Part shown: piece by piece, positions 1-64,000 of the stretch
Layout of the letters: each line of letters begins with the position of its first letter
Position numbering within the stretch: position 1 is the first letter of the stretch
Assembly (NCBI GenBank): GCA_902764875.1
Contig: CACWXP010000001.1
Coordinates: forward strand, 1-64,000
DNA length: 64,000 nucleotides
Direction: 5' to 3'
Origin: an uncultured Eubacteriales bacterium
Lineage (GTDB): Bacteria > Bacillota > Clostridia > Christensenellales > Aristaeellaceae
Position numbers and translations under genes: made by a program
The notes under the pieces: model-generated
Database searches by the model: none
What the model saw: the letters and a program-made list of their open reading frames with translations, nothing else
What the model was told of the DNA's origin: nothing

Positions 1-1
1 G

Positions 2-562
2 ATCGGACGGACATACGACACGGGACGGCAAAGCACCAATCCGCAGCGGGTAAACATCGGGCTGCAGATTCGGAACGCTCCTACGCTGATGCTTCCGAAT
101 GAGAACTATGAGAAATACTTTGGAAAGGACGGGGAGGAGAAAATGACGGCAAAAGAGAGAACGGCGGCGGAAAACTATGAGGCGACGAGCAATGATTTCT
201 GGCTGCTGAGCTGTATGTTTGATCAGCTGTACTTTGAATTTCAGATTCAGGCACACCGGAATCCGCACTTTATTGTGAACGAATACAAGATTCAGCGGAT
301 CAACAAGGTGCTTGTTCCGCTGAAACGGCTGATGGAGGACAAGCCCTACGGGGTTTTCCTGGAGATTCCGGAGGAACCGGTGGAGGTGCCGGACGACGAA
401 CCGCTGATTACAACCACGCTGGATTCTGCAGACGGATCGCCGGAAGAGCAGCCCGTTCGGTCCGGTAAGACGAAAATGATCGGGCTGGATTACAGCGACG
501 TGGCTTTGCTGATGACGCAATACAAGGGGGCCATGACACGGTTTGCCAGTGATTGCCTGTGA
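2..562 (+). CDS. hypothetical protein, 5' end outside window
   Basis: The frame is open from the first bases of the window, so the gene starts upstream and only its last about 186 codons are seen. The ATG at 89 is probably internal because the codons before it look equally coding. The C-terminal part is acidic and has a helical-looking stretch rich in aromatic residues (FWLLSCMFDQLYFEF) followed by a Pro/Glu/Asp-rich segment. There is no signal peptide or membrane segment in the visible part. I do not recognise the family. A promoter about 40 bases after the stop opens the next operon, so this gene is the end of a separate unit. Confidence 0.6.
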   Translation: MGRTYDTGRQSTNPQRVNIGLQIRNAPTLMLPNENYEKYFGKDGEEKMTAKERTAAENYEATSNDFWLLSCMFDQLYFEFQIQAHRNPHFIVNEYKIQRINKVLVPLKRLMEDKPYGVFLEIPEEPVEVPDDEPLITTTLDSADGSPEEQPVRSGKTKMIGLDYSDVALLMTQYKGAMTRFASDCL

Positions 563-599
563 GGAGATTTGTAAAATTTGGTTAAAAATCACAAAGATA

Positions 600-628
600 T
601 TGCAATGTGCGAAGCCATTTGCTATAAT
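600..628 (+). promoter_or_regulatory. sigma-A-type promoter for the oligosaccharide ABC operon
   Basis: TTGCAA at 600-605, a 17-base spacer, and a perfect TATAAT at 623-628. It lies between the preceding stop (562) and the first permease and reads into the transporter operon. Confidence 0.7.
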
Positions 629-766
629 GAGCTACGGATATAAGAGCTGTTTCTCAGACGGAATTGAATGATGCGGGAGCCGGTTATTTGTGAAAACAGA
701 GATAGAAACCGGTTTCAAACCAGACAGGGCATGACTCACCGGATCGAGAGAAAAGGAGTGAGCGGA

Positions 767-1720
767 TTGCAGAACACAGCGCAGCAGAAAGTTGTGAATT
801 ACAGGAAACCTTCGGTGGGACGAACTTTGGTGCAGAACAGAACGCTGATTTTCATGTGCCTGCCGGCGATCCTGTTCTTCTTCGTTTTTTCCTACCTGCC
901 GATGCCCGGAGCATATATTGCCTTCACAAATTTCCAGTACAACAAAGGGATTTTTGCCAGTCCCTTTGTGGGACTGAAAAATTTCCAGTTTCTTTTCAGT
1001 TCCGGCCAGCTGGGTCTGCTGCTGAAAAACACGGTACTCTACAATCTGGCTTTCATCATATTGGGAAATATCCTGCAGCTGGCGTTTGCCATCATGCTCA
1101 ACGAAGTGGCCAGCAAAGGATATAAAAAGACAGCACAGAGTATCATGTTCCTGCCTTACTTTATTTCAGACGTTCTGGTATCCCTGCTGGTTTATAACCT
1201 GATTAACTATGACTTCGGATTTATCTCCCATCTGGTTCGCAACCTGGGCGGTGAGATGCCGAAGGTTTATCAGAATGCCGGCGCCTGGCCGTTTATCATT
1301 GTGCTGGTTCATTTGTGGAAATCCACCGGCTATGGCACGGTGGTCTACTTCGCCGCGATTACCGGCATGGATTCTTCCATGATGGAAGCAGCCCAGATCG
1401 ACGGCGCCAACGCATGGCAGCGTATCCGGTATATTACCCTGCCTACCTTGAAGCCGACGGTCATTATCCTTTTCCTGTTTGCCATCGGCGGCATTCTGAA
1501 GGGTAATTTCGGCCTGTTCTACAATCTGGTCGGGAACAACTCCATGCTGTTCAAGACCACGGATATTATTGAAACCTATGTGTACCGGTCCATGATGAAC
1601 AGCTTCAACTTCTCCCAGAGCAGCGCCGTGGGTCTGTTCCAGAGTGTGGTTGGGTTCTTTATCGTGCTGGGAGCCAACGCTTTTGTGAAACACCTGGATC
1701 CGGATTATGCCCTGTTCTGA
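767..1720 (+). CDS. ABC transporter permease, LplB-like (oligosaccharide import)
   Basis: Inner-membrane permease of a carbohydrate importer of the LplB type, about 317 residues with six predicted membrane spans. The N-terminal pattern (short basic segment, hydrophobic span, SYLPMPGAYIAFTNFQ) and the EAA loop (MMEAAQIDGANAWQRI, then TLPTLKPT) are typical of the family. The chosen start is TTG at 767, which has AAAAGGAG about 9 bases upstream. ATGs at 668 and 731 are in frame but lack a good ribosome binding site and would add a non-conserved leader. It pairs with the permease at 1745 and the binding protein at 2733, followed by a GH2 hydrolase, which points to import of plant or host oligosaccharides. 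The exact substrate is unknown. Confidence 0.9.
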   Translation: MQNTAQQKVVNYRKPSVGRTLVQNRTLIFMCLPAILFFFVFSYLPMPGAYIAFTNFQYNKGIFASPFVGLKNFQFLFSSGQLGLLLKNTVLYNLAFIILGNILQLAFAIMLNEVASKGYKKTAQSIMFLPYFISDVLVSLLVYNLINYDFGFISHLVRNLGGEMPKVYQNAGAWPFIIVLVHLWKSTGYGTVVYFAAITGMDSSMMEAAQIDGANAWQRIRYITLPTLKPTVIILFLFAIGGILKGNFGLFYNLVGNNSMLFKTTDIIETYVYRSMMNSFNFSQSSAVGLFQSVVGFFIVLGANAFVKHLDPDYALF

Positions 1721-1744
1721 TCACCGGGAAAGGAGAGGAAAGAA

Positions 1745-2674
1745 ATGACTGAAAAGATACAGACCGGTCATGTGATGCATTCATCCCATATCCGGAAGGA
1801 CAAAAGCCAGATTGTGATCAACATCATTACCTATATTTTGGTTACGATCTTCTGCATCATGTGCATCATGCCTTTCTGGATGATTGTTGCATCCTCCTTT
1901 GCCACGGAGGACAGCGTGCGGCGATCCGGTTTCACCCTCTGGCCCACGGAGGTTTCCACCTATTCCTATGAGCTGCTCTTCCGCAGTCCGGATCAGATGA
2001 TCGGAGCCTATATTGTGACCATCTGCCTTACGCTGGCGGGCACCCTGGTGGGTCTGTTCATTATTGCGATGACCGGATATGCGCTGCAACGGAAGGATTT
2101 CCCGCTGCGGAACGGGATCATGTTCTATATCTACTTCACATCCCTGTTCTCGGCGGGTCTGGTTCCATTCTATCTGCTGATTGTTCAGTATCTGAACCTG
2201 CGGGACAGTTACTTCGCTATCCTGCTGCCGTTGCTGATGAGTCCCTGGCTGATCGTGCTGATGAAGAACTTTGTGAAAGCTATTCCCCATGAAATTACCG
2301 AATCCGGCAAAATCGACGGGGCGGGGGACTTCCGGATCTTCTACAGCCTGATTTTGCCGAACCTGAAGCCGGCCCTGGCCACAATCGGACTGTTTCTGGC
2401 CCTGAGTTACTGGAATGAATGGTACTACAGTTCCCTTTTCCTGACCACCAAGGTTGAATACCGGCCGCTGCAGTATCACCTGTATAACGTCATTAACAAA
2501 GTTGCCAGCCTGAAGAATTCCGTGGCAGGTTCCAACGTGGTGATTACGGATCTGCCCGGCGAGACGCTGAAGATGGCGACGGCAGTCGTAGCCACCGGTC
2601 CCATCATCCTGCTGTATCCCTTTGTTCAGAAGTACTTCGTGGCCGGCCTGACTGTCGGTGCGGTTAAAGGCTGA
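1745..2674 (+). CDS. ABC transporter permease, LplC/CarB-like (oligosaccharide import)
   Basis: Second permease of the importer, 309 residues, MalG superfamily. The first membrane span follows a short cytoplasmic head, and the EAA loop is visible as EITESGKIDGAGDFRIFYSLILPNLKPA. The C-terminus (PFVQKYFVAGLTVGAVKG) is the usual ending of LplC-type permeases and is a strong family marker. A good GGAGAGGAAAG binding site precedes the ATG, 24 bases after the preceding gene, so the two are co-transcribed. It should form the heterodimeric channel with the 767-1720 product; the ATPase is not encoded here and is probably a shared MsmK/UgpC-like protein (one candidate is at 49336). Confidence 0.92.
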   Translation: MTEKIQTGHVMHSSHIRKDKSQIVINIITYILVTIFCIMCIMPFWMIVASSFATEDSVRRSGFTLWPTEVSTYSYELLFRSPDQMIGAYIVTICLTLAGTLVGLFIIAMTGYALQRKDFPLRNGIMFYIYFTSLFSAGLVPFYLLIVQYLNLRDSYFAILLPLLMSPWLIVLMKNFVKAIPHEITESGKIDGAGDFRIFYSLILPNLKPALATIGLFLALSYWNEWYYSSLFLTTKVEYRPLQYHLYNVINKVASLKNSVAGSNVVITDLPGETLKMATAVVATGPIILLYPFVQKYFVAGLTVGAVKG

Positions 2675-2732
2675 TTCGAAACGGATTTTTGCCCGGAAAG
2701 GGCTAAATCATAATTATAAAGGAGGAGACCCT

Positions 2733-4259
2733 ATGAAAAAACTGCTTGCTGTTTTCCTGACCCTGGCGATGCTGCTCAGCATCATGCCGGCGGTGGCCGA
2801 AAGTGCCATCGACACTTCTGAGCACGTCAAGATCGTGTATCTGGTTACCGGCGACAAGCCCACCAACCGGACCGATGAAGTGCTTGCGAAGATCAACGAA
2901 CTGCTGACCGAGAAGATCAATGCGGAACTGGAGTTCCGCTGGATCGAGTGGACCGACTGGCAGACTCAGTACAATCTGGCCCTGGCGACCCAGAGCGGCG
3001 ACATCGATCTGATCGGTACGGCTACCGACTGGCTCGATGCATGGCCCAACTGCCAGAAGGGCGCTTTTATGCCCCTGAGCGAGGATATGCTGAAGACCTA
3101 TGCTCCCATGACCTGGGAAAGCGTTTCCGAAGCGCACTGGAACCTGTGCAAATACAATGGCGAAATTTACCTGATTCCTGAAGACAACTATGCGCAGTGG
3201 ACCAACCACGGCTTCATGTACCGCGGCGACTGGGCCAAGGAAGCAGGCCTGGAGAACGGCGTGCATTCCTGGGAAGATCTGGGCAAATACTTTGCCTGGA
3301 TTAAGGAAAACAAGCCGGATGTCGTTCCGTGGGATGCCAACGGCAACGGTTCTTCCTACAGCCCCCAGATGGCCGGCGGCTGGCAGACCTCCCATACCGG
3401 CAACATCGCCATTGAAGGATTCCCGGTAGCAATCTTCTACGGCGAGAGCAAGGAGAATCCCTACACCCTGAGCCGCTATTATCTGGAAGGCGACGAACTG
3501 GTCAATTTCGCGAAGGAAATGAAGGCATGGGCTGACGCCGGCTACTGGCGCGCAGACGTGCTGAACTACACCGGTGACGTCGTTGCCGAAATGGAAGAAG
3601 GCAAAACGGGCGCCCATCAGCACCACACCCAGACCTGGACGACAGAACGGACTACCATGGAACGGAAACAGCCCGGTTCCGATCTCGGCTTCTTCTGGTT
3701 CGGCGAGGAAGCGGGCAATCTGATTTCCCTGAACATCACCCACGGCGCCATGGCTATTGCCGCCCAGAGCAAGAATCCGGAACGCGCGCTGATGGTCTAT
3801 GACCTGATGCGGAACGATCCGGAAATCTATCACCTGATGCAGTACGGCTTCGAAGGCGATATGTACACGGTGGATGAGAACGGCCTGTTCTCCCGTCCCG
3901 ACGGTTTTGAAGATTCCACCGACGGCGTGTCCTTCAACTTCTGGTGGGGCCGTAACGACAACCTGGAATACAAGAACGCCCAGCTCGACTGGGACGCCAT
4001 TACCAAACTGTACGATGTGTACAATCAGGTCAAGATTGACTATCCCTACGGCCAGTACATCTATGACAACAGCATGGTGGGTCCGATGATGGACAGCCTG
4101 AGCAACGTTTACAACACCTATATGCCGCGGATTGTGTTCGGCATGAACGATGATCCGGAAGCGCTGGTGGCGGAATTCCGTCAGGCACTGCAGGATGCAG
4201 GCATCGAAACGGTGATGGCTGAGATCCAGAGCCAAATGGATGCTGTGTACGCCAAATAA
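2733..4259 (+). CDS. extracellular solute-binding protein of the oligosaccharide ABC importer
   Basis: Secreted substrate-binding component, 508 residues. The signal peptide (MKKLLAVFLTLAMLLSIMPAVAE) has no lipobox cysteine, so it appears to be released or held by the membrane partners rather than lipidated; many Clostridia proteins of this class look like this. The mature part resembles LipO/family 1 binding proteins: an early KIVYLVTGDKP strand, an NELLTEKINAELEFRWIEW segment, and aromatic-rich carbohydrate-contact regions (FWWGRND, YAQWTNHG). The start at 2733 is set by GGAGGAG about 7 bases upstream; an in-frame ATG at 2658 overlaps the previous gene and has no site. It is the third gene of the operon and is followed by a strong terminator. 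Confidence 0.92.
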   Translation: MKKLLAVFLTLAMLLSIMPAVAESAIDTSEHVKIVYLVTGDKPTNRTDEVLAKINELLTEKINAELEFRWIEWTDWQTQYNLALATQSGDIDLIGTATDWLDAWPNCQKGAFMPLSEDMLKTYAPMTWESVSEAHWNLCKYNGEIYLIPEDNYAQWTNHGFMYRGDWAKEAGLENGVHSWEDLGKYFAWIKENKPDVVPWDANGNGSSYSPQMAGGWQTSHTGNIAIEGFPVAIFYGESKENPYTLSRYYLEGDELVNFAKEMKAWADAGYWRADVLNYTGDVVAEMEEGKTGAHQHHTQTWTTERTTMERKQPGSDLGFFWFGEEAGNLISLNITHGAMAIAAQSKNPERALMVYDLMRNDPEIYHLMQYGFEGDMYTVDENGLFSRPDGFEDSTDGVSFNFWWGRNDNLEYKNAQLDWDAITKLYDVYNQVKIDYPYGQYIYDNSMVGPMMDSLSNVYNTYMPRIVFGMNDDPEALVAEFRQALQDAGIETVMAEIQSQMDAVYAK

Positions 4260-4272
4260 TTCCTTTTCCTTC

Positions 4273-4315
4273 GGGCTGTCCGCGGTGGAAGACCGCCGGC
4301 GGGCAGCCCCTTTTT
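4273..4315 (+). terminator. rho-independent terminator after the binding-protein gene
   Basis: GGGCTGTCCGC pairs with GCGGGCAGCCC (one G-T wobble), with further GGTGG/CCGCC-type pairing inside, followed by TTTTT at 4311-4315. It sits 14 bases after the stop codon. Some read-through into the GH2 gene at 4366 is likely, as no clear promoter is seen before that gene. Confidence 0.85.
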
Positions 4316-4365
4316 ATGCCCGCGGGCCGCGCGTGAACGGCCGGAGAGCGAAGGAGCGCAGCATC

Positions 4366-6666
4366 ATGAGAAAAGAAATCTGTCTGGACAGAGACTGGCG
4401 GTTTCATTTAGATGAAGCCATTGACGCAAACTTTATGGGCTATGACGATCGGGCATGGCGGGAGGTTGCGCTGCCCCATGACTGGGCCGTAGAGCATCCG
4501 TTTGACGTGCGCTGGTCCAGCGGGACGGGTTATCTGCCCGGCGGAATCGGGTGGTACAGGAAGCATTTTTTTCTTTCGGAAGAAGAGGCCGGCAAACAGG
4601 TCCGGCTTACTTTTCAGGGCGTCAGCAGGCGTGCACGGGTCTGGATCAACAGCAACTATCTGGGACAGCACGCCTATGCATACACCTCTTTCTCATTCGA
4701 CATTACGGAATTCATCCGGCCGGGGGAGAACGTGATCGCGGTGCGGGTGGAACACACGGAGACCGCCGACTCCCGCTGGTATACCGGGAGCGGGATTGAC
4801 CGGCATGTGCTTCTGACGCTAACGGATCCGGTCTGTTTCCGGGAACACGGTGTTTTTGCGGTAACCCAGGGGGCCTGTGCAGACAGAGCAGAGATCCGCA
4901 TCCAGTATGCAACAGAGGGGGCATCTTCCGTCCGGTTCCGGCTGATGACCCGCGAAGGGAAGACCGCCGGCCGAACCACCGGACGGAAACCTTCGGGAAT
5001 GGCGGAGATGGAGGTGATTACGCCCCGGCTTTGGAGTCCGGAGGATCCCTATCTTTATACACTCCGATGCGAGGCGCTGGCGGACGGAAAAGTGCGCGAC
5101 CGCACGGAAATCCCCTTCGGTATTCGGACTTTCCGATTTGATCCGAATTTGGGCTTTTTTCTGAATGAGATCAATATGAAGCTGAAAGGCGTGTGCGTGC
5201 ATCACGACGCCGGCTGCCTCGGAGCTGCCGTGCCGAAGAACGTATGGAAAAACCGGCTGAGCAAGTTCAAAGGGATGGGCTGCAATGCCATTCGAACCGC
5301 ACATAATCCGCCGGATCCGGATCTGCTGGATCTATGCGACGAGATGGGGTTCCTGGTGATGGACGAAGCCTTCGACGAATGGGAAGGCATCAAGAATAAA
5401 TGGTGGCAGGGCCACAATGTCTATCCTCCGAAACACTTCGGATACGGGGAAGACTTTCCGCAATGGCATCGGCAGGATCTTTCTTCGATGGTGCTTCGGG
5501 ACCGGAATCATCCGTGCGTGATCCTCTGGAGCATCGGAAACGAGATCGACTATCCAAACGATCCGTACGTCACGCCGCTGTTCCGGGAAGTGATGGGGAA
5601 CAACGATGCCAACAAGCCGCTGGCGGAGCGTTTATATGATCCGAAAAAACCGGATGCCGGACGCCTGGCAAAGATTGCAGCCGAACTGACGGAGATTGTT
5701 CACGGACTGGACGATTCCCGGCCGGTGACCAGCGCACTGAGCTTTCCGGAACTGAGCAACCGCACCGGCTTTGCGGACGTGCTGGATCTTTCCGGCTATA
5801 ACTACCGGGAGAAATTTTACGAAGAAGATCACGCGAAATGGCCGGAACGGGTGATTCTCGGCAGCGAAAACAGTCATGATCCGGCCGCATGGCGGGAAGT
5901 TGAGGATCATGAGTTTATCGCCGGCCAGTTCCTCTGGACCGGAATTGATTTTCTCGGAGAATGCCCGGGGTGGCCGAATCGGATCAGCCGGGCAGGCGCA
6001 CTGGACCTTCGGGGAAAGGAAAAACCGCTGTATGCACAGCGGCAGGCTTTGTGGACGGAAAAGGAAATGATCCGGATCGCCGTGAGCAGTGCCGACACAG
6101 AGGATCGGGGCGCCTGGGGAGAAAGCTTCCGCTGGGAAGGAAAGGCGGGGGACAGGAAACGGATCTCCTGCTATACCAACGCGGAAGAAGCTGAACTGTT
6201 TCTGAACGGAAAAAGCCTCGGACGGCAAACGGTATCCCGCGCATCCGGGCGGAGGGCTGTATGGCTTGCTGACTACGAGGAAGGCATACTGGAAGCCCGA
6301 ACAGACGGAGCGAGAGATTCTCTGGCCACACCCGAGCAGGCGACAGAAATCCGGATCACGGCAGACAAGCAAAGGCTGTCAGCGGACGGAACGGACACGG
6401 CTCAACTGACGATCGAACTGCTGGACAAAGACGGCCGGCCGGCTTCTGATGAAATGATCATCTGTCAGGTTCTTGGAGACTGCAGCTTGCTCGGCCTGGA
6501 AAACGGAAGGCCGGATGACCTGACATGCTATGCGGAAAACCATCGATTGACCCGGGAAGGTACGCTGACGGTCTACTTGCGTGCAGGCAAATCCAAAGGC
6601 ACCGGAATTCTGCATACCAGAACGTCCGGAGGGCTTCAGGCAAACTGGAGGATGAATTGCCGATAA
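4366..6666 (+). CDS. glycoside hydrolase family 2 (beta-galactosidase/beta-glucuronidase-like)
   Basis: Cytoplasmic exo-glycosidase of 766 residues with no signal peptide. The order is a sugar-binding jelly roll (RDWRFHLDEA, GTGYLPGGIGWYRKHF), an immunoglobulin-like domain, a TIM barrel from about residue 270, then Ig-like C-terminal domains. Hallmarks seen are SRWYTGSGIDRHV, LKGVCVHHDAG, and NAIRTAHNPPDPDLLDLCDEMG. The acid/base is probably Glu393 (IGNEI) and the nucleophile Glu501 (LGSENS). The start at 4366 follows GAAGGAG; an earlier in-frame ATG at 4240 lies inside the preceding gene and terminator. It probably cleaves oligosaccharides brought in by the adjacent importer. Beta-galactosidase, beta-glucuronidase and beta-mannosidase activities cannot be separated by eye. 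Confidence 0.9.
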   Translation: MRKEICLDRDWRFHLDEAIDANFMGYDDRAWREVALPHDWAVEHPFDVRWSSGTGYLPGGIGWYRKHFFLSEEEAGKQVRLTFQGVSRRARVWINSNYLGQHAYAYTSFSFDITEFIRPGENVIAVRVEHTETADSRWYTGSGIDRHVLLTLTDPVCFREHGVFAVTQGACADRAEIRIQYATEGASSVRFRLMTREGKTAGRTTGRKPSGMAEMEVITPRLWSPEDPYLYTLRCEALADGKVRDRTEIPFGIRTFRFDPNLGFFLNEINMKLKGVCVHHDAGCLGAAVPKNVWKNRLSKFKGMGCNAIRTAHNPPDPDLLDLCDEMGFLVMDEAFDEWEGIKNKWWQGHNVYPPKHFGYGEDFPQWHRQDLSSMVLRDRNHPCVILWSIGNEIDYPNDPYVTPLFREVMGNNDANKPLAERLYDPKKPDAGRLAKIAAELTEIVHGLDDSRPVTSALSFPELSNRTGFADVLDLSGYNYREKFYEEDHAKWPERVILGSENSHDPAAWREVEDHEFIAGQFLWTGIDFLGECPGWPNRISRAGALDLRGKEKPLYAQRQALWTEKEMIRIAVSSADTEDRGAWGESFRWEGKAGDRKRISCYTNAEEAELFLNGKSLGRQTVSRASGRRAVWLADYEEGILEARTDGARDSLATPEQATEIRITADKQRLSADGTDTAQLTIELLDKDGRPASDEMIICQVLGDCSLLGLENGRPDDLTCYAENHRLTREGTLTVYLRAGKSKGTGILHTRTSGGLQANWRMNCR

Positions 6667-6698
6667 ACGACATTTGAAGATTGATCCGGATTGAAGGA

Positions 6699-8474
6699 TC
6701 AGTCCGCTTCCGGCGGGAGGTATTGGTTTCGGAAGTTCTTTCTTTCGGCTTCGGTTTCCCAACGGCCGGTGTAGGCTTCGCCGCGGACGATATACAGAAT
6801 GGTTTCCATCGGAACCGGACGGCGAAGCAGGAAGCCCTGGGCCAGGTCACAACCGGCGGACTTCAGGAATGACTGCTGGTCTTCGGTTTCGATCCCTTCC
6901 GCCAGGGTTTCGATTCCCATGGCCCGGGCGATGGAAATCATGGCTTTGATGATTTCCCGGTTGATACCGTTTCGGTCGTCGAGGTGCTGGATCAAGGCCA
7001 TATCGAATTTGATCAGATCCACGTCAAAACGGCTGAAAACATTCAGGGAAGAATAGCCGCTGCCAAAGTCGTCCAGCCAGAGCTTGTAACCCATGTTGCG
7101 CAGGGCACGCAGCTGCTCATGGAATTCTTCGGTGGCGGTGGCCATGTCCTGTTCGGTGATTTCCACGATGATATCACTGCGGGGAATCAGCTGATCCGCA
7201 CCGGTTGAGTGATAGAGGTTTTCAATTTCCTCCGGAATATTCCTGTAATCAAAATCCTGGGCAGCGAAGTTGACGGAGACGGGCAGAAGGGGAAGACCTG
7301 CCGTCAGACGGTCATTGAGCTCCAGAAGGACCTGCTTCATCATATAAAGATCCAGCTTATAGAGGAGGTGATACTTCTCGAGAACGGGGATAAAATCCCC
7401 GGGCGAGATGGTTCCGCGGCCGGGATCGTTCCAGCGGGCCAGGGCTTCAAAGGCGGCTGTTTTGCCGGTTTCAAGCCGGAGAATCCCCTGATAGAAGACA
7501 CGAATCCAGCGCTCGCTGAGGGCGCGGTCCAGGTTTTCGACAATGTAACGCTGATTCCAGTATTCGACATCCGCCTGCTGGGAATGGAAACGGAAGGAAC
7601 GGTTCAGGTCGCTGCCGATGCGCTTCAGGGCGCTCTTGGCGTGGTCGATGGCCTGATAGACATCCATTTTTTCGCCCATATTCACCACGCCGGCCTGGAT
7701 ACCGGTGGTGTTGCCGGAAGCCTCCTGACGGATTCGTCTGTTTGCTTCCAGCATGCGGCGGGACAGCTCCTCCTCCCCGCAGAATTCGTCAATCAGAATG
7801 AAGTGATCATCCGCCCCGCGGGCCACGAGGGCATCGGGAAAGAGCCGGCTCAGGACATCCGCAACGATGCAAAGCAGTTCGTTTCCTTTGGCAAAACCGT
7901 ACTGGTTGTTATAAAACTGCATGAAATTCACATCGGAATAGACCAGCATGGGCGTTTTTCCGTCAAGACGCAGGGCGTGGAGCCGTTCATTGGCAAATTC
8001 CTGCATATAGTTGATGTTGGGCAGACCTGTGAGCGGGTCCCGGTAGAAATGATCCTGGCGGAAGATATCGTATTCTTCATTGGCTTTTTTGATTTCATCC
8101 CGGGCGGCGGAAATATCCTGATAGGTCAGGAGGGCAATCTCCGTCTCGTCCGGCATGGTGTGCCAATATCCCACCGCATGGATGAAGTGATATGAATTCC
8201 CGTGCCTGCTGCGGAAGAACACATCGTAATTGTTTTTATGCTCCGCAAATCCTTTCGACACCCGGCGAACTCGGCCGGCATCGTCCGGATGCATGCTTTC
8301 ATACTGACCGGCCGCGAGCAACTTCATCAGTTTTTCACGATCCATGCCCATCTGATCACAGAGACCGTCCGACACGAGAACGGGGACGACCTTTCCGTTC
8401 AGATACTGGTACATCGCGAAGGGAATGCGCATGGATTCATAGGTCTTGCGGAGCTGATCCGGGAACTGGTACAT
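6699..8474 (-). CDS. PAS-GGDEF-EAL cyclic-di-GMP signalling protein
   Basis: A 591-residue cytoplasmic protein. Residues about 1-125 form a PAS-like sensor (HPDDAGRV, NSYHFIHAVGYW). Residues about 140-300 form a GGDEF domain in which the active-site motif has become GADDH (220-224), so diguanylate cyclase activity is doubtful. The EAL domain starts near 330 and keeps EAL at 343-345, VEITEQD, DDFGSGYSS, the DLIKFD strand and LAEGIET, so it is probably an active phosphodiesterase degrading c-di-GMP. The GGDEF part may bind GTP as a regulator. GGGAGGAA precedes the ATG. It is a single gene, convergent with the GH2 gene and with its own promoter at 8540-8568. Confidence 0.92.
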   Translation of the reverse strand: MYQFPDQLRKTYESMRIPFAMYQYLNGKVVPVLVSDGLCDQMGMDREKLMKLLAAGQYESMHPDDAGRVRRVSKGFAEHKNNYDVFFRSRHGNSYHFIHAVGYWHTMPDETEIALLTYQDISAARDEIKKANEEYDIFRQDHFYRDPLTGLPNINYMQEFANERLHALRLDGKTPMLVYSDVNFMQFYNNQYGFAKGNELLCIVADVLSRLFPDALVARGADDHFILIDEFCGEEELSRRMLEANRRIRQEASGNTTGIQAGVVNMGEKMDVYQAIDHAKSALKRIGSDLNRSFRFHSQQADVEYWNQRYIVENLDRALSERWIRVFYQGILRLETGKTAAFEALARWNDPGRGTISPGDFIPVLEKYHLLYKLDLYMMKQVLLELNDRLTAGLPLLPVSVNFAAQDFDYRNIPEEIENLYHSTGADQLIPRSDIIVEITEQDMATATEEFHEQLRALRNMGYKLWLDDFGSGYSSLNVFSRFDVDLIKFDMALIQHLDDRNGINREIIKAMISIARAMGIETLAEGIETEDQQSFLKSAGCDLAQGFLLRRPVPMETILYIVRGEAYTGRWETEAERKNFRNQYLPPEAD

Positions 8475-8539
8475 GGAGCGTTCCTCCCTGATGAGGTGAT
8501 TCTCAATAAAACGGGGTATCCTCCTTTTTCTGTGCGCCT

Positions 8540-8568
8540 ATTATACAGCATGAGGCGCGATTATACAA
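8540..8568 (-). promoter_or_regulatory. promoter for the PAS-GGDEF-EAL gene
   Basis: On the minus strand: TTGTAT (8568-8563), 17-base spacer, TATAAT (8545-8540). The -10 is perfect and the -35 is weak. A second TATAAT-like box overlaps the -35 region. Confidence 0.5.
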
Positions 8569-8682
8569 GAACGATTTATTTTTCGAAAAGAAGGAACCGG
8601 CCCGGGAATACAGAATCATATATATCATATACAAAAAACCGGACATTTTACGACTGCAACAGAAAAAGATGGGGGTAGCATC

Positions 8683-10389
8683 ATGGAACTTGAAAAATAC
8701 ATCGGCTGTTCAGAAGCATCCAGAAAACTGATCCCCGCGGATCTGGTGCTGAAAAACGCCAGCATCGTCAACGTGTTCACCGACCGGGTTGAAAAAGGCA
8801 ACATTGCCATCAAGAACGGCATGATTGTCGGAATCGGTGACTATAAGGGGAAGGAAGAAATCGACGTCAAAGGCCAGTATGTGACGAGCGGGTTCATCAA
8901 CGCTCATCTGCACCTGGAATCCACCATGGTCAATCCGCAGGTGCTGATTGCCCAGGCGGCCATGCACGGCACAACGACCTTTATCGTGGATCCCCACGAA
9001 GCGGCGAACGTGTCCGGCAGGGACGGCATTGACTATATTCTGGATCAGACGAAGCATTCTCCCGCCCATGTATACGTGATGATTGCCTCCTGCGTTCCCG
9101 CAACGCCGATCGACGACAACGGTTTCCGGCTGACCGCACGGGAGATGGAACCCTACATCAAAAACCGGCGGGTGCTCGGCCTGGGCGAAGTCATGGACAC
9201 ACAGGCTGTGATCAACGGAGATCCGGAAATGAACGCCAAACTGCAGCTGTTTGACGGAAAGATCAAGGACGGACACGCCCCCTGCCTTTCGGAAGAAGAA
9301 CTGGCGGCCTATGTGATGGCCGGCATTACCACGGATCATGAAGGCACGAGCTATGAATACATCATGCGGGAACGCGCATCGGGCATGTTCTGTCTGATCC
9401 GGGAGGGCAGCGCCGCCCGAAATCTGGAAGCGATCGTGAAAGGCATTGTTGAAAACAACACGAACACGGAAGGCTTCGGATTCTGCACGGACGACCGCCA
9501 CATTGACGACATCATCCGGGAAGGCGACATCGACAACAACGTGCGCAAGGCGGTCAGCATGGGCATCAGCCCGATTGCCGCGGTGAAGATGGCGACGATT
9601 CAGCCGGCCCGCTGCTACGGGCTGCGCAGAACCGGGGCGGTGGCGCCGGGATACGACGCGGACCTTGTTGTGTGGGATTCCCTGAAGGACTTCAACGCGC
9701 AAATGGTCTTGTACAACGGACAGCGCATCGACGAAATGCTGAAGATTAAACCGGAGCCGTGCCCACCGCAGCTTTTCGACACGATCCGGCTGGCCCAGAT
9801 CGACCCCGCAAAGCTTGTGATCCGCACAGACGGCAAACCGTTCCCTGCGATCAAGATGATTCCCGGAGAGATCCTGACGGAGCGGGTGGACATGGTGCTT
9901 CCGGGGACGAAGAACGGCGGGGTATTCGTTCCGAACGGGGAAGTCAATAAAATTGCCACCTTTGAACGGCATCACTATACGGGCAAAATCGGGGCCGGGG
10001 CAGTTGTCGGATTCGGGATCCGCGGAGGCGCGATCGCTTCATCGGTTTCCCATGACAGCCACAACATCATTGCCATCGGCGACAACGACGAGGATATCCT
10101 GACCGCCGTCCGCGAACTGGAAAGGACGCACGGCGGGTATACCGTGGTTGAAAACGGAGAGGTTTTCGACACGCTGGAACTTCCGATCATGGGGCTGATT
10201 TCCGACCGGAGCTACAGCTATGTGAGCAAAAAGGTGCGGCGCATGACGGCTAAAGCACATAAAATGGGTGTACCGAAGAATATGGAACCCTTTATTACGC
10301 TGTCCTTTATGGCACTGCCGGTGATTCCGGAGATCCGCTGCACCCCGCGGGGCATCTTCTCCGTTTCCGAATGGAAGATGCTGACATAA
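8683..10389 (+). CDS. ade: adenine deaminase
   Basis: Converts adenine to hypoxanthine plus ammonia in the cytoplasm. The 568-residue length is normal for the bacterial Ade family. Metal ligands are visible in GFINAHLHLEST (His75, His77), and the family blocks GTTTFIVDPHEAANVSG, AGITTDHEGTS, GFCTDDRHIDDIIREGDIDNNVRKAV and SVSHDSHNIIAIG are all present. It is followed 72 bases later by guanine deaminase, which has its own promoter, so both feed purine bases into the hydroxylases downstream. A GGGGG-type binding site precedes the ATG. No purine riboswitch could be recognised in the 208 bases upstream, which hold only the divergent promoter and an AT-rich TATATATCATATA stretch. Confidence 0.96.
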   Translation: MELEKYIGCSEASRKLIPADLVLKNASIVNVFTDRVEKGNIAIKNGMIVGIGDYKGKEEIDVKGQYVTSGFINAHLHLESTMVNPQVLIAQAAMHGTTTFIVDPHEAANVSGRDGIDYILDQTKHSPAHVYVMIASCVPATPIDDNGFRLTAREMEPYIKNRRVLGLGEVMDTQAVINGDPEMNAKLQLFDGKIKDGHAPCLSEEELAAYVMAGITTDHEGTSYEYIMRERASGMFCLIREGSAARNLEAIVKGIVENNTNTEGFGFCTDDRHIDDIIREGDIDNNVRKAVSMGISPIAAVKMATIQPARCYGLRRTGAVAPGYDADLVVWDSLKDFNAQMVLYNGQRIDEMLKIKPEPCPPQLFDTIRLAQIDPAKLVIRTDGKPFPAIKMIPGEILTERVDMVLPGTKNGGVFVPNGEVNKIATFERHHYTGKIGAGAVVGFGIRGGAIASSVSHDSHNIIAIGDNDEDILTAVRELERTHGGYTVVENGEVFDTLELPIMGLISDRSYSYVSKKVRRMTAKAHKMGVPKNMEPFITLSFMALPVIPEIRCTPRGIFSVSEWKMLT

Positions 10390-10393
10390 TTCA

Positions 10394-10422
10394 TTGCAAA
10401 ATTGCCTTCTCTCTGCTATAAT
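10394..10422 (+). promoter_or_regulatory. promoter for guanine deaminase and downstream genes
   Basis: TTGCAA (10394-10399), 17-base spacer, TATAAT (10417-10422), in the 72-base gap after ade. The boxes are the same as in the promoter at 600-628. Confidence 0.7.
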
Positions 10423-10461
10423 TTCAAAAAAAAAGTGAGCCATAGATCAGAAAGAGGGAGT

Positions 10462-11751
10462 ATGCTTCACTTGAGCAGGAGCCATATCATAAAGGGGCAC
10501 ATCTGCCACGCGCCGGAAGCGGGCAGGCTTGAGATCCGGGAAAACGCCTTCGTCGTCTGCGAGGACGGGATCTGCCGGGGGATCTTTGACGAAGTGCCGG
10601 AGAAATACCGGGGACTGGAGATGGCCGACTGCACCGGGAAGCTGGTGCTGCCGGGCCTGGTCGATCTGCACATCCACGCGCCCCAGTACGCCTACCGCGG
10701 AACCGGAATGGATTACGAGCTGCTGGACTGGCTGTACAAAGTCGCCTTTCCGGAAGAGATCCGATATGAAGACGCGGAATATGCTGCAAAGGCCTACGGG
10801 ATCTTCGCACAGAAAATGAAGAAAAGCGCCACCACGCGGGCGGCAATTTTTGCCACGATGCACACGGACGCCGCGCTGATCCTTTCGGATGAGATGGAAA
10901 AGAGCGGTCTCATCAGCTTCGTGGGCAAGGTCAGCATGGATCGGGACGCCATGCCGGAACTGACGGAAAAGAGCGCGGAACAGGCCGCGGCGGAAGCAAG
11001 GCGCTTTATCACGGAAAGCGCCGCCCGGGCATACCGGAGAACGAAGCCGATTGTCACGCCCCGTTTTGTGCCCAGCTGCAGCGCCGAACTGATGGCGGAA
11101 CTCGGCAAAATCCGGAAGGAATACGGCCTGCCGGTGCAGTCTCACCTGTCTGAAAATCCGGACGAAGTGGAACTGGTCAGCCGGCTGGAACCGGAGGCGG
11201 CCTTCTACGGCGACGCCTACGACCGTTTCGGGCTCTTCGGAAGGGAAGGCCGGACGGTCATGGCCCACTGCGTTTATTCCACGCCGGAGGAAGTGCGGCG
11301 CATGAAAGAAAACGGCGTATGGATCGCCCACTGTCCGTCTTCCAACATGAACATCGCCTCCGGGATCGCCCCGGTGCGCCGGTATCTGGAGCAGGGGCTC
11401 CGGGTCGGACTGGGGACGGACGTGGCCGGCGGGACGACGGAATCCATGTTCCGGGCGGTGACGGACGCGATCCAGGTTTCGAAACTGTATTGGCGGCATG
11501 TGGATCGGGACGCGAAACCGCTGACCTTTGCGGAAAGCTTCCGGATGGCGACGAAAGGCGGCGGAGCCTTCTTCGGAAAAGCGGGAAGCTTTGAGGACGG
11601 TTATGAATTCGACGCGCTGGTGCTGGAGGATGCTTCCGAGCCGACGGCCCGCGAACTGACCGTCCGGGATCGGCTTGAAAGAGCCTTCTATTTCGAACTG
11701 GACCGGGTTGGGATCGTCATGAAGTTCGCCGGCGGCGAACGGATTCTTTGA
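10462..11751 (+). CDS. guaD: guanine deaminase (amidohydrolase)
   Basis: Hydrolyses guanine to xanthine and ammonia; 429 residues, amidohydrolase superfamily. Zn ligands are in VDLHIHAPQYAYRG, and the segment DYELLDWLYKVAFPEE is diagnostic of guanine deaminase rather than other cytosine or chlorohydrolase relatives. Further catalytic blocks are QSHLSENPDEVE, VMAHCVYS, AHCPSSNMNIASG and VGLGTDVAGGT. The chosen ATG at 10462 has AGAGGGAG directly upstream; the in-frame ATG at 10402 overlaps the promoter. It lies between ade and a xanthine-dehydrogenase-like operon, so xanthine is the expected meeting point of the pathway. Confidence 0.93.
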   Translation: MLHLSRSHIIKGHICHAPEAGRLEIRENAFVVCEDGICRGIFDEVPEKYRGLEMADCTGKLVLPGLVDLHIHAPQYAYRGTGMDYELLDWLYKVAFPEEIRYEDAEYAAKAYGIFAQKMKKSATTRAAIFATMHTDAALILSDEMEKSGLISFVGKVSMDRDAMPELTEKSAEQAAAEARRFITESAARAYRRTKPIVTPRFVPSCSAELMAELGKIRKEYGLPVQSHLSENPDEVELVSRLEPEAAFYGDAYDRFGLFGREGRTVMAHCVYSTPEEVRRMKENGVWIAHCPSSNMNIASGIAPVRRYLEQGLRVGLGTDVAGGTTESMFRAVTDAIQVSKLYWRHVDRDAKPLTFAESFRMATKGGGAFFGKAGSFEDGYEFDALVLEDASEPTARELTVRDRLERAFYFELDRVGIVMKFAGGERIL

Positions 11752-11773
11752 GAAACGAAAGGGGGAAGAACCT

Positions 11774-14197
11774 GTGGTTACGGGAAAAAGCGTCAAACGG
11801 GTGGACGCCTTTGACAAGGTAACGGGGCGCACCCGGTATACGGATGATCTGTGCGATAAAAAAGCATATATCGCGCGGGTGCTGCATGCAACCGTTGCCA
11901 ACGGGAAAGTGATCTCATTCGACACGTCGGAAGCGGAAAAGGTGCCCGGCGTCGTGAAGATCCTGACCTGTTTTGACCTGAAGGAAAAGCATTATTTCCC
12001 GACGGCGGGGCATCCGTGGTCCACGGATCCGGATCACCAGGACGTGGCGGACCGGCTGATCCTCACGGACCGGGTGCGGTTTTACGGCGACGATATCGCG
12101 GCCGTCGTGGCGGAGGACGAGGTGGCGGCGGCGCGGGCCCTGCGGCTGATCCGCGTGGAATACGAGGAGTATCCCTTCGTGCTGGATGTGCGCAAGGCCA
12201 TGGAGGACGGCGCGCCCCAGCTGCACGAAAACTTCCCGAACAACATCCTGAAGCACACGCAGATCCGCAGCGGCGATCTTGCGAAGGCGATTCAGGAACC
12301 CGGCCTGACGAAAGTGGAAGGCTGGTACGAAACGCCGGTGGTGCAGCACTGCCATATTGAGAATTTCATCTGCTTTGCCGAAATGGAAGGCGGCCGCATC
12401 ACCGTGACCACCTCCACCCAGATCCCGCACATCGTCCGGCGGGTGGTGGGCCAGGCCCTGGGCATGGACTGGGGAAAAATCCGGGTGATCAAGCCCTATA
12501 TCGGCGGCGGCTTCGGCAACAAGCAGGACGTTCTCTACGAACCCCTCTGCGCCTGGCTGTGCCTGCAGACCGGCGGCCATCTGGTCAAACTGGACGTTCC
12601 CCGGGAAGAAACCTTCGTCTGCAACCGGACGCGCCATTCGATCCGGAATCATATCATTTCCTGGGTGCGGCCGGACGGCACCTACGCCGCCCGCAAGCTG
12701 GAAGCCTTCTCCGACCAGGGCGCCTACGCCTCCCACGGCCACAGCATCTGCGCCAAGGGCGCCGGCGCCTTCCCCCAGCTGTATCCCTGTGAAAACGTCG
12801 AAGTGGACGCCTACACCGTCTTCACCAACAAGCCGGTGGCCGGCGCCATGCGCGGCTACGGCATCCCCCAGGCTATGTGGGCCGTGGAATCCCACACGGA
12901 GGATGTCTGCGCCGCCATCGGTGCGGATCCGCTGGAATTCCGCCGGCGCAACCTGATGCCGTTGGGCTATACGGACAGCTTCTCCAAAAACGAAAACTAT
13001 TACGATTCCTTCAACCAGTGCCTGAATAAGGCCATGAAAGCCATCGACTACGAAAGGAAATTCCGGGAGTACGAAAAGCAGAATGCTGACCTGCTTCATC
13101 CTGAACGCCAGGAACAAACAGCCCTGCATGCATCCGAAACTTCATCCTCCGGGAAGACGCCGGAAACAGATTCCCCCGGGCAGACGCCCGCAACAGATTC
13201 CAAACTGTCTGAGTCGCGAAGCGGCGATATACGTAGGGGTATCGGCCTCTCCGTCTTCTGGTACAACACGGCCGTCTGGCCGATCTCCCTGGAATCCAGC
13301 TCCTGCCGCATGGTGCTGAACCAGGACGGCTCCTTCCAGCTGCAGCTGGGCGAAACCGAAATCGGCCAGGGCGCGGACACGGCCTTTGCCCAGATGGCGG
13401 CGGACGTGGTCGGCGTCCCGCTTGAAAACGTGCACGTGGTCTCCTGCCAGGACACGGACGTGACGCCCTTCGGCACCAGCGCCTACGCCTCCCGCCAGAC
13501 CTATGTGGCCGGCTTCTCCATCCGCCAGACGGGCCTGCTGTTTAAGGAAAGAATCCTTAATTATGCCCATGAACTGACCCGGATGCCGGTCTTCAACCTC
13601 GACATCGTGGACGGCAACATCGTCCGCTCCACCGACGGCCGGGTCCTCATGACCCTGGGCGAACTGGCGACGGAAGCGCTCTACAGCCTGACCGCCAGCC
13701 AGCACATCACGGCGGAAAGCACCTATCAGGTGAAATCCAACGCCTACTCCTTCGGCTGCACCATCGCCGAGGTGGAGGTGGATATCCCCATGTGCCGGGC
13801 GAAACTGCTGAACGTCGTGAACTGCCACGACGCGGGCAAACTGATCAACCCGGCCCTGGCGGAAGCCCAGGTGCACGGCGGCATGAGCATGGGCATCGGC
13901 TTCGGGATGTCCGAAAAGCTGCTGTTCGACGAAAAGACCGGCCGCCCCCTGAACAACAACCTGCTGGACTATAAGCTCTCCACTTTCCTGGACCATCCGA
14001 CCCTGCAGGCGGAGTTTGTGGAAAACCCCGAACCCACCAGCGCCTTCGGCACCAAGGGCCTGGGCGAACCCCCGGCCTGCTCGGTGGCCCCCGCCATCCG
14101 CAACGCCATTTTCCACGCCACCGGCGTAGGCATCAAAGATGCCCCGGCCAATCCGCACAATCTGTTCAAAGCCTTCAAGGAAGCAGGATTGATTTAA
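11774..14197 (+). CDS. xanthine dehydrogenase family molybdenum-binding subunit
   Basis: Large molybdopterin subunit (807 residues) of a three-domain purine hydroxylase. It starts at GTG (11774) after GGGGGAAG. Moco-binding marks include GGGFGNKQD near residue 245, GAMRGYGIPQ, ETEIGQGADTAFAQ and the C-terminal GTKGLGEPP with the catalytic Glu. It is about 50 residues longer than E. coli XdhA because of a low-complexity insert at residues about 437-487 (13083-13235) that contains a 27-base direct repeat (see findings). It is followed 13 bases later by the fused FAD/2Fe-2S subunit, with which it should form the complete enzyme. The substrate is inferred from context: xanthine or hypoxanthine is most likely, though other N-heterocycles are possible. 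Confidence 0.93.
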   Translation: MVTGKSVKRVDAFDKVTGRTRYTDDLCDKKAYIARVLHATVANGKVISFDTSEAEKVPGVVKILTCFDLKEKHYFPTAGHPWSTDPDHQDVADRLILTDRVRFYGDDIAAVVAEDEVAAARALRLIRVEYEEYPFVLDVRKAMEDGAPQLHENFPNNILKHTQIRSGDLAKAIQEPGLTKVEGWYETPVVQHCHIENFICFAEMEGGRITVTTSTQIPHIVRRVVGQALGMDWGKIRVIKPYIGGGFGNKQDVLYEPLCAWLCLQTGGHLVKLDVPREETFVCNRTRHSIRNHIISWVRPDGTYAARKLEAFSDQGAYASHGHSICAKGAGAFPQLYPCENVEVDAYTVFTNKPVAGAMRGYGIPQAMWAVESHTEDVCAAIGADPLEFRRRNLMPLGYTDSFSKNENYYDSFNQCLNKAMKAIDYERKFREYEKQNADLLHPERQEQTALHASETSSSGKTPETDSPGQTPATDSKLSESRSGDIRRGIGLSVFWYNTAVWPISLESSSCRMVLNQDGSFQLQLGETEIGQGADTAFAQMAADVVGVPLENVHVVSCQDTDVTPFGTSAYASRQTYVAGFSIRQTGLLFKERILNYAHELTRMPVFNLDIVDGNIVRSTDGRVLMTLGELATEALYSLTASQHITAESTYQVKSNAYSFGCTIAEVEVDIPMCRAKLLNVVNCHDAGKLINPALAEAQVHGGMSMGIGFGMSEKLLFDEKTGRPLNNNLLDYKLSTFLDHPTLQAEFVENPEPTSAFGTKGLGEPPACSVAPAIRNAIFHATGVGIKDAPANPHNLFKAFKEAGLI
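13149..13202 (+). repeat. 27-bp in-frame tandem repeat inside the Mo-subunit gene
   Basis: Two imperfect copies (starts at 13149 and 13176) encode GKTPETDSP and GQTPATDSK. They lie in a low-complexity insertion that interrupts the otherwise conserved subunit. The copies begin CCGGGAAGACGCC and CCGGGCAGACGCC and end in ACAGATTCC. Confidence 0.75.
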
Positions 14198-14210
14198 GGA
14201 GGAACCGACT

Positions 14211-15758
14211 ATGTATGACATAAAAGCGCTGTATGAAGCGGAGAGCGTCGAAGACGCGGTCTGCCTGCTGCAGGAGCACCCGGAAGCCCAGATCATTGCC
14301 GGCGGCAGCGACGTCCTGGTCCAGATCCGGGAGGGCAAACGCGCCGGCAAGGAACTGGTGAGCATCTACGGCATCGACGCGATGCGCGGCGTGACCCTCG
14401 ACGAAGAAGGCGCGATCCGCATCGGCTCCCTGACCAGTTTCTCCCACATCGCCGCATCCCCGATCATCCGGGAGTTCATCCCGGTGCTGGGCGAGGCGGT
14501 CAGCCTCGTGGGCGGCCCCCAGATCCGGAATATCGGCACCATCGGCGGCAACACCTGCAACGGCGTGACCAGCGCCGACTCCGCGTCCACGCTGGTGGCC
14601 TGGGACGCCGTCGTGGAGCTGACCGGCCCGGAGGGCGTCCGCAGGGTCCCGCTTCCGGAATTCTACATCAAAGCCGGCAAAGTGGATCTGCGGCCGGGAG
14701 AGATCCAGACTGCCATCCTCATCCCCAAAGCCGCTTATGAAGGCTATACCGGCAACTATATAAAATACGCCATGCGGGAGGCCATGGACATTGCCACCCT
14801 GGGCTGCTCGGTGAACGTCTCCCTGTCCGACGACAAAAAGACGATCCGGGACGTCCGCATCGCCTACGGCGTGGCCGGCCCGGTGCCGATGCGCGCTCCG
14901 ACCGCCGAGGCCAGGGCGAAGGGCAGGGAAGTTACCGCGGAAACGATCAAAGCCTTTGCGGAAGCCGTCCTCGAGGATATCCATCCCCGGGACAGCTGGC
15001 GCGCGGCCAAAGCCTTCCGCGAACATATCGCGGTGGAAATGGCCAAACGGGCGCTGACGAAGTCCATTGAACTTGCCCGGGCGTCCGGGAAACCTTCTCT
15101 CAATCAATCTGAAGAGCCCTGTGCTGAAACGACAGAAAGACCCGAGGTAAGCCCGAGACCCGAAGCATTACATGCGCCGGTATCCAGCCCGAAACCCGAA
15201 GCCGAACAGGCACAGGCCCTCAAGCCTCTTCAGAGAACCGAACCCGAAGGGAGCCCGAGGGGCGATCGGAAAGCCCCTCGGTATAAGCTGATCCGCTGCA
15301 CCATCAACGGAAAGCCCCGCGAAGCCATGATCGACGTCCGCGCGTCCCTGACGGATCTCCTGCGCAACGACTTCCGCCTCACCAGCGTCAAAAAAGGCTG
15401 CGAGGTGGGCGAGTGCGGCGCGTGCAACGTGCTGGTCGACGGCGAATGCTTCAACTCCTGCATCTACCTGGCCGTCTGGGCCGACGGCAGGGACATCCTG
15501 ACCCTCGAAGGCCTCGAAGGCCCGAACGGCGAGCTTTCCGATATCCAGCAGGCGTTCATCGACGAGGCCGCCGTCCAGTGCGGCTTCTGCACCCCCGGCG
15601 CCATCATGAGCGCGGTGGAAATCCTGAACGAAGGCCGGGAGCTGAGCGACGAGGAAATCCGCATCCGTATGTCCGGTCACCTCTGCCGCTGCACCGGCTA
15701 TGAGAACATCATGCGCGCGGTGAAGAAAACCATGCTGAAAAGGCTGGGAAAAGAATAA
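14211..15758 (+). CDS. fused FAD-binding and 2Fe-2S subunit of a xanthine-dehydrogenase-type enzyme
   Basis: One chain of 515 residues carries the electron-transfer modules. Residues 1 to about 290 are a CO-dehydrogenase-flavoprotein-like FAD domain (AGGSDVLVQIREGK, IRNIGTIGGNTCNG, YAMREAMDIATLG). Residues about 291-357 form a Pro/Glu-rich linker with repeated SPRPEA/SPKPEA units. Residues about 358-515 are the 2Fe-2S ferredoxin domain with CEVGECGACNVL, then CGFCTPG and CRCTGY. In E. coli these are separate genes (xdhB, xdhC) in the same order, so this looks like a gene fusion; classical xanthine dehydrogenases have Fe-S first and FAD second. GGAGG precedes the ATG. It partners with the Mo subunit 13 bases upstream. 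Confidence 0.93.
   Translation: MYDIKALYEAESVEDAVCLLQEHPEAQIIAGGSDVLVQIREGKRAGKELVSIYGIDAMRGVTLDEEGAIRIGSLTSFSHIAASPIIREFIPVLGEAVSLVGGPQIRNIGTIGGNTCNGVTSADSASTLVAWDAVVELTGPEGVRRVPLPEFYIKAGKVDLRPGEIQTAILIPKAAYEGYTGNYIKYAMREAMDIATLGCSVNVSLSDDKKTIRDVRIAYGVAGPVPMRAPTAEARAKGREVTAETIKAFAEAVLEDIHPRDSWRAAKAFREHIAVEMAKRALTKSIELARASGKPSLNQSEEPCAETTERPEVSPRPEALHAPVSSPKPEAEQAQALKPLQRTEPEGSPRGDRKAPRYKLIRCTINGKPREAMIDVRASLTDLLRNDFRLTSVKKGCEVGECGACNVLVDGECFNSCIYLAVWADGRDILTLEGLEGPNGELSDIQQAFIDEAAVQCGFCTPGAIMSAVEILNEGRELSDEEIRIRMSGHLCRCTGYENIMRAVKKTMLKRLGKE
15147..15290 (+). repeat. repeat-rich linker DNA in the FAD/2Fe-2S fusion
   Basis: The linker holds near-identical 17-base units (AGCCCGAGACCCGAAGC and AGCCCGAAACCCGAAGC), a third degenerate one, and a perfect 8-bp hairpin (CGAGGGGC / GCCCCTCG) near 15257-15281. 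It remains in frame throughout. Confidence 0.6.
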
Positions 15759-15820
15759 GGAAACGTAAAGCGCCAAAGCGCAAAGAATAAAAAAGCGGTA
15801 CATCCGCAGGAGGGGAAAAA

Positions 15821-17290
15821 ATGATTAACCTGACGATCAACGAAAAGGGAAGAGCCAATAACATCCAGCGGGCAAAGGAACAGAATATCATCATTCCGAC
15901 CATTGCGCAGATGAAGGATCCGGAGACCATCCCGGAGAAAATCCGCGAGCAGCTGAAGCATGTGGGCCTGTGGGAAGTGAATCCGCTGAACCTCTTCCGC
16001 ATCACCTGGAAAAACGAACCGAAGGAATCGGGCGGTCTCTTCGGAAAGCCGAATTATATCGTCCTGCCTTCCGAACTCACCGGCGTGAAGGCAAAGATCC
16101 TGCTGATGGTGGGCAAATATTTCCCCACAGGCTGCCACAAGGTCGGCGCGTCCTTCGGCTGCCTCGTCCCGCGGCTGGTCACGGGCCAGTTTGATTCTTC
16201 CGCCCATCGGGCGGTCTGGCCCTCCACCGGCAATTACTGCCGGGGCGGCGCGTTCAATTCCAAACTGCTGGGATGCCACTCCGTGGCCATCCTTCCCGAG
16301 GGCATGAGCCGGGAACGTTTTGAATGGCTGGAAACGGTGGCCAGCGAGATCATCGCGACCCCCGGCACGGAATCCAACGTGAAGGAAATCTTCGATAAAA
16401 CCCACGAACTGGAGCAGGAACCCGACTGCATCATCTTCAACCAGTTTGCCGAAATGGGCAATTACATGTGGCATTACCACGTAACCGGCAACGCCATCGC
16501 CGAGGCCTTTGAACAGATGAAAGGCGAGGGCGACCGGCTCTTCGGCGCGATCTTCACCTCCGGTTCCGCCGGCACCATGGCCTCCGGCGACCGCATCAAG
16601 GATCTGTATCCGAAGGCGAAGCTGGGCGTCGGCGAGGCGCTGCAGTGCCCGACGCTGCTGGAGAACGGCTTCGGCGCCCACCGGATCGAGGGCATCGGGG
16701 ACAAGCATGTCCCGTGGATCCACAATGTGAAGAACACCGACCTGGTGGTGGATATCGACGACGAGGATTCCCAGAAGGTGCTCCGCCTGTTCAACGAGCC
16801 GGCCGGCCGCGAATACCTGCGCAGCGCGGGCGTTCCGGAGGAAACGCTGAAAAACCTGGAACTCTTCGGCATCTCCGGCATCGCCAACATGCTCTGTGCC
16901 ATCAAGATGGCGAAGTACTACGAACTGACCGAACACGACGTCGTGGCTTCCGTCATGACGGACTCCGCCGTGATGTATTCCTCCCGCGTGCGGGAACTGC
17001 AGGAGGCGGACGGAGCCTACACCCGGGAGATGGCGGCGGTCGACTTCCATACCCACATCCTCGGCGAAAAAACCGACAATATGCTGGAACTGACCTATCC
17101 GGAGCGGAAACGCGTGCACAACCTGAAGTATTACACCTGGGTCGAGCAGCAGGGCAAGACCTCCGAGGAGCTGCAGAGCCTCTGGTACGACACGGAACAT
17201 ACCTGGGACAGCGTGAAAGCGGACGCCGACCGGGTGGACGACCTGATCCGGCAGTTCAACGAGGATACCGGCCTGCTGAAGAAGCTGTAA
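15821..17290 (+). CDS. PLP-dependent lyase-like enzyme (cysteine synthase/threonine synthase fold)
   Basis: A 489-residue fold-type II PLP enzyme. The PLP lysine is probably that in PTGCHKVGASFG, an Asn loop is visible as WPSTGNYCRGGAFNS, and the phosphate-binding Gly/Ser loop is FTSGSAGTMASGD. It is longer than YgeX (diaminopropionate ammonia-lyase, about 400 residues) and ends in an extra helical region. AGGAGGGG precedes the ATG. It sits between the molybdenum hydroxylase and a threonine-synthase-like gene inside the purine island, the place filled in other islands by ygeX, so a beta-elimination on an amino-acid breakdown intermediate such as 2,3-diaminopropionate is a reasonable inference. 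No substrate can be read from the sequence. Confidence 0.85.
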   Translation: MINLTINEKGRANNIQRAKEQNIIIPTIAQMKDPETIPEKIREQLKHVGLWEVNPLNLFRITWKNEPKESGGLFGKPNYIVLPSELTGVKAKILLMVGKYFPTGCHKVGASFGCLVPRLVTGQFDSSAHRAVWPSTGNYCRGGAFNSKLLGCHSVAILPEGMSRERFEWLETVASEIIATPGTESNVKEIFDKTHELEQEPDCIIFNQFAEMGNYMWHYHVTGNAIAEAFEQMKGEGDRLFGAIFTSGSAGTMASGDRIKDLYPKAKLGVGEALQCPTLLENGFGAHRIEGIGDKHVPWIHNVKNTDLVVDIDDEDSQKVLRLFNEPAGREYLRSAGVPEETLKNLELFGISGIANMLCAIKMAKYYELTEHDVVASVMTDSAVMYSSRVRELQEADGAYTREMAAVDFHTHILGEKTDNMLELTYPERKRVHNLKYYTWVEQQGKTSEELQSLWYDTEHTWDSVKADADRVDDLIRQFNEDTGLLKKL

Positions 17291-17349
17291 GGCCGGATGA
17301 ACGAATCCGCCGGCACAACAGGGAAACCGGCCTGCTGAAGAAGCTGTAA
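17267..17349 (+). repeat. 24-bp duplication of the 3' end of the PLP enzyme gene
   Basis: The last 24 bases of the gene, including its stop codon (17267-17290), recur exactly at 17326-17349, an offset of 59 bases. The second copy runs straight into the AAAGGAGGG binding site of the next gene. Between them is a short GC-rich segment with GGCCGG and CCGCCGG. Confidence 0.9.
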
Positions 17350-17362
17350 AGGAGGGTTTACC

Positions 17363-18625
17363 ATAGCACTGAAGAATGTCACGGGAGCCAGATGTACCAT
17401 CTGCGGCAGGGTCAGTCCCGCCGAACCGGAGACGACCGTCTGCCCGCACTGCGGCGGCATCCTGGATATCGAATACGACTACGACTATATCCGTTCTTCT
17501 TTCCAAAAACATCCGCTGCAGGAACGGAAGGACCCGACCATGTGGCGCTACCTGGAGCTGCTGCCGGTGGAGGGCCCGGGAACCCACGCGCACCTGCGGG
17601 TGGGCGGCTCCCCGCTGTACCGGGCGGACGCCCTGGGAAAAGTGCTGGGCCTCCGGGAACTGTGGATCAAGGACGACGGCCAGAACCCGACCGCTTCCCT
17701 GAAGGACCGGGCTTCCGCCATGGCCGTGACCAAGGCCTTCGAGGCCGGCAGGACCACCATCGCCTGTTCCTCCACGGGCAACGCCGCCAGCTCCCTGGCC
17801 GGCAACGCGGCGGCCGCGGGACTTTCCACCTTCATCTTTGTCCCGTCCCGGGCGCCCCGGGGCAAGGTGGCGCAGCTGATGATGTTCGGCGCCACGGTGA
17901 TCCTGGTGGAAGGAAGCTATGAGGACACCTTCCGCATCTCCGCGGAAGCGATCGACCGCTGGGGCTGGTACAACCGCAACGCCGCCATCAATCCGTACCT
18001 GATGGAGGGGAAGAAGACGGTCTCGCTGGAGATCGCGGAACAGCTTTCCTTCCGGATGCCGGATTATGTGGCCGTTTCCGTGGGCGACGGCTGCACCATC
18101 GGCGGAGTCTGGAAGGGTTTCAGGGATCTTTATCAGGCGGGCATGATCGACCGCCTGCCGCGCATCATCAGCGTGCAGGCCTCCGGCTGCTGCCCCATCA
18201 ACACCGCGGCGGCCGCGGGAACCATGGAATGGATTCCCCAGGAGGAAAACACCCTTGCGGATTCCATCGCGGTGGGCGTGCCGCGCAATCCCGTGAAGGC
18301 ATTGCGCGCGATCCGCGAATCGAACGGCGTGGTCGTGAACGTCAGCGATGAGGAGATCATGGACGCCATGCGCCTCCTCGGCCGGCACGCGGGCGTTTTC
18401 GCGGAACCGGCAGGAGCCGCCGGCACGGCAGGCGTCAAAAAAGCGATAGAGACCGGCCTGATTGAACGGGACGCATCCGTTGTGACCATCGTGACCGGCA
18501 ACGGCCTGAAGGACGTGAACAACGCGATCCGGGCCGCCGGAGAACCGATGAGCATCAAGCCGGACATGGAAGCGCTGCTGGAAGCTTTTGACGAAAGAAA
18601 TATCACCCCAATCGTGTCATCCTGA
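17363..18625 (+). CDS. threonine synthase-like PLP enzyme with N-terminal zinc ribbon; non-ATG start
   Basis: The first ATG is at 17540, but coding sequence clearly extends upstream: codons from 17366 give ALKNVTGARCTICGRVSP, then CPHCGG, the four-cysteine zinc ribbon found at the N-terminus of bacterial threonine synthases. The ribosome binding site GGAGGG (17351-17356) is correctly spaced only for ATA at 17363 or CTG at 17369; the frame is closed by a stop at 17336. With the ATA start the protein has 420 residues, normal for the family. The PLP lysine is in PTASLKDRAS, and SSTGNAASSLA and the GDGCTIGG loop follow. True threonine synthase, or a lyase recruited to purine catabolism, are both possible. 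The stop codon lies inside a dispersed repeat. Confidence 0.85.
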   Translation: MALKNVTGARCTICGRVSPAEPETTVCPHCGGILDIEYDYDYIRSSFQKHPLQERKDPTMWRYLELLPVEGPGTHAHLRVGGSPLYRADALGKVLGLRELWIKDDGQNPTASLKDRASAMAVTKAFEAGRTTIACSSTGNAASSLAGNAAAAGLSTFIFVPSRAPRGKVAQLMMFGATVILVEGSYEDTFRISAEAIDRWGWYNRNAAINPYLMEGKKTVSLEIAEQLSFRMPDYVAVSVGDGCTIGGVWKGFRDLYQAGMIDRLPRIISVQASGCCPINTAAAAGTMEWIPQEENTLADSIAVGVPRNPVKALRAIRESNGVVVNVSDEEIMDAMRLLGRHAGVFAEPAGAAGTAGVKKAIETGLIERDASVVTIVTGNGLKDVNNAIRAAGEPMSIKPDMEALLEAFDERNITPIVSS

Positions 18626-18627
18626 GC
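18614..18627 (+). repeat. partial copy of the GTGTCATCCTGAGC repeat at a gene end
   Basis: The 14-base core GTGTCATCCTGAGC is identical to the first copy at 23079. Its internal TGA (18623-18625) is the stop codon of the threonine-synthase-like gene, so the last residues (IVSS) are repeat-encoded. Confidence 0.75.
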
Positions 18628-18664
18628 TCTTAATAGATCAATCCCCAAATAAAGAGGTGCAAAT

Positions 18665-20005
18665 ATGCTTCTCATCGGAAACGGCCGGGTCATCACCCGG
18701 AACCCGGATCAACCCTATCTTCCCAAAGGCGCCGTCGTCACGGACGGCCCCAAAATCCTGGCCGTCGGCGAGGAAGCCGCCCTGAAAAAGGCCTACCCGG
18801 ATGCGCAGTTCGTCGACGCGTCGGGCGGCGTCATCATGCCCGGCCTCATCAACGCCCATACCCATATTTATTCCGGCCTCGCCCGGGGCCTTTCCATCGA
18901 AGGCCATAATCCCACCAACTTTCTGGAAATCCTCGAAGGCATGTGGTGGAACATCGACCGCCACCTGACCCTGTCCGGCACCCGGGCTTCCGCCTGGGCT
19001 ACGATCCTCGACTGCATCCGCAACGGCGTGACCACCATCTTCGACCATCACGCCTCCTTCTGCGAAATCCCGGGCTCCCTCTTTGCGATTCGCGACGTGG
19101 CGAAGGAGGCCGGCATCCGGGCCTGCCTCTGTTACGAGGTCTCCGAGCGGGACGGCGAGGAAAAAAACCGCCAGGGCATCCGCGAAAACGCCGACTTCGC
19201 GAAGTGGGCCCTGGAGGCCGACGATCCGATGATCAAAGCCATGTTCGGCGGCCACGCCCTCTTCACCCTCTCCGACAAAACCTTCGAGGAAATGGTGAAG
19301 GCCAACGACGGCATGACCGGCTTCCATATCCATGTGGCAGAAGGCATGAACGACGTCTACGACAGCCTCCGGAATTACGGCTGCCGCCCGGTGAACCGCC
19401 TGCTGTATAACGGCATCCTGGGCGAAAGGACCCTCCTGGGCCACTGCATCCACGTCAGCCCCGCCGAAATGGACGTCATCAGGGAAACCGGAACCATGGT
19501 GGTCAACAATCCGGAATCCAACATGGGCAACGCCGTGGGCTGCGCCCCCGTGCTGCAGATGATGCAGAAGGGCATCACCGTCGGCATGGGCACCGACGCC
19601 TATACCCACGATATGCTGGAAAGCATGAAGGTCTTCCTCATCATCCAGCGCCATAACGCCGCCCTGCCGAACGTCGCCTGGGGCGAGGACGTGACCATGC
19701 AGTTCACCAACAACCGCCTCATTGCGGAGAAGTACTTCGGCGTGCCCCTCGGCATCCTGAAGGAAGGCGCCGCGGCGGACGTGATCGTCATGGACTATAA
19801 ACCCTTCACCCCCTTCAGCGATGCCAACATCGACGGCCATATGCTCTTCGGCATGAACGGCCGGAACTGCCGCACGACGGTCATCAACGGCCGCCTGCTT
19901 TACCACGACCGGAAGTTTGTCGACCTGGACGAGGAAAGCATCAACGCCCGGATTCTGGAACAGAGTAAAAAACTCTGGGGCGAACTTAATCACAAAGAAT
20001 ACTGA
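18665..20005 (+). CDS. ssnA: putative aminohydrolase SsnA
   Basis: Amidohydrolase-superfamily enzyme of 446 residues, close in length and motifs to SsnA of E. coli. Metal-binding and catalytic blocks are MPGLINAHTHIYSGLARG, DHHASFCEIPGSL, GFHIHVAEG, LGHCIHVS, NNPESNMGNAVG and VGMGTDAYTHDMLES. SsnA genes occur in selenium-linked purine islands and are thought to hydrolyse a C-N bond of a purine breakdown product; the exact substrate is unproven. GAGGTG lies upstream of the ATG. The next gene begins 19 bases after the stop, as in E. coli where ssnA and ygfK are adjacent, which supports the assignment. It is distinct from the guanine deaminase at 10462, a more distant relative. Confidence 0.93.
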   Translation: MLLIGNGRVITRNPDQPYLPKGAVVTDGPKILAVGEEAALKKAYPDAQFVDASGGVIMPGLINAHTHIYSGLARGLSIEGHNPTNFLEILEGMWWNIDRHLTLSGTRASAWATILDCIRNGVTTIFDHHASFCEIPGSLFAIRDVAKEAGIRACLCYEVSERDGEEKNRQGIRENADFAKWALEADDPMIKAMFGGHALFTLSDKTFEEMVKANDGMTGFHIHVAEGMNDVYDSLRNYGCRPVNRLLYNGILGERTLLGHCIHVSPAEMDVIRETGTMVVNNPESNMGNAVGCAPVLQMMQKGITVGMGTDAYTHDMLESMKVFLIIQRHNAALPNVAWGEDVTMQFTNNRLIAEKYFGVPLGILKEGAAADVIVMDYKPFTPFSDANIDGHMLFGMNGRNCRTTVINGRLLYHDRKFVDLDEESINARILEQSKKLWGELNHKEY

Positions 20006-20023
20006 ACGCAAGGGGGAAAATCG

Positions 20024-23000
20024 ATGAGCGATATCATGCGGCCCATGCCTTTCGGCAGCCTGATGACCTGGGCCCTGGAAGAATACCGGAAATCCGGCAG
20101 CCTCTTCGGCGTGGCCGGTCCCGTCAAAAACACAGCCGGCAGCGCCCTGCCGATTTTCGGTGAGAAGATCGAAGCGCCCTTCGGCCCGGCCGCCGGCCCG
20201 AACACCCAGCTGGCCCAGAATATCGTCGCCGCCTATGCCGCCGGCGCCCGCTTCTTCGAGCTGAAAACCGTCCAGACCATGGACGGCCCGGAGCTGGCCA
20301 AGTGCATCAGCAAGCCCTGCATCACCGCCGGCGACGAGTGCTATAACTGCGAATGGTCCACGGAGCTGACCGTGCCGGAGGCCTTCGCGGAGTATGTCAA
20401 GGCCTGGGTGGCCTGCAAGCTGCTGGCGAAGGAATTCGGCCTCGGTGATCCGGACGGCTTTGTCTTCAACATGTCGGTGGGCTATGACCTGGCGGGCATT
20501 CAAAGCCCCAAAATCAACGCCTTCATCGACGGCCTGATCGAGGCGAAGGACACGGACGCCTTCCGGGACTGCGTCGATTGGACCCGGAACCATCTGTCCC
20601 TTTTCAAAAACGTGTCCGAAGCGTTTGTCTCCGGCATTTCCTCCCGCATTTCCCGCTCCATCACGGAATCCACCCTCCACGGCTGTCCCCCGGACGAAAT
20701 CGAGCGCATCGCCTCCTATCTCATCCGGGAAAAGCACCTGAACACCTACATCAAGCTGAACCCGACCCTCCTGGGCTATGACTTTGCCCGGCAGCGCCTG
20801 GACAGCCTGGGTTTTGACTACGTCTCCTTCGACGACCGCCACTTCCGCGAAGACCTCCAGTGGGAAGACGCTGTGCCCATGCTGCAGCGGCTGACCGCTC
20901 TGGCAGGCGGGAAAGGCCTCGAATTCGGCGTCAAACTGACCAACACCTTCCCCGTGGACGTGAAGGCGGCCGAACTGCCCAGCGAGGAAATGTATATGGC
21001 CGGCCGCGCGCTGTTCCCGCTGACGATCCACCTGGCCGCCCGAATCAGCGAAACCTTCTCCGGAAAAATGCGCATCTCCTGGTCCGGCGGCGCCGATATT
21101 CATAACGCCGAAGCCCTCTTCAAAGCCGGCGTCTGGCCGATCACCATGGCGACCACGATCCTGAAGCCCGGCGGCTATATGCGCCTGAAACAGATCGCGG
21201 AGCGCTTCATGGGCTGCGGAAGCGAACCCTTCCGCGGCGTGGACGTTGCGGCCGTGAAGGCCCTCGACGAGGGCGTAGCCGCCTCCGACCTTTACCGGAA
21301 ACCCCTGAAACCCCTGCCGGACCGGAAAATCGGAAAGCCGCTGCCCCTCTTCGACTGCTTCACCGCGCCCTGCCGTGTCGGCTGCCCCATCGGCCAGGAT
21401 ATTCCGGCCTATCTCCAGGCCATGCTCGACGAGGAACCGGAAAAGGCCCTGCGCATCATTCTGGAGCGCAACCCCCTGCCCTTTATCACGGGGACCATCT
21501 GTCCCCACCACTGCGGCGACAAGTGCATGCGCAATTATTATGAGGAGTCCCTCCGCATCCGGGAAACCAAACTGCAGGCCGCAACCCAGGCCATTGAGAA
21601 GGTCCTCCCGACCCTGAAGCCCGGTCCATCCCCGGCGCCGAACCCGTCTGCGCCAACCCTGCAGCCCGCCGATCCTCCGGCCCCCGCCAAAAAGGTCGCC
21701 GTCATCGGCGCCGGCCCCGCGGGCCTCGCTGCGGCGGCGTTCCTGGGCCGCGCCGGTGTGCCGGTCACCGTCTTTGAGCGCAAAAACACCCCCGGCGGCG
21801 TGGTCGCCCACGTAATCCCCGCCTTCCGCATCAGCGCCCAGGCCATCGAAAAGGATATCGCCCTCTGCAAAGCCTACGGCGCAGAAATCGTCTGCGGCCG
21901 GGAAATTCATTCGATCGAAGAACTGAAGGCCGAAGGCTATACCGACGTGATCGTTGCCGTCGGCGCCTGGAAGCACGGCCGGAACCCGCTGCAAAAAGGC
22001 GAATGCCTGGACGCCCTCGAATTCCTGGAAAAACTGAAGGCAAATCCGGCATCTGTGGACGCCGGGAAAAACATCGTCGTCCTGGGCGGCGGCAATACGG
22101 CCATGGACGTAGCCCGGGCGGCTAAACGCCTCCACGGTTCTCCAAACGTCCGCCTCGTTTATCGCCGCACCCGCCGCTACATGCCCGCCGACGAGGAAGA
22201 ACTGCAGATGGCCATTGAAGACGGCGTCGAGTTCATGGAACTCCTGGCGCCGGAAGCGCTGCAGTCCGGAAAACTGGTCTGCCATGTGATGGAGCTCGGC
22301 GCCCCGGATGCCAGCGGCCGCCGCTCCCCGGTGGATACGGGCGAAATCCGGGAGATCCCGGCGGATACGGTCATCGCCGCCGTGGGCGAGCGCGTGGATC
22401 CGGCGCTCTTTGAAGCCTCCGGCTGCGCCCTCGGCGAAAAAGGTCTGCCCCTGGTCGACGCCGGCATGAAAACCGGTGTGCCCGGCGTCTACGCCATCGG
22501 CGACGCCCGCCGCGGACCGGCCACCGTCGTGGAGGCGATCGCCGACGCCCAGGCCGCCGCGGCCGCCATCTCCGGCTGCCGCTTTGATCGCTGCGAAGCG
22601 GAAAACACCGCCGCGACGGAAAATGCCTATCTCTTCAAGAAGGGCCGCGTCGCCGAAGAAACCGGAGATCTTCCGGACTGGCGATGCCTCGGCTGCCCCT
22701 CGGTCTGCGAAGTCTGCGAGGACGTCTGCCCGAACCGCGCCAACGTGGCGATTCATGTGCCCGGAAAATGCCAGGCGCAGATGCTCCACCTGGACGCCCT
22801 GTGCAACGAATGCGGCAACTGCGCCGTCTTCTGCCCGTATAACGGCAAACCTTACCGCGATAAATTCACCCTCTTTGGCTCGGAAGAAGATTTCATAAAC
22901 AGCGAAAACGAGGGCTTCCTCCCCCTGGGGGAAGACCGCGTGAAGGTCCGCCTGGACGGGCAGGAGAAAACCTTCCGCCTGAACGAACTGGACGCCCTGC

Positions 23001-23059
23001 CCGCGGAAGCGGCGGAAATGATCCGTACGGTATTCCGGGACTACCGGGTTCTGATGTAA
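20024..23059 (+). CDS. ygfK: YgfK-type putative selenate reductase/flavin Fe-S oxidoreductase subunit
   Basis: A 1011-residue multi-domain oxidoreductase. The N-terminal half resembles dihydropyrimidine/dihydroorotate dehydrogenase TIM barrels (APFGPAAGPNTQLAQN, STLHGCPPDEIERIA). An Fe-S module follows (CFTAPCRVGCPIGQDIPAY, CPHHCGDKC), then a GltD-like dinucleotide-binding module (VIGAGPAGLAAAAFLG, GGGNTAMDVARAAKR), and finally two 4Fe-4S clusters (CLGCPSVCEVCEDVCP, CNECGNCAVFCP). A Pro/Ala-rich linker at residues about 529-559 precedes the GltD part. Annotations name it a selenate reductase subunit, but its place in purine islands suggests redox chemistry on urate-type intermediates with NAD(P)H. 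GGGGGAAA precedes the ATG at 20024; ATG at 20036 is an alternative. Confidence 0.94.
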   Translation: MSDIMRPMPFGSLMTWALEEYRKSGSLFGVAGPVKNTAGSALPIFGEKIEAPFGPAAGPNTQLAQNIVAAYAAGARFFELKTVQTMDGPELAKCISKPCITAGDECYNCEWSTELTVPEAFAEYVKAWVACKLLAKEFGLGDPDGFVFNMSVGYDLAGIQSPKINAFIDGLIEAKDTDAFRDCVDWTRNHLSLFKNVSEAFVSGISSRISRSITESTLHGCPPDEIERIASYLIREKHLNTYIKLNPTLLGYDFARQRLDSLGFDYVSFDDRHFREDLQWEDAVPMLQRLTALAGGKGLEFGVKLTNTFPVDVKAAELPSEEMYMAGRALFPLTIHLAARISETFSGKMRISWSGGADIHNAEALFKAGVWPITMATTILKPGGYMRLKQIAERFMGCGSEPFRGVDVAAVKALDEGVAASDLYRKPLKPLPDRKIGKPLPLFDCFTAPCRVGCPIGQDIPAYLQAMLDEEPEKALRIILERNPLPFITGTICPHHCGDKCMRNYYEESLRIRETKLQAATQAIEKVLPTLKPGPSPAPNPSAPTLQPADPPAPAKKVAVIGAGPAGLAAAAFLGRAGVPVTVFERKNTPGGVVAHVIPAFRISAQAIEKDIALCKAYGAEIVCGREIHSIEELKAEGYTDVIVAVGAWKHGRNPLQKGECLDALEFLEKLKANPASVDAGKNIVVLGGGNTAMDVARAAKRLHGSPNVRLVYRRTRRYMPADEEELQMAIEDGVEFMELLAPEALQSGKLVCHVMELGAPDASGRRSPVDTGEIREIPADTVIAAVGERVDPALFEASGCALGEKGLPLVDAGMKTGVPGVYAIGDARRGPATVVEAIADAQAAAAAISGCRFDRCEAENTAATENAYLFKKGRVAEETGDLPDWRCLGCPSVCEVCEDVCPNRANVAIHVPGKCQAQMLHLDALCNECGNCAVFCPYNGKPYRDKFTLFGSEEDFINSENEGFLPLGEDRVKVRLDGQEKTFRLNELDALPAEAAEMIRTVFRDYRVLM

Positions 23060-23078
23060 GAGGCTGCCTTGCGGTAAA

Positions 23079-23143
23079 GTGTCATCCTGAGCAAAGCGAA
23101 GGATCTTCCCCCGGTGTCATCCTGAGTGAAACGAAGGATCTTC
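23079..23143 (+). repeat. two tandem copies of a 30-bp GTCATCCTGAGC...GAAGGATC repeat
   Basis: Copies at 23079-23108 and 23114-23143 (period 35) share GTGTCATCCTGAG and CGAAGGATCTTC and differ in the middle. Each has an ATCCT/AGGAT dyad. The 156-base gap between ygfK and ygeY is otherwise empty. From memory, similar GTCATCCTGAGCGAAGCGAAGGATC-type repeats occur in many unrelated bacterial genomes; their function is unknown. Confidence 0.9.
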
Positions 23144-23215
23144 GTGCCGGTCATTGGCAGAGGTATACGTTAACGGGTTTAGCAATATACGGAAAAAGAA
23201 TGGAGGACGAAACCT

Positions 23216-24595
23216 ATGGCACTGGATTATTCGGCAATCAAAAAAGCCGCCGAGGGTTATAAGGCGGATATGGTCCGCTTCCTGCGGGCGATGATTTCCC
23301 ATCCCAGCGAGAGCTGTGAAGAGAAGGAGGTCGTGGCCTGCATCCGGGCGGAAATGGAAAAGCTCGGCTTTGATAAGGTGGAGGTGGACGGCCTCGGCAA
23401 TGTCATCGGCTGGATGGGGGAGGGCGAGAAAATCATCGCCATCGATTCCCATATCGATACCGTCGGCATCGGAAACCGGGACAACTGGACCGCGGATCCC
23501 TATGAAGGCTACGAAACCGACGAAATCATCTACGGCCGCGGTGGCTCCGACCAGGAGGGCGGCATGGCCAGCGCGGTGTACAGCGCGAAGATCATGAAGG
23601 ACCTGGGCCTGATCCCCAAAGGCTATCGGCTCATGATCGTCGGCTCCGTCCAGGAGGAAGACTGCGACGGCATGTGCTGGCAGTATATCGTGAATAAGGA
23701 CGGCATCCGGCCGGAATTCGTCATCTCCACCGAGCCCACCGACGGCGGCATCTACCGCGGCCATCGGGGCCGCATGGAAATCCGCGTGGATGTGAAGGGC
23801 ACCTCCTGCCATGGCAGCGCCCCGGAGCGCGGCGATAACGCGATTTTCAAAATGGCCGACATCCTGCAGGATATCCGCGCCCTGAATAACAACGGCTGCT
23901 CTGAAAGCACCGCCATCCCGGGCCTCGTGAAAATGCTGGATCCGAAGTATAACCCGGAGCATTATGAGGACGCCCGCTTCCTCGGCCGGGGCACCTGCAC
24001 CGTCTCCCAGATTTATTTCACCTCCCCCAGCCGCTGCGCGGTGGCCGATTCCTGCTCCGTTTCCGTGGACCGCCGCATGACCGCCGGCGAAACCTGGGAT
24101 TCCTGCCTGCAGGAAATCCGCGATCTCCCCGCTGTGAAGAAATACGGCGACGATGTCCGGGTTTCGATGTATATGTACGACCGGCCCTCCTGGACCGGTG
24201 AAGTGTATGAGACGGAAGCTTATTTCCCAACCTGGATCAACCGCGAATCCGCGGCCCACGTGAAGGCCCTCGTCGACGCCCATAAGGCCCTCTTCGGCGA
24301 GCAGCGCATCGGCGCCCCCTCCGCCATGAGCACCCGCGCCGGCCGCCCCCTCACCGACAAGTGGACCTTCTCCACCAACGGCGTGTCCATCCAGGGCCGC
24401 TACGGCATCCCCTGCGTCGGCTTCGGCCCCGGCGCGGAAAGCCAGGCCCACGCCCCGAACGAAATTACCTGGAAGCAGGATCTGGTCACCTGCGCCGCCC
24501 TCTATACCGCGGCCATCAACCTCTATCCGGAAGAGGAACAGACCGGGGATGTCACCCAGTTCCGGGCCGGAAAAACGAATAACGACATCAAATAA
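23216..24595 (+). CDS. ygeY: YgeY family selenium metabolism-linked hydrolase (M20 peptidase fold)
   Basis: A 459-residue metallohydrolase of the M20/ArgE/DapE fold. Metal ligands are seen in [35 protein letters not shown] and ISTEPTDGG, and the lid/dimer domain contains [28 protein letters not shown]. The family occurs almost only beside selenium-dependent Mo hydroxylases and hydrolyses an amide or ureido bond in the purine catabolic route; the substrate is not certain. GGAGGACG precedes the ATG. It starts a run with ygeW (15-base gap) and the carbamate kinase (19-base gap), which suggests that its product feeds the carbamoyltransferase. Confidence 0.95.
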
Positions 24596-24610
24596 CAGGA
24601 GGAAATCATC

Positions 24611-25810
24611 ATGAGTTTAAAATCACAAAGCTATATCGACCGGCTGAACAAACTGGATTTCAGCAAAATGTACGGAGGGGACTTCTTCCTGACCTGGGAG
24701 AAAACCGACGAAGAAATCGAAGCCGTCTTCACCATGGCGGACGCGCTGCGCTGCCTGCGGGAAAACAATATCTCCACCAAAATCTTCGAGTCCGGCCTGG
24801 GCGTCTCCCTCTTCCGGGATAACTCCACCCGCACCCGCTTCTCCTTTGCCTCCGCCTGCAACCTGCTGGGCCTCGAGGTGCAGGACCTGGACGAGGGAAA
24901 GAGCCAGATTGCCCACGGCGAAACCGTCCGCGAAACGGCGAACATGGTCTCCTTCATGGCGGACGCCATCGGCATCCGGGACGATATGTATATCGGCAAA
25001 GGCAATAAATATATGCATGACGTGGTCGACGCCGTGACCGACGGCTACCGCCAGGGCGTCCTCGAGCAGAAGCCCACCCTCGTGAACCTCCAGTGCGATA
25101 TCGACCATCCGACCCAGTGCATGGCGGATACGCTGCATGTGATCCATGAGTTCGGCGGCGTGGAAAACCTGAAGGGCAAAAAGGTCGCCATGACCTGGGC
25201 CTATTCCCCCAGCTACGGCAAGCCCCTCTCCGTGCCCCAGGGCGTTATCGGCCTCATGACCCGCTTCGGCATGGACGTGGTGCTGGCTCATCCGGAAGGC
25301 TATGAGGTCATGCCCGAGGTCGAAAAGGTCGCCGCCGCCAACGCTGCGAAGAGCGGCGGCAGCTTCCGCAAAACGAACTCCATGGCCGACGCCTTCAAGG
25401 ACGCGGATATCGTGTACCCCAAGAGCTGGGCACCCTTTGCCGCCATGGAAAAGCGCACGGATCTCTACGGAAAGGGCGACACTGAAGGCATCAAGGCCCT
25501 GGAAAAGGAACTGCTGGCCCAGAACGCGCAGCACAAGGACTGGTGCTGCACGGAGGAACTGATGGCCACCACCCGCGGCGGCAAAGCGCTGTATCTCCAC
25601 TGCCTGCCGGCCGATATCAATGATATCAGCTGTGTGGACGGCGAAGTGGCGGCTTCCGTCTTCGACCGTTACCGCACGCCCCTGTATAAACAGGCCAGCT
25701 TCAAGCCCTATATCATTGCGGCCATGATCTTCCTCGCCAAGGTGAAGAACCCCCAGGCCACTCTGAAAGCATTGGAGGAGCGCAGCGTCAGCCGGTTCTT
25801 CCAAGCGTAA
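24611..25810 (+). CDS. ygeW: knotted carbamoyltransferase YgeW
   Basis: A 399-residue member of the aspartate/ornithine carbamoyltransferase superfamily. Carbamoyl-phosphate contacts are intact: FRDNSTRTRFSF (STRTR loop), DHPTQCMADTLHV (HPTQ) and LHCLPAD (HCLP). Length and motifs match YgeW rather than ArgF/OTC (about 310-330). In catabolism it would run backwards, phosphorolysing a ureido compound to carbamoyl phosphate, which the adjacent carbamate kinase converts to ATP, CO2 and ammonia. A substrate such as 2,3-diureidopropionate has been discussed for the family; I cannot prove it from sequence. A clear AGGAGGAA precedes the ATG. Confidence 0.95.
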   Translation: MSLKSQSYIDRLNKLDFSKMYGGDFFLTWEKTDEEIEAVFTMADALRCLRENNISTKIFESGLGVSLFRDNSTRTRFSFASACNLLGLEVQDLDEGKSQIAHGETVRETANMVSFMADAIGIRDDMYIGKGNKYMHDVVDAVTDGYRQGVLEQKPTLVNLQCDIDHPTQCMADTLHVIHEFGGVENLKGKKVAMTWAYSPSYGKPLSVPQGVIGLMTRFGMDVVLAHPEGYEVMPEVEKVAAANAAKSGGSFRKTNSMADAFKDADIVYPKSWAPFAAMEKRTDLYGKGDTEGIKALEKELLAQNAQHKDWCCTEELMATTRGGKALYLHCLPADINDISCVDGEVAASVFDRYRTPLYKQASFKPYIIAAMIFLAKVKNPQATLKALEERSVSRFFQA

Positions 25811-25829
25811 AGATTGTTAGGAGTCATTT

Positions 25830-26798
25830 ATGGGCAAAAGAATCGTGGTTGCCCTGGGCGGAAACGCCCTGGGCACCAATCTGCCGGAGCAGATGAAAGC
25901 TGTGAAAATTACGGCGAAGGCCATGGTGGACCTGATCGAGGACGGCAACGAAATCGTCATCTGCCATGGCAACGGTCCCCAGGTGGGCATGATCCAGAAC
26001 GCCATGGCGGAGCTGACCCGTTCCGAGCCGGAAAAGTATATTCCGTGCCCCTTGTCGGTCTGTGTGGCTATGAGCCAGGGCTATATCGGCTATGACCTCC
26101 AGAACGCCATGCGCGAAGAAATGCTGGACCGGGGCATCAATAAAGGCGCTGCTACCGTGCTGACCCAGGTGGAAGTGGATCCGGACGATCCGGCCTTCCA
26201 AAATCCCACCAAACCCATCGGCCCCTTCATGACCGAGGCGGAAGCCCGTGCATTGGAAAAGGAACGGGATTACCACGTCGTGGAAGATGCCGGCCGCGGC
26301 TGGCGCCGGGTGGTGGCCAGCCCGGAGCCAAAGGGTATCGTCGAAATCGATACGATCCGCTCCCTCGTGGAGACGGATCATATCGTCGTTGCCTGCGGCG
26401 GGGGCGGCATCCCGGTGTTCAAAACGGAAGGGCACCATCTGAAGGGCGCAGCCGCCGTCATTGACAAGGATTTCGCCGCCGCCGTCCTCGCACAGCAGCT
26501 GAATGCAGATTGGCTGATTATCCTGACCGCTGTGGAAAAGGTTTCGATTCACTACAAAAAACCGGCTCAGCAGGATCTGGATGTTCTGGACCCGGAGACG
26601 GCAGAAAAGTATATCGCCGACGGCGAATTCGCCCCCGGTTCCATGCTGCCGAAAGTCCAGGCGGCCCTGTCCTTTGCCCGGTCGGCCCCGGGGAGGCAGG
26701 CCCTGATCACCCTGCTGGAAAAAGCCCGGGACGGAATTTCCGGCAAAACAGGAACAGTCATCAGGGGCGTTTCCACGGCCGCTGCCAGTGGCAGATGA
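25830..26798 (+). CDS. arcC: carbamate kinase
   Basis: Makes ATP from carbamoyl phosphate and ADP; 322 residues, amino-acid-kinase fold. Motifs: VVALGGNALG, VICHGNGPQVGMIQNA, LTQVEVDPDDPAFQNPTKPIGPF, ACGGGGIPVF, AVIDKDFAAAVLA and APGSMLPKVQAAL. It is the energy-conserving end of the YgeY-YgeW chain. TAGGAGT precedes the ATG. The final GVSTAAASGR residues and the TGA stop are encoded by a palindromic repeat copy (26770-26810), so the C-terminus was probably rewritten by a repeat insertion; the usual family end (ITSLEKA..GKAGT.I) stops just before this tail. Confidence 0.96.
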   Translation: MGKRIVVALGGNALGTNLPEQMKAVKITAKAMVDLIEDGNEIVICHGNGPQVGMIQNAMAELTRSEPEKYIPCPLSVCVAMSQGYIGYDLQNAMREEMLDRGINKGAATVLTQVEVDPDDPAFQNPTKPIGPFMTEAEARALEKERDYHVVEDAGRGWRRVVASPEPKGIVEIDTIRSLVETDHIVVACGGGGIPVFKTEGHHLKGAAAVIDKDFAAAVLAQQLNADWLIILTAVEKVSIHYKKPAQQDLDVLDPETAEKYIADGEFAPGSMLPKVQAALSFARSAPGRQALITLLEKARDGISGKTGTVIRGVSTAAASGR

Positions 26799-26855
26799 AG
26801 GCCGTGGAAACGTGGTAAATCCACGGCCGCTGCCAGTGGCAGATGAAGATCGTGA
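26770..26855 (+). repeat. duplicated palindromic element across the end of arcC
   Basis: Copy 1 (26770-26810) is a nested palindrome: TTTCCACGGCC pairs with GGCCGTGGAAA, with an inner CTGCC-AGT-GGCAG hairpin. Copy 2 starts at 26820 and repeats TCCACGGCCGCTGCCAGTGG onward, but its right arm is degraded (ATCGTGAAAA). The arcC stop is inside copy 1. It could act as a transcript stabiliser or attenuator before the xanthine dehydrogenase gene. Confidence 0.85.
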
Positions 26856-26911
26856 AAACGTTGAGCAATCGCAGTGCCTGGGGACGAATCGCCGGATTGT
26901 GAGGAATGAAC

Positions 26912-29515
26912 ATGTCTGAAATTTATCAGTTTACGGTAAACGGCGTTCCGCGCAGTACGGAGGAGAACAAATCCCTCCTCCGCTATCTGCGGGACGACCT
27001 CCATCTTTATTCCGTCAAGGACGGCTGCAGCGAAGGCGCCTGCGGCACCTGCACCGTCATTGTCGACGGCAGGGCAGCTAAAGCCTGTATCCTCACCACG
27101 GCGAAGGCTGCGGGAAAGACCATTCAGACCGTGGAAGGCCTGTCGGATGTTGAGAAGGAAGCTTTCGTCTATGCCTTCGGAACCTGCGGCGCCGTCCAGT
27201 GCGGTTTCTGCACCCCGGGCATGGTGATGGCCGGCAAGGCCCTGATCGATCAGCATCCGGATCCGACCGAGGAAGAAATCAAGGCCGCGATTCGAGGCAA
27301 CCTCTGCCGCTGCACGGGTTACCGGAAGATTATCGAGGCCATCCACCTGGCGGCGTCGGTCCTTCGCGGCGAAACGAAGATCAATCCCGAAATTGAGAAG
27401 GGCGACGCCTTCGGCATCGGGCAGCGGGCGTTCCGTGTGGATGTCCGTCAAAAAGTCCTCGGAACCGGCAAATATCCGGACGATGTAGACATGGAGGGTA
27501 TGATCCACCTTTCCGCCGTGCGCTCGGAGTATGCCCGGGCCCGTGTCCTCTCCATCGACGCCGGGGAAGCTCTCGCCATGGAGGGCGTCGTCGGCGTCCT
27601 CACGGCGGCGGACGTGCCGAATAATAAGGTTGGCCATCTCCAGCAGGATTGGGACGTCATGATTGCCGTCGGCGACGTCACCCGCTGCGTGGGCGACGCC
27701 ATCTGCCTCGTCGCCGCGGAGTCAGAAAAAATTCTGCAGGAAGCAAAAAAGAAGATCAAAATCGAATACGAGGTCCTCACCCCCGTCACTTCCATTCAGG
27801 AAGCCATGGCCCCGGACGCCCCGAAGGTGCATAGCAAAGGCAACCTCTGCCAGACCCGCCATGTCACCCGCGGCGACGCGGCTGCTGCCCTGAAATCTTC
27901 CGCGTATATCGTGACGAAATCTTTCTCCACCCCTTTCACCGAGCACGCCTTCCTCGAGCCCGAGTGCGCCGTGGCCTTCCCCTATAAGGACGGCGTAAAA
28001 ATCCTCTCCACGGATCAGGGCGTTTATGATACCCGCAAGGAAACCGCCATCATGTTCGGCTGGGATCCGGAGCGGGTCGTCGTGGAAAACATGCTGGTCG
28101 GCGGCGGTTTCGGCGGCAAGGAAGACGTCTCCGTCCAGCATCTGGCGGCCCTCGCCGCCTGGATCTACAAGCGCCCCGTGAAGGCAAAGCTCAACCGCCA
28201 GGAATCCATCCGCTTCCATCCGAAGCGCCACGCCATGGAGGGAACCTTCACACTCGGCTGCGACAAAAACGGAATTTTCACCGCCCTGGATTGCGAGATC
28301 TATTTTGATACCGGCGCCTATGCCTCCCTTTGCGGGCCGGTGCTGGAGCGGGCCTGCACCCATTCCGTCGGGCCCTATTGCTATCAGAATACGGATATCC
28401 GCGGCTATGGATATTATACCAACAACCCTCCCGCCGGGGCCTTCCGGGGCTTCGGTGTTTGCCAGAGCGAGTTTGCTCTGGAAGCGATGATCAACCTCCT
28501 GGCGGAGAAGGTCGGCATATCCCCCTGGGAAATCCGCTTCCGCAACGCCATCGAGCCGGGAAAGGTCCTTCCCAACGGTCAGATCGCCGATTGTTCCACC
28601 GCTCTGAAGGAAACTCTCCTGGCGGTGAAAGAGGTATATGAAGTCAACCGTTCCCATGCCGGCATTGCCTGCGCCATGAAGAATTCCGGCGTCGGTGTAG
28701 GCCTTCCGGACAAGGGCCGGGCCCGGCTGGTGATCGAGGACGGGCAGTGTGTTATCTATTGCGCCGCCTCGGATATCGGTCAGGGTTGTCTGACTGTTTT
28801 CTGTCAGGACGTGGCGGAGGCGACGGGTCTGCCTCTGTCAAAAATCCGCAACGGCTGCGGCAGTACGGAAATCGCTCCGGATTCAGGCACAACCTCCGGC
28901 TCCCGTCAGACGCTGCTTTCCGGCGAAGCCGTGCGCGGCGCCGCGCAGCAGCTGAAGGAAGCCATGGATGAAGCGGGTATCAGCCCTGCCGCCGGACCCT
29001 GTGATCTTTCCCCCCTCGAGGGCCGGGAATTCTTCTATGAATATTTTGAACCCACGGATAAACTCGGCGCTGACGTGCCGAACCCCAAGAGCCATATTGC
29101 CTATGGCTATGCGACCCATGTGGCGATCCTGGACGACGACGGGAAAGTGAAAGAAATCTATGCGGCTCACGATTCCGGCAAGGTGGTCAATCCCATCTCC
29201 ATCCAGGGGCAGATTGAAGGCGGCGTGCTGATGAGCATGGGCTATGCCCTCACGGAGGATTTCCCGCTGGAAAACGGCGTGCCGAAGGCAAAGTTCGGTA
29301 CCCTGGGGCTGCTTCGCGCGCCGCAGATTCCTGAGATCCACGCGATCTATGTGGAGAAAGAGGAACTGCTGCCCGTTGCCTACGGCGCAAAAGGCATCGG
29401 CGAAATCGCCGCGATTCCGACGGCGCCGGCCCTCCAGGGCGCCTATTACGCGCTGGACGGTGTGTTCCGGACAAAGCTGCCGATGGAAAACACCTGGTAC
29501 CGAAAAGCAAAGTGA
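26912..29515 (+). CDS. xdh: selenium-dependent xanthine dehydrogenase (2Fe-2S plus Mo domains in one chain)
   Basis: An 867-residue hydroxylase. Residues 1 to about 160 carry two 2Fe-2S centres (GCSEGACGTCTVIVDG, CGFCTPGMVMAG, CRCTGYRK); the rest is the molybdopterin domain with GGGFGGKEDVS, GAFRGFGVCQSE, SDIGQGCLTVF and the catalytic Glu in AKGIGEIAAIP. No FAD domain is present, as in E. coli XdhD. The selenium is expected to be a labile ligand of molybdenum, not selenocysteine, and no in-frame TGA is seen. GAGGAA fits the ATG at 26912 (5-base spacer) better than the ATG at 26906, which overlaps it. It lies between arcC and the hydantoinase, with cofactor genes mocA, selD, yqeB and yqeC just downstream. 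Confidence 0.94.
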   Translation: MSEIYQFTVNGVPRSTEENKSLLRYLRDDLHLYSVKDGCSEGACGTCTVIVDGRAAKACILTTAKAAGKTIQTVEGLSDVEKEAFVYAFGTCGAVQCGFCTPGMVMAGKALIDQHPDPTEEEIKAAIRGNLCRCTGYRKIIEAIHLAASVLRGETKINPEIEKGDAFGIGQRAFRVDVRQKVLGTGKYPDDVDMEGMIHLSAVRSEYARARVLSIDAGEALAMEGVVGVLTAADVPNNKVGHLQQDWDVMIAVGDVTRCVGDAICLVAAESEKILQEAKKKIKIEYEVLTPVTSIQEAMAPDAPKVHSKGNLCQTRHVTRGDAAAALKSSAYIVTKSFSTPFTEHAFLEPECAVAFPYKDGVKILSTDQGVYDTRKETAIMFGWDPERVVVENMLVGGGFGGKEDVSVQHLAALAAWIYKRPVKAKLNRQESIRFHPKRHAMEGTFTLGCDKNGIFTALDCEIYFDTGAYASLCGPVLERACTHSVGPYCYQNTDIRGYGYYTNNPPAGAFRGFGVCQSEFALEAMINLLAEKVGISPWEIRFRNAIEPGKVLPNGQIADCSTALKETLLAVKEVYEVNRSHAGIACAMKNSGVGVGLPDKGRARLVIEDGQCVIYCAASDIGQGCLTVFCQDVAEATGLPLSKIRNGCGSTEIAPDSGTTSGSRQTLLSGEAVRGAAQQLKEAMDEAGISPAAGPCDLSPLEGREFFYEYFEPTDKLGADVPNPKSHIAYGYATHVAILDDDGKVKEIYAAHDSGKVVNPISIQGQIEGGVLMSMGYALTEDFPLENGVPKAKFGTLGLLRAPQIPEIHAIYVEKEELLPVAYGAKGIGEIAAIPTAPALQGAYYALDGVFRTKLPMENTWYRKAK

Positions 29516-29569
29516 CCGGCACTTGCCGGTGCACAGCCGACATCTGCGGAAACAGGGAGATGCATAGCA

Positions 29570-30961
29570 ATGGCGACATGGATCCATGGCGGAACGATTG
29601 TCACGGAAGAGGGAACCCTGCAGGGGGATCTTCTCCTGGAGGAAGGACGAATTCTGGAGATCCGGAATCCGGGCGGCTCAGCGCCGACCGTGTCCGAGAC
29701 CATTGATGCGACAGGCAAATATATCCTGCCCGGCGCGGTGGATATCCATACGCACATGGACCTGGACGTGGGCATTGCCCGGGTGATTGACGATTTCTAT
29801 ACGGGCACCGCGGCGGCGGCCTGCGGCGGAACCACCACGATTGTGGACCATATGGCCTTCGGCCCGGCGGGCTGCAGCCCGTGGCATCAGGTACGGGAGT
29901 ATCACCGCCTTGCGGACGGAAACGCCGCGGTGGATTACGGCTTCCACGGCGTGCTGCAGCATGTGAACGACGACGTGCTGAAGGACATGACGGAGATTGC
30001 CGAAAAGGAAGGAATCACGAGCTTCAAGGCCTATATGACCTATGACGGAAGACTGGACGACCTGGACCTGATGAAGGTGCTGGAGTGCGCCGCGAAGGAA
30101 CGGATCCTGATCGCCGTACATTGCGAAAACCACGGGATCGTAACCTTTTTCAGAGAAAAATTCATTCAGGAGGGTAAGACCCAAACGCGCTGGCACCCCG
30201 TCAGCCGGCCGGCAGAGGCCGAGGCGGAAGCGGTAAACCGGCTGCTGTATCTGGCAAAGGCAGCCGGCGACGCGCCGGTTTATGTCGTGCATCTTTCCAC
30301 CCGGAATGGACTGGAGGAAATTCGGAAATCCAGAGCCGCCGGGCAGACGCATTTCGGCGCGGAAACCTGCCCGCAGTACCTGCTGCTGGATGAGCAAATG
30401 TATGAAGACCCACGGGAAGGACTGAAAGCGATCATGGCGCCTCCGCTGCGGCGGCAGGAAGACCGGAACGCACTGTGGACGGCTCTGGCGGAAGGCGAAC
30501 TGGACACGGTGGCGACGGATCACTGTCCTTTCACCTTTGCAAAACAAAAGCAGCAGGGTGCACAGGATTTCACCAAATGTCCCAGCGGCGCTCCGGGCGT
30601 GGAGGAACGGCTGATCCTGCTTTACTCCGAGGGTGTCATGAAGGGAAGAATCACCCTGCCGCAGCTGGTGAAATACGCCTGCGGAAATCCGGCCAGGGTG
30701 GCCGGACTGTATCCGAAAAAAGGCGTCATTGCACCCGGCTCCGACGCGGATCTGGTGGTTCTGGATCCGGACAGGGAATGGACGATGACAACGGGACTGC
30801 TGCACGGCAACGCGGACTATACCTGCTATGAAGGAATGAAGATCAAAGGCGCGGTGGAACGGGTGCTGCTGCGGGGAAAGACGGTCGCGTTAGACGGACA
30901 GTTTACCGGAGAGCGCGGGGACGGACAGTACCTGCGACGGGGCGTCAGCTCCCTGGCATGA
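29570..30961 (+). CDS. hyuA: dihydropyrimidinase/D-hydantoinase-type cyclic amidohydrolase
   Basis: Opens five- or six-membered cyclic ureides; 463 residues. Zn-binding HxH in PGAVDIHTHMDLDVG, the carboxylated lysine in TSFKAYMTYDG, VHCENHG, YVVHLSTRNG, GAETCPQYLLLD and DTVATDHCPF are all present, so the enzyme looks active. In selenium-linked purine islands the orthologue (E. coli HyuA, called D-phenylhydantoinase) is thought to cleave a hydantoin-like or dihydropurine ring. The ATG at 29570 is preceded by CAGGGAG. The stop overlaps an in-frame ATG of the next gene by four bases, so translation is coupled to the mocA homologue or very close to it. Confidence 0.93.
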   Translation: MATWIHGGTIVTEEGTLQGDLLLEEGRILEIRNPGGSAPTVSETIDATGKYILPGAVDIHTHMDLDVGIARVIDDFYTGTAAAACGGTTTIVDHMAFGPAGCSPWHQVREYHRLADGNAAVDYGFHGVLQHVNDDVLKDMTEIAEKEGITSFKAYMTYDGRLDDLDLMKVLECAAKERILIAVHCENHGIVTFFREKFIQEGKTQTRWHPVSRPAEAEAEAVNRLLYLAKAAGDAPVYVVHLSTRNGLEEIRKSRAAGQTHFGAETCPQYLLLDEQMYEDPREGLKAIMAPPLRRQEDRNALWTALAEGELDTVATDHCPFTFAKQKQQGAQDFTKCPSGAPGVEERLILLYSEGVMKGRITLPQLVKYACGNPARVAGLYPKKGVIAPGSDADLVVLDPDREWTMTTGLLHGNADYTCYEGMKIKGAVERVLLRGKTVALDGQFTGERGDGQYLRRGVSSLA

Positions 30962-30996
30962 AGGAAAGAGGTCCCCGGCCTGGAGGAACAGACATC

Positions 30997-31608
30997 ATGA
31001 ATGAAGGAATACAACGAATCGGCTGCATTCTGATGGCTTCCGGACTGTCTCAGCGCTACGGCAAAAACAAGCTGTTGGAGCTCCTGGACGGCCGGGAGAT
31101 CATCCTGCATACGGCAGACCGGCTTATCGAAGCCGGTCTGCAGCCGTTGACGGTCACCCGAAGCCCGGACATCAAGGTGCTGCTGGATCGGGAAGGGATC
31201 GCCTGCGTGTTGCATGACGGCCCCTTGAAGAGTGATACCATCCACAGGGGGCTGGAAAACCTGCCGTCGGATACGGCGGGTTTCCTCTTTATGCCGGCGG
31301 ATCAGCCGTTGGTACGTTCTGAATCGCTGCGAAGGATGGCGGTACAGTTCTTTCGCAATCCCGGGAGAGCTGTCCGGCTGTGCTTTGGCCAGACGCCGGG
31401 AAGCCCGGTGATTTTTCCGGTTGGCTGCCGTGAAGACTTGATGAATTATACCGGGGACCGGGGCGGCATGGAAGTGATTCGGGAAAGGCAGATCCCCTGC
31501 GACGGTGTTCAGGCGGAAGCGGCCTGGGAACTTTGGGATGTGGATACACCGGAGAGAATGGAACAGATTCGGGCGGCCTACGGGCAAAAGACAGATAAGG
31601 AGCATTGA
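30997..31608 (+). CDS. mocA: molybdenum cofactor cytidylyltransferase, MocA/YgfJ-like
   Basis: Transfers CMP to molybdopterin to make the MCD form used by the xanthine oxidase family. About 203 residues, with the nucleotidyltransferase signature ASGLSQRYGKNKLL (shape AxGxSxRxGxxKLL), LTVTRSPD, and FMPADQPLV carrying the metal-binding Asp. The in-frame ATG at 30958 overlaps the hyuA stop; the internal ATG at 30997, preceded by TGGAGGAA, is the better start and places the signature near the N-terminus as usual. It ends one base before the selD start codon. It is the MCD-making partner for both hydroxylases in this island. Confidence 0.9.
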   Translation: MNEGIQRIGCILMASGLSQRYGKNKLLELLDGREIILHTADRLIEAGLQPLTVTRSPDIKVLLDREGIACVLHDGPLKSDTIHRGLENLPSDTAGFLFMPADQPLVRSESLRRMAVQFFRNPGRAVRLCFGQTPGSPVIFPVGCREDLMNYTGDRGGMEVIRERQIPCDGVQAEAAWELWDVDTPERMEQIRAAYGQKTDKEH

Positions 31609-31609
31609 T

Positions 31610-32653
31610 ATGGAAACAGAAGCGAGACTGACGAAACTGGCTTCCTGCGCCGGGTGCGGCGCCAAGGTCGGGGCGGGGACACTGAGCAAACTGTTGCAGG
31701 ATTTTAAAACGCGGACGGACCCGCGGCTGATTGTCGGCTTCGACAAAAGCGACGACGCCAGCGTTTATGTGGTGAACGACGAGACCGCTTTGATTCAGAC
31801 CGTGGATTTTTTTCCGCCGATTGTGGACGACCCGTATCTTTTCGGCCAGATCGCCGCCACCAACGCGATCTCGGATGTCTATGCCATGGGCGGGGAACCG
31901 CGGCTGGCACTGAACGTGCTGTGCGTAACGGAGAGCATGGAGGAAGGATGGGTCCGCGAGATTCTGCGCGGGGGATACGATAAGGCCTATGAAGCCGGGG
32001 TGATCATCTCCGGCGGACACACGATCCACGGCAGCGAACCGCTGTATGGCCTGGCGGTCACGGGATTTGCGAAGCCGGAGCAGATCCGGAAGAACGACGC
32101 GGCGAAGCCGGGGGACGTGCTGATCCTGACCAAAAAACTGGGGGTCGGCATTCTGACCACGGCGGCCAAGGCGGAGATGATGACCGATCCGGCGGTGATG
32201 GAACGGCTGTACCGCCAGATGACGCAGCTGAATAAAACGGCCTGCGAAGTGATGCAAAGATTCCGGGTGCACAGCTGCACGGATGTGACGGGGTTCGGCC
32301 TGATGGGGCACAGCTGCGAGATGGCGCAGGGAAGCGGTACAACGCTGCACCTGCAGACCGCGGCCATTCCTTTCCATCAGGAAGCGCTGGAGTACGCGGA
32401 CATGGGCCTGGTGCCGGCGGGGGCTTACCGCAATCGGGATTTCTGCGAAAAGGCGGCGGAAGTGCGGGGCGATGTTTCCCGAGCCATGCAGGATATCCTC
32501 TTTGATCCGCAGACCAGCGGCGGACTCCTGATTGCCGTGGACGAGCGGGACGGGGAGGCGCTGCTTCGGGAGATGAAGTCTGTGATTCCCGACGCGGCCA
32601 TGATCGGCTACGTGACGGAAAGGGAAGAAAAAGCGATTGTGATCGAGGCATGA
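31610..32653 (+). CDS. selD: selenide, water dikinase
   Basis: Makes selenophosphate from selenide and ATP; 347 residues, normal length. The catalytic region LASCAGCGAKVG keeps the first reactive cysteine (equivalent to E. coli Cys17) and the following lysine, while the second cysteine of the E. coli GCGCK motif is alanine. No selenocysteine codon is needed. GFDKSDDASVY supplies the metal-binding aspartates; FGQIAATNAISDVYAMGG and SGGHTIHGSEPLYG follow. AAGGAG precedes the ATG. Selenophosphate here presumably feeds the labile selenium of the xanthine dehydrogenase through YqeB/YqeC; no selA, selB or tRNA-Sec gene is in the window. Confidence 0.96.
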   Translation: METEARLTKLASCAGCGAKVGAGTLSKLLQDFKTRTDPRLIVGFDKSDDASVYVVNDETALIQTVDFFPPIVDDPYLFGQIAATNAISDVYAMGGEPRLALNVLCVTESMEEGWVREILRGGYDKAYEAGVIISGGHTIHGSEPLYGLAVTGFAKPEQIRKNDAAKPGDVLILTKKLGVGILTTAAKAEMMTDPAVMERLYRQMTQLNKTACEVMQRFRVHSCTDVTGFGLMGHSCEMAQGSGTTLHLQTAAIPFHQEALEYADMGLVPAGAYRNRDFCEKAAEVRGDVSRAMQDILFDPQTSGGLLIAVDERDGEALLREMKSVIPDAAMIGYVTEREEKAIVIEA

Positions 32654-32703
32654 ACGGGGCAGGTATGGATCAGGCGGCGAACGCAGACAAAGAAGGTGAA
32701 GAG

Positions 32704-33513
32704 ATGATTATTATACGCGGTGCGGGGGATATCGCCACAGGAACGATCCACCGACTGTTTTGTGCCGGCTTTCCGGTGCTGGTGCTGGAAACGGATCATC
32801 CGTCTGCCATTCGGCGGAAAGTTGCTTTTTCAGAAGCGGTGTATGACGGAACGGCCACCGTGGAGGGGGTGACCGCGGTGCGAATCAGCAGTGCGGACCA
32901 GGCAGAGGAGACGCTTTTGAAGGGTAAGGTTCCGCTGCTGGTGGATCCGAAGGGAGAAAGCATCCGGACAATGAAACCGGAGGCTTTGGTGGACGCGATC
33001 CTGGCAAAGAAAAATCTCGGCACAACCATGGACATGGCGGAGCTGACTATCGCCCTGGGGCCGGGATTTGAAGCAGGGAAAGATGTTCACTATGTGATCG
33101 AGACTATGCGGGGGCATGACCTGGGACGGATTATTTCAGAAGGATTCGCTCTGCCGAACACCGGTATTCCGGGCGTTATCGGCGGATATGGTGCGGAGCG
33201 GGTGATTCATTCGCCGGCAGCCGGCGTGTTCCGCGGGATGCGTGATATCGCGGACGAAGTGGAGGCCGGCGAAAAGATCGGGAACGTGATGATCGAAGAC
33301 GGAGAAGTCCCGGTATGCACACAGATTGCCGGCATCCTGCGGGGCATCATCCGGGACGGATATCCTGTTTCCAAAGGATTCAAGCTGGCGGACGTGGATC
33401 CGCGGCTGGAAGAGAGAAAGAACTGTTTCACGATCTCCGACAAGGCCCGCTGCATTGCCGGAAGCGTGCTGGAAGTGGTCTGTGCCGCGACGGCGCACAG
33501 ATACGCCGAATAG
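32704..33513 (+). CDS. yqeB: selenium-dependent molybdenum cofactor biosynthesis protein YqeB
   Basis: A 269-residue XdhC/CoxI-type maturation protein (Rossmann-like) of the selenium-specific YqeB family: IIIRGAGDIATGTIHRLFCAGFPVLVLETDHP at the start, KVAFSEAVYDG, and later RGHDLGRIISEGFALPNTG. It is believed to help load selenium (and sulfur) onto the molybdenum cofactor. An in-frame ATG at 32650 overlaps the selD stop, but the internal ATG at 32704, after AAGGTGAAGAG, matches the family N-terminus; the extra 18 residues would be non-conserved. It is convergent with yqeC, 43 bases away. Confidence 0.92.
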   Translation: MIIIRGAGDIATGTIHRLFCAGFPVLVLETDHPSAIRRKVAFSEAVYDGTATVEGVTAVRISSADQAEETLLKGKVPLLVDPKGESIRTMKPEALVDAILAKKNLGTTMDMAELTIALGPGFEAGKDVHYVIETMRGHDLGRIISEGFALPNTGIPGVIGGYGAERVIHSPAAGVFRGMRDIADEVEAGEKIGNVMIEDGEVPVCTQIAGILRGIIRDGYPVSKGFKLADVDPRLEERKNCFTISDKARCIAGSVLEVVCAATAHRYAE

Positions 33514-33556
33514 CGGACAGTGCCGCGAAGACGGTTCGCACGGCGGTGAACAGGGA

Positions 33557-34243
33557 TCAGCTGTCAGAGGTTTTTTCCAAAAGAGAACAGGGAAAAGCGT
33601 CTTTATCGATCAGGTCGCAAAGCCTTCGCGCTGATTCCGGATCCGGCAGAGCGTTGATCTGATTGACCAGATAGGCATCCGCCAGTGCTTCCCGGTTTAG
33701 TACTTTGGCGATGACCTCTTCTGTTGCGGGTGCGTCCGGGGAGGTTTCCGCAAGCGAGGCGAACAGATCCGGACAGTGACAGACTTCAGAGACCGGTTTT
33801 CCGATACAGGAGGCGCCGACCAGGCAGACGGTTTGATCGGAGCAGGCGGGAATGACCGGCTCCCAGGGGCGGTGCGCCTTGAGAGGGCGGCCGGCGGAAC
33901 CGTCAGCTTCCACAAGAATATGATCCGCTTCTTTCAGAAGATCTTCAAAGGGCAAAAAGGGAGACGGATCGGCCAGCTTGCCGGAAGGTTCGGATTTTCC
34001 CAGACAGATAATCCGGTTGATGTCCAGGGCAGACCGGACTGCGCTGAGTGCCTGCTCCCGGTTCATTTGGGCCACATCCACCAGCGGGAACTCCGGAAAA
34101 GGGAAGATGTGCGTGGAAGTGGTCAGGATCACAGTTCCGGGAAGACGCTTTGAGAGATAACGCAAAAACGAGGTTTTTCCTCCGCTGCCGATGACTGAAA
34201 TACATTTTCCGGTGGGTTGAAACGCATCAAAGGGCCTGTACAT
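33557..34243 (-). CDS. yqeC: selenium cofactor biosynthesis protein YqeC
   Basis: A 228-residue P-loop protein of the YqeC family found with selenium-dependent molybdenum hydroxylases. The Walker-like motif is VIGSGGKTSFLRYL near the N-terminus; TTSTHIFP, ILVEADGSAGRPLKAH and EPVIPACSDQTVCLVG are family blocks. Its role is in forming the selenium-containing Mo cofactor; the chemistry is not established. GAGGAGGAAAG precedes the ATG on the minus strand. It is convergent with yqeB and divergent from modABC; the shared 190-base region holds an operator-like palindrome and the modA promoter. Confidence 0.92.
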   Translation of the reverse strand: MYRPFDAFQPTGKCISVIGSGGKTSFLRYLSKRLPGTVILTTSTHIFPFPEFPLVDVAQMNREQALSAVRSALDINRIICLGKSEPSGKLADPSPFLPFEDLLKEADHILVEADGSAGRPLKAHRPWEPVIPACSDQTVCLVGASCIGKPVSEVCHCPDLFASLAETSPDAPATEEVIAKVLNREALADAYLVNQINALPDPESARRLCDLIDKDAFPCSLLEKTSDS

Positions 34244-34310
34244 CCAGGGCTTTCCTCCTCTTTGATTTTTTGCTGCCAGTGAGTAGCACTCAATCCTGCG
34301 ACCCCCTCTA

Positions 34311-34344
34311 TTTATCAGAAATCTTGATAAAACCTATCAGGATT
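34311..34344 (+). promoter_or_regulatory. operator-like palindrome and TATCAGGATT motif upstream of modA
   Basis: A perfect inverted repeat TTTATCA-N7-TGATAAA (34311-34331) is followed by TATCAGGATT (34335-34344), which ends 3 bases before the -35 box. The arrangement fits a LysR-type activator site. The same TTTATCAGGATT block occurs before the gene at 38770. Confidence 0.55.
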
Positions 34345-34347
34345 TAT

Positions 34348-34376
34348 TTGCACGATTCCATCGCATCTATTATAAT
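34348..34376 (+). promoter_or_regulatory. promoter of modABC
   Basis: TTGCAC (34348-34353), 17-base spacer, perfect TATAAT (34371-34376), with modA starting 57 bases downstream. Confidence 0.7.
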
Positions 34377-34433
34377 ACAGAACAGATCCTTTGAGAAAGG
34401 GAAATGTTCATAGCAGACCTGAGGAGGCAGAAA

Positions 34434-35264
34434 ATGAAAAAGGTTTGGATGATGATTCTTGCACTGGTACTGGCAACGGTTCTGTGCACCGCAGCGGCGG
34501 AAACACCGAAAACGGAAGTGGTGGTATTCGCGGCCGCGTCCATGACCGAAACCCTGACGGAGATTGAAGCTCTGTATGAAAAAGCAAATCCGGAGATTGA
34601 CCTGATTTTCAACTTTGATTCTTCGGGCACATTGAAGACGCAGATTCAGGAAGGCGCGGTGTGCGATCTGTTTATATCCGCCGGACAGAAACAGATGAAC
34701 CAGCTGGACATCACCAGGGACGAAGAGAAGAATCCGGAGCGGCTGGACTTCGTGCTGGAGGAAAGCCGGATCGACCTGCTGGAAAACAAGGTGGCGCTGG
34801 TTGTGCCGGCGGACAATCCGAAGGGAATCGAAAGCTTTGACGCCCTGGTGACCCTGCTGAAGGACGGAGACGTGCTGATGGCTATGGGCAATTCCGACGT
34901 GCCGGTGGGACAGTATACGCAGAAGATCCTGGCCTTCTATGAACTGAACGAAGAGGAACTGGCCAAAGCCGGCAAGATCACCTACGGCTCCAACGTGAAA
35001 GAAGTGACCACCCAGGTGGTGGAAGGCAGCGTGGACTGCGGAGTCGTTTACGGTACGGACGCTTTCAGCGCCGGACTGGGCGTCATTGATACCGCAACGG
35101 CCGAGATGTGCGGCCAGGTGATTTATCCCGCGGCGGTGATGAAGAACAGCACCGTGCCGGAAGCCGCGCAGGCGTTCCTGGATTACCTGCGGGGAGAAGA
35201 GGCAACAAAGATCTTTGAAGGAGTCGGGTTCACGGGTATACCCGCTGAAACCCCAGAAAAGTAA
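34434..35264 (+). CDS. modA: molybdate ABC transporter substrate-binding protein
   Basis: Secreted molybdate/tungstate-binding protein of 276 residues. The signal peptide ends near LCTAAAETPK with no lipobox cysteine. Oxyanion contacts are typical: FAAASMTETLTEI, FNFDSSGTLKTQIQEGA, DLFISAGQKQMNQL and the later QVVEGSVDCGVVYGTDA. The ATG at 34434 has GAGGAGG 8 bases upstream; an in-frame ATG at 34404 lacks one. The stop overlaps the modB start by one base (TAATG). The gene supplies molybdenum for the two hydroxylases of the island and may be co-regulated with selenium genes through the upstream motif. Confidence 0.95.
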   Translation: MKKVWMMILALVLATVLCTAAAETPKTEVVVFAAASMTETLTEIEALYEKANPEIDLIFNFDSSGTLKTQIQEGAVCDLFISAGQKQMNQLDITRDEEKNPERLDFVLEESRIDLLENKVALVVPADNPKGIESFDALVTLLKDGDVLMAMGNSDVPVGQYTQKILAFYELNEEELAKAGKITYGSNVKEVTTQVVEGSVDCGVVYGTDAFSAGLGVIDTATAEMCGQVIYPAAVMKNSTVPEAAQAFLDYLRGEEATKIFEGVGFTGIPAETPEK

Positions 35265-35938
35265 TGGATCTGTTTCCGCTTTGGAATTCTTTGCGGATCG
35301 CCGCAATCAGCAGTGTCATTGTGTTTTTCACGGGCATCTTTGCCGCCTACAAGGTGGCAAAGATGCCCCGCATTGTCAAAGGTATCCTGGACGTGATTCT
35401 GACGCTGCCGATGGTATTGCCGCCCACCGTATGCGGCTATTTTCTTCTGCTCATTTTCGGAGCACGGCGTCCGGTGGGACAGTTTTTGATGCAGTTTGGC
35501 ATTAAAATCGTGATGAATTGGCCGGGGGGCGTCGCGGCGGCAGTGGTGGTGGCTTTTCCGCTGATGTACCGGACGGCACGGGGCGCCTTTGAAAGCTTCG
35601 ACCAGAATCTGACCTGGGCCGGGCAAACGCTGGGCCTTTCAAATACCTGGATTTTCTGGAAGGTTCGCATGCGGGCCTGCCGGCAGGGGATCCTGGCCGG
35701 AACGGTATTGGCCTTTGCGCGGGCACTCGGGGAATACGGAGCGACCAGCATGCTGATTGGGTATACACCCGGCCGGACCGCCACGGTTTCCACCACAGTC
35801 TATCAGCTTTGGCGGACCAACGATGAGCAGGGCGCTTTTTTCTGGGTGATGGTGAACCTGGCGATCTCGGCGGCGGTGCTGCTGACGGTGAATATGCTGG
35901 AGAAGAAGAACGGGAGGCTGAAATGGCGCTCGAAGTAG
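35264..35938 (+). CDS. modB: molybdate ABC transporter permease
   Basis: A 224-residue inner-membrane permease with five to six spans, the usual ModB length. It contains LPMVLPPTVCGYFLLLIFG and the EAA-type loop ARALGEYGATSMLIGYTPGRT, which is the strongest ModB/CysT marker. The ATG overlaps the modA stop, and its own 3' end overlaps modC by 16 bases, giving translational coupling across all three genes. Confidence 0.95.
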   Translation: MDLFPLWNSLRIAAISSVIVFFTGIFAAYKVAKMPRIVKGILDVILTLPMVLPPTVCGYFLLLIFGARRPVGQFLMQFGIKIVMNWPGGVAAAVVVAFPLMYRTARGAFESFDQNLTWAGQTLGLSNTWIFWKVRMRACRQGILAGTVLAFARALGEYGATSMLIGYTPGRTATVSTTVYQLWRTNDEQGAFFWVMVNLAISAAVLLTVNMLEKKNGRLKWRSK

Positions 35939-36966
35939 ACATTGAGAAGAGGCTCGGATCATTTCACCTCCGCGCCGCTTTTTCCTGCGGGCGGGAATTC
36001 ATGGGCATCCTGGGCGCCTCCGGCTGCGGCAAGAGCATGACGCTGAAATGCATTGCGGGGATTGAAAAACCGGACCGGGGACGGATTGTGCTGGATGGGA
36101 GGGTGCTGTTCGATTCGGAAAAGCGGATCAACCTGCCGCCGCAGCAGCGCCGGGTCGGGTATCTTTTTCAGGATTACGCGCTGTTTCCGGGCATGACGGT
36201 GCGGCAGAATATCCAGTGCGGCCTGCACCGGGAGAAGGATAAACAGAAACGCGAGAAACGGTCAGACGACATGCTGGAACTGCTGCGGCTTCGGGAGGTT
36301 GCTTCCCTGCAGCCCGAAGCCCTTTCCGGAGGCCAGGCTCAGCGGGCAGCTTTGGGCAGGATTCTGGTGAACGAGCCTGATCTGCTGATGCTGGACGAAC
36401 CGTTCTCCGCGCTGGACAGCTTTTTGCGACTGAAACTGCAGACGGAACTGAAAGCGCTATTGACCGGATACGACCGGGGCATTCTGATGGTGACCCACGA
36501 CCGGGACGAAGCATTCCGGATGTGCGAACGGCTGGGCGTGATGGAGCAGGGGCAGATGCAGACCGTGAAGGGGACGAAAGAACTCTTCTCGGACCCGGAA
36601 ACCCGGGCGGCGGCCGTGCTGACCGGATGCAAAAACATTGCGGAAGCCCAAAAAACCGGGGAACATGAAGTGGCTGTTCCAGAATGGGGCATCCGCCTGA
36701 CAACCGGGAAACCGGTTCGTGACGGCCTGAAAGCCATCGGCATCCGGGCCCATGATTTTCATCCGGATACAAAGGAAAACTGTTTTCCAGTCCGGATTCT
36801 GCGGGAAACGGAAGAACCTTTTGAGTGGATCAGCGAGTTCCGCTATGAGCATCAGGCGGCCGGAAGCCCGGCTGTCTGGCGGCGGTATCCCCGGGAGTTC
36901 CGAACAAGCGAACCGCCGAAGCAACTGGGCGTTGCTCCGGCGGATGTGCTGCTGCTGTATGAATAA
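35923..36966 (+). CDS. modC: molybdate ABC transporter ATP-binding protein
   Basis: A 347-residue ATPase. Walker A is LGASGCGKSM, Q-loop FQDYALFPG, signature LSGGQAQRAALGR, Walker B LLMLDEPFSALD, and the switch His is in VTHDRDEAF. The C-terminal third is a regulatory region without clear duplicated Mop domains. The start lies inside modB. It is convergent with the DUF3343 gene, whose stop is only 9 bases downstream, and no terminator hairpin is evident between them. A generic sulfate or spermidine ATPase is possible by domain alone, but modA and modB settle the role. Confidence 0.93.
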   Translation: MALEVDIEKRLGSFHLRAAFSCGREFMGILGASGCGKSMTLKCIAGIEKPDRGRIVLDGRVLFDSEKRINLPPQQRRVGYLFQDYALFPGMTVRQNIQCGLHREKDKQKREKRSDDMLELLRLREVASLQPEALSGGQAQRAALGRILVNEPDLLMLDEPFSALDSFLRLKLQTELKALLTGYDRGILMVTHDRDEAFRMCERLGVMEQGQMQTVKGTKELFSDPETRAAAVLTGCKNIAEAQKTGEHEVAVPEWGIRLTTGKPVRDGLKAIGIRAHDFHPDTKENCFPVRILRETEEPFEWISEFRYEHQAAGSPAVWRRYPREFRTSEPPKQLGVAPADVLLLYE

Positions 36967-36975
36967 TACCGGCTG

Positions 36976-37212
36976 TCAGAGATTCGACCAAAGGATCTGA
37001 TAGCCGTCTTCTTCCTCCAACGCGATCTGTTCCGATTCCTCCGTGCGCGGAATCTGCTCCGCGTCCTGCGCTTCCACGCGGACACAGGTGCCGCAGCTGC
37101 TGCTGAGCTTCCGGGGAACCGGCATCATTTTTGCGGGAAGACCGGCGCGGTCGCACAGCTTTTTGCAGTGCATGGCGCCGAAATGGGAAAAAAACGTGGC
37201 AATATAAATCAT
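36976..37212 (-). CDS. DUF3343 small protein, putative Se/S carrier-like
   Basis: A 78-residue protein. MIYIATFFSHFGAMHCKKLCDRAG followed by PAKMMPVPRKLSSSCGTCVR is the DUF3343 pattern, with a CGTC pair near residues 40-43 that could carry sulfur or selenium as a persulfide or perselenide. The acidic tail is not conserved. Its ATG overlaps the yedF stop (ATGA), so it is translated with yedF. The family is named a putative Se/S carrier on the basis of this neighbourhood; direct function is unproven. Confidence 0.85.
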   Translation of the reverse strand: MIYIATFFSHFGAMHCKKLCDRAGLPAKMMPVPRKLSSSCGTCVRVEAQDAEQIPRTEESEQIALEEEDGYQILWSNL

Positions 37213-37415
37213 TTCTGAATCTTCAGGGTGAATTCTCCGTTCGATTCGGTCACCGAGACGGTGTAGCCCTGGTGCTCCGCGTAGCGGGTCACATTCTCCT
37301 TTGACACACGGTTGTCCACCGTGATTTCGTATTCTTTGCCGCCGCTTTTCATGGCCTTGCTGATCATCATGACCGGTTCGGGACAGGAAAGGCCGCACGC
37401 ATCCAATTTTACCAT
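37209..37415 (-). CDS. yedF: YedF/TusA-like selenium metabolism protein (short form)
   Basis: A 68-residue TusA-fold protein with the sulfur-accepting cysteine in LDACGLSCPEPVM (CPEP motif). Full-length YedF proteins of Clostridia are about 200 residues with a DsrE-like C-terminal half; here only the TusA half is present, and the DUF3343 protein fused by overlap may stand in for part of it. GAGGAGAATG-type spacing precedes the ATG. It is probably a carrier of activated selenium or sulfur between the YedE importer, the desulfurase-like enzyme and SelD. Confidence 0.88.
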   Translation of the reverse strand: MVKLDACGLSCPEPVMMISKAMKSGGKEYEITVDNRVSKENVTRYAEHQGYTVSVTESNGEFTLKIQK

Positions 37416-37450
37416 AAATCCATTCTCCTCACTACAGATTTTTCCGGGTT

Positions 37451-37475
37451 ATATACCGCCCTGCGGGCGGTATAT
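37451..37475. other. perfect 11-bp hairpin between yedE and yedF
   Basis: ATATACCGCCC pairs with GGGCGGTATAT around a TGC loop. Neither side is followed by a T-run, so it is not a standard terminator; it may set relative expression of yedE and yedF or protect transcript ends. Confidence 0.6.
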
Positions 37476-37514
37476 TAAAACCTTACTTTGAACGACACTG
37501 ACAGAAAACGGCTG

Positions 37515-38621
37515 TCAGCCTTTTGCTTTGCCGGAGCGGATATTGAATTCACCGATGGCGGTCACGACGATGATTCCGATGATGACCGCGATCTTGCCGT
37601 TGTCCGTCGGGCCGGCACCGCTGGAGGCCAGGCCGAAATTGTGGGCGAAGGCAGCGCCGAGCAGAAGTCCCACGACGGTCAGGGCGCTGTCCGTATTGCC
37701 TTCACCGGCCAGCACCAGCTGACGGAGGGGGCAGCCGCCCAGCAGTACGCAGGCGAAACCGACCAGGAGCATACCGAGGGCGTTCCAGACACCGTCCATA
37801 TGGGCCACCGGCTGGGCTTCAAAGCCGAGGGTGAAATAGGTTCCGGAGAAAGCGGCTGTGAAGACCAGGTTGGCGGCGAGCGCTGCGGCGAAGATCGCGA
37901 CAAAACCGAGCAGGAGCTTGAACTCTTTAAAGAGGATCGCATCCCGGATGCCGCCGACCATGCACAGGCGGGTCCGCTGTGCCAGACCGCCGACGATCAG
38001 ACCGGCGAGGAGGCTGATCCAGGTGGCCGCGTGCAGCAGACCGGGGCCGGGATTGGGATTCTCTTCCGTTGCTGCCGTGAACTTCAGAAGGGAAGGAACC
38101 GCGAGCAGCAGGATGAGCAGTACCACTGCGATGGCGGGCATGGCCGAACCTTCTGACACGGGAAGCCGGTAGGTCCTCTTCAGGGAATAACCGCGCTTCA
38201 GGTAGAGCACGCCGCATCCGATGCCGGCGGCAAAACCGACGAGGCCGAGAATCGCGTTGAGGTCACCACCCGCCAGACGGAGAATCATGCGGAAGGGGCA
38301 GCCGAGGAACATCAGGCAGCCGATCATGGCGAAGAAACCGAGAACCAGCCGCGTCATCGGCGAGCTGCCGCCGCGGGGTGAAAATTCCTTTTTTGCCAGC
38401 GAAAGCAGGAAACTGCCGAGAATAATCCCGATGATTTCCGGGCGCAGATACATAACGCCTTTTGCGCTGTGGAGTCCCAGGGCGCCGGCTGTATCCCGGA
38501 TAAAACAGGCGATACAGAAGCCCATGTTTTTCGGATTGCCCAGCAGCACCAGCGCGGAGGCGATGACGCCGATGACCAATCCGGCAATGATGATCATCCA
38601 TTTTTCCTTTGCGACTTTCAT
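37515..38621 (-). CDS. yedE: YedE-related selenium metabolism membrane protein
   Basis: A 368-residue membrane protein with about ten spans, YeeE/YedE (DUF395) family. Conserved cysteine patches are CIACFIRDTAGALGLH, LGCPFRMILRLAGGDLNA, RLCMVGGIRD and LGGCPLRQLVLAGEGNTDSA; cysteines in such motifs pass thiosulfate in YeeE, and here probably a selenium or sulfur species. It continues into yedF and the DUF3343 gene, so the three form an operon. A long near-palindrome and a promoter region shared with the divergent desulfurase-like gene lie upstream. The substrate, selenium or sulfur, is inferred from context. Confidence 0.92.
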   Translation of the reverse strand: MKVAKEKWMIIIAGLVIGVIASALVLLGNPKNMGFCIACFIRDTAGALGLHSAKGVMYLRPEIIGIILGSFLLSLAKKEFSPRGGSSPMTRLVLGFFAMIGCLMFLGCPFRMILRLAGGDLNAILGLVGFAAGIGCGVLYLKRGYSLKRTYRLPVSEGSAMPAIAVVLLILLLAVPSLLKFTAATEENPNPGPGLLHAATWISLLAGLIVGGLAQRTRLCMVGGIRDAILFKEFKLLLGFVAIFAAALAANLVFTAAFSGTYFTLGFEAQPVAHMDGVWNALGMLLVGFACVLLGGCPLRQLVLAGEGNTDSALTVVGLLLGAAFAHNFGLASSGAGPTDNGKIAVIIGIIVVTAIGEFNIRSGKAKG

Positions 38622-38640
38622 TTCATGTCACTCCCTGTTT

Positions 38641-38673
38641 TTGTTTATGCGAAAAAGCTTTTCGAATAAACAA
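38641..38673. promoter_or_regulatory. 33-nt near-perfect palindrome upstream of yedE
   Basis: The arms TTGTTTAT/ATAAACAA and CGAAAA/TTTTCG are separated by a single mismatch, centred on AGC at 38656-38658. It ends 20 bases before the yedE start, in its 5' leader. It could be an operator or an RNA hairpin covering the leader. Confidence 0.65.
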
Positions 38674-38708
38674 AGGATATCATTCCAGAGGCCTCAAGTC
38701 CAATATCA

Positions 38709-38720
38709 TTTATCAGGATT
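38709..38720 (+). promoter_or_regulatory. TTTATCAGGATT operator-like motif
   Basis: It contains the same TATCAGGATT decamer found before modA (34335-34344) and the TTTATCA half-site, here overlapping the first two bases of the -35 box of the promoter at 38719. A TGATA half-site follows at the -10. Confidence 0.55.
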
Positions 38721-38747
38721 GGAAACGGATTTATTATGTGATATAAT
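38719..38747 (+). promoter_or_regulatory. promoter of the cysteine-desulfurase-like gene
   Basis: TTGGAA (38719-38724), 17-base spacer, TATAAT (38742-38747), 22 bases before the start codon. Confidence 0.65.
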
Positions 38748-38769
38748 AAAAGCGGAGGTTGGGAACGAC

Positions 38770-39948
38770 ATGCAAAAGATTTACCTGGATCAGGCCAGCA
38801 CCAGTTTTCCGAAGGCACCCGGTACGGCGGACGCCGTTTACCGCTACATGACGGAGTGCGGATGCAATACGGGCCGCGGCGGTTACGCGGGAGCCTATTT
38901 GGCGGAAGAAGTTGTATACGATACGCGTGTGCTGCTGCGGAGGTTGTTTTGCGGGGACGAACCGGAGATCTCACCGAAGAATGTGGTTTTCACCAGAAAC
39001 ATCACGGAAAGCCTGAACGTTCTGATGAAGGGCCTTCTGCGGCCGGGAGACCATGTGCTGGTTTCCTCCATGGAACACAATGCTGTGATGCGGCCGCTGG
39101 TACAGCTGGAGAAACAGGGGATCCGCTTCACACGCATTCCGTGTGCCGCGGACGGAACCATGGATCCGGCTGACGCCGAATCCCGGATGGAATCCTCGAC
39201 AAAAGCTTTGGTCATGCTGCACGCCAGCAACGTCTGCGGCACGGTGCTGCCTGCCGCTGAAATCGGCGCGCTCTGCCGGAGACGGGGAATCTTCTTTATC
39301 CTGGATACGGCTCAGACAGCAGGCGTTCTGCCTGTGAATATGAAAGAAATGAACATTGATGCGCTGGCATTTACCGGACATAAGGGACTGCTGGGCCCTC
39401 AGGGAACCGGGGGATTCCTGATCCGGGACGGGCTGGCGGGTGACGTGGAACCGCTGATTGCCGGCGGGACCGGCAGCATCAGCCACACGGAGGACATCCC
39501 GGATTTCCTGCCGGACCGGTTTGAGGCGGGGACACTGAATCTTCCCGGAATCGCGGGACTGCAGGCGTCCGTTTCCTGGCTGATGGAGCAGCCGGAGGGG
39601 TACGTGTTGGCGCATGAACTGCAGCTGACGGAGCGTTTCCTACGCTCCATGGAACCGCTGGAGGAAGAAGGGCGGCTTCGCATTATCGGAAGACATGATA
39701 CTTGTCAGCGGGTCGGCGTAGTCTCTGTTCTTCCGCTTCATTTGGATCCGGCGGAATTCGCTTTCCGGCTGGATGAGGAATATGGCATTGCGACGCGGGT
39801 CGGGCTGCACTGCGCGCCTTCCGCGCACAGGACACTGGGAACCTGGCCAACGGGAACCGTGCGGTTCTCCTTCGGAGCGTTCAATACGGCAGTCGAGATC
39901 GACGAAGCGGTTCAGGCTGTGACGGTCCTCTGCCGTGCAGAAAAGTAA
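38770..39948 (+). CDS. aminotransferase class V, cysteine desulfurase-like
   Basis: A 392-residue PLP enzyme of the NifS/CsdA fold: YLDQASTSFPKAP, NTGRGGYAGAYLAEEVVYDTR, VFTRNITESLNVLMKG, SSMEHNAVMRPL, FILDTAQTAGV and the PLP lysine in AFTGHKGLLGPQGTGG. The C-terminal region has RVGLHCAPSAHRTLGTWPTGTVRFSFG, whose Cys fits the sulfur- or selenium-accepting position of group II desulfurases. The ATG at 38770 follows CGGAGG. It diverges from the yedE operon and is followed by a LysR regulator, so its likely job is delivering selenium or sulfur from (seleno)cysteine to SelD or to Moco maturation. Confidence 0.9.
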   Translation: MQKIYLDQASTSFPKAPGTADAVYRYMTECGCNTGRGGYAGAYLAEEVVYDTRVLLRRLFCGDEPEISPKNVVFTRNITESLNVLMKGLLRPGDHVLVSSMEHNAVMRPLVQLEKQGIRFTRIPCAADGTMDPADAESRMESSTKALVMLHASNVCGTVLPAAEIGALCRRRGIFFILDTAQTAGVLPVNMKEMNIDALAFTGHKGLLGPQGTGGFLIRDGLAGDVEPLIAGGTGSISHTEDIPDFLPDRFEAGTLNLPGIAGLQASVSWLMEQPEGYVLAHELQLTERFLRSMEPLEEEGRLRIIGRHDTCQRVGVVSVLPLHLDPAEFAFRLDEEYGIATRVGLHCAPSAHRTLGTWPTGTVRFSFGAFNTAVEIDEAVQAVTVLCRAEK

Positions 39949-40002
39949 GGCACGATCGTGATTCCATAACATACGAATCGACAGGAGGTCAGGGAGATTC
40001 AC

Positions 40003-40911
40003 ATGGAACTGAAACATCTGGTATCTTACGCAAGTGTCGTTCGGCTGGGGAGCTTCAGCCGCGCCGCTGAGGAACTTTATATTGCCCAGCCGACGATCAG
40101 CCTGCATGTTCGGCAGCTGGAGGAAGAACTGCAGACGAAACTGCTGATCCGGACCACAAAGAACATTGAACTGACGGAAAAGGGCCGGGAAGTCTATGAA
40201 TGCGCGATGAGCATCCTGCAGCTCCGGGACCGGATTCTTGAAAAATGCTCCGACGGTGAGACAAGAATTATCCGTCTGGGCGCTTCCACCATTCCGTCCG
40301 CGTATATTCTGCCGGAAGTGTTGCCCGCCTACGCCAAACGACATCCGTCCACCTATTTCACGATTGACCAGGGGGACAGCAGGTCCGTAGCCGAAAAACT
40401 GACCGAAGGCGTCATTGACATTGGACTGATCGGCATGAAACCTTCCTCGTCGGAGCTTTCCGCGGAACCTTTTTATGAAGACACTGTCGTCATCATCACG
40501 CCTGTGCGGGAACCGTTTCTATCCATGAAGGAAAACGGCACTGCCACGCTGCAGAAACTGTTTGAGGCGCCCGTGATCCTGCGGGAGGAGGGCAGCGGAA
40601 GCCTGAAAGCGGCGGATGCTTTTCTGGCGAATGCGGGATATTCCGAAGGCGACCTGCAAGTGGCCGCGCGGACCAACGATCCGGAAGCCATCAAAAACCT
40701 TGTGGCGCAGGGACTGGGTATTTCCATGATCTCTTCCAAGGCAGCGGAAAACTACAGCAGGGAAAACCGGCTGCTCGTGTTTTCCTTTCCGGAGGTTTCC
40801 GGCAGCCGGACGCTTTACATCGCGACAAGGAAGCATGCGGTACTCGGAGAGCGGGCAAGAGATTTCCTGCGGTATATCCGGCAGTTTTACGCAATCCCCA
40901 AAGGTCTGTAA
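40003..40911 (+). CDS. LysR family transcriptional regulator linked to selenium metabolism
   Basis: A 302-residue LysR protein. The N-terminal winged helix-turn-helix covers about residues 1-60 (LVSYASVVRLGSFSRAAEELYIAQPTISLHVRQLEEEL), followed by a linker helix and two substrate-binding lobes (RLGASTIPSAYILPEVL, GDSRSVAEKLTEGVIDIGLIG, NLVAQGLGISMISSKAA). GGAGG lies upstream of the ATG. Its position next to the desulfurase-like gene and yedE suggests that it controls selenium or purine genes and that its sites may be the TTTATCAGGATT motifs at 34335 and 38709. The inducer is unknown. Confidence 0.92.
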   Translation: MELKHLVSYASVVRLGSFSRAAEELYIAQPTISLHVRQLEEELQTKLLIRTTKNIELTEKGREVYECAMSILQLRDRILEKCSDGETRIIRLGASTIPSAYILPEVLPAYAKRHPSTYFTIDQGDSRSVAEKLTEGVIDIGLIGMKPSSSELSAEPFYEDTVVIITPVREPFLSMKENGTATLQKLFEAPVILREEGSGSLKAADAFLANAGYSEGDLQVAARTNDPEAIKNLVAQGLGISMISSKAAENYSRENRLLVFSFPEVSGSRTLYIATRKHAVLGERARDFLRYIRQFYAIPKGL

Positions 40912-40953
40912 ACAAATCGGAAAGATTTTAACACTTTTGCCATCATTCCTTAC

Positions 40954-40982
40954 TTGAATTTTGTCAGATATCAGCGTATAAT
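40954..40982 (+). promoter_or_regulatory. promoter of the xpt/nucleoside transporter operon
   Basis: TTGAAT (40954-40959), 17-base spacer, TATAAT (40977-40982). A second TATAAT lies about 20 bases further on. No purine riboswitch is recognisable in the leader. Confidence 0.75.
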
Positions 40983-41026
40983 TTTCATCAATCCCGGGTA
41001 TAATGTTCGTGTTTTGGGAGGGCGTC

Positions 41027-41611
41027 ATGGAAGCGTTACGCCAGATGATTCTGGAAAAGGGCAAAGGAATCGGGAACGATATCGTGAAGGTGGACATGTT
41101 CCTGAACCACCGGATCGACACGGCTTTACTGTTTCAGATGGGGGAAGCCTGGGCAGACGAGTTCCGGGACGAAAAACCGGAGTTGGTTCTGACTGTCGAG
41201 GCCAGCGGCATCGCGATGGCCGTTTCCGCAGCCCACGCGCTGGGGGATATCCCGGTGGTGTTCGCCAAGAAAAGCGCTACCGCCGTGCAGAATCAGGATG
41301 TGGTGCAGGCGCCGGTCTACTCCTTCACCCACAAAACCCAGAACATGATCCGGATTGAAAAACAATACCTGCCGGAAGGCGCCCGGGTGCTGATCATTGA
41401 CGACTTCCTGGCAGACGGCCAGGCCGCCCGCGGCCTGATGAACCTGTGTTGGCAGCAGGGCGCCGTGGTTGTGGGCGTCGGGATCGCGGTGGAAAAAGGT
41501 TTCCAGCCCGGCGGGAAAGTGCTCCGGGAATCCGGGGTACATGTGAAGTCATTGGCAATCGTTGACCGGATTGAGGACGGGAACATCGTTCTCCGGCCGG
41601 AGGACGACTGA
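41027..41611 (+). CDS. xpt: xanthine phosphoribosyltransferase
   Basis: Salvages xanthine to XMP using PRPP; 194 residues, as usual for XPRT. N-terminal LRQMILEKGKGIGNDIVKVDMFLNHRID, the type I phosphoribosyltransferase site VLIIDDFLADGQAARG, and LTVEASGIAMAVSAAHALG with FAKKSATAVQ support it. The start at 41027 follows GGGAGGG. It opens an operon with a purine-nucleoside-type BMP transporter, so salvage is placed directly beside the catabolic island. A weak hairpin (TGATC/GATCA plus T6) follows the stop. Confidence 0.95.
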   Translation: MEALRQMILEKGKGIGNDIVKVDMFLNHRIDTALLFQMGEAWADEFRDEKPELVLTVEASGIAMAVSAAHALGDIPVVFAKKSATAVQNQDVVQAPVYSFTHKTQNMIRIEKQYLPEGARVLIIDDFLADGQAARGLMNLCWQQGAVVVGVGIAVEKGFQPGGKVLRESGVHVKSLAIVDRIEDGNIVLRPEDD

Positions 41612-41632
41612 TCCAATAGATCATCATTTTTT
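41609..41632 (+). terminator. weak terminator or pause site between xpt and the BMP gene
   Basis: A 5-bp stem TGATC/GATCA with a CAATA loop, then TCATTTTTT. Short, so probably partial. Confidence 0.35.
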
Positions 41633-41657
41633 AGGAGAAAGAGGAGGAAACGAACAC

Positions 41658-42839
41658 ATGAAGAAGATTCTGGCTCTGGTTCTGGTGCTGTGCCTGTGTC
41701 TGACCGCTGCTGGCGTGATGGCCGAAGAAGGCACCAAGGTAAAGGTCGGTTTCATTTTCCTGCATGATGAAAACTCCACCTACGACCTGAACTTCATCAA
41801 CGCCGCGAAGGCAGCCTGCGAAAAGCTGGGCGTTGAGTATGTGCTGAAGCCCAACGTCGGCGAAAGCGAAGCCTGCTATGAAGCGGCTGCCGACCTGGCG
41901 GATGCCGGCTGCAACATCGTGTTTGCCGACAGCTTCGGTCATGAAGACTACATGATTCAGGCCGCCAAGGAATATCCGAACGTGCAGTTCTGCCATGCCA
42001 CCGGCACCAAGGCCCATACCGAAGGCCTGGCTAACTACCACAACGCGTTCGCCAGCATCTATGAAGGCCGCTACCTGGGCGGTATCGCCGCCGGCCTGAA
42101 ACTGAACCAGCTGATCGAAGAAGGCAAGATCACCGCTGAAGAAGCCAAGCTGGGCTACATCGGCGCTTACACCTACGCGGAAGTAATTTCCGGCTACACC
42201 TCCTTCTTCCTGGGCGCCCGGAGCGTATGCCCCAGCGCGACCATGGAAGTTACTTTCACCGGTTCCTGGTATGATCCCGCACTGGAGCAGGAAGGCGCCA
42301 TCAAACTGATCAACGACAAATGCGTTGTGATCTCTGAGCACGCCGACTCCATGGGCGCTCCCTCCGAATGCGAGAAGAACAGCATTCCCTTCGTGTTCTA
42401 CAACGGTTCCGCCAAGGATGCCTGCCCGAACACCTATATCGTGGCCAGCCGCATCAACTGGGAGCCTTACTTTGAACTGATCATCAACGCCGTGGCCAAG
42501 GGCGAAGCGATTCCCACCGATTATACCGGCACCCTCGGTACCGAAAGCGTGCAGCTGTCCGAGCTGAATGAAGCAGCCGCCGCTCCTGGAACCGCGGAAG
42601 CCATTGAAGAAGCCAAGGCCAAGCTGATGAGCGGCGAACTGAAAGTGTTCGACGCCGAGACCTTCGCCAAGGACGGCGCCAAGCTGGACAGCTATATGGC
42701 AGACGTGGATACCGATCCCAATTACACCCCTGATACCGAAGTGATTGCGGACGGTTATTTCCACGAATCCGAATTCCGCAGCGCTCCTTACTTCGATCTG
42801 CAGATCGACGGCATCACGCTGCTGGATACCGCGTTCTGA
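41658..42839 (+). CDS. BMP family ABC transporter substrate-binding protein (nucleoside-type)
   Basis: A 393-residue secreted binding protein of the BMP/PnrA family. The signal peptide is MKKILALVLVLCLCLTAAGVMAEEG, with cleavage expected after VMA; no lipobox cysteine follows. Family blocks: VGFIFLHDENSTYDLNFINAAKAA, GCNIVFADSFGHEDYM, YHNAFASIYEGRYLGGIAAGL, LGYIGAYTYAEVISGYTSFFLGA and VTFTGSWYDPALEQEGA. BMP proteins bind purine and other nucleosides, which matches xpt upstream. GGAGGAAA precedes the ATG. A terminator-like double hairpin separates it from the ATPase gene, so the binding protein is likely made in excess. Confidence 0.94.
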   Translation: MKKILALVLVLCLCLTAAGVMAEEGTKVKVGFIFLHDENSTYDLNFINAAKAACEKLGVEYVLKPNVGESEACYEAAADLADAGCNIVFADSFGHEDYMIQAAKEYPNVQFCHATGTKAHTEGLANYHNAFASIYEGRYLGGIAAGLKLNQLIEEGKITAEEAKLGYIGAYTYAEVISGYTSFFLGARSVCPSATMEVTFTGSWYDPALEQEGAIKLINDKCVVISEHADSMGAPSECEKNSIPFVFYNGSAKDACPNTYIVASRINWEPYFELIINAVAKGEAIPTDYTGTLGTESVQLSELNEAAAAPGTAEAIEEAKAKLMSGELKVFDAETFAKDGAKLDSYMADVDTDPNYTPDTEVIADGYFHESEFRSAPYFDLQIDGITLLDTAF

Positions 42840-42854
42840 TGGAACAACCCGATG

Positions 42855-42895
42855 AAGGGTCCCGGTCAGTGGCTGGGACCCTTCCTCTCATTTTT
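42855..42895 (+). terminator. attenuating terminator after the BMP gene
   Basis: AAGGGTCCC pairs with GGGACCCTT (42855-42863, 42875-42883), followed by a pyrimidine-rich tail ending in TTTTT. Confidence 0.7.
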
Positions 42896-42896
42896 C

Positions 42897-42941
42897 CGTA
42901 AAGGGCAGCGCGGCTCCCGGGGAACCGCTTTGCCCTTTGCG
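42897..42941 (+). other. second hairpin in the BMP-ATPase gap
   Basis: CGTAAAGGGCA pairs with TGCCCTTTGCG (one wobble), with an inner GCGG/CCGC stem. It ends 16 bases before the binding site of the ATPase gene. Confidence 0.6.
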
Positions 42942-42964
42942 GAAAAGCTAATTAGCGGGAGGAA

Positions 42965-44506
42965 ATGCGTTTGAATACTTCAGCTGCAGTGGAAATGCGG
43001 AACATCAGCAAGCGCTTCGGGACAAAAGTGCAGGCAAATGACAACGTTTCCCTGGACATTCAGCGCGGGGAGATTCTGGCGCTTCTGGGCGAAAACGGGA
43101 GCGGCAAAACGACGCTGATGAACATGCTGGCGGGAATCTATTTTCCGGATTCAGGTACGATTCTCGTGAACGGGGAACCGGTGGTGATCTCCTCGCCGAG
43201 GAAGGCGATGGAACTGGGGATCGGCATGATCCATCAGCATTTTAAGCTGGTGGATGTTCTGAGTGCGGCGGAAAATATCGTGCTGGGCCTGGAAGGGAAA
43301 CTGGATCTGAAGGAAGCGACCCGGAAGATCCGGGAGATCTGCGATGCCTACGGGTTTGATGTGGATCCGAACCAGAAGATCTACAATATGTCCGTTTCCC
43401 AGAAACAGACGGTGGAGATTGTGAAGGTGCTGTACCGCGGAGCGGATATCCTGATTCTGGACGAGCCGACCGCCGTGTTGACGCCGCAGGAAACGGACAA
43501 GCTTTTCGCGGTGCTGCGGAATATGCGGGACGACGGGAAAACCATCGTGATCATTACGCACAAGCTGAACGAAGTGGAAGCTTTGTCCGACAAGGTGGCG
43601 GTGCTTCGCGCGGGGCGGTATATCGGCACGTTGATCACCAAAAAAACCAATGCCGCGGAGATGACCAATATGATGGTGGGCCGGGCTGTGTCCCTGGATA
43701 TTGACCGGCCGGAGCCTGAGAAGCCTGAGCTGCGGATGGAGATCCGGGATGCGACGGTTCGCGATGAAGAGGGCCTGCTGAAGCTGGATCATGTTTCTTT
43801 TGATATCTACGGCGGGGAAATCCTGGGCATTGCTGGGATTTCCGGCGCGGGGCAGAAGGAACTGCTGGAATCGATTTACGGGCTTCAGAGGATGGAAGAA
43901 GGATCCATACTCTTTCACGATCCGGACACCGGGGAAACGGCGGAACTGAAAGGCAAAAAGCCGCTGCAGATTCAGCAGATGGGGATCAGCCTGAGCTTTG
44001 TGCCGGAGGACCGGCTGGGCATGGGCCTCGTCGGAAGCATGGACATTGCGGATAACATTATGCTGCGCAGCTACAGGAACGGATCATACGGATTCCTGAA
44101 CCGGAAAGATCCCAAAAAAATGGCCAGGTGGATTGTAACGGAACTGGGGGTTTCCACCCCCGGGATCGATACACCTGTACGCCGTTTGTCCGGGGGAAAT
44201 GTGCAGAAGATCCTGGTCGGCCGGGAGATTGTCCAGACGCCCAGGGTGCTGATGATGGCCTATCCGGTCCGCGGACTGGACATCAATGCTTCCTACACCA
44301 TTTATCAGCTGATGAATTTACAGAAGGAAAAAGGTGTGGCAGTGGTTTTTGTCGGCGAAGATCTGGATGTGCTGATGGAGCTGTGCGACCGGATTCTTGT
44401 TTTGTGCGGCGGAAAAGTCAGCGGGATTGTTGACGGCCGGAAAGCCGATAAACAGGAAATCGGCATGATGATGACCCGGGTAGGAGGTGAACAGGATGGC
44501 CAATAA
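42965..44506 (+). CDS. nucleoside ABC transporter ATP-binding protein (double ATPase)
   Basis: A 513-residue protein with two ATPase halves, as in the ribose/NupA/YufO group. The N half has Walker A GENGSGKTT, signature MSVSQKQTVEIVK and Walker B ILILDEPTAVLT; the C half has GISGAGQKELLE (degenerate Walker A), LSGGNVQKILVGRE and VLMMAYPVRGLDI. The start is uncertain: GGGAGG at 42957-42962 is only 2 bases before ATG 42965 but 8 bases before an in-frame TTG at 42971, so TTG may be used. The following permease start lies 11 bases inside this gene's 3' end. Confidence 0.94.
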   Translation: MRLNTSAAVEMRNISKRFGTKVQANDNVSLDIQRGEILALLGENGSGKTTLMNMLAGIYFPDSGTILVNGEPVVISSPRKAMELGIGMIHQHFKLVDVLSAAENIVLGLEGKLDLKEATRKIREICDAYGFDVDPNQKIYNMSVSQKQTVEIVKVLYRGADILILDEPTAVLTPQETDKLFAVLRNMRDDGKTIVIITHKLNEVEALSDKVAVLRAGRYIGTLITKKTNAAEMTNMMVGRAVSLDIDRPEPEKPELRMEIRDATVRDEEGLLKLDHVSFDIYGGEILGIAGISGAGQKELLESIYGLQRMEEGSILFHDPDTGETAELKGKKPLQIQQMGISLSFVPEDRLGMGLVGSMDIADNIMLRSYRNGSYGFLNRKDPKKMARWIVTELGVSTPGIDTPVRRLSGGNVQKILVGREIVQTPRVLMMAYPVRGLDINASYTIYQLMNLQKEKGVAVVFVGEDLDVLMELCDRILVLCGGKVSGIVDGRKADKQEIGMMMTRVGGEQDGQ

Positions 44507-45608
44507 AGTCAAGGAGCCTCTGATCCATATTACCCGGAGAGACGCGATCCCCTGGTACAAAAGCTGGGGATACCGCGCCGGCGCGGTTCTTTTATCGATG
44601 GCGGTCTGCGCGCTGATTACCGTGCTGACCACGGGAGAAAATCCGCTGAGTGTTTTCGGGACGATCTTTGACGCTTCCTTCTCCACCCAGCGGCGCACCT
44701 GGGTGGTCTTCCAGAATCTTGCGATGCTGCTGTGTGTTTCCCTTGCGGTTGTTCCGGCGTTCCGGATGCGCTTCTGGAACCTGGGCGGCGAAGGACAGAT
44801 TCTGGCCGGCGCCCTGGCCACAACCGCCTGCATGATCTGCCTGCGGGACGCGCTGCCGAACGGGGTGATGATTCCGGTCAGCCTTCTCTGCAGCATTGCC
44901 GCGGGAGCGCTCTGGGGCTTCCTGCCCGCTTTTTTCAAGGCGAAGTGGGGAACCAATGAAACGCTGTTTACTCTGATGATGAACTATATCGCGATTCAGC
45001 TGGTGTCCTTCTTCATCATCGTATGGGAAATGCCCAAGGGGGCCGGCCAGATCGGTATTATCAACCAGAGCACAGAGATCGGCTGGCTGCCTGCCGTCGC
45101 AGGGCAGAAATATCTGCTGAACATTATCATCGTTTCGGTTCTGACGGTGCTCATGTTCATCTACATGAATTATTCCAAACAGGGATATGAGATTGCCGTG
45201 GTCGGTGAAAGCGTACGAACGGCCCGGTATGTTGGGATCAAGGTGGAAAGGGTGATTATCCGAACCATGGTGCTCTCCGGCGCGCTCTGCGGGCTGGCCG
45301 GCTTCCTGCTGGTGAGCGGTACGGATCATACCCTGACGACTTCTCTGGCAGGAGGACGGGGCTTTACGGCGGTCATGGTGGCATGGCTGGCTAAATTCAA
45401 TCCGATCTGGATGATCCTGACCTCTTTCCTGCTGGTTTTCCTGGACAAGGGCGCCAGCGATATTTCTACCAATTTCGGACTGAACAGATCGTTCTCGGAT
45501 ATTCTGACCGGGGTGATTCTGTTTTTCATTATCGGCAGTGAATTCTTTATCAACTACCGGATCAGCTTCCGCCATTCCGCCAAAAAGGAGGAAGAGAAGC
45601 ATGTTTGA
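44496..45608 (+). CDS. nucleoside ABC transporter permease 1
   Basis: A 370-residue BPD_transp_2-type permease with about eight to ten spans: GYRAGAVLLSMAVCALITVLTTG, FRMRFWNLGGEGQILAGALATT and GTNETLFTLMMNYIAIQLVSF are the family marks. The ATG at 44496 has AGGAGG 8 bases upstream; the GTG at 44487 overlaps the site itself and is unlikely. It overlaps the ATPase gene (11 bases) and the second permease (8 bases), so the set is translationally coupled. Confidence 0.93.
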   Translation: MANKVKEPLIHITRRDAIPWYKSWGYRAGAVLLSMAVCALITVLTTGENPLSVFGTIFDASFSTQRRTWVVFQNLAMLLCVSLAVVPAFRMRFWNLGGEGQILAGALATTACMICLRDALPNGVMIPVSLLCSIAAGALWGFLPAFFKAKWGTNETLFTLMMNYIAIQLVSFFIIVWEMPKGAGQIGIINQSTEIGWLPAVAGQKYLLNIIIVSVLTVLMFIYMNYSKQGYEIAVVGESVRTARYVGIKVERVIIRTMVLSGALCGLAGFLLVSGTDHTLTTSLAGGRGFTAVMVAWLAKFNPIWMILTSFLLVFLDKGASDISTNFGLNRSFSDILTGVILFFIIGSEFFINYRISFRHSAKKEEEKHV

Positions 45609-46599
45609 TTTTTTCCTTACCTTTATTCCGCGGGCTATCATTCAGGGAACGCCGCTGCTTTACGGCAGCACGGGAGAAACGCTGACCGAAAAATCCGGCA
45701 ATCTGAACCTGGGTATTCCGGGTATTATGTATGTCGGGGCGATCAGCGGCGTGATCGGCGCATTCTATTATGAATCCTCTCTGCCGGGGCCGGAAGCCTT
45801 CAACGGCGCTCTGGCGGTGGCGATTACCCTCGGGGCAAACCTCCTCGGATCTTTGCTGATGGGGCTTCTGTACTGCTTCCTGACCGTTACGCTTCGCGCA
45901 AACCAGAACGTTACGGGTCTGGCCATGACCACTTTCGGCGTCGGGTTCGGCAACTTCTTCGGGGGAAGTCTGATTAAGCTGAGCGGAAACGAAATGCCGT
46001 ATCTGGCACTGAACCGGACCAGCCTGGCTTTCCGCACACCCATGCCGGGCGCCTCGACCACCGGCTGGTTTGGCCAGCTGTTTCTTTCCTATGGATTTCT
46101 GGCCTATCTGGCGGTGATTCTTTCGCTGGTGGCCGCGTTTGTTCTGAAAAGAACCCGGGTGGGTCTTCATCTGCGGGCAGTGGGGGAAAATCCCGCCACG
46201 GCAGATGCCGCCGGCATTAACGTGAACCGGTATAAATACGCGGCCACCTGTATCGGTAGCGTGATCGCGGGTCTCGGCGGATTGTACTATGTGATGGACT
46301 ATGCCAGCGGCATCTGGAGCAACAACGCTTTCGGCGACCGCGGCTGGCTGGCCATCGCACTGGTGATCTTCACCATCTGGCGGCCGAACCGGGGCATTCT
46401 TTCCGCCTATCTGTTCGGCGGACTGTACATTCTGCATATGTACATCCCCACAGGCACGGACCTGGCGGTGAAGGAACTGTACAAGATGGCGCCTTATGTT
46501 GTGACGATCGTTGTACTGATCATTTCCAGCATCCGGAATAACCGGGAGAAACAGCCTCCGGCAAGCCTCGGCTTAAGCTATTTCAGAGAAGAACGGTAA
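45601..46599 (+). CDS. nucleoside ABC transporter permease 2
   Basis: A 332-residue permease, partner of the previous one. It contains the family opening LTFIPRAIIQGTPLLYGSTGETLTEKSGNLNLGIPGIMYVGAI and GDRGWLAIALVIFTIWRPNRG near the C-terminus. AAGGAGGAAG precedes the ATG, inside the end of permease 1. With the BMP protein and double ATPase it completes a purine nucleoside or nucleobase importer. Confidence 0.93.
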   Translation: MFDFFLTFIPRAIIQGTPLLYGSTGETLTEKSGNLNLGIPGIMYVGAISGVIGAFYYESSLPGPEAFNGALAVAITLGANLLGSLLMGLLYCFLTVTLRANQNVTGLAMTTFGVGFGNFFGGSLIKLSGNEMPYLALNRTSLAFRTPMPGASTTGWFGQLFLSYGFLAYLAVILSLVAAFVLKRTRVGLHLRAVGENPATADAAGINVNRYKYAATCIGSVIAGLGGLYYVMDYASGIWSNNAFGDRGWLAIALVIFTIWRPNRGILSAYLFGGLYILHMYIPTGTDLAVKELYKMAPYVVTIVVLIISSIRNNREKQPPASLGLSYFREER

Positions 46600-46611
46600 G
46601 AAAGAAAGGGC

Positions 46612-47469
46612 ATGCATTCCATGAAAGTCAGAATGACCGCGGACAGCACCTGCGACCTGAGTCCGGAGCTGCTTCGCAAGTATGATATCGGCATTGCGCC
46701 GCTGAGCGTGATCATTGACGGGAAAGTATACCATGACGGGGTGGATGTGACGCCCCGGGATATTTTCCGGGCGTCGGATGCAGGAAAATCCGTACGGACC
46801 GCAGCGGTGAACACTTATGAATACCGTGAGTTTTTTACGGAACAGCTGAAAACCTGCGACCAGCTGGTGCATGTGTGCATCAGCAGCGAGTTTTCGACCT
46901 GCTACAACGATGCGACGGAGGCCGCCCGCCAGTTTGAAAACGTATATGTGGTGGACAGCCGGAACCTTTCCACCGGAAGCGGACTGCTGGTACTGGAAGG
47001 ATCGGAGCTGGCCGCAAAAGGGACAGCGGGTCAGGAAATCGCCGAGACCCTGACGGGGCGGACCGGCCTGGTGGACGCCAGCTTTGTGGTGCACACCATT
47101 GATTACCTGCGCCGCGGCGGCCGCTGCAGCGGGCTGGAGGCGCTGGGTGCCAAAATGCTGCATATCCGGCCGTGCATTGTGGTTCGGGACGGGAAAATGC
47201 ATCCCGGAGAGAAGTACCGGGGACGGTATGAGCATTATCTGAAGCATTATATTGCAGATACGCTGGCGGAAGACAGCACGATTGATTTCAACCGGGTGTT
47301 CATCACCCATTCCCCCAGCGAAGAAGGGCTGGTGCGCTTTGCCATTGACACGGTGAAGAGCTACGGCCTGTTCCGGGAAGTCCTGGAGACCATGGCGGGC
47401 TGCACCGTTTGCACCCACTGCGGGCCTGACACCCTGGGAATCCTGTTCATGAGGAAAGAAAAGAAATGA
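46612..47469 (+). CDS. DegV family fatty-acid-binding protein
   Basis: A 285-residue DegV-fold protein: TADSTCDLSPELLRKYDI at the start, SSEFSTCYNDATEAA, VDSRNLSTGSGLLVLEGSELAAKG and HTIDYLRRGGRCSG. DegV/FakB proteins bind fatty acids; no FakA kinase gene is nearby. Start 46612 or 46621 are both possible after AAGAAAGGG; the difference is three residues. It is 12 bases after the permease and overlaps the next gene by four bases, so it is part of the same transcript. It has no evident link to purines. Confidence 0.9.
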   Translation: MHSMKVRMTADSTCDLSPELLRKYDIGIAPLSVIIDGKVYHDGVDVTPRDIFRASDAGKSVRTAAVNTYEYREFFTEQLKTCDQLVHVCISSEFSTCYNDATEAARQFENVYVVDSRNLSTGSGLLVLEGSELAAKGTAGQEIAETLTGRTGLVDASFVVHTIDYLRRGGRCSGLEALGAKMLHIRPCIVVRDGKMHPGEKYRGRYEHYLKHYIADTLAEDSTIDFNRVFITHSPSEEGLVRFAIDTVKSYGLFREVLETMAGCTVCTHCGPDTLGILFMRKEKK

Positions 47470-47888
47470 AATCGAATCCGAAAACGATTGCCGGCGTGAT
47501 CGTGTTGGTGATCCTGGCTGTTGCCCTGGGATTTCTGCTGAGTAAGCTTTTTCCGACGATCGGGGAAGTTCAGCGGGAAATGAGCCTGACACCGACGCCG
47601 CTGCCGGATATTCCGGGCAGCGTGATGGCGGTGACCCCGGATCCGTCGGCACCGACGCCGGAACCGGTTCTGCGCACCGGATCCCGGGGAGATGATGTGA
47701 AGACGCTACAGGGACGCCTGCATGATCTGGGATATTATGCCGACGAGATCGACGGGCAATTCGGCGCAGGAACCAAAGCTGCGGTGATTGATTTCCAGAA
47801 AGCCAACGGGTTGGAAGCAGACGGCATGGTGGGTTCCGAAACGAAAGCGATTCTTTATTCCCCGCAGGCAAAACCCAAGACAGAATAA
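47466..47888 (+). CDS. membrane-anchored peptidoglycan-binding domain protein
   Basis: A 140-residue protein with a single N-terminal membrane span (GVIVLVILAVALGFLLSKLF), a Thr/Pro-rich spacer (TPTPLPDIPG, PDPSAPTPEPV), and one PG_binding_1 repeat at about residues 70-130 (GSRGDDVKTLQGRLHDLGYYADEIDGQFGAGTKAAVIDFQKANGLEADGM in parts). It should face the cell wall. ATGA overlap with the DegV gene, and a clear terminator 18 bases after the stop ends the operon. Confidence 0.9.
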   Translation: MKSNPKTIAGVIVLVILAVALGFLLSKLFPTIGEVQREMSLTPTPLPDIPGSVMAVTPDPSAPTPEPVLRTGSRGDDVKTLQGRLHDLGYYADEIDGQFGAGTKAAVIDFQKANGLEADGMVGSETKAILYSPQAKPKTE

Positions 47889-47896
47889 GAGAAAGA

Positions 47897-49222
47897 CTAT
47901 GACAGTCGGAACGCGGATTCGTGTTCCGGTTTTTTACCTGTAAAGGTCAGCCCCAGAACGACCCAGAACATCGGGGCGACAAGACAGACGGAAAAGGAAA
48001 AGAGAAGCTGGACGCTGTAGGCCAGGACAGTGTCACACCAGGGGGATCTGCCAAGACAGCAGCAGACGATGAGCGCCAGAAAACAGAGAAGGGCGGGGAT
48101 TCCGCAGTTTGAGATCAGGGCCAGATATTCACAATGGGGCGAATCATAATATCCGTCCAGGTAGGGTTCGTCCGGATGCGCCATCTCATAAGTCATCAGG
48201 AATGCATTGAACCGTTTGGCAAAGGTGTCCGCACCGGTTCCCAACAGGAGCCGGCCTTCCGTCTGCAGCATTGTGCGGGTGCGGGCCAGAACGCCGAGAC
48301 GTCCGCTGCCGAAGGCATACTGGGGCCGCCCCTGCAGAATTTCATGCAACTCCCAGATTTCGGTGCCTTCTTCTCCGGGCCAGAACCAGACCAGAAGCAG
48401 CACCGCAGCAAGCAGCAGCACCAGGATCGGGAGGCGGGCTTTCTTCGGCAGAAGGCGAACCAGCACGACAGCGACCAGCACAGTGAGCGCCAGCTGGCCG
48501 GAGAATACGTGGATCGTGAAGAGCAGATAAACCGCGGCAGCCAGGGAGACAAGAAGAAGACAGGCATAAAAAACCTGCTTAACTGACTTGCGCGGGGAAG
48601 ATGGAACGGTTCGTGCTTTCTGAACCAGATCCCGGAGAACACCGACAAGTTCCGGCAGGAACAGGCCGCAAAGGATGACGAGATAGGCGGAGCACATATC
48701 CACATTGCCGATGGTGCCCTGGAAATCCGGGGCGAATTCATAACCGGATCCTTCCGGATAGAGGCCGAAGGGATTGCCGCCGGCGCGCTGGATCAGAACG
48801 ACCGCAAAGAAGACCAGGACGCCGCATCCGGCCGCTGTCAGCACCACTTTTTTGCATACTTTCGAGAAGGAAAACAGGAAAAACAGGGCGAGATAGCACA
48901 GCTGGGTCGCGAGACCTTCCCGCCGTCCGGTACCGAACCACCAGGGAGAACCGGGGTAGGGACTGAACAGGCAACTGAGTACTGTCCAGAGCAGAAGACC
49001 CCCGCCAAAGAGCAGCGGCAGCAGCCGCGGACGGGAAAGACGGCGCATGACGGCATCTGCAAGAAAACCGGCCAGCGTGAGCCCGGTGAGCACCAGCATG
49101 CAGATCCATTTATCGTGAGTGATGGTATGAAAAGAGCCGAACTGCAGCAACGGAAACAACCCCAGCCACAAACAGGCGGAGACCGTCATGCCGATACCGT
49201 ATTTTGTTTGTCCTGATTGCAT
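47897..49222 (-). CDS. O-antigen ligase-like multi-span membrane protein
   Basis: A 441-residue integral membrane protein with about ten to twelve spans. The segment LGTGADTFAKRFNAF followed by YDSPHCEYLALISNCGIPAL is the Wzy_C/O-antigen ligase pattern (catalytic-type His in PHCEYL), and SPYPGSPWWFGTGRREGL is also typical. It may ligate or polymerise a cell-surface glycan. AAAGGAGGG precedes the ATG on the minus strand. It is alone on its strand, with a divergent ABC operon. The ligase role is inferred; a teichoic-acid-type polymerase is equally possible. Confidence 0.85.
   Translation of the reverse strand: MQSGQTKYGIGMTVSACLWLGLFPLLQFGSFHTITHDKWICMLVLTGLTLAGFLADAVMRRLSRPRLLPLLFGGGLLLWTVLSCLFSPYPGSPWWFGTGRREGLATQLCYLALFFLFSFSKVCKKVVLTAAGCGVLVFFAVVLIQRAGGNPFGLYPEGSGYEFAPDFQGTIGNVDMCSAYLVILCGLFLPELVGVLRDLVQKARTVPSSPRKSVKQVFYACLLLVSLAAAVYLLFTIHVFSGQLALTVLVAVVLVRLLPKKARLPILVLLLAAVLLLVWFWPGEEGTEIWELHEILQGRPQYAFGSGRLGVLARTRTMLQTEGRLLLGTGADTFAKRFNAFLMTYEMAHPDEPYLDGYYDSPHCEYLALISNCGIPALLCFLALIVCCCLGRSPWCDTVLAYSVQLLFSFSVCLVAPMFWVVLGLTFTGKKPEHESAFRLS
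47907..47935 (+). terminator. terminator at the end of the xpt-transporter operon
   Basis: CGGAACGCG pairs with CGTGTTCCG (one wobble) around GATT, followed by G and TTTTTT. It lies inside the 3' end of the convergent gene on the minus strand. Confidence 0.8.
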
Positions 49223-49240
49223 GGCGGCTCCCTCCTTTCA

Positions 49241-49269
49241 TTGTTTTTCAAAGGACAATGTGATAAAAT
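49241..49269 (+). promoter_or_regulatory. candidate promoter of the second sugar ABC operon
   Basis: TTGTTT (49241-49246), 17-base spacer, TAAAAT (49264-49269). The -35 is weak; it is placed in the 113-base gap between divergent genes. Confidence 0.45.
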
Positions 49270-49335
49270 TCCGGTGACAGTATACAACACCGAAACACCC
49301 GCCGCAAGCACGGCGAAGGAAAGGAAGCGGATGCC

Positions 49336-50421
49336 ATGAAGGTGGTTCTGGAAAACCTGACCAAGCGCTTTCCGGGCAGGAGCAAAAAAGACGAGGCTGT
49401 TACAGCGGTTGACCATTTCAGCTTTGAAATTCCGGACGGGCAGCTGATCGGCCTGCTGGGCCCCAGCGGCTGCGGAAAGAGCACCACGCTGAACCTGATC
49501 AGCGGACTGGAAACCCCGACGGAAGGAAAAATTTTCTTCGGAGATGAGGATGTGACTGATCTTCCGCCGGAAGCCAGGGGCGTCGGACTGGTCTTTCAGA
49601 ACTACGCGCTGTATCCGCATCTGACGGTGGAGGAGAATATCATTTTCCCGCTGGAAAACCTGAAGGGTGCGAAAAAACTGACCAAAGAAGCCATGCATGA
49701 AAAAGCCATGGAAGCGGCTCGGCTGGTACAGATCGATACGCTGATGGAGCGCAAACCGAAGGAACTTTCCGGCGGACAGCAGCAGCGGGTGGCGATTGCC
49801 CGGGCCCTGGTGAAGATTCCTCGGGTACTGCTTCTGGACGAACCGCTGAGCAACCTGGACGCCCGGCTGCGCCTGCAGACCCGGGAAGAGCTGCGCCGGA
49901 TTCAGCGGGAAACGGGTGTGACCACCATCTTTGTGACGCATGACCAGGAAGAAGCCATGAGCATCAGCGACCTGATCATCGTGATGAAGAGCGGCAAGGT
50001 ACACCAGATCGGCAAACCGCAGGACGTATACGATGAACCGACAAACCTTTTTGTTGCGCAATTTCTCGGCACGCCGCAGATCAACGTCTTTGACGGAGCA
50101 ATCCGTAACGGAAAGGTATGGATCGGCAAGGAGGCGGTGCTGGACGCGGCAGGAAAGGCAGACCGGGACGTGTGGGTCGGCATTCGCCCGGAAGGCTTTA
50201 TTCCGGATCCGGAAGGACCTTTTACCTGCAAAATGGATCGCGTCGAGGTCATGGGACGGGACGTCAGCGTCATTTCCACGCATGAAAAGATGACCGGCAA
50301 ATGCATCCGATCCATTGTCAGCTCGGAAAACAGGTTTGCTCCGGATCAGAAGGAAGTCCGTTTCCGGCTGAAGCCTTACAAGGTTTTCCTGTTTGACAAG
50401 GAGAGCGAGGAACGGGTATGA
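49336..50421 (+). CDS. sugar ABC transporter ATP-binding protein, MalK/UgpC-like
   Basis: A 361-residue ATPase: Walker A LGPSGCGKST, Q-loop FQNYALYPHLT, signature LSGGQQQRVAIARAL, Walker B LLLDEPLSNLDARL, switch VTHDQEEAM. The C-terminal TOBE-like region includes VWVGIRPEGFI. ATPases of this class often serve several importers; this one may also energise the transporter at 767-4259, which lacks its own. The start codon ATG is at 49336, and the stop overlaps the permease start by four bases. Confidence 0.93.
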   Translation: MKVVLENLTKRFPGRSKKDEAVTAVDHFSFEIPDGQLIGLLGPSGCGKSTTLNLISGLETPTEGKIFFGDEDVTDLPPEARGVGLVFQNYALYPHLTVEENIIFPLENLKGAKKLTKEAMHEKAMEAARLVQIDTLMERKPKELSGGQQQRVAIARALVKIPRVLLLDEPLSNLDARLRLQTREELRRIQRETGVTTIFVTHDQEEAMSISDLIIVMKSGKVHQIGKPQDVYDEPTNLFVAQFLGTPQINVFDGAIRNGKVWIGKEAVLDAAGKADRDVWVGIRPEGFIPDPEGPFTCKMDRVEVMGRDVSVISTHEKMTGKCIRSIVSSENRFAPDQKEVRFRLKPYKVFLFDKESEERV

Positions 50422-51314
50422 AAAAGAAAAACAATCTGAAAGCCTGGCTGTACCTGCTGCCGGCAATCCTGTTTCTCGGTGTGTTCATGCTGTATCCGCT
50501 GGTGGATGTGTGCTTTTACTCTCTGGAAGAGAACTTTCACTTTGTCAGCCAGAAATACAGCGGCATCGGGCTGGGCAACTTCCGGCATGTGCTGACGGAT
50601 CCGTACTTTGCGATGGCGCTGAAGAACACGCTGATTCTGGTAGCCATCACCGTGCCGGTGAGCACGGGACTGAGCCTGCTGATCGCGCTGGGGCTGAGCT
50701 CTGTTCAAAAAGTGAAGAAACTTTTCCAGACCATCTACTTTCTGCCGTATGTGACAAACACGCTGGCAGTGGGTCTGGTGTTCTGGCTGCTGTTCCGGAA
50801 TACGGAGCACACGGACGGCCTGATCAGTTCCCTGATTGTTTCGCTGGGCGGGGAATCCATCAACTTTATTGAAGGCACCTACTGGCAGAAGATGATGGTG
50901 ACCTGCCTGTACACGATCTGGATCGTGATGCCCTTCAAAATCCTGATTCTGACCAGCGCGCTGGCCAGCGTGAATCCGGATTACTACAAAGCGGCCCGGG
51001 TGGACGGCGCCAGCAGCGGAAGAATTTTCCGGAAAATCACGCTGCCCATGATCAGCCCGACGGTCTTCTATCTGATTATCACAGGCTTTATCGGCGCCTT
51101 TAAGGCCTACAGCGATGAAGTTGCCCTGTTCGGCACCAACCTGAACGCGGCGGAAATGAACACCATTGTCGGCTATGTTTACGACATGCTGTACAGCGAC
51201 AGCGGCGGATTCCCCGGATACGCGGCCGCGGCGGCGCTGCTGCTGTTTGCCATTGTGTTTACGATTACGTATGTGAACCTTCGTTTCAGCCGAAACAAGG
51301 TTCAGTATATGTGA
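50418..51314 (+). CDS. sugar ABC transporter permease, MalF/UgpA-like
   Basis: A 298-residue permease with six spans. The first span AWLYLLPAILFLGVFMLYPLVDVCFYSL and the EAA loop DYYKAARVDGASSGRIFRKITLPMISPT are typical. ATGA overlap with the ATPase gene. Forms the channel with the next gene's product. Confidence 0.93.
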   Translation: MKKKNNLKAWLYLLPAILFLGVFMLYPLVDVCFYSLEENFHFVSQKYSGIGLGNFRHVLTDPYFAMALKNTLILVAITVPVSTGLSLLIALGLSSVQKVKKLFQTIYFLPYVTNTLAVGLVFWLLFRNTEHTDGLISSLIVSLGGESINFIEGTYWQKMMVTCLYTIWIVMPFKILILTSALASVNPDYYKAARVDGASSGRIFRKITLPMISPTVFYLIITGFIGAFKAYSDEVALFGTNLNAAEMNTIVGYVYDMLYSDSGGFPGYAAAAALLLFAIVFTITYVNLRFSRNKVQYM

Positions 51315-51329
51315 CGGGAGGCGGGCCGG

Positions 51330-52172
51330 ATGAGTGAAAGAAAAGGCAGCCCCCTCTCCAAAGTGCTGATTGTCACTTTCCTGGTGATCTGGGCACTGAT
51401 CGTTCTGTTTCCCTTCTACTGGATGGTGCTGACCAGTTTCAAGGACACCACCCAGTTTATGGATGAAAAGGTTCCGACCTTCTTCACCACGGAACCGACG
51501 CTGGCCAACTACAGCAAGGCATTTACGGAAGTGCCGCTGGGCCGGTTCCTGCTGAACACGCTGATCTTCACCGTGGCCACCACGAGCCTGATGATGATTG
51601 TGATCGTACCGGCGGCGTTTGCTTTTGCCCGGCTGGAGTTCAAAGGGAAAAACCTGGTTTTTGCCCTGTTCCTGAGCCTGATGATGATCCCCACGGAACT
51701 GGTGATCATTACCAACTATGCCACGATCGTTCACTGGAATATGCGGAACACGTTCATGGGCCTGATTCTGCCTTCGGTAACCAGCGTATTCTATATTTAC
51801 CTGCTGAAGGAAAACTTTGAAGCCGTTCCGGATGAACTTTACAATGCGGCCCGGGTGGACGGTACCAGCGACCTGAAGTACATGCTGCGGGTGATGGTGC
51901 CTATCAGCCAGCCGACGATTATCACCATTGTGATTCTGAAAGTGATCGAATGCTGGAACAGCTATATCTGGCCGCGCCAGATTACGGACAAGCAGAGCTA
52001 TTTCCTGGTGTCTCAGGGGATTCAGAGCATCCGGGAAAGCGGCTACGGCCGGGAGGACATTCCGGCCATGATGGCCGCGGTGGTCGTGGTCAGCGTGCCG
52101 CTGATTGTGCTGTTTCTGATGTTCAGGGATAAGATTATGGCAGGTGTCTCGAGAGGGGGCACTAAGGGATGA
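51330..52172 (+). CDS. sugar ABC transporter permease, MalG/UgpE-like
   Basis: A 280-residue permease. LVIWALIVLFPFYWMVLTSFKD at the start, EAA loop DELYNAARVDGTSDLKYMLRVMVPISQPT, and the usual ending MAGVSRGGTKG. GGGAGG precedes the ATG by 10 bases. The stop overlaps the binding-protein start by four bases. Confidence 0.93.
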   Translation: MSERKGSPLSKVLIVTFLVIWALIVLFPFYWMVLTSFKDTTQFMDEKVPTFFTTEPTLANYSKAFTEVPLGRFLLNTLIFTVATTSLMMIVIVPAAFAFARLEFKGKNLVFALFLSLMMIPTELVIITNYATIVHWNMRNTFMGLILPSVTSVFYIYLLKENFEAVPDELYNAARVDGTSDLKYMLRVMVPISQPTIITIVILKVIECWNSYIWPRQITDKQSYFLVSQGIQSIRESGYGREDIPAMMAAVVVVSVPLIVLFLMFRDKIMAGVSRGGTKG

Positions 52173-53827
52173 AGACAAGAAAAATCATCGCCCTGGTTCT
52201 GCTGCTGGGGATGGCGGCGGGGATTCTGAGCGGATGCCACGGAACTTTGGATCAGAACGCATCCAAAGAAGGATATATCAGCGAGATTCCGCTGTATTTG
52301 GACGAGACGAAGAAAATTGAGCTGAATTTCTGGGCCAAGAACGACACCAATAAGGTGCAGACCGCAGTGTATATGGACGCGATTGAAGAATTCCAGAAGC
52401 TGTATCCGAACATCACCGTAAATATCCGGCTTTATGCCGATTACGGCCGGATTTTCAACGACGTAATCACCAACATCGGCACCAACACGACGCCAAACAT
52501 CTGCATCACCTATCCGGACCACATCGCCACCTATTTGACCGGCGACGGCGTGATGCTCCCCCTGGACGACTGGATGACGGATCCGCGGTTCGGCCTGGGC
52601 GGCAGCGAAGTCCGGTTTGATTCTCCGAAGACGGAGGAAATCGTTCCGGAATTCCTGAAGGAAGGCGAGATTCAGGGAAAAACTTACGCCCTGCCCTACA
52701 TGCGTTCCACGGAGGCGCTGTATATCAACAAAGACCTGGTCGAAAAACTGGGCTATCAGGTACCGGACGTTCTGACATGGGACTTTGTCTGGGAAGTCAG
52801 CGAAAAAGCCATGGAAAAGGACGAGAACGGCCTTTTCAAGGTAAACGGGCAGAAAGTCCTGATTCCCTTCATCTACAAGAGCACGGACAACATGATGATC
52901 ACCATGCTGAAACAGCTGAACGCGCCGTATTCCACGGACCGCGGCGAAGTGCTGATTTTCAACGATACGACATCCAGATTGCTGAAGGAGATTTATACCC
53001 ATGCGAAGAGCCGGGCATTTTCCACCTTCGCCATCAGCAGCTATCCCGGAAACTTCCTGAACGCCGGACAGTGCATTTTCGCCATTGACTCCACGGCCGG
53101 GGCTACCTGGATGGGCAGTAATGCGCCGATGCTTGACATTCACGAGGAACAGGTGGTTCCTTTTACCACACTGGTCCGGCCGATTCCGCAGTTTGATACG
53201 GAAAACGACCCGATTATGATCAGCCAGGGACCGAGCATCTGTGTGTTTAACAAGGATGATCCACAGGAAGTGCTGGCCAGCTGGCTGTTCGCCCAGTATA
53301 TGCTGACCAACAAGGTGCAGCTGAGCTATGCGGAAACAGAGGGCTATCTGCCGGTGACGCTGAAAGCACAGCAGTCGGAGGAATACAAGGACTACCTGAG
53401 CCGGAAGGGCGAGAACAATCAGGAATACTACGATATCAAGATTGAAGCCAGCGAACTGCTGATGAACCACCTGGACGACACCTTTGTGACGCCGGTTTTC
53501 AACGGCAGCGCCAGTCTGCGCTCCGCCGCGGGACAGCTGATTGAAAATGTGTGTAAAAGCGCCCGCCGCAAAGAGGAAATGAGCGACGAATACATCGAAA
53601 AGCAGTTTCATGAAGTCAGCAGCCTGTACCGGCTGGATCAGATTAAGGTTGCGGCAGGGGATTCGGATGCGGCCGACGCGGCCAACGAGACCGAAACGCA
53701 GGAAACTACCGGCTGGAAGGATCTTCCGGCGGAATCCAAAGCATTGCTGATCATCCTGCCGTGTATCTGGATTGTGATCGGGGTGATCGGCCTGATCCGG
53801 TCGAAAAAAACGAAACAAAAGCATTGA
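52169..53827 (+). CDS. solute-binding lipoprotein with extra C-terminal membrane anchor
   Basis: A 552-residue family 1-type extracellular binding protein. A lipobox (GILSGC) at about residue 23 shows lipidation. The mature region has IELNFWAKNDTNKVQ, EFQKLYPNITVNI, NITCITYPD-like strand and LPYMRSTEALYINKDLVEKLGY, normal for sugar-binding proteins. Unusually it ends with an Asp/Ala/Thr spacer, a membrane span (ALLIILPCIWIVIGVIGLI) and a basic tail RSKKTKQKH, so it would be fixed to the membrane at both ends. It is the last gene of the ABC operon; a new promoter overlaps its stop codon. Confidence 0.9.
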   Translation: MKTRKIIALVLLLGMAAGILSGCHGTLDQNASKEGYISEIPLYLDETKKIELNFWAKNDTNKVQTAVYMDAIEEFQKLYPNITVNIRLYADYGRIFNDVITNIGTNTTPNICITYPDHIATYLTGDGVMLPLDDWMTDPRFGLGGSEVRFDSPKTEEIVPEFLKEGEIQGKTYALPYMRSTEALYINKDLVEKLGYQVPDVLTWDFVWEVSEKAMEKDENGLFKVNGQKVLIPFIYKSTDNMMITMLKQLNAPYSTDRGEVLIFNDTTSRLLKEIYTHAKSRAFSTFAISSYPGNFLNAGQCIFAIDSTAGATWMGSNAPMLDIHEEQVVPFTTLVRPIPQFDTENDPIMISQGPSICVFNKDDPQEVLASWLFAQYMLTNKVQLSYAETEGYLPVTLKAQQSEEYKDYLSRKGENNQEYYDIKIEASELLMNHLDDTFVTPVFNGSASLRSAAGQLIENVCKSARRKEEMSDEYIEKQFHEVSSLYRLDQIKVAAGDSDAADAANETETQETTGWKDLPAESKALLIILPCIWIVIGVIGLIRSKKTKQKH

Positions 53828-53852
53828 AAAAAAAGGCCCGTTGATGTATCAT
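53824..53852 (+). promoter_or_regulatory. promoter of the coiled-coil protein gene
   Basis: TTGAAA (53824-53829), 17-base spacer, TATCAT (53847-53852); it overlaps the preceding TGA stop. Confidence 0.6.
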
Positions 53853-53898
53853 TATAGCAACTGCTGAGAACAGCAAATTACAGGAGGGAGAATAGACT

Positions 53899-55473
53899 AT
53901 GAAGAAGTATTTGACCCCGGCTCTTGCGGTTATCGCGGTGATCGCGATCGTTCTGTGCATCGTGTTCGCCGGACAGCGCGGTGTGAAGCAGGAAGACTAT
54001 GATGCCCTGAATGCAAAACTGACGGATGCTGAAGTTGCCGCCAAGACTGCGGCTGAAGCTGCGGCCAAGGAAAAGGAAGAGGCTGTCGCCGCCAAGACAG
54101 AGCTGGAAGGCCAGGTTGCCGATCTGACCACGAAACTGACGGATGCTGAAGCAGCCGCCAAGACCGCGGCCGAAGCTGCAGCCAAGGAAAAAGAAGAGGC
54201 TGTTGCCGCTGTGCAGGCCACCGCGGACGAAGCTGTTAAAGCTAAGACGGAACTGGAAGGCCAGGTTGCCGATCTGACAGCGAAGCTGACGGACGCTGAA
54301 GCTGCCGCCAAGGCTGCGGCTGAAGCCGCTGTCAAGGAAAAGGAAGAAGCCGTCGCGGCCGCCCAGGCAGCTGCCGAGACGGACACCAAGACGAAGATTG
54401 ACGAAGCCGTGAAGGCTGTTCAGGACAAAGCGGATGCCGCCAAGACAGCTTTTGAAGGCCAGATTGCCGACCTGAACAAGCAGCTGGAAGAAGCGAAAGA
54501 AGCTGCCACGAAGGATGCCGATGCCGCCGCCAAGGCACTCGCGGATGCCGCGGATGCTGCCAAGGCTGAACTGGAAGGCAAAGTAACGGAACTGACCGAC
54601 AAGCTGGCTGCTGCCGAAACCGCCAAGGATGAAGCTGTTGCTGCCGCCAAGAAGGAACTGGAAACGGCCAAGGAAGAAGCTGTAGCCGCCGCCAAGGAAG
54701 AAGCCGTAGCCGCCGCCATGAAGGAAGCGGAAGAAGCCAAGGCTACCCTGGAAGCGAAAGTTGCAGAACTTGAGCAGAAGATCGCTGATGCTGCCAAGGG
54801 CGAAGAGAAACCCGAAGAGAAGCCTGCTGAACCCGCCTCGGAAGACGCCGTGATGGATCATGCGGCATACGTCGAAGCAGAACTGGACAGCGCCGTATGC
54901 GTGGAGACCTATGTACAGGCGACCCAGAGCTGGTGGGACAACAAGATCACGGTTTATGCCCAGAGCAAAGACGGTGCTTACTTCATCTACAACATGGCCT
55001 GCACTGAGGAAGATGCCGCGAAACTGGTTCCCGGTGCGAAGATCCGTGTAAAGGGCTTCAAGAGCGAATGGTCCGGTGAAGTGGAAATCACCGATGCCAC
55101 CTTCGAACTGCTTGAAGGAGATACCTTCGTCGCGGAACCGGAAGACATTACCGCCGCGCTGGGTACAGATGATCTGATTAACCATCAGAATGAAAAGGTT
55201 CTGTTCAAGGGACTGACCGTTGCCGCACAGGATGACGGCGCAGCCTTCGGCCGCAAGAACCCCACCGACCCGGACGACCTGTATGTCCGCTTCACCACTG
55301 CTGACGGTCAGGTGTTCAACTTCTGCGTTGAATACTATCTGACCAACGAGAACAGCGATGTATACAAGGCTGTTGAAGGCCTGCAGATCGGCGACGTGGT
55401 TGATGTTGAAGGCTACCTGTACTGGTACGAGGGCCCGAACACCCACATTACCGCTGTAACCAAGGCTCAGTAA
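53899..55473 (+). CDS. membrane-anchored Ala/Lys/Glu-rich coiled-coil protein with C-terminal OB-like domain
   Basis: A 524-residue protein. A single N-terminal span (LTPALAVIAVIAIVLCIVFAG) is followed by about 270 residues of heptad-like coiled coil rich in Ala, Lys and Glu, then an acidic linker (EEKPEEKPAEPASED) and a globular C-terminal part of about 210 residues. That part contains two repeats of an OB-fold-like pattern (ETYVQATQSWWDNKITVYAQ; GLQIGDVVDVEGYLYWYEG). The coiled coil begins with three KLTDAE units, starting at 54016, 54133 and 54283 (39 and 50 residues apart). GGAGGGAG precedes the ATG. Its role is unknown: a spacer that holds a binding domain away from the membrane is likely. 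A terminator follows. Confidence 0.85.
   Translation: MKKYLTPALAVIAVIAIVLCIVFAGQRGVKQEDYDALNAKLTDAEVAAKTAAEAAAKEKEEAVAAKTELEGQVADLTTKLTDAEAAAKTAAEAAAKEKEEAVAAVQATADEAVKAKTELEGQVADLTAKLTDAEAAAKAAAEAAVKEKEEAVAAAQAAAETDTKTKIDEAVKAVQDKADAAKTAFEGQIADLNKQLEEAKEAATKDADAAAKALADAADAAKAELEGKVTELTDKLAAAETAKDEAVAAAKKELETAKEEAVAAAKEEAVAAAMKEAEEAKATLEAKVAELEQKIADAAKGEEKPEEKPAEPASEDAVMDHAAYVEAELDSAVCVETYVQATQSWWDNKITVYAQSKDGAYFIYNMACTEEDAAKLVPGAKIRVKGFKSEWSGEVEITDATFELLEGDTFVAEPEDITAALGTDDLINHQNEKVLFKGLTVAAQDDGAAFGRKNPTDPDDLYVRFTTADGQVFNFCVEYYLTNENSDVYKAVEGLQIGDVVDVEGYLYWYEGPNTHITAVTKAQ
54016..54432 (+). repeat. tandem KLTDAE coiled-coil coding repeats
   Basis: Three units starting at 54016, 54133 and 54283 share DNA such as CTGACGGATGCTGAAG and GCCAAGGAAAAGGAAGAG. 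The second unit carries an 11-residue insertion (VQATADEAVKA). Confidence 0.85.
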
Positions 55474-55492
55474 TCAGAAATCCTGAAAGAGA

Positions 55493-55537
55493 ACACCCGA
55501 CGGGCAGTGCGCCTGTCGGGTGTTTATCATGATTTTT
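55493..55537 (+). terminator. terminator after the coiled-coil gene
   Basis: ACACCCGAC pairs with GTCGGGTGT (55493-55501, 55515-55523), with inner GGC/GCC pairing, then TTTATCATGATTTTT. The T-run is interrupted. Confidence 0.7.
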
Positions 55538-55569
55538 CCAAATCGTATAAGCACGGCGCAGTCACCGCC

Positions 55570-55959
55570 TTATTCCAGCCATCTCATGTACTCAGGGATC
55601 TCTTTACCTATTCTTTTTAGCGCTTCTTCCAGACCGGACAGAACTTCATCCCTGCTGAAACCGGATTTTTCCAGAAATTCATCTTTCTTTCCGTTCAGAT
55701 AATCGTAAAACGAGATAATTAATGCGGCTTTCTGGTCAGCATCCCAAACGCCTGACTCGATCAGGTCAAACAGTTTATCCTCCGCGGCATTGATCTGCCC
55801 GTGATCGATCATACGCAAAAGGTAGTCGTTATTCTCCCGGGTTTCCTGTCCCATCACGGCAGGCAGCGTATCTCCCTTCTTTCCGAAGTACAGATATGCC
55901 AACATCTGAGCGATACCGTGGATCAGCCGCATGATGTAGTCTTTTTCGTAATAGTACAA
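55570..55959 (-). CDS. DUF6483-like small protein
   Basis: About 129 residues; the N-terminus YYYEKDYIMRLIHGIAQMLAYLYFGKK and the later FYDYLNGKKDEFLEKSGFSRDEVL match what I recall of DUF6483 proteins of Clostridia, which are cytoplasmic and helical with no known function. The likely start is TTG at 55959, after AGGAAAAGGGAA; a longer form from TTG at 55974 is possible but would place the binding site inside the gene. Monocistronic, on the opposite strand to its neighbours. Confidence 0.75.
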   Translation of the reverse strand: MYYYEKDYIMRLIHGIAQMLAYLYFGKKGDTLPAVMGQETRENNDYLLRMIDHGQINAAEDKLFDLIESGVWDADQKAALIISFYDYLNGKKDEFLEKSGFSRDEVLSGLEEALKRIGKEIPEYMRWLE

Positions 55960-56315
55960 TTCCCTTTTCCTCAACTTTGTATGATCGTAAACCTACGGAT
56001 CCGTATGGGCGCATCGCTTTTCAATTCAAGGCGAAGCACTTCGGTCCTTACCGGAACATTTTATCATGGGCGTTCAACCGCCGCAAGCATCTGTTCTCCT
56101 TTGACAGAACACATTTCGGCATGGTGTGACTGTTCAAGTGTATTACGGTAGATTCGCGTAAAAGGCAATCTTTATTTTGACTGATGGTTCATGTATAATA
56201 AAATACAATAATCCTTTATTCCGGAGATGTAAGCGTGAAAATGATCGCAAAACTGGCACAGATGCCGTTCGGCGCGACGGCGGCATGAACGATAGAAAGA
56301 ATCGGAGGGAATACC
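55960..56315. other. 356-base intergenic region
   Basis: It separates two divergent genes. It holds a possible minus-strand promoter at 56058-56086, a TATAAT box at 56194-56199 reading right, and a short GTG-started 17-codon frame (56235-56288, VKMIAKLAQMPFG...) after GGAGATG, just before the isochorismatase gene. I see no tRNA, hairpin with T-run or repeat in it. Confidence 0.6.
56058..56086 (-). promoter_or_regulatory. weak candidate promoter for the DUF6483-like gene
   Basis: Minus strand TTGCGG, 17-base spacer, TAAAAT. The -35 is poor. Confidence 0.35.
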
Positions 56316-56855
56316 ATGGCAACGCACAAATTTCTGATTGTAGTGGACATGCAAAACGATTTTATCGACGGGGCTTTGGGGACAAGGGAGGCTGTGGCTA
56401 TCGTAGCTGCGGCGGCTGAACGCATCCGCGCCTGCCGCGAAGCGGGTGATACGCTGATTGCCACACTGGACACCCACGACGAGGATTATATGCAGACCCA
56501 GGAGGGCCACAATCTTCCTGTACCCCATTGCATCCGCTGCACGGCGGGCTGGCAGCTGCGTCCGGAAATTGCGGAAGCGCTGGGTGAAGATGCCATTCGG
56601 GTTGAAAAGCCCGCGTTCGGCAGCGTGAACCTGCCGGAAGTCATCGCGAAAAAACTTGCACCCGGCGAAACCCCTGAATTTGAGCTGCTGGGGCTCTGCA
56701 CTGACATCTGCGTGGTGTCCAATGCATTGATTCTGAAGGCTTACTTCCCGGAAGCACCGATGTGTATTCACGCGGATTGCTGCGCCGGCGTCACCCCGGC
56801 AAAGCATGAGGCCGCGCTGGAAACGCTTCGGAGCTGCCAGGTGGCGGTGGTGTAG
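56316..56855 (+). CDS. isochorismatase-family cysteine hydrolase (nicotinamidase-like)
   Basis: A 179-residue enzyme with the catalytic triad of the family: Asp in LIVVDMQNDFIDGALG, Lys in RVEKPAFGSVNLPEV, and Cys in GLCTDICVVSNALILKAYFPEAP. LDTHDEDYMQTQEGHNLPVPHC also carries probable metal-binding His/Asp residues as in nicotinamidase, so pyrazinamidase/nicotinamidase activity is plausible. GGAGGGAA precedes the ATG at 56316. It lies alone between a short leader-like frame and the rhamnosidase gene. Confidence 0.9.
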   Translation: MATHKFLIVVDMQNDFIDGALGTREAVAIVAAAAERIRACREAGDTLIATLDTHDEDYMQTQEGHNLPVPHCIRCTAGWQLRPEIAEALGEDAIRVEKPAFGSVNLPEVIAKKLAPGETPEFELLGLCTDICVVSNALILKAYFPEAPMCIHADCCAGVTPAKHEAALETLRSCQVAVV

Positions 56856-56948
56856 AATTCATTGCGTGTTCCGGAGTCTTGCTGTAGAATGGCGATACAC
56901 AGGAGAGAAGAACATCAAAAAAACTATAGGTTGCCGGGAGGGAACGAA

Positions 56949-59690
56949 ATGAACATTACAAAATGTCGGGTGAATCACATTCAGAATCCGATGGGATACC
57001 AACTTGGGACTCCGGTTTTTTCCTGGGTGACGGAGAACGCGAAGGGCAAACGGCAGAAAGCGGCCAGGCTTCGGGTTTGGGAAGAGGCTGCAGAGGGTGC
57101 TTTGCTTTACGACTCCGGATGGGGTGCGCTGAATTCACTGGGGACCGAGGTGGAAATCAACCTGAAACCCCGGACCCGGTACAGCTGGACAGTCTGCGTT
57201 CAGAGCGACGCCGGGGAGGAAGCCGAAAGCGAAGAGAACTGGTTCGAAACAGGCAAGATGGAGGAGGTTTGGCAGGGCAAATGGATTACCTGCGACAACG
57301 ACGAGAAGCGGCTTCCAATCTTCCACAAGGGATTTGCGTTGCCTGAAAAGAAAATCCGCTCAGCGAGGCTGTACATCTGCGGGCTGGGACTTTACAAAGC
57401 GGAAATCAACGGAGAGCGGGTCGGGGAGGAACGGCTGACGCCCTACTGCAACAACTATAAAAAATGGATTCAGGCGCAGACCTATGACATTACGGAGATG
57501 CTCGCGGAGAAAAACGAGATTGCCGTTACACTGGGAAACGGATGGTACAAGGGCCGGTTTGGCTATACTTCCCGGAAAGAGGAAGGCGGCTTCTACGGAG
57601 ATCGCTGGAAACTGATTGCCGAGGCGAGGATTCTGTTTGCGGACGGAACGGAGGAAACGATTGGGACGGACGACAGCTGGACCGTGACACGGAGCCGGAT
57701 CACTTTCAGCGATATTTATGACGGCGAGCGGAGAAACGACACGCTGCCGGAGCTTCCGGAGGAGAAAGCGTTTCTGTTGGATGAAACACTTCCGCTGCAG
57801 GACCGGATGAGCGTGCCCGTGCAGGTACAGGAAGTTCTGGAGCCCAGAGAGTTGCTGCATACGCCGAATGGCGAATGGGTTTATGATCTGGGACAGAATA
57901 TGGCGGGCACCTTCGGGCTGCGGGTGCATGAACCCCGGGGGACAAAGATCCATATTCAGGCGGGTGAAGTTTTGCAGCAGGGGAATTTCTACCGAGACAA
58001 TCTGCGGAGCGCTCTGGCGGAATATATCTACATTTCAGACGGAGAAGAGCACGTGCTGGAGCCGGAGTTTACGTTCTACGGATTCCGATACCTGAAGGTG
58101 AGCGGCGTCGCTGCACCGAAGAAAGAGGACCTGCTGGCGCAGGTATATTATTCCGATATTTTCCCGGCCGGAAAGATGGTGACCGGGCAGGAGAAGATCA
58201 ATCAGCTGATCAGCAACATCGGGTGGGGCCAGAAGGGCAATTTCATCGACGTGCCGACGGACTGCCCGCAGCGGGATGAACGGATGGGCTGGACGGGGGA
58301 CTGTCAGGTGTTTACCCCGACGGCCTGCTTTTACGCGGACTGTGCGGCTTTCTATCGGAAATTCCTTTACGACCTGCGCAGCGAGCAGGCGCAATTCGGC
58401 GGCATGGTTCCGGACGTGATTCCCAGCTTTGGGCACGAGGGACAGGGATCCAGCGTCTGGGGTGACGCGGCGACGATTATTCCATGGGATCTCTGGCTGT
58501 TTACAGGAGACCGGCGATATCTGGAAGACGGATATGAGAGCATGAAGGCCTGGGTGGATTATATCCGGCGGGAAGACGGAGACGACCGGGGTTACGCGCA
58601 GCACTGGCACTACGGAGACTGGGTGGCACTGGATAATCCCGCCGGCGGCGTGGACCAGGTGAAAGGCGGGACGGAAGACGCCTTCATCGCCTATGTATAC
58701 TACATGTACAGCGCACAGCTGACGGCAAAGGCGGCGGGCATCCTCGGAAAGAAAGAGGAGGAGAAGCAGTATCTTGCCCTTGCGGAGGAAATTCACCGGT
58801 ATATTCTGGACGAGTATTATACCCCGAACGGGCGGTGCGCAATCAACACGCAGACGGCCTATGTGCTGACACTGTACTACCGGCTGAACGAAAACCGGGG
58901 GAAGGCGCTGCAGTCTTTGAAAGACCTGATTCACGCCAAGGGAGACAAATTCGTGACCGGATTTGTCGGGACGCCGCTGATTCAGCGCGTGCTGAGCGGA
59001 GAAGGGGAGAACCGGCTGGCCTATACGATTCTGTTCAACGAAGAATATCCGGGATGGCTGTACGAAGTGAACCTGGGCGCTACAACGATCTGGGAGCGCT
59101 GGAACAGCATGGAACCGGACGGGAGCGTATCTTCCACAGGGATGAACAGCTTCAACCATTATGCCTACGGCTCGGTGGGCGAGTGGATGTGGCGGGTGAC
59201 GGCGGGCATCAACCCGACCGAAGAGGCGCCCGGCTTCCGGCGCGTGGTTCTTTCCCCGGTCCCGAACGCGAAGATGAAAACGCTTTGCGCGGATTATGAT
59301 TCTCCGGCGGGACGCTATCACGTGGAATGGAAAGTGGAAGACGCGACGCATGTCGCGGTGAACGTTTCCGTTCCGTTTGACTGCGCGGCGGAACTGCGGC
59401 TGCCCTGGGCCAAAGGATTCCAGGCGCGGGAACTGGAAGCCGGCGAATATGCCTTTGAGATTGAAACCGCGGAACCGCTGATCCTGATCCATTCCATTGA
59501 CGAACCGTTTTGGAAACTGCTGGACAACCCGCGGACAAAAGCTGCCCTGGCGGAAACGGATCCTTCCATCTTCGGCATTCCGCACGCGAAATGGGGAAGG
59601 ACGCTGCGGGAGCTGCTGGAAGAGAGAGGCGAAAGCGGAGAGCTGATTTTGAAACTGGAAAAGGTACTCGGAGAAATACGGGAAGAATAA
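56949..59690 (+). CDS. alpha-L-rhamnosidase, glycoside hydrolase family 78
   Basis: A 913-residue, signal-peptide-free enzyme. N-terminal beta domains carry rhamnosidase blocks (NPMGYQLGTPVFSW, YICGLGLYKAEING, GWYKGRFGYTS); the (alpha/alpha)6 catalytic barrel from about residue 420 contains the diagnostic DVPTDCPQRDERMGWTGDCQVF (catalytic acid among its acidic residues), AQFGGMVPDVIPSFGHEG and WERWNSMEPDGS; a beta C-domain (YDSPAGRYHVEWK) ends it. The ATG at 56949 follows GGGAGGGAACG. The in-frame ATG at 56862 has no site. It is 13 bases before a GH2 gene, so the two act on rhamnose-containing glycans or glycosides taken into the cell. Confidence 0.93.
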   Translation: MNITKCRVNHIQNPMGYQLGTPVFSWVTENAKGKRQKAARLRVWEEAAEGALLYDSGWGALNSLGTEVEINLKPRTRYSWTVCVQSDAGEEAESEENWFETGKMEEVWQGKWITCDNDEKRLPIFHKGFALPEKKIRSARLYICGLGLYKAEINGERVGEERLTPYCNNYKKWIQAQTYDITEMLAEKNEIAVTLGNGWYKGRFGYTSRKEEGGFYGDRWKLIAEARILFADGTEETIGTDDSWTVTRSRITFSDIYDGERRNDTLPELPEEKAFLLDETLPLQDRMSVPVQVQEVLEPRELLHTPNGEWVYDLGQNMAGTFGLRVHEPRGTKIHIQAGEVLQQGNFYRDNLRSALAEYIYISDGEEHVLEPEFTFYGFRYLKVSGVAAPKKEDLLAQVYYSDIFPAGKMVTGQEKINQLISNIGWGQKGNFIDVPTDCPQRDERMGWTGDCQVFTPTACFYADCAAFYRKFLYDLRSEQAQFGGMVPDVIPSFGHEGQGSSVWGDAATIIPWDLWLFTGDRRYLEDGYESMKAWVDYIRREDGDDRGYAQHWHYGDWVALDNPAGGVDQVKGGTEDAFIAYVYYMYSAQLTAKAAGILGKKEEEKQYLALAEEIHRYILDEYYTPNGRCAINTQTAYVLTLYYRLNENRGKALQSLKDLIHAKGDKFVTGFVGTPLIQRVLSGEGENRLAYTILFNEEYPGWLYEVNLGATTIWERWNSMEPDGSVSSTGMNSFNHYAYGSVGEWMWRVTAGINPTEEAPGFRRVVLSPVPNAKMKTLCADYDSPAGRYHVEWKVEDATHVAVNVSVPFDCAAELRLPWAKGFQARELEAGEYAFEIETAEPLILIHSIDEPFWKLLDNPRTKAALAETDPSIFGIPHAKWGRTLRELLEERGESGELILKLEKVLGEIREE

Positions 59691-59703
59691 GGGGAGACAG
59701 ACG

Positions 59704-62166
59704 ATGAAAAGCATATGCATGGATCAGGAATGGACCTTCAGGAGAGGATTCTGCGACTCGCTGAGCGCGCTGGACGCAACACACGGGACCATCGTGAACC
59801 TGCCGCACGATGGCATGATCGGCACACCCGTCTCTCCGGACGCTCCGGGGCAGGCGGATATGGGCTATTTTACCGGCGGGATCAGCAACTACACCAAGGA
59901 AGTTTTTATTCCAGCGGAGTGGGAGAACGACTGCGTTGGGTTGCTGTTTGACGGGGCAATGATGAACGCCACGGTGGAAGTGAACGGCTGCAAAGCCGCC
60001 GCGCAGCACTACGGATACGCACCGTTTTATATGGACCTGACCGGGCTGGCAGCCTTTGGCGAAGCGAACCGGATTACGGTTCACGTCAACACAAGCATGC
60101 AGCCGAATTCCAGATGGTATACCGGGTCCGGCCTTTACCGCGGGGTGCGGCTTTTACATGGGCCTAAAGTGTACATTGCGCCGGACGGAATCTTTGTATA
60201 CACCAAAGAAGTGTCGGACGGATGGGCTTTTCTTGAAACGGAAACGGAGATCCGGAACGAGACGCCGGAGAACCGCCTTGTTGAGGCGGAAATCCGGTTG
60301 ATCCGGGAAGACACGGGAGAGACCGTTGCTGCATCAAAACGGGTTGTTCAGGTGAACGCCCGGGGCAGCGGAACGGCAAGGATCGCCATCAACGTACCGA
60401 ACCCTTTGCTTTGGGACGCGGAGGATCCGAACCTTTACCGCGTGGCGGCGCGGGTGACAAACGTCGGACGGTTCCGGACACATTTTGAGAAAGACGAAAC
60501 AGAAACGACCGACGAGGCCGAGACGCTGTTCGGGATCCGGACCATCACCGCAGACAGCGTGCGGGGACTGCGGATCAACGGGAAGACCGTTAAGCTGAAG
60601 GGCGGATGCCTGCACCACGACAACGGGCTGCTTGGCTCTGTTTCCCTGTATGAAACGGAAGCACGGAAAATACGGAAACTGAAAGAGAGCGGATTCAACG
60701 CGATCCGGACAGCGCACAATCCTCCTTCGGCAGCGCTGATTGAGGCCTGCGACCGGCTTGGCATGTATGTTTTTGACGAGGCCTTTGACGCCTGGGGCAT
60801 TGCCAAGAGGAGCGGGGACTACAGCCAGTTTTTTGCGGAGGACTGGGAAAAGGATCTGACAGCTTTTGTTCGCAGGGACCGGTCCCATCCGAGCGTGATT
60901 CTGTGGTCCACGGGAAATGAGATTCCAGAGCGCGGCGGACTGAACAACGGATATGCCCTGGCGGAAAAACTGGCGGAAACCATCCGGGATCTGGACGGAA
61001 CCCGGCCGATCAGCAACGGGATCTGCTCCTTCTGGTGCGGACTGGACGACGCGCTGGCCAGGGGCATGAACCAGGCGCAGAACGCCGGGAACGAGGGAAT
61101 GGAGAACCTTTGGGAAAAAGGAACCGAGCCCTTCACCAACGGGCTGGACATCATCGGCTACAACTATATGGAAGATCTTTATGAAAAGGATCACGAGATG
61201 TTTCCGGAGCGGGTGATTCTCGGATCGGAAAACTTCCCGAAGGAAATCGGATTCCGGTGGCCGCTGGTTGAGAAACTGGACTATGTGATCGGCGATTTCA
61301 CGTGGACGGCGTGGGAATATCTGGGGGAGGCCGGCATCGGCAAAGCGGTATCCCTGGCGGAAGGAGATCCGCTGCTGGAAAAAGGCCCATGGGCCCTGAT
61401 GCCGCAGAATTCTTCGCCTTTCCCCTGGCGGACCGCCAACGACGCCGATTTTGACATCACCGGAAGACGGACGCCGCAGGGGGACTACCGAAGCGTGATT
61501 TGGGGCAACCGTGAGACTTTTCTGTACTCCTATCCGCCGGAAGCATACGGAAAAACGGAGCTGATCAGCCCTTGGGGATTTCCAGCGGTGCTTTCAAACT
61601 GGAACTACGCAGGCGCGGAGGGAAAACCGCTGGAACTGGTAGTTTTCTCGGGCGCGGAGGAAGTCGAGGTGTTGGTGAACGGGCAGTCCATCGGGCGGGA
61701 AACGGTTGGCCGCGAAAGGCCACTGCCTTGCAGCGTGCGGTTTGAAACTGCGTACGCGCCCGGAACGGTTGAGGCCATCAGCTATACGGACGGGCAGGAA
61801 GTCAGCAGGGCTGTGCTGAAAACACCCGGGCCGGCGGCGCAGATCCGCCTGCTGCCGGAGAAAACCACGGTGAAAGCGGACGGGCACGACCTGATCTATG
61901 TCGGAATTGAAATTGTTGATCAAAACGGTGTGGTTTGTCCGGACGCGGCTGTTCCGCTTACGGCGGAGGTTAGCGGCGCAGTTGCTTTGGCCGGCTTCGG
62001 CAGCGGCAATCCGGTGACGGACGAAGACTATACAGATCATTGCACCGTCACGTTCCACGGAAGGGCCATGGCGATCCTTCGGGCGGGATATGAGAAGGGG
62101 AAGATTGGACTGAAAGTATCGGGAGAAGGGTTGCCGGAAGCAGAAACAGTGTTGACGGCTGAATGA
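59704..62166 (+). CDS. glycoside hydrolase family 2 (beta-galactosidase-like)
   Basis: An 820-residue cytoplasmic GH2 enzyme of the DUF4982-type architecture. Jelly roll (GYFTGGISNYTKEVF), Ig-like domain, TIM barrel with LKGGCLHHDNGLLGS, FNAIRTAHNPPSAALIEACDRLGMYVFDEAFD, acid/base Glu406 (STGNEIPERGG) and nucleophile Glu509 (LGSENF), then C-terminal Ig-like domains (EVEVLVNGQSIGRETVGRERP). It shares this layout with the enzyme at 4366. GGGGAGACAG precedes the ATG, and co-transcription with the rhamnosidase gene is likely. A shared bidirectional terminator follows. Confidence 0.92.
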   Translation: MKSICMDQEWTFRRGFCDSLSALDATHGTIVNLPHDGMIGTPVSPDAPGQADMGYFTGGISNYTKEVFIPAEWENDCVGLLFDGAMMNATVEVNGCKAAAQHYGYAPFYMDLTGLAAFGEANRITVHVNTSMQPNSRWYTGSGLYRGVRLLHGPKVYIAPDGIFVYTKEVSDGWAFLETETEIRNETPENRLVEAEIRLIREDTGETVAASKRVVQVNARGSGTARIAINVPNPLLWDAEDPNLYRVAARVTNVGRFRTHFEKDETETTDEAETLFGIRTITADSVRGLRINGKTVKLKGGCLHHDNGLLGSVSLYETEARKIRKLKESGFNAIRTAHNPPSAALIEACDRLGMYVFDEAFDAWGIAKRSGDYSQFFAEDWEKDLTAFVRRDRSHPSVILWSTGNEIPERGGLNNGYALAEKLAETIRDLDGTRPISNGICSFWCGLDDALARGMNQAQNAGNEGMENLWEKGTEPFTNGLDIIGYNYMEDLYEKDHEMFPERVILGSENFPKEIGFRWPLVEKLDYVIGDFTWTAWEYLGEAGIGKAVSLAEGDPLLEKGPWALMPQNSSPFPWRTANDADFDITGRRTPQGDYRSVIWGNRETFLYSYPPEAYGKTELISPWGFPAVLSNWNYAGAEGKPLELVVFSGAEEVEVLVNGQSIGRETVGRERPLPCSVRFETAYAPGTVEAISYTDGQEVSRAVLKTPGPAAQIRLLPEKTTVKADGHDLIYVGIEIVDQNGVVCPDAAVPLTAEVSGAVALAGFGSGNPVTDEDYTDHCTVTFHGRAMAILRAGYEKGKIGLKVSGEGLPEAETVLTAE

Positions 62167-62190
62167 AATTTTCGAAGAAGAATGTCATAC

Positions 62191-62223
62191 AAAAAGCCGC
62201 TGAGCGAACTTCCGCGGCTTTTT
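62191..62223. terminator. bidirectional terminator
   Basis: AAAAAGCCGC pairs with GCGGCTTTTT around a 13-base loop, with A- and T-runs on either side, so it serves both the GH2 gene (plus) and the DUF362 gene (minus). Confidence 0.85.
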
Positions 62224-62240
62224 GAGCGCTATGCGGGTTG

Positions 62241-63365
62241 TTACTTCATCCGGATCAGGTCGTAATCCCGGGTTCCGTAGCCGATTTTCTCCGCATGCTT
62301 GAGGCACTCCCGCCAGCTGGTGTTGGGATGGACATCCTTGAAGGGATCATGATGGTGATGCCACCCATCCTGCTCGAGGTGATCTGTCAGCTGACTGTTC
62401 GGCAGCGGGTCGGCCTTCAGACACAGATCCGCACAGGCCTGATCCAGGGCTACCGCGTCAAAGGACGCCAACATGCCCAGATTCGGCAGAATCGGAGCGT
62501 CGTTTTCCCCGTGACAGTCGCAGTCCGGAGAGACGTCCATGATCATATTGATGTAGAAAACCGGCTTTCCGGCAGCAATCGCCGCGGAATACTCCGCCAT
62601 TTTGCGACCGAGGACTTCGGATACGCTGTCGAAAGCCGTATAGATCGCATCGAAGGCACAGGCGCCGATACACCGGCCGCAGCCCTTGCAGAGGCTCTGG
62701 TCGATGACGGCTTTGCCCGTATCATAGGAAATCGCATCGGAGCCGCATTCCTTCGCGCATTTGCGGCAGCTGCGGCAGAGGTCCGGATTGACCATGGGTT
62801 TTCCCTCATTATGCTGCTGCATTTTTCCGGCCCGGCTGCCGCCGCCCATGCCCAGGTTCTTGACGGCGCCGCCGAAACCGGCGAGCTCGTGGCCCTTGAA
62901 ATGGCTGAGGACAATAATGATATCCGCATCGTACAGCGCCCGGCCGATATAGGCTTCCCTGCAGAGTTCGCCATTCGGCACCGGGACCGCGATATCGTCC
63001 GTTCCCTTCAGGCCGTCCGCAATGATGTTATGACATCCGGTCGTCATATAGTTGAAGCCGTCGATATCCGCATTCAGCAGATGATCCACCGCTTTTTTCC
63101 GGGAACCGGGATAGAGCGTGTTACAGTCCGTGAGGAAGGGCTTTCCGCCGTATTCCTTGACCAGGTCGGCGACGGCTTTTACATAATTGGGCCGCAGGTA
63201 CGCGAAATTCCCGAGCTCGCCGAAATGCAGCTTGATGGCCACAAACTTCCCGTCAAAGTTGATTTTGTTCATTCCGGCCAATTTGCAAAGGTTCTGGAGT
63301 TTTACGCCCTGGCTTACATCCAGCCGCGTACGGAAATCAGTAAAATACACTTTTGCCTTTTCCAT
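62241..63365 (-). CDS. DUF362 protein with two 4Fe-4S clusters
   Basis: A 374-residue protein with DUF362 N-terminal and C-terminal parts (VAIKLHFGELGNFAYLRPNYVKAVADLVKEYGG, VKNLGMGGGSRAGKMQQH) and a bacterial ferredoxin-type insert: CRSCRKCAKECGSDAI and CKGCGRCIGACAFDAI. It is a probable redox protein in the cytoplasm; no partner is obvious nearby. GAGGAAAAG precedes the ATG on the minus strand. Confidence 0.93.
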   Translation of the reverse strand: MEKAKVYFTDFRTRLDVSQGVKLQNLCKLAGMNKINFDGKFVAIKLHFGELGNFAYLRPNYVKAVADLVKEYGGKPFLTDCNTLYPGSRKKAVDHLLNADIDGFNYMTTGCHNIIADGLKGTDDIAVPVPNGELCREAYIGRALYDADIIIVLSHFKGHELAGFGGAVKNLGMGGGSRAGKMQQHNEGKPMVNPDLCRSCRKCAKECGSDAISYDTGKAVIDQSLCKGCGRCIGACAFDAIYTAFDSVSEVLGRKMAEYSAAIAAGKPVFYINMIMDVSPDCDCHGENDAPILPNLGMLASFDAVALDQACADLCLKADPLPNSQLTDHLEQDGWHHHHDPFKDVHPNTSWRECLKHAEKIGYGTRDYDLIRMK

Positions 63366-63457
63366 TTTCTTTTCCTCCGCATTCTGATTGTTTTTCTTTG
63401 CGCCGTGGTTCTGTGATTATAGCATATTCAGGGCGGTTCTGTCATGCTTTTTTATTG

Positions 63458-63486
63458 TTGACAATGGGCAAGCACAGGGGTAAATT
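63458..63486 (+). promoter_or_regulatory. promoter of the ThrE-like gene
   Basis: A perfect TTGACA (63458-63463), 17-base spacer, TAAATT (63481-63486), 72 bases before the start codon. Confidence 0.65.
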
Positions 63487-63557
63487 GTCTGTGAAAGGAA
63501 GAGTGATTATTATTGAAATTTGCCGCGAATTTGGCAAGAAACTGTGAAAGGAATATC

Positions 63558-64000
63558 ATGAGCCATATTACTGAGCAAACTCCCGAAGCCTCCTGCATGG
63601 AAGCTCTGCAGACGGCCGGGAGAATTATTATGGAAAACGGCGGGGAAACCTACCGCGCGGAGGAAACCGTTAACCGCATGGGAACGGGGTTTGGACTGGA
63701 GAATGTTGAGAGTTTTGCGGTGCCCAGCGGTCTGTTTATCAGCTATCAGGGAGAGGACGGAAATCCCGTAACCAGCGTGAAGCGCGTTCACCGCCTCGGC
63801 CGGAACCTGACGCGGGTGGATGAAGTGAATCAGGTATCCCGGAAAGTATTTACCGGCGAAATGAACTGCCAGGCAGCACTGGCAAAGCTTCGGGAGATTG
63901 ACGCCATGCCCGGCGCTTTTCGAGGCGTCTGGAGTCTGCCGGCTGCCTTCCTGTGCGCCAGCGGCTTTACGGCGCTGTTCGGCGGCGGATGGCTGGCCAT
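63558..64000 (+). CDS. threonine/serine exporter family protein, ThrE/DUF1212 (cut by window end)
   Basis: The first 147 residues are visible. The N-terminal cytoplasmic domain has MENGGETYRAEETVNRMG, a strong family marker, then SFAVPSGLFISYQGEDG and KRVHRLGRNLTRVDEVNQVSR; the first membrane span starts at SLPAAFLCASGFTALFGG where the window stops. A GAAAGGAATATC site precedes the ATG at 63558. Two-part ThrE exporters have a small C-terminal partner (DUF3815) that may lie just beyond the window. Confidence 0.85.
   Translation, partial: MSHITEQTPEASCMEALQTAGRIIMENGGETYRAEETVNRMGTGFGLENVESFAVPSGLFISYQGEDGNPVTSVKRVHRLGRNLTRVDEVNQVSRKVFTGEMNCQAALAKLREIDAMPGAFRGVWSLPAAFLCASGFTALFGGGWLA

Follow-up and report, generated by a model that had tools for sequence, protein, structure and literature searches.

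A selenium-molybdenum reductive urate island in which two PLP enzymes probably stand in for YgeX

The window analysed here, a stretch of 64,000 nucleotides from an uncultured Eubacteriales bacterium, carries a purine and urate catabolism island of a known kind, the E. faecalis/E. coli type, whose unusual part is an altered last step. Two PLP-enzyme genes, PLP489 and ThrCL, sit between xdhBC and ssnA, and this pair probably takes the place of YgeX (diaminopropionate ammonia-lyase) in a selenium- and molybdenum-dependent reductive urate pathway. The first-pass annotation had recognized a selenium-molybdenum island with its own cofactor and metal supply, and this is borne out by NCBIfam family models, which name nearly every gene (Table 1). 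The ade gene, the two molybdenum hydroxylases, ssnA, ygfK, ygeY, ygeW, arcC, hyuA, selD, yqeB, yqeC, the molybdate uptake genes modA and modB, the selenium/sulfur-handling genes, the LysR regulator and xpt each score above a curated cut-off. The altered last step was overlooked, and the gene list for 8683-41611 left out the two PLP-enzyme genes at 15821-18625.

Table 1. Genes of the island, with scores in bits against curated cut-offs; those below the NCBIfam cut-off (guaD, mocA, ModC, importer) are named by best match only.
Gene or product	Coordinates	Strand	Family model and score
ade, adenine deaminase	8683..10389	+	TIGR01178, 531 vs 472.5
guaD-like guanine deaminase	10402..11751	+	TIGR02967, 338, below 375
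xdhA, Mo-binding subunit, three-subunit-type xanthine dehydrogenase	11774..14197	+	NF043082, 1176 vs 780
xdhB (FAD) and xdhC (2Fe-2S) fused protein	14211..15758	+	NF043083 residues 1-288, 430 vs 310; NF043084 residues 360-508, 247 vs 217
PLP489, fold-type-II PLP enzyme, cysteine-synthase-like, without named family	15821..17290	+	PF00291, 41 vs 35
ThrCL, threonine-synthase-like PLP enzyme	17363..18625	+	PRK08197, 317 vs 303; TIGR00260, 216 vs 167
ssnA, aminohydrolase of reductive urate pathway	18665..20005	+	NF005540, 643 vs 444
ygfK, flavin/Fe-S reductase	20024..23059	+	TIGR03315, 1288 vs 835
ygeY, M20-family hydrolase	23216..24595	+	NF009555, 631 vs 321
ygeW, knotted carbamoyltransferase	24611..25810	+	TIGR03316, 784 vs 500
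arcC, carbamate kinase	25830..26798	+	TIGR00746, 382 vs 358
Selenium-dependent-XDH-type Mo hydroxylase, fused 2Fe-2S domain	26906..29515	+	TIGR03311, 1242 vs 830
hyuA, D-hydantoinase	29570..30961	+	TIGR02033, 535 vs 393
mocA-like Mo-cofactor nucleotidyltransferase	30958..31608	+	TIGR03310, 93, below 186; PF12804
selD, selenophosphate synthetase	31610..32653	+	TIGR00476, 396 vs 125, match from ORF residue 41
yqeB, Se-cofactor maturation	32650..33513	+	TIGR03309, 353 vs 220
yqeC	33557..34243	-	TIGR03172, 137 vs 73; PF19842
modA, modB, modC, molybdate ABC importer	34404..36966	+	ModA 123 vs 62.5, ModB 194 vs 183 (TIGR01256, TIGR02141); ModC 206, below 285
yedE, putative selenium transporter	37515..38621	-	TIGR04112, 482 vs 200
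Cysteine desulfurase/selenocysteine-lyase-like (approximate start)	38770..39948	+	EF2568-type TIGR01977, 428 vs 377; SclA NF040779, 399, below 525
Selenium-metabolism-associated LysR regulator (LysR_Sec_metab)	40003..40911	+	NF040786, 298 vs 250
xpt, xanthine phosphoribosyltransferase	41003..41611	+	NF006671, 230 vs 177
BMP-type (nucleoside-like) ABC importer: binding protein, ATPase, two permeases	41658..46599	+	PF02608; NCBIfam best matches below cut-offs

For guaD, mocA, the nucleoside importer and modC, the scores fall below the cut-offs and the names are those of the best match, and the importer ends near 46599, beyond the island end of 41611 given earlier. The stretch is not one operon, because yqeC and yedE lie on the minus strand. 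The selD ORF opens at 31505, and its ATG at 31610 was read off the sequence.

The occurrence of selD with yqeB and yqeC near a molybdenum hydroxylase is as in the selenium-dependent molybdenum hydroxylase (Se-cofactor) trait. A genome-wide search with the model for selenocysteine synthase, SelA, gave no match in this assembly, which is 93% complete, and SelD may serve only the selenium cofactor. Johnstone and Self (2024, PMC11448449) describe selD and yqeB mutants of C. difficile whose use of xanthine and urate is impaired. The reductive urate pathway is set out by Li et al. (2025, PMC12507026), with YgeX given as its last enzyme; YgfK, SsnA, HyuA, YgeW, carbamate kinase and YgeY of that pathway all exceed the NCBIfam cut-offs in the window. 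YgeX has no match above cut-off in this 93% complete genome, where the best match to its model is ThrCL itself (62 vs a cut-off of 276 bits). Thus, the earlier statement that nearly the whole route is contiguous stands for the genes up to YgeY but without the canonical last step, because ygeX does not exceed the cut-off in the genome. No urate permease of the UacT/XanQ type was found among the window proteins scanned, which are a subset of the ORFs.

The steps from urate to 2,3-diaminopropionate (DAP) that would operate here rest on published work in other species, and we infer which molybdenum enzyme serves each step. Adenine and guanine would be deaminated by Ade and the GuaD-like protein, and hypoxanthine and xanthine would be oxidized to urate by XdhA-XdhBC. 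The selenium-dependent-XDH-type enzyme, matured by SelD, YqeB and MocA, is the candidate urate reductase and would form 2,8-dioxopurine. The pathway of Li et al. (2025) has an XdhD/XdhAC-type enzyme at this step; in our own alignment, the position of XdhD E606 lies in an insertion absent from both molybdenum hydroxylases of the window. YgfK and SsnA would then reduce and open the ring, HyuA would yield 2,3-diureidopropionate, YgeW and ArcC would convert one ureido group to carbamoyl phosphate and ATP, and YgeY would strip the other to leave DAP. There is good reason to think that PLP489 and ThrCL act at the next, C3 step, where they would remove the C3 unit from DAP, every reaction of the pair being a prediction. 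Less firmly, serine chemistry is a tentative possibility, in which PLP489 would replace the 3-amino group of DAP with water to give L-serine, and ThrCL would form pyruvate by beta-elimination of serine or DAP.

ThrCL exceeds two threonine-synthase cut-offs, and its profile aligns with threonine synthase (PDB 2ZSJ, 1UIM) over ~345 residues, with 259 bits to 2ZSJ. Its probable start is an ATA at 17363, 7 nt 3' of AGGAGG, and 48 of 54 examined homologs have an ATG at or within 2 codons of this place. Unlike T. thermophilus threonine synthase, where we take S155, R160 and N188 to be the phosphate-contacting residues, ThrCL has all three replaced, and in all 80 ThrCL-homologous ORFs (not de-duplicated) these positions are Ala/Gly, Leu/Met/Thr and Asp, respectively, while the PLP lysine is retained in 80/80. 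The retained lysine, with the substitutions at the R160 and N188 sites, would also suit a different arrangement, in which ThrCL alone is a diaminopropionate ammonia-lyase, a non-orthologous replacement of YgeX, and PLP489 is an accessory enzyme that, for example, converts D- to L-diaminopropionate. This arrangement is possible, if short of likely, and the distribution of the two genes bears on it in both directions.

In a sample of 200 genomes of the order, 15 carried YgfK (14 above cut-off and one split across two contigs, with four partial matches dropped). PLP489, at E<=1e-180, is present in 14 of the 15 and in none of the 185 others, among which there is one distant relative. ThrCL, at E<=1e-90, is found in nine of the 15 and in none of the 185, and YgeX in exactly the other six, plus seven other genomes. 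This split of nine to six with zero overlap, which spans only two and four families, favors ThrCL as the sole lyase, as does the presence of PLP489 with ThrCL in 9/9 and with YgeX in 5/6 of the YgfK genomes. Five of the 200 genomes carry PLP489 and YgeX without ThrCL, and therefore PLP489 may do something that YgeX does not. Furthermore, PLP489 lies on a different contig from YgfK in seven of 14 genomes, although contig ends may account for some of these, and the association of the two is therefore not a product of linkage alone. The same genome-wide co-occurrence with YgfK, including the seven genomes with separate contigs, makes it very improbable that this is an ordinary selenium-molybdenum urate island with two unrelated PLP genes as neighbours, a view whose appeal is that the majority of the genes match published islands one-for-one.

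The phylum sample of 398 genomes yielded 44 with YgfK, all above cut-off (five weaker matches were dropped), and the counts of ThrCL and YgeX cover the 62 genomes positive for PLP489 or YgfK. Among the 44, ThrCL is present in 38 and YgeX in 15, with 11 carrying both, 27 ThrCL alone, four YgeX alone and two, 81-85% complete, neither. The coexistence of ThrCL and YgeX in 11/44 genomes, and likewise in loci L048, L054 and L097, means that the replacement is not strict, and it weighs against ThrCL as a simple substitute. PLP489 proper is absent from 28 of the 44, of which 22 have a relative at ~300 bits (35-43% identical) that is also present in 18 phylum genomes without YgfK. Conversely, YgfK is absent from 18 of the 34 phylum genomes that have PLP489. 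ThrCL occurs together with PLP489 or this relative in 37 of the 38 genomes that carry ThrCL and YgfK, and in the 38th the relative is cut off by a contig end, which suggests a two-enzyme unit rather than a lyase acting by itself. A broader proposal built on the pair, which is somewhat doubtful, is that the YgeX scheme is not the usual one in the phylum, that most sampled YgfK genomes use the two-enzyme PLP module, and that the conversion of DAP to L-serine by PLP489 would be a new reaction through which purine carbon enters metabolism as serine and pyruvate. If so, purine-derived serine would feed glycine and one-carbon units.

The 80 best named loci form a biased set, since they are those that best match the protein of the window itself. 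In 52 of them ThrCL is no more than 1.6 kb away, on the same strand, and 47 contain one or more urate-pathway genes, with ygeW (34/80) and ygeY (33/80) the commonest partners. A serC gene lies within 3.1 kb of PLP489 in seven of the 80, and six have a serA-like gene at a distance of up to 5.4 kb. These neighbours, together with glyA at L160, where it falls between ThrCL and a PLP489 relative, form a link to serine that favors the DAP-to-serine chemistry. With glyA also at L106, they are equally what a glycine/serine branch would lead one to expect, with purine carbon passing to glycine, GlyA forming serine and ThrCL acting as a serine dehydratase, so that the pair would be tied to purine clusters but not to DAP. 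The report that purines substitute for glycine and threonine in minimal medium for C. difficile (PMC11448449) is in line with such a branch. It is nonetheless unlikely, as YgeW and YgeY are enzymes of the DAP route, glyA occurs in only two of the 80 loci, and no obvious role is left for PLP489.

PLP489 carries an HRIEGIGDK motif and falls below all listed NCBIfam cut-offs. Among the cysteine synthase/CBS models, it scores below cut-off with both cysK (79 vs 351 bits) and cysKM (75 vs 344). The top Foldseek match to its AlphaFold model (pLDDT 93.7) is Fn1055, ahead of beta-cyanoalanine and cysteine synthases by a narrow E-value margin, several of these having higher TM-scores. Fn1055 is described as converting cysteine and water to serine and sulfide (PMC9865163, PMC9600241), a point in favor of the serine chemistry. 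The position altered in its D232N mutant corresponds in the alignment to D294 of PLP489, which is invariant in 67/67 sequences. This cysteine (hydroxyl)lyase (PDB 5B53/5B55/5Z5C) thus resembles PLP489 in the Asp at the D232 position, but the two are only ~22% identical, Fn1055 is ~150 residues shorter, and its substrate is cysteine.

Fold neighbours that are cysteine, beta-cyanoalanine and cystathionine synthases also raise the idea of a sulfur or selenium role for PLP489, either as a cysteine synthase or as a lyase of sulfonated or selenated alanine, through which it would help to provide the island with selenium or Fe-S clusters. The island itself includes a selenocysteine-lyase-like gene. 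Relatives of PLP489 are found on Bosea and Rhizobium plasmids, with a TauE/SafE sulfite exporter adjoining in Rhizobium and 7 kb away in Bosea, and a sulfur substrate is therefore indicated in those relatives. For PLP489 itself such a role is distinctly unlikely, because it tracks YgfK in the order, in 14/14 genomes, and SsnA in the phylum, in 29 of 34 PLP489 genomes (28 above cut-off). Furthermore, selD was found in 0/80 loci within the fetched flanks of up to 10 kb, but this test is weak, as the distance to selD in the window is itself ~14 kb.

The island had also been suggested to be transferable, for which the support is only indirect. Neither PLP489 nor YgfK nor ThrCL is matched in the three other sampled genomes of the genus or the nine others of the family, and the GC3 of xdhA to ygeW is 0.80-0.84 vs 0.62-0.69 in four flanking genes. 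However, yqeB and lysR (0.65) and yqeC (0.59) overlap with the flanks, no tRNA was found, and no transposase or integrase appeared among the window proteins scanned (a subset of ORFs).

Most of the island genes correspond one-for-one to those of published islands. The tabulation by Haft and Self (2008, PMC2276186) covers E. coli b2866-b2882 as well as E. faecalis EF_2563-EF_2582, and selD is part of the E. faecalis region. According to their Table 1, E. faecalis V583 shares with the window yqeB, yqeC, selD, the selenocysteine lyase, ygfJ/mocA, the Se-XDH, a molybdenum transporter (EF2572; PMC7701990), arcC, ygeW, ygeY, hyuA, ygfK and ssnA, and its selD occurs without a selenocysteine system. 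By the same tabulation, the window additionally has ade, guaD, xdhA-xdhBC, modABC, yedE, the LysR regulator and xpt, and PLP489-ThrCL where E. faecalis has YgeX (EF_2579). The E. coli region b2866-b2883 has in common with the window xdhABC, ygeW, ygeY, hyuA, yqeA, yqeBC, mocA, ygfK, ssnA and guaD, and differs from it in having YgeX, YgfM-XdhD, permeases and YgeV, a putative sigma-54 regulator. In E. coli, selD lies outside the region, at b1764, and neither PLP489 nor ThrCL is annotated within it. All enzyme families up to YgeY in the pathway as presented by Li et al. (2025) are common to the window, and the last enzyme differs. As described there, neighbourhoods were scored for YgeX by Pfam PF00291 (PMC12507026), which both PLP489 and ThrCL match, and the PLP489-ThrCL variant would therefore count as YgeX in that scoring.

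The first-pass annotation had noticed a selenium-molybdenum purine and urate gene cluster in the window, an observation borne out by ORF lists and NCBIfam scans, which were used to name the genes and which give them in order. The island runs through ade, guaD, xdhA, a fused xdhB-xdhC, PLP489 (for a cysteine-synthase-like fold-type-II PLP enzyme), ThrCL (for a threonine-synthase-like PLP enzyme), ssnA, ygfK, ygeY, ygeW and arcC, then through a molybdenum hydroxylase of the selenium-dependent XDH type (Se-XDH), hyuA, mocA, selD, yqeB and yqeC (minus strand), and then through modABC, yedE (minus strand), a selenocysteine-lyase-like gene, a selenium-associated LysR regulator, xpt, and a BMP-type ABC importer. 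Matches for guaD, mocA, modC and the importer are under curated NCBIfam cut-offs, and the remaining named families are above theirs. The flanking genes that were scanned encode mostly ABC transporters, together with two GH2 glycosidases, a rhamnosidase and a GGDEF-EAL protein, and several gave no match in the Pfam scan. In the window no Rfam family scored at or above its gathering threshold, so there is no riboswitch to back regulation. In an alignment with XdhD, its residue E606 falls in an insertion that both molybdenum hydroxylases of the island lack, and either of the two may be the one that reduces urate. The window covers the opening 64 kb of contig C1. SelA had zero matches in the host assembly (3.27 Mb in 67 contigs, completeness estimated at 93%), and for this reason selD may serve the selenium cofactor alone.

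The island exists and most of it is known already; its new part is a pair of PLP enzymes in the place of YgeX, the diaminopropionate ammonia-lyase that is the usual last enzyme of the reductive urate pathway. Nothing in the genome, at 93% completeness, scored over the YgeX family cut-off, and the best match was the island's own ThrCL, at 62 bits versus 276. No description of the pair was found in the CC-licensed PMC literature. As an association, the presence of the PLP pair in the place of YgeX is well supported; as a module for removal of the C3 unit from 2,3-diaminopropionate, the pair is moderately supported. In 48 of the 54 ThrCL homologs examined, an ATG lies at the site of its ATA or no more than two codons away, and the ATA is either a rare AUA start or else a base change.

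Coordinates of the PLP pair, of repeats in the window, and of related genes in other genomes
Feature	Position	Setting	Observation
PLP489	15821-17290	Between xdhBC and ssnA	Under NCBIfam cut-offs, barely above the Pfam PALP cut-off
ThrCL	17363-18625	Between xdhBC and ssnA, next after PLP489	
Expected ThrCL start	17350-17371		No ATG, GTG or TTG; ATA at 17363, 7 nt past AGGAGG
Repeat of PLP489 end	17236-17349		Final 55 nt of PLP489, stop codon included, recur 59 nt downstream at 80% identity
30-nt repeat	23079-23143	Gap between ygfK and ygeY	Two copies, 90% identical, 35 nt apart
Near-tandem duplication	26772-26861	At and just past the end of arcC	42 nt, 93%, 48 nt apart
YgeX of genome G097	C42:49802-50947	Window's genus	Over cut-off, two in-frame stop codons
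PLP489 relative L174	10070-11404	Bosea vaviloviae	Plasmid typed as conjugative
PLP489 relative L175	9962-11461	Rhizobium sp. NXC24	Plasmid typed as conjugative

The same 200 genomes of the order were searched for YgfK, PLP489, ThrCL and YgeX. YgfK gave 19 matches at E<=1e-100, and dropping four partial-model ones left 15, one of which is split over two contigs. At E<=1e-20, PLP489 was matched 15 times. Fourteen of these matches reach E<=1e-180, every one in a YgfK genome, and the fifteenth is a distant relative (2.4e-21) in a genome without YgfK (G124). PLP489 is associated with YgfK (Fisher p = 1.3e-20, among genomes that are related), and in 7 of the 14 the two lie on separate contigs (G010, G039, G048, G099, G157, G181 and G192). 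ThrCL was matched in nine cases at E<=1e-90, in YgfK genomes only, and YgeX in 13 genomes, six of which have YgfK and are exactly the YgfK genomes without ThrCL; the ThrCL genomes come from two families and the six YgeX genomes from four. Three congeners and nine confamilials in this sample gave no match to PLP489, YgfK or ThrCL. The interrupted YgeX of G097, a genome with no YgfK match, is possibly a decaying remnant.

In the phylum sample of 398 genomes, YgfK was above cut-off in 44, with five sub-cut-off matches at E<=1e-130 dropped. Matches to the PLP489 profile fell, by our own reading of the scores, into three bands, consisting of PLP489 proper (>=650 bits, or split over contigs) in 34 genomes and of relatives at ~450 and ~300 bits. 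YgfK is present in 16 of these 34 genomes and SsnA in 29. ThrCL and YgeX were sought only in the 62 of the 398 genomes that have PLP489 proper or YgfK. Among the 44 YgfK genomes, 38 have ThrCL and 15 have YgeX, with ThrCL alone in 27, YgeX alone in 4 (in three of which the YgfK match is partial against the model), and neither in two, which are incomplete genomes; ThrCL is more frequent than YgeX among the sampled YgfK genomes of the phylum. Strict exclusion between YgeX and ThrCL holds in the order sample but is broken here, because both occur in 11 of the 44, and the either-or seen in the order is therefore not general. In 37 of the 38 genomes with ThrCL and YgfK, PLP489 or a ~300-bit relative is present too, and in the 38th a ~300-bit relative is cut at a contig end (L165).

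A possible identity of the ~300-bit relatives as OrtB was dropped on gene context, because those examined (L154-L165) share their stretches with ThrCL and, in most cases, with further genes of the purine cluster such as hyuA, Se-XDH, yqeB or guaD.

When the PLP489 alignment was run against named genomes, at least 594 relatives came up, the best 80 of which were kept; judging by titles, these are mostly from Clostridia, with some from Treponema, Synergistaceae, Halanaerobiales, Chloroflexi and others, are biased to the window's protein, and often lie on contigs that end close to the gene. ThrCL is found in 57 of the best 80 loci, on the same strand and within 1.6 kb in 52. One or more pathway genes are present in 47 of the 80 and two or more in 37 (ygeW in 34, ygeY in 33, hyuA in 15, and YgeX in 5), and in four loci from the order (L038-L041) it is YgeX, not ThrCL, that lies directly 3' of PLP489. 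Linkage to selD and mod is weakly tested by these loci, because the flanks, at most 10 kb, are shorter than the 14-17 kb that separate both from PLP489 in the window. The locus L062, from the cultured rumen isolate Oscillibacter ruminantium GH1, has PLP489, ThrCL, ygeW and ygeY. In the Chloroflexi-type loci L110 and L123, ThrCL and PLP489 are accompanied by hyuA and a BMP-type importer, and in L122 by YgeW-like genes and carbamate kinase; YgfK and SsnA were not found within the stretch fetched for these three. A ~217-aa protein occurs in 28 of the best 80 loci (L056, L058, L062, L072, L078 and others), no more than 110 nt away from PLP489 in 10 of the 16 whose positions were listed, and from its sequence we would call it YheO/PAS-like; elsewhere, a ~180-aa protein near ThrCL reads as a putative XRE-cupin regulator. 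Representatives of both gave no NCBIfam match at E<=1e-20.

The PLP lysine (K107) is intact in PLP489, as are the STGN loop and the motif HRIEGIGDK. The best Foldseek match of its AlphaFold model (67 sequences, pLDDT 93.7) is Fn1055, as it also was with a poorer model; beta-cyanoalanine and cysteine synthases follow closely, and several of them are higher in TM-score. Fn1055, the protein of PDB 5B53 (PMC9865163), is described as converting cysteine and water to serine and sulfide (PMC9865163, PMC9600241). In the printed alignment, 5b53 and 5b55, the latter titled as a D232N mutant with an aminoacrylate intermediate, differ by a single Asp to Asn change that is aligned with D294 of PLP489. This residue is invariant in 67 of 67 sequences; cysteine synthase 7n2t has Ala in its place. 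The position of D294 at Fn1055 D232, together with the gene neighbourhood, suggests that water would attack the aminoacrylate in PLP489, and hence that serine would be made from diaminopropionate; the chemistry proposed for the pair is weakly supported. Because serC and serA-like genes lie nearby, O-phosphoserine is kept as a candidate product, though a less favoured one than serine. The serC gene is within 3.1 kb of PLP489 in 7 of the best 80 loci, a serA-like gene lies no more than 5.4 kb from it in 6, and both follow the PLP pair in L030 and L031; one serC representative is over its cut-off, and the serA representative is a phosphoglycerate dehydrogenase match under cut-off. The gene glyA lies between ThrCL and a PLP489 relative in L160, in L106 a gap of 38 nt separates it from PLP489, and a protein judged by eye to be glyA-like is beside ThrCL in L155.

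The PLP lysine of ThrCL is present in 80 of 80 homologous ORFs. Its family score notwithstanding, ThrCL is probably no threonine synthase, as it has none of the three residues of the Thermus thermophilus enzyme that we take to be phosphate contacts. Another ThrC-like gene is found in the same genome, on contig 30.

The plasmid relatives from Bosea and Rhizobium are 42-44% identical to PLP489 and keep D294 but not R288. A TauE/SafE sulfite exporter adjoins the relative in Rhizobium and lies 7 kb off in Bosea, where RidA and an IS481 transposase follow. It is possible that the plasmid proteins are uncharacterised sulfonate or sulfur amino acid lyases, and because they lie near sulfite exporters, the PLP489 family is not confined to urate breakdown and may have other 3-substituted alanines as substrates.

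Urate-destroying gut bacteria influence gout and hyperuricaemia. Should the PLP pair truly carry out the last step in most members of the phylum that have YgfK, it would be usable in engineered uricolytic strains, and species would vary in whether urate ends as pyruvate or serine. A survey based on ygeX would overlook genomes with the pair, and one that counts every PF00291 gene would give their last step the wrong name.

A self-supplied selenium-molybdenum urate island is of a known kind, in view of the accounts of Haft and Self 2008, Li et al. 2025, and Johnstone and Self 2024. The gene set was catalogued in E. coli by Haft and Self 2008 (PMC2276186), who also place it with selD, a selenocysteine lyase and mocA in a single region of E. 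faecalis (PMC2276186), a region that has a molybdenum transporter as well (PMC7701990). Johnstone and Self 2024 report poor growth of C. difficile selD and yqeB mutants when the substrate is xanthine or urate (PMC11448449). The pathway reconstituted by Li et al. 2025 leads from urate to 2,8-dioxopurine and then through YgfK-SsnA, HyuA, YgeW and YgeY, with YgeX converting diaminopropionate to pyruvate in the final step (PMC12507026), and according to Percudani's comment the pathway of Liu et al. 2025 likewise ends with YgeX (PMC12990295). As described there, the survey of Li et al. 2025 scored YgeX by Pfam PF00291 (PMC12507026), which PLP489 and ThrCL both match, and a swap of the last enzyme would therefore be invisible in it.
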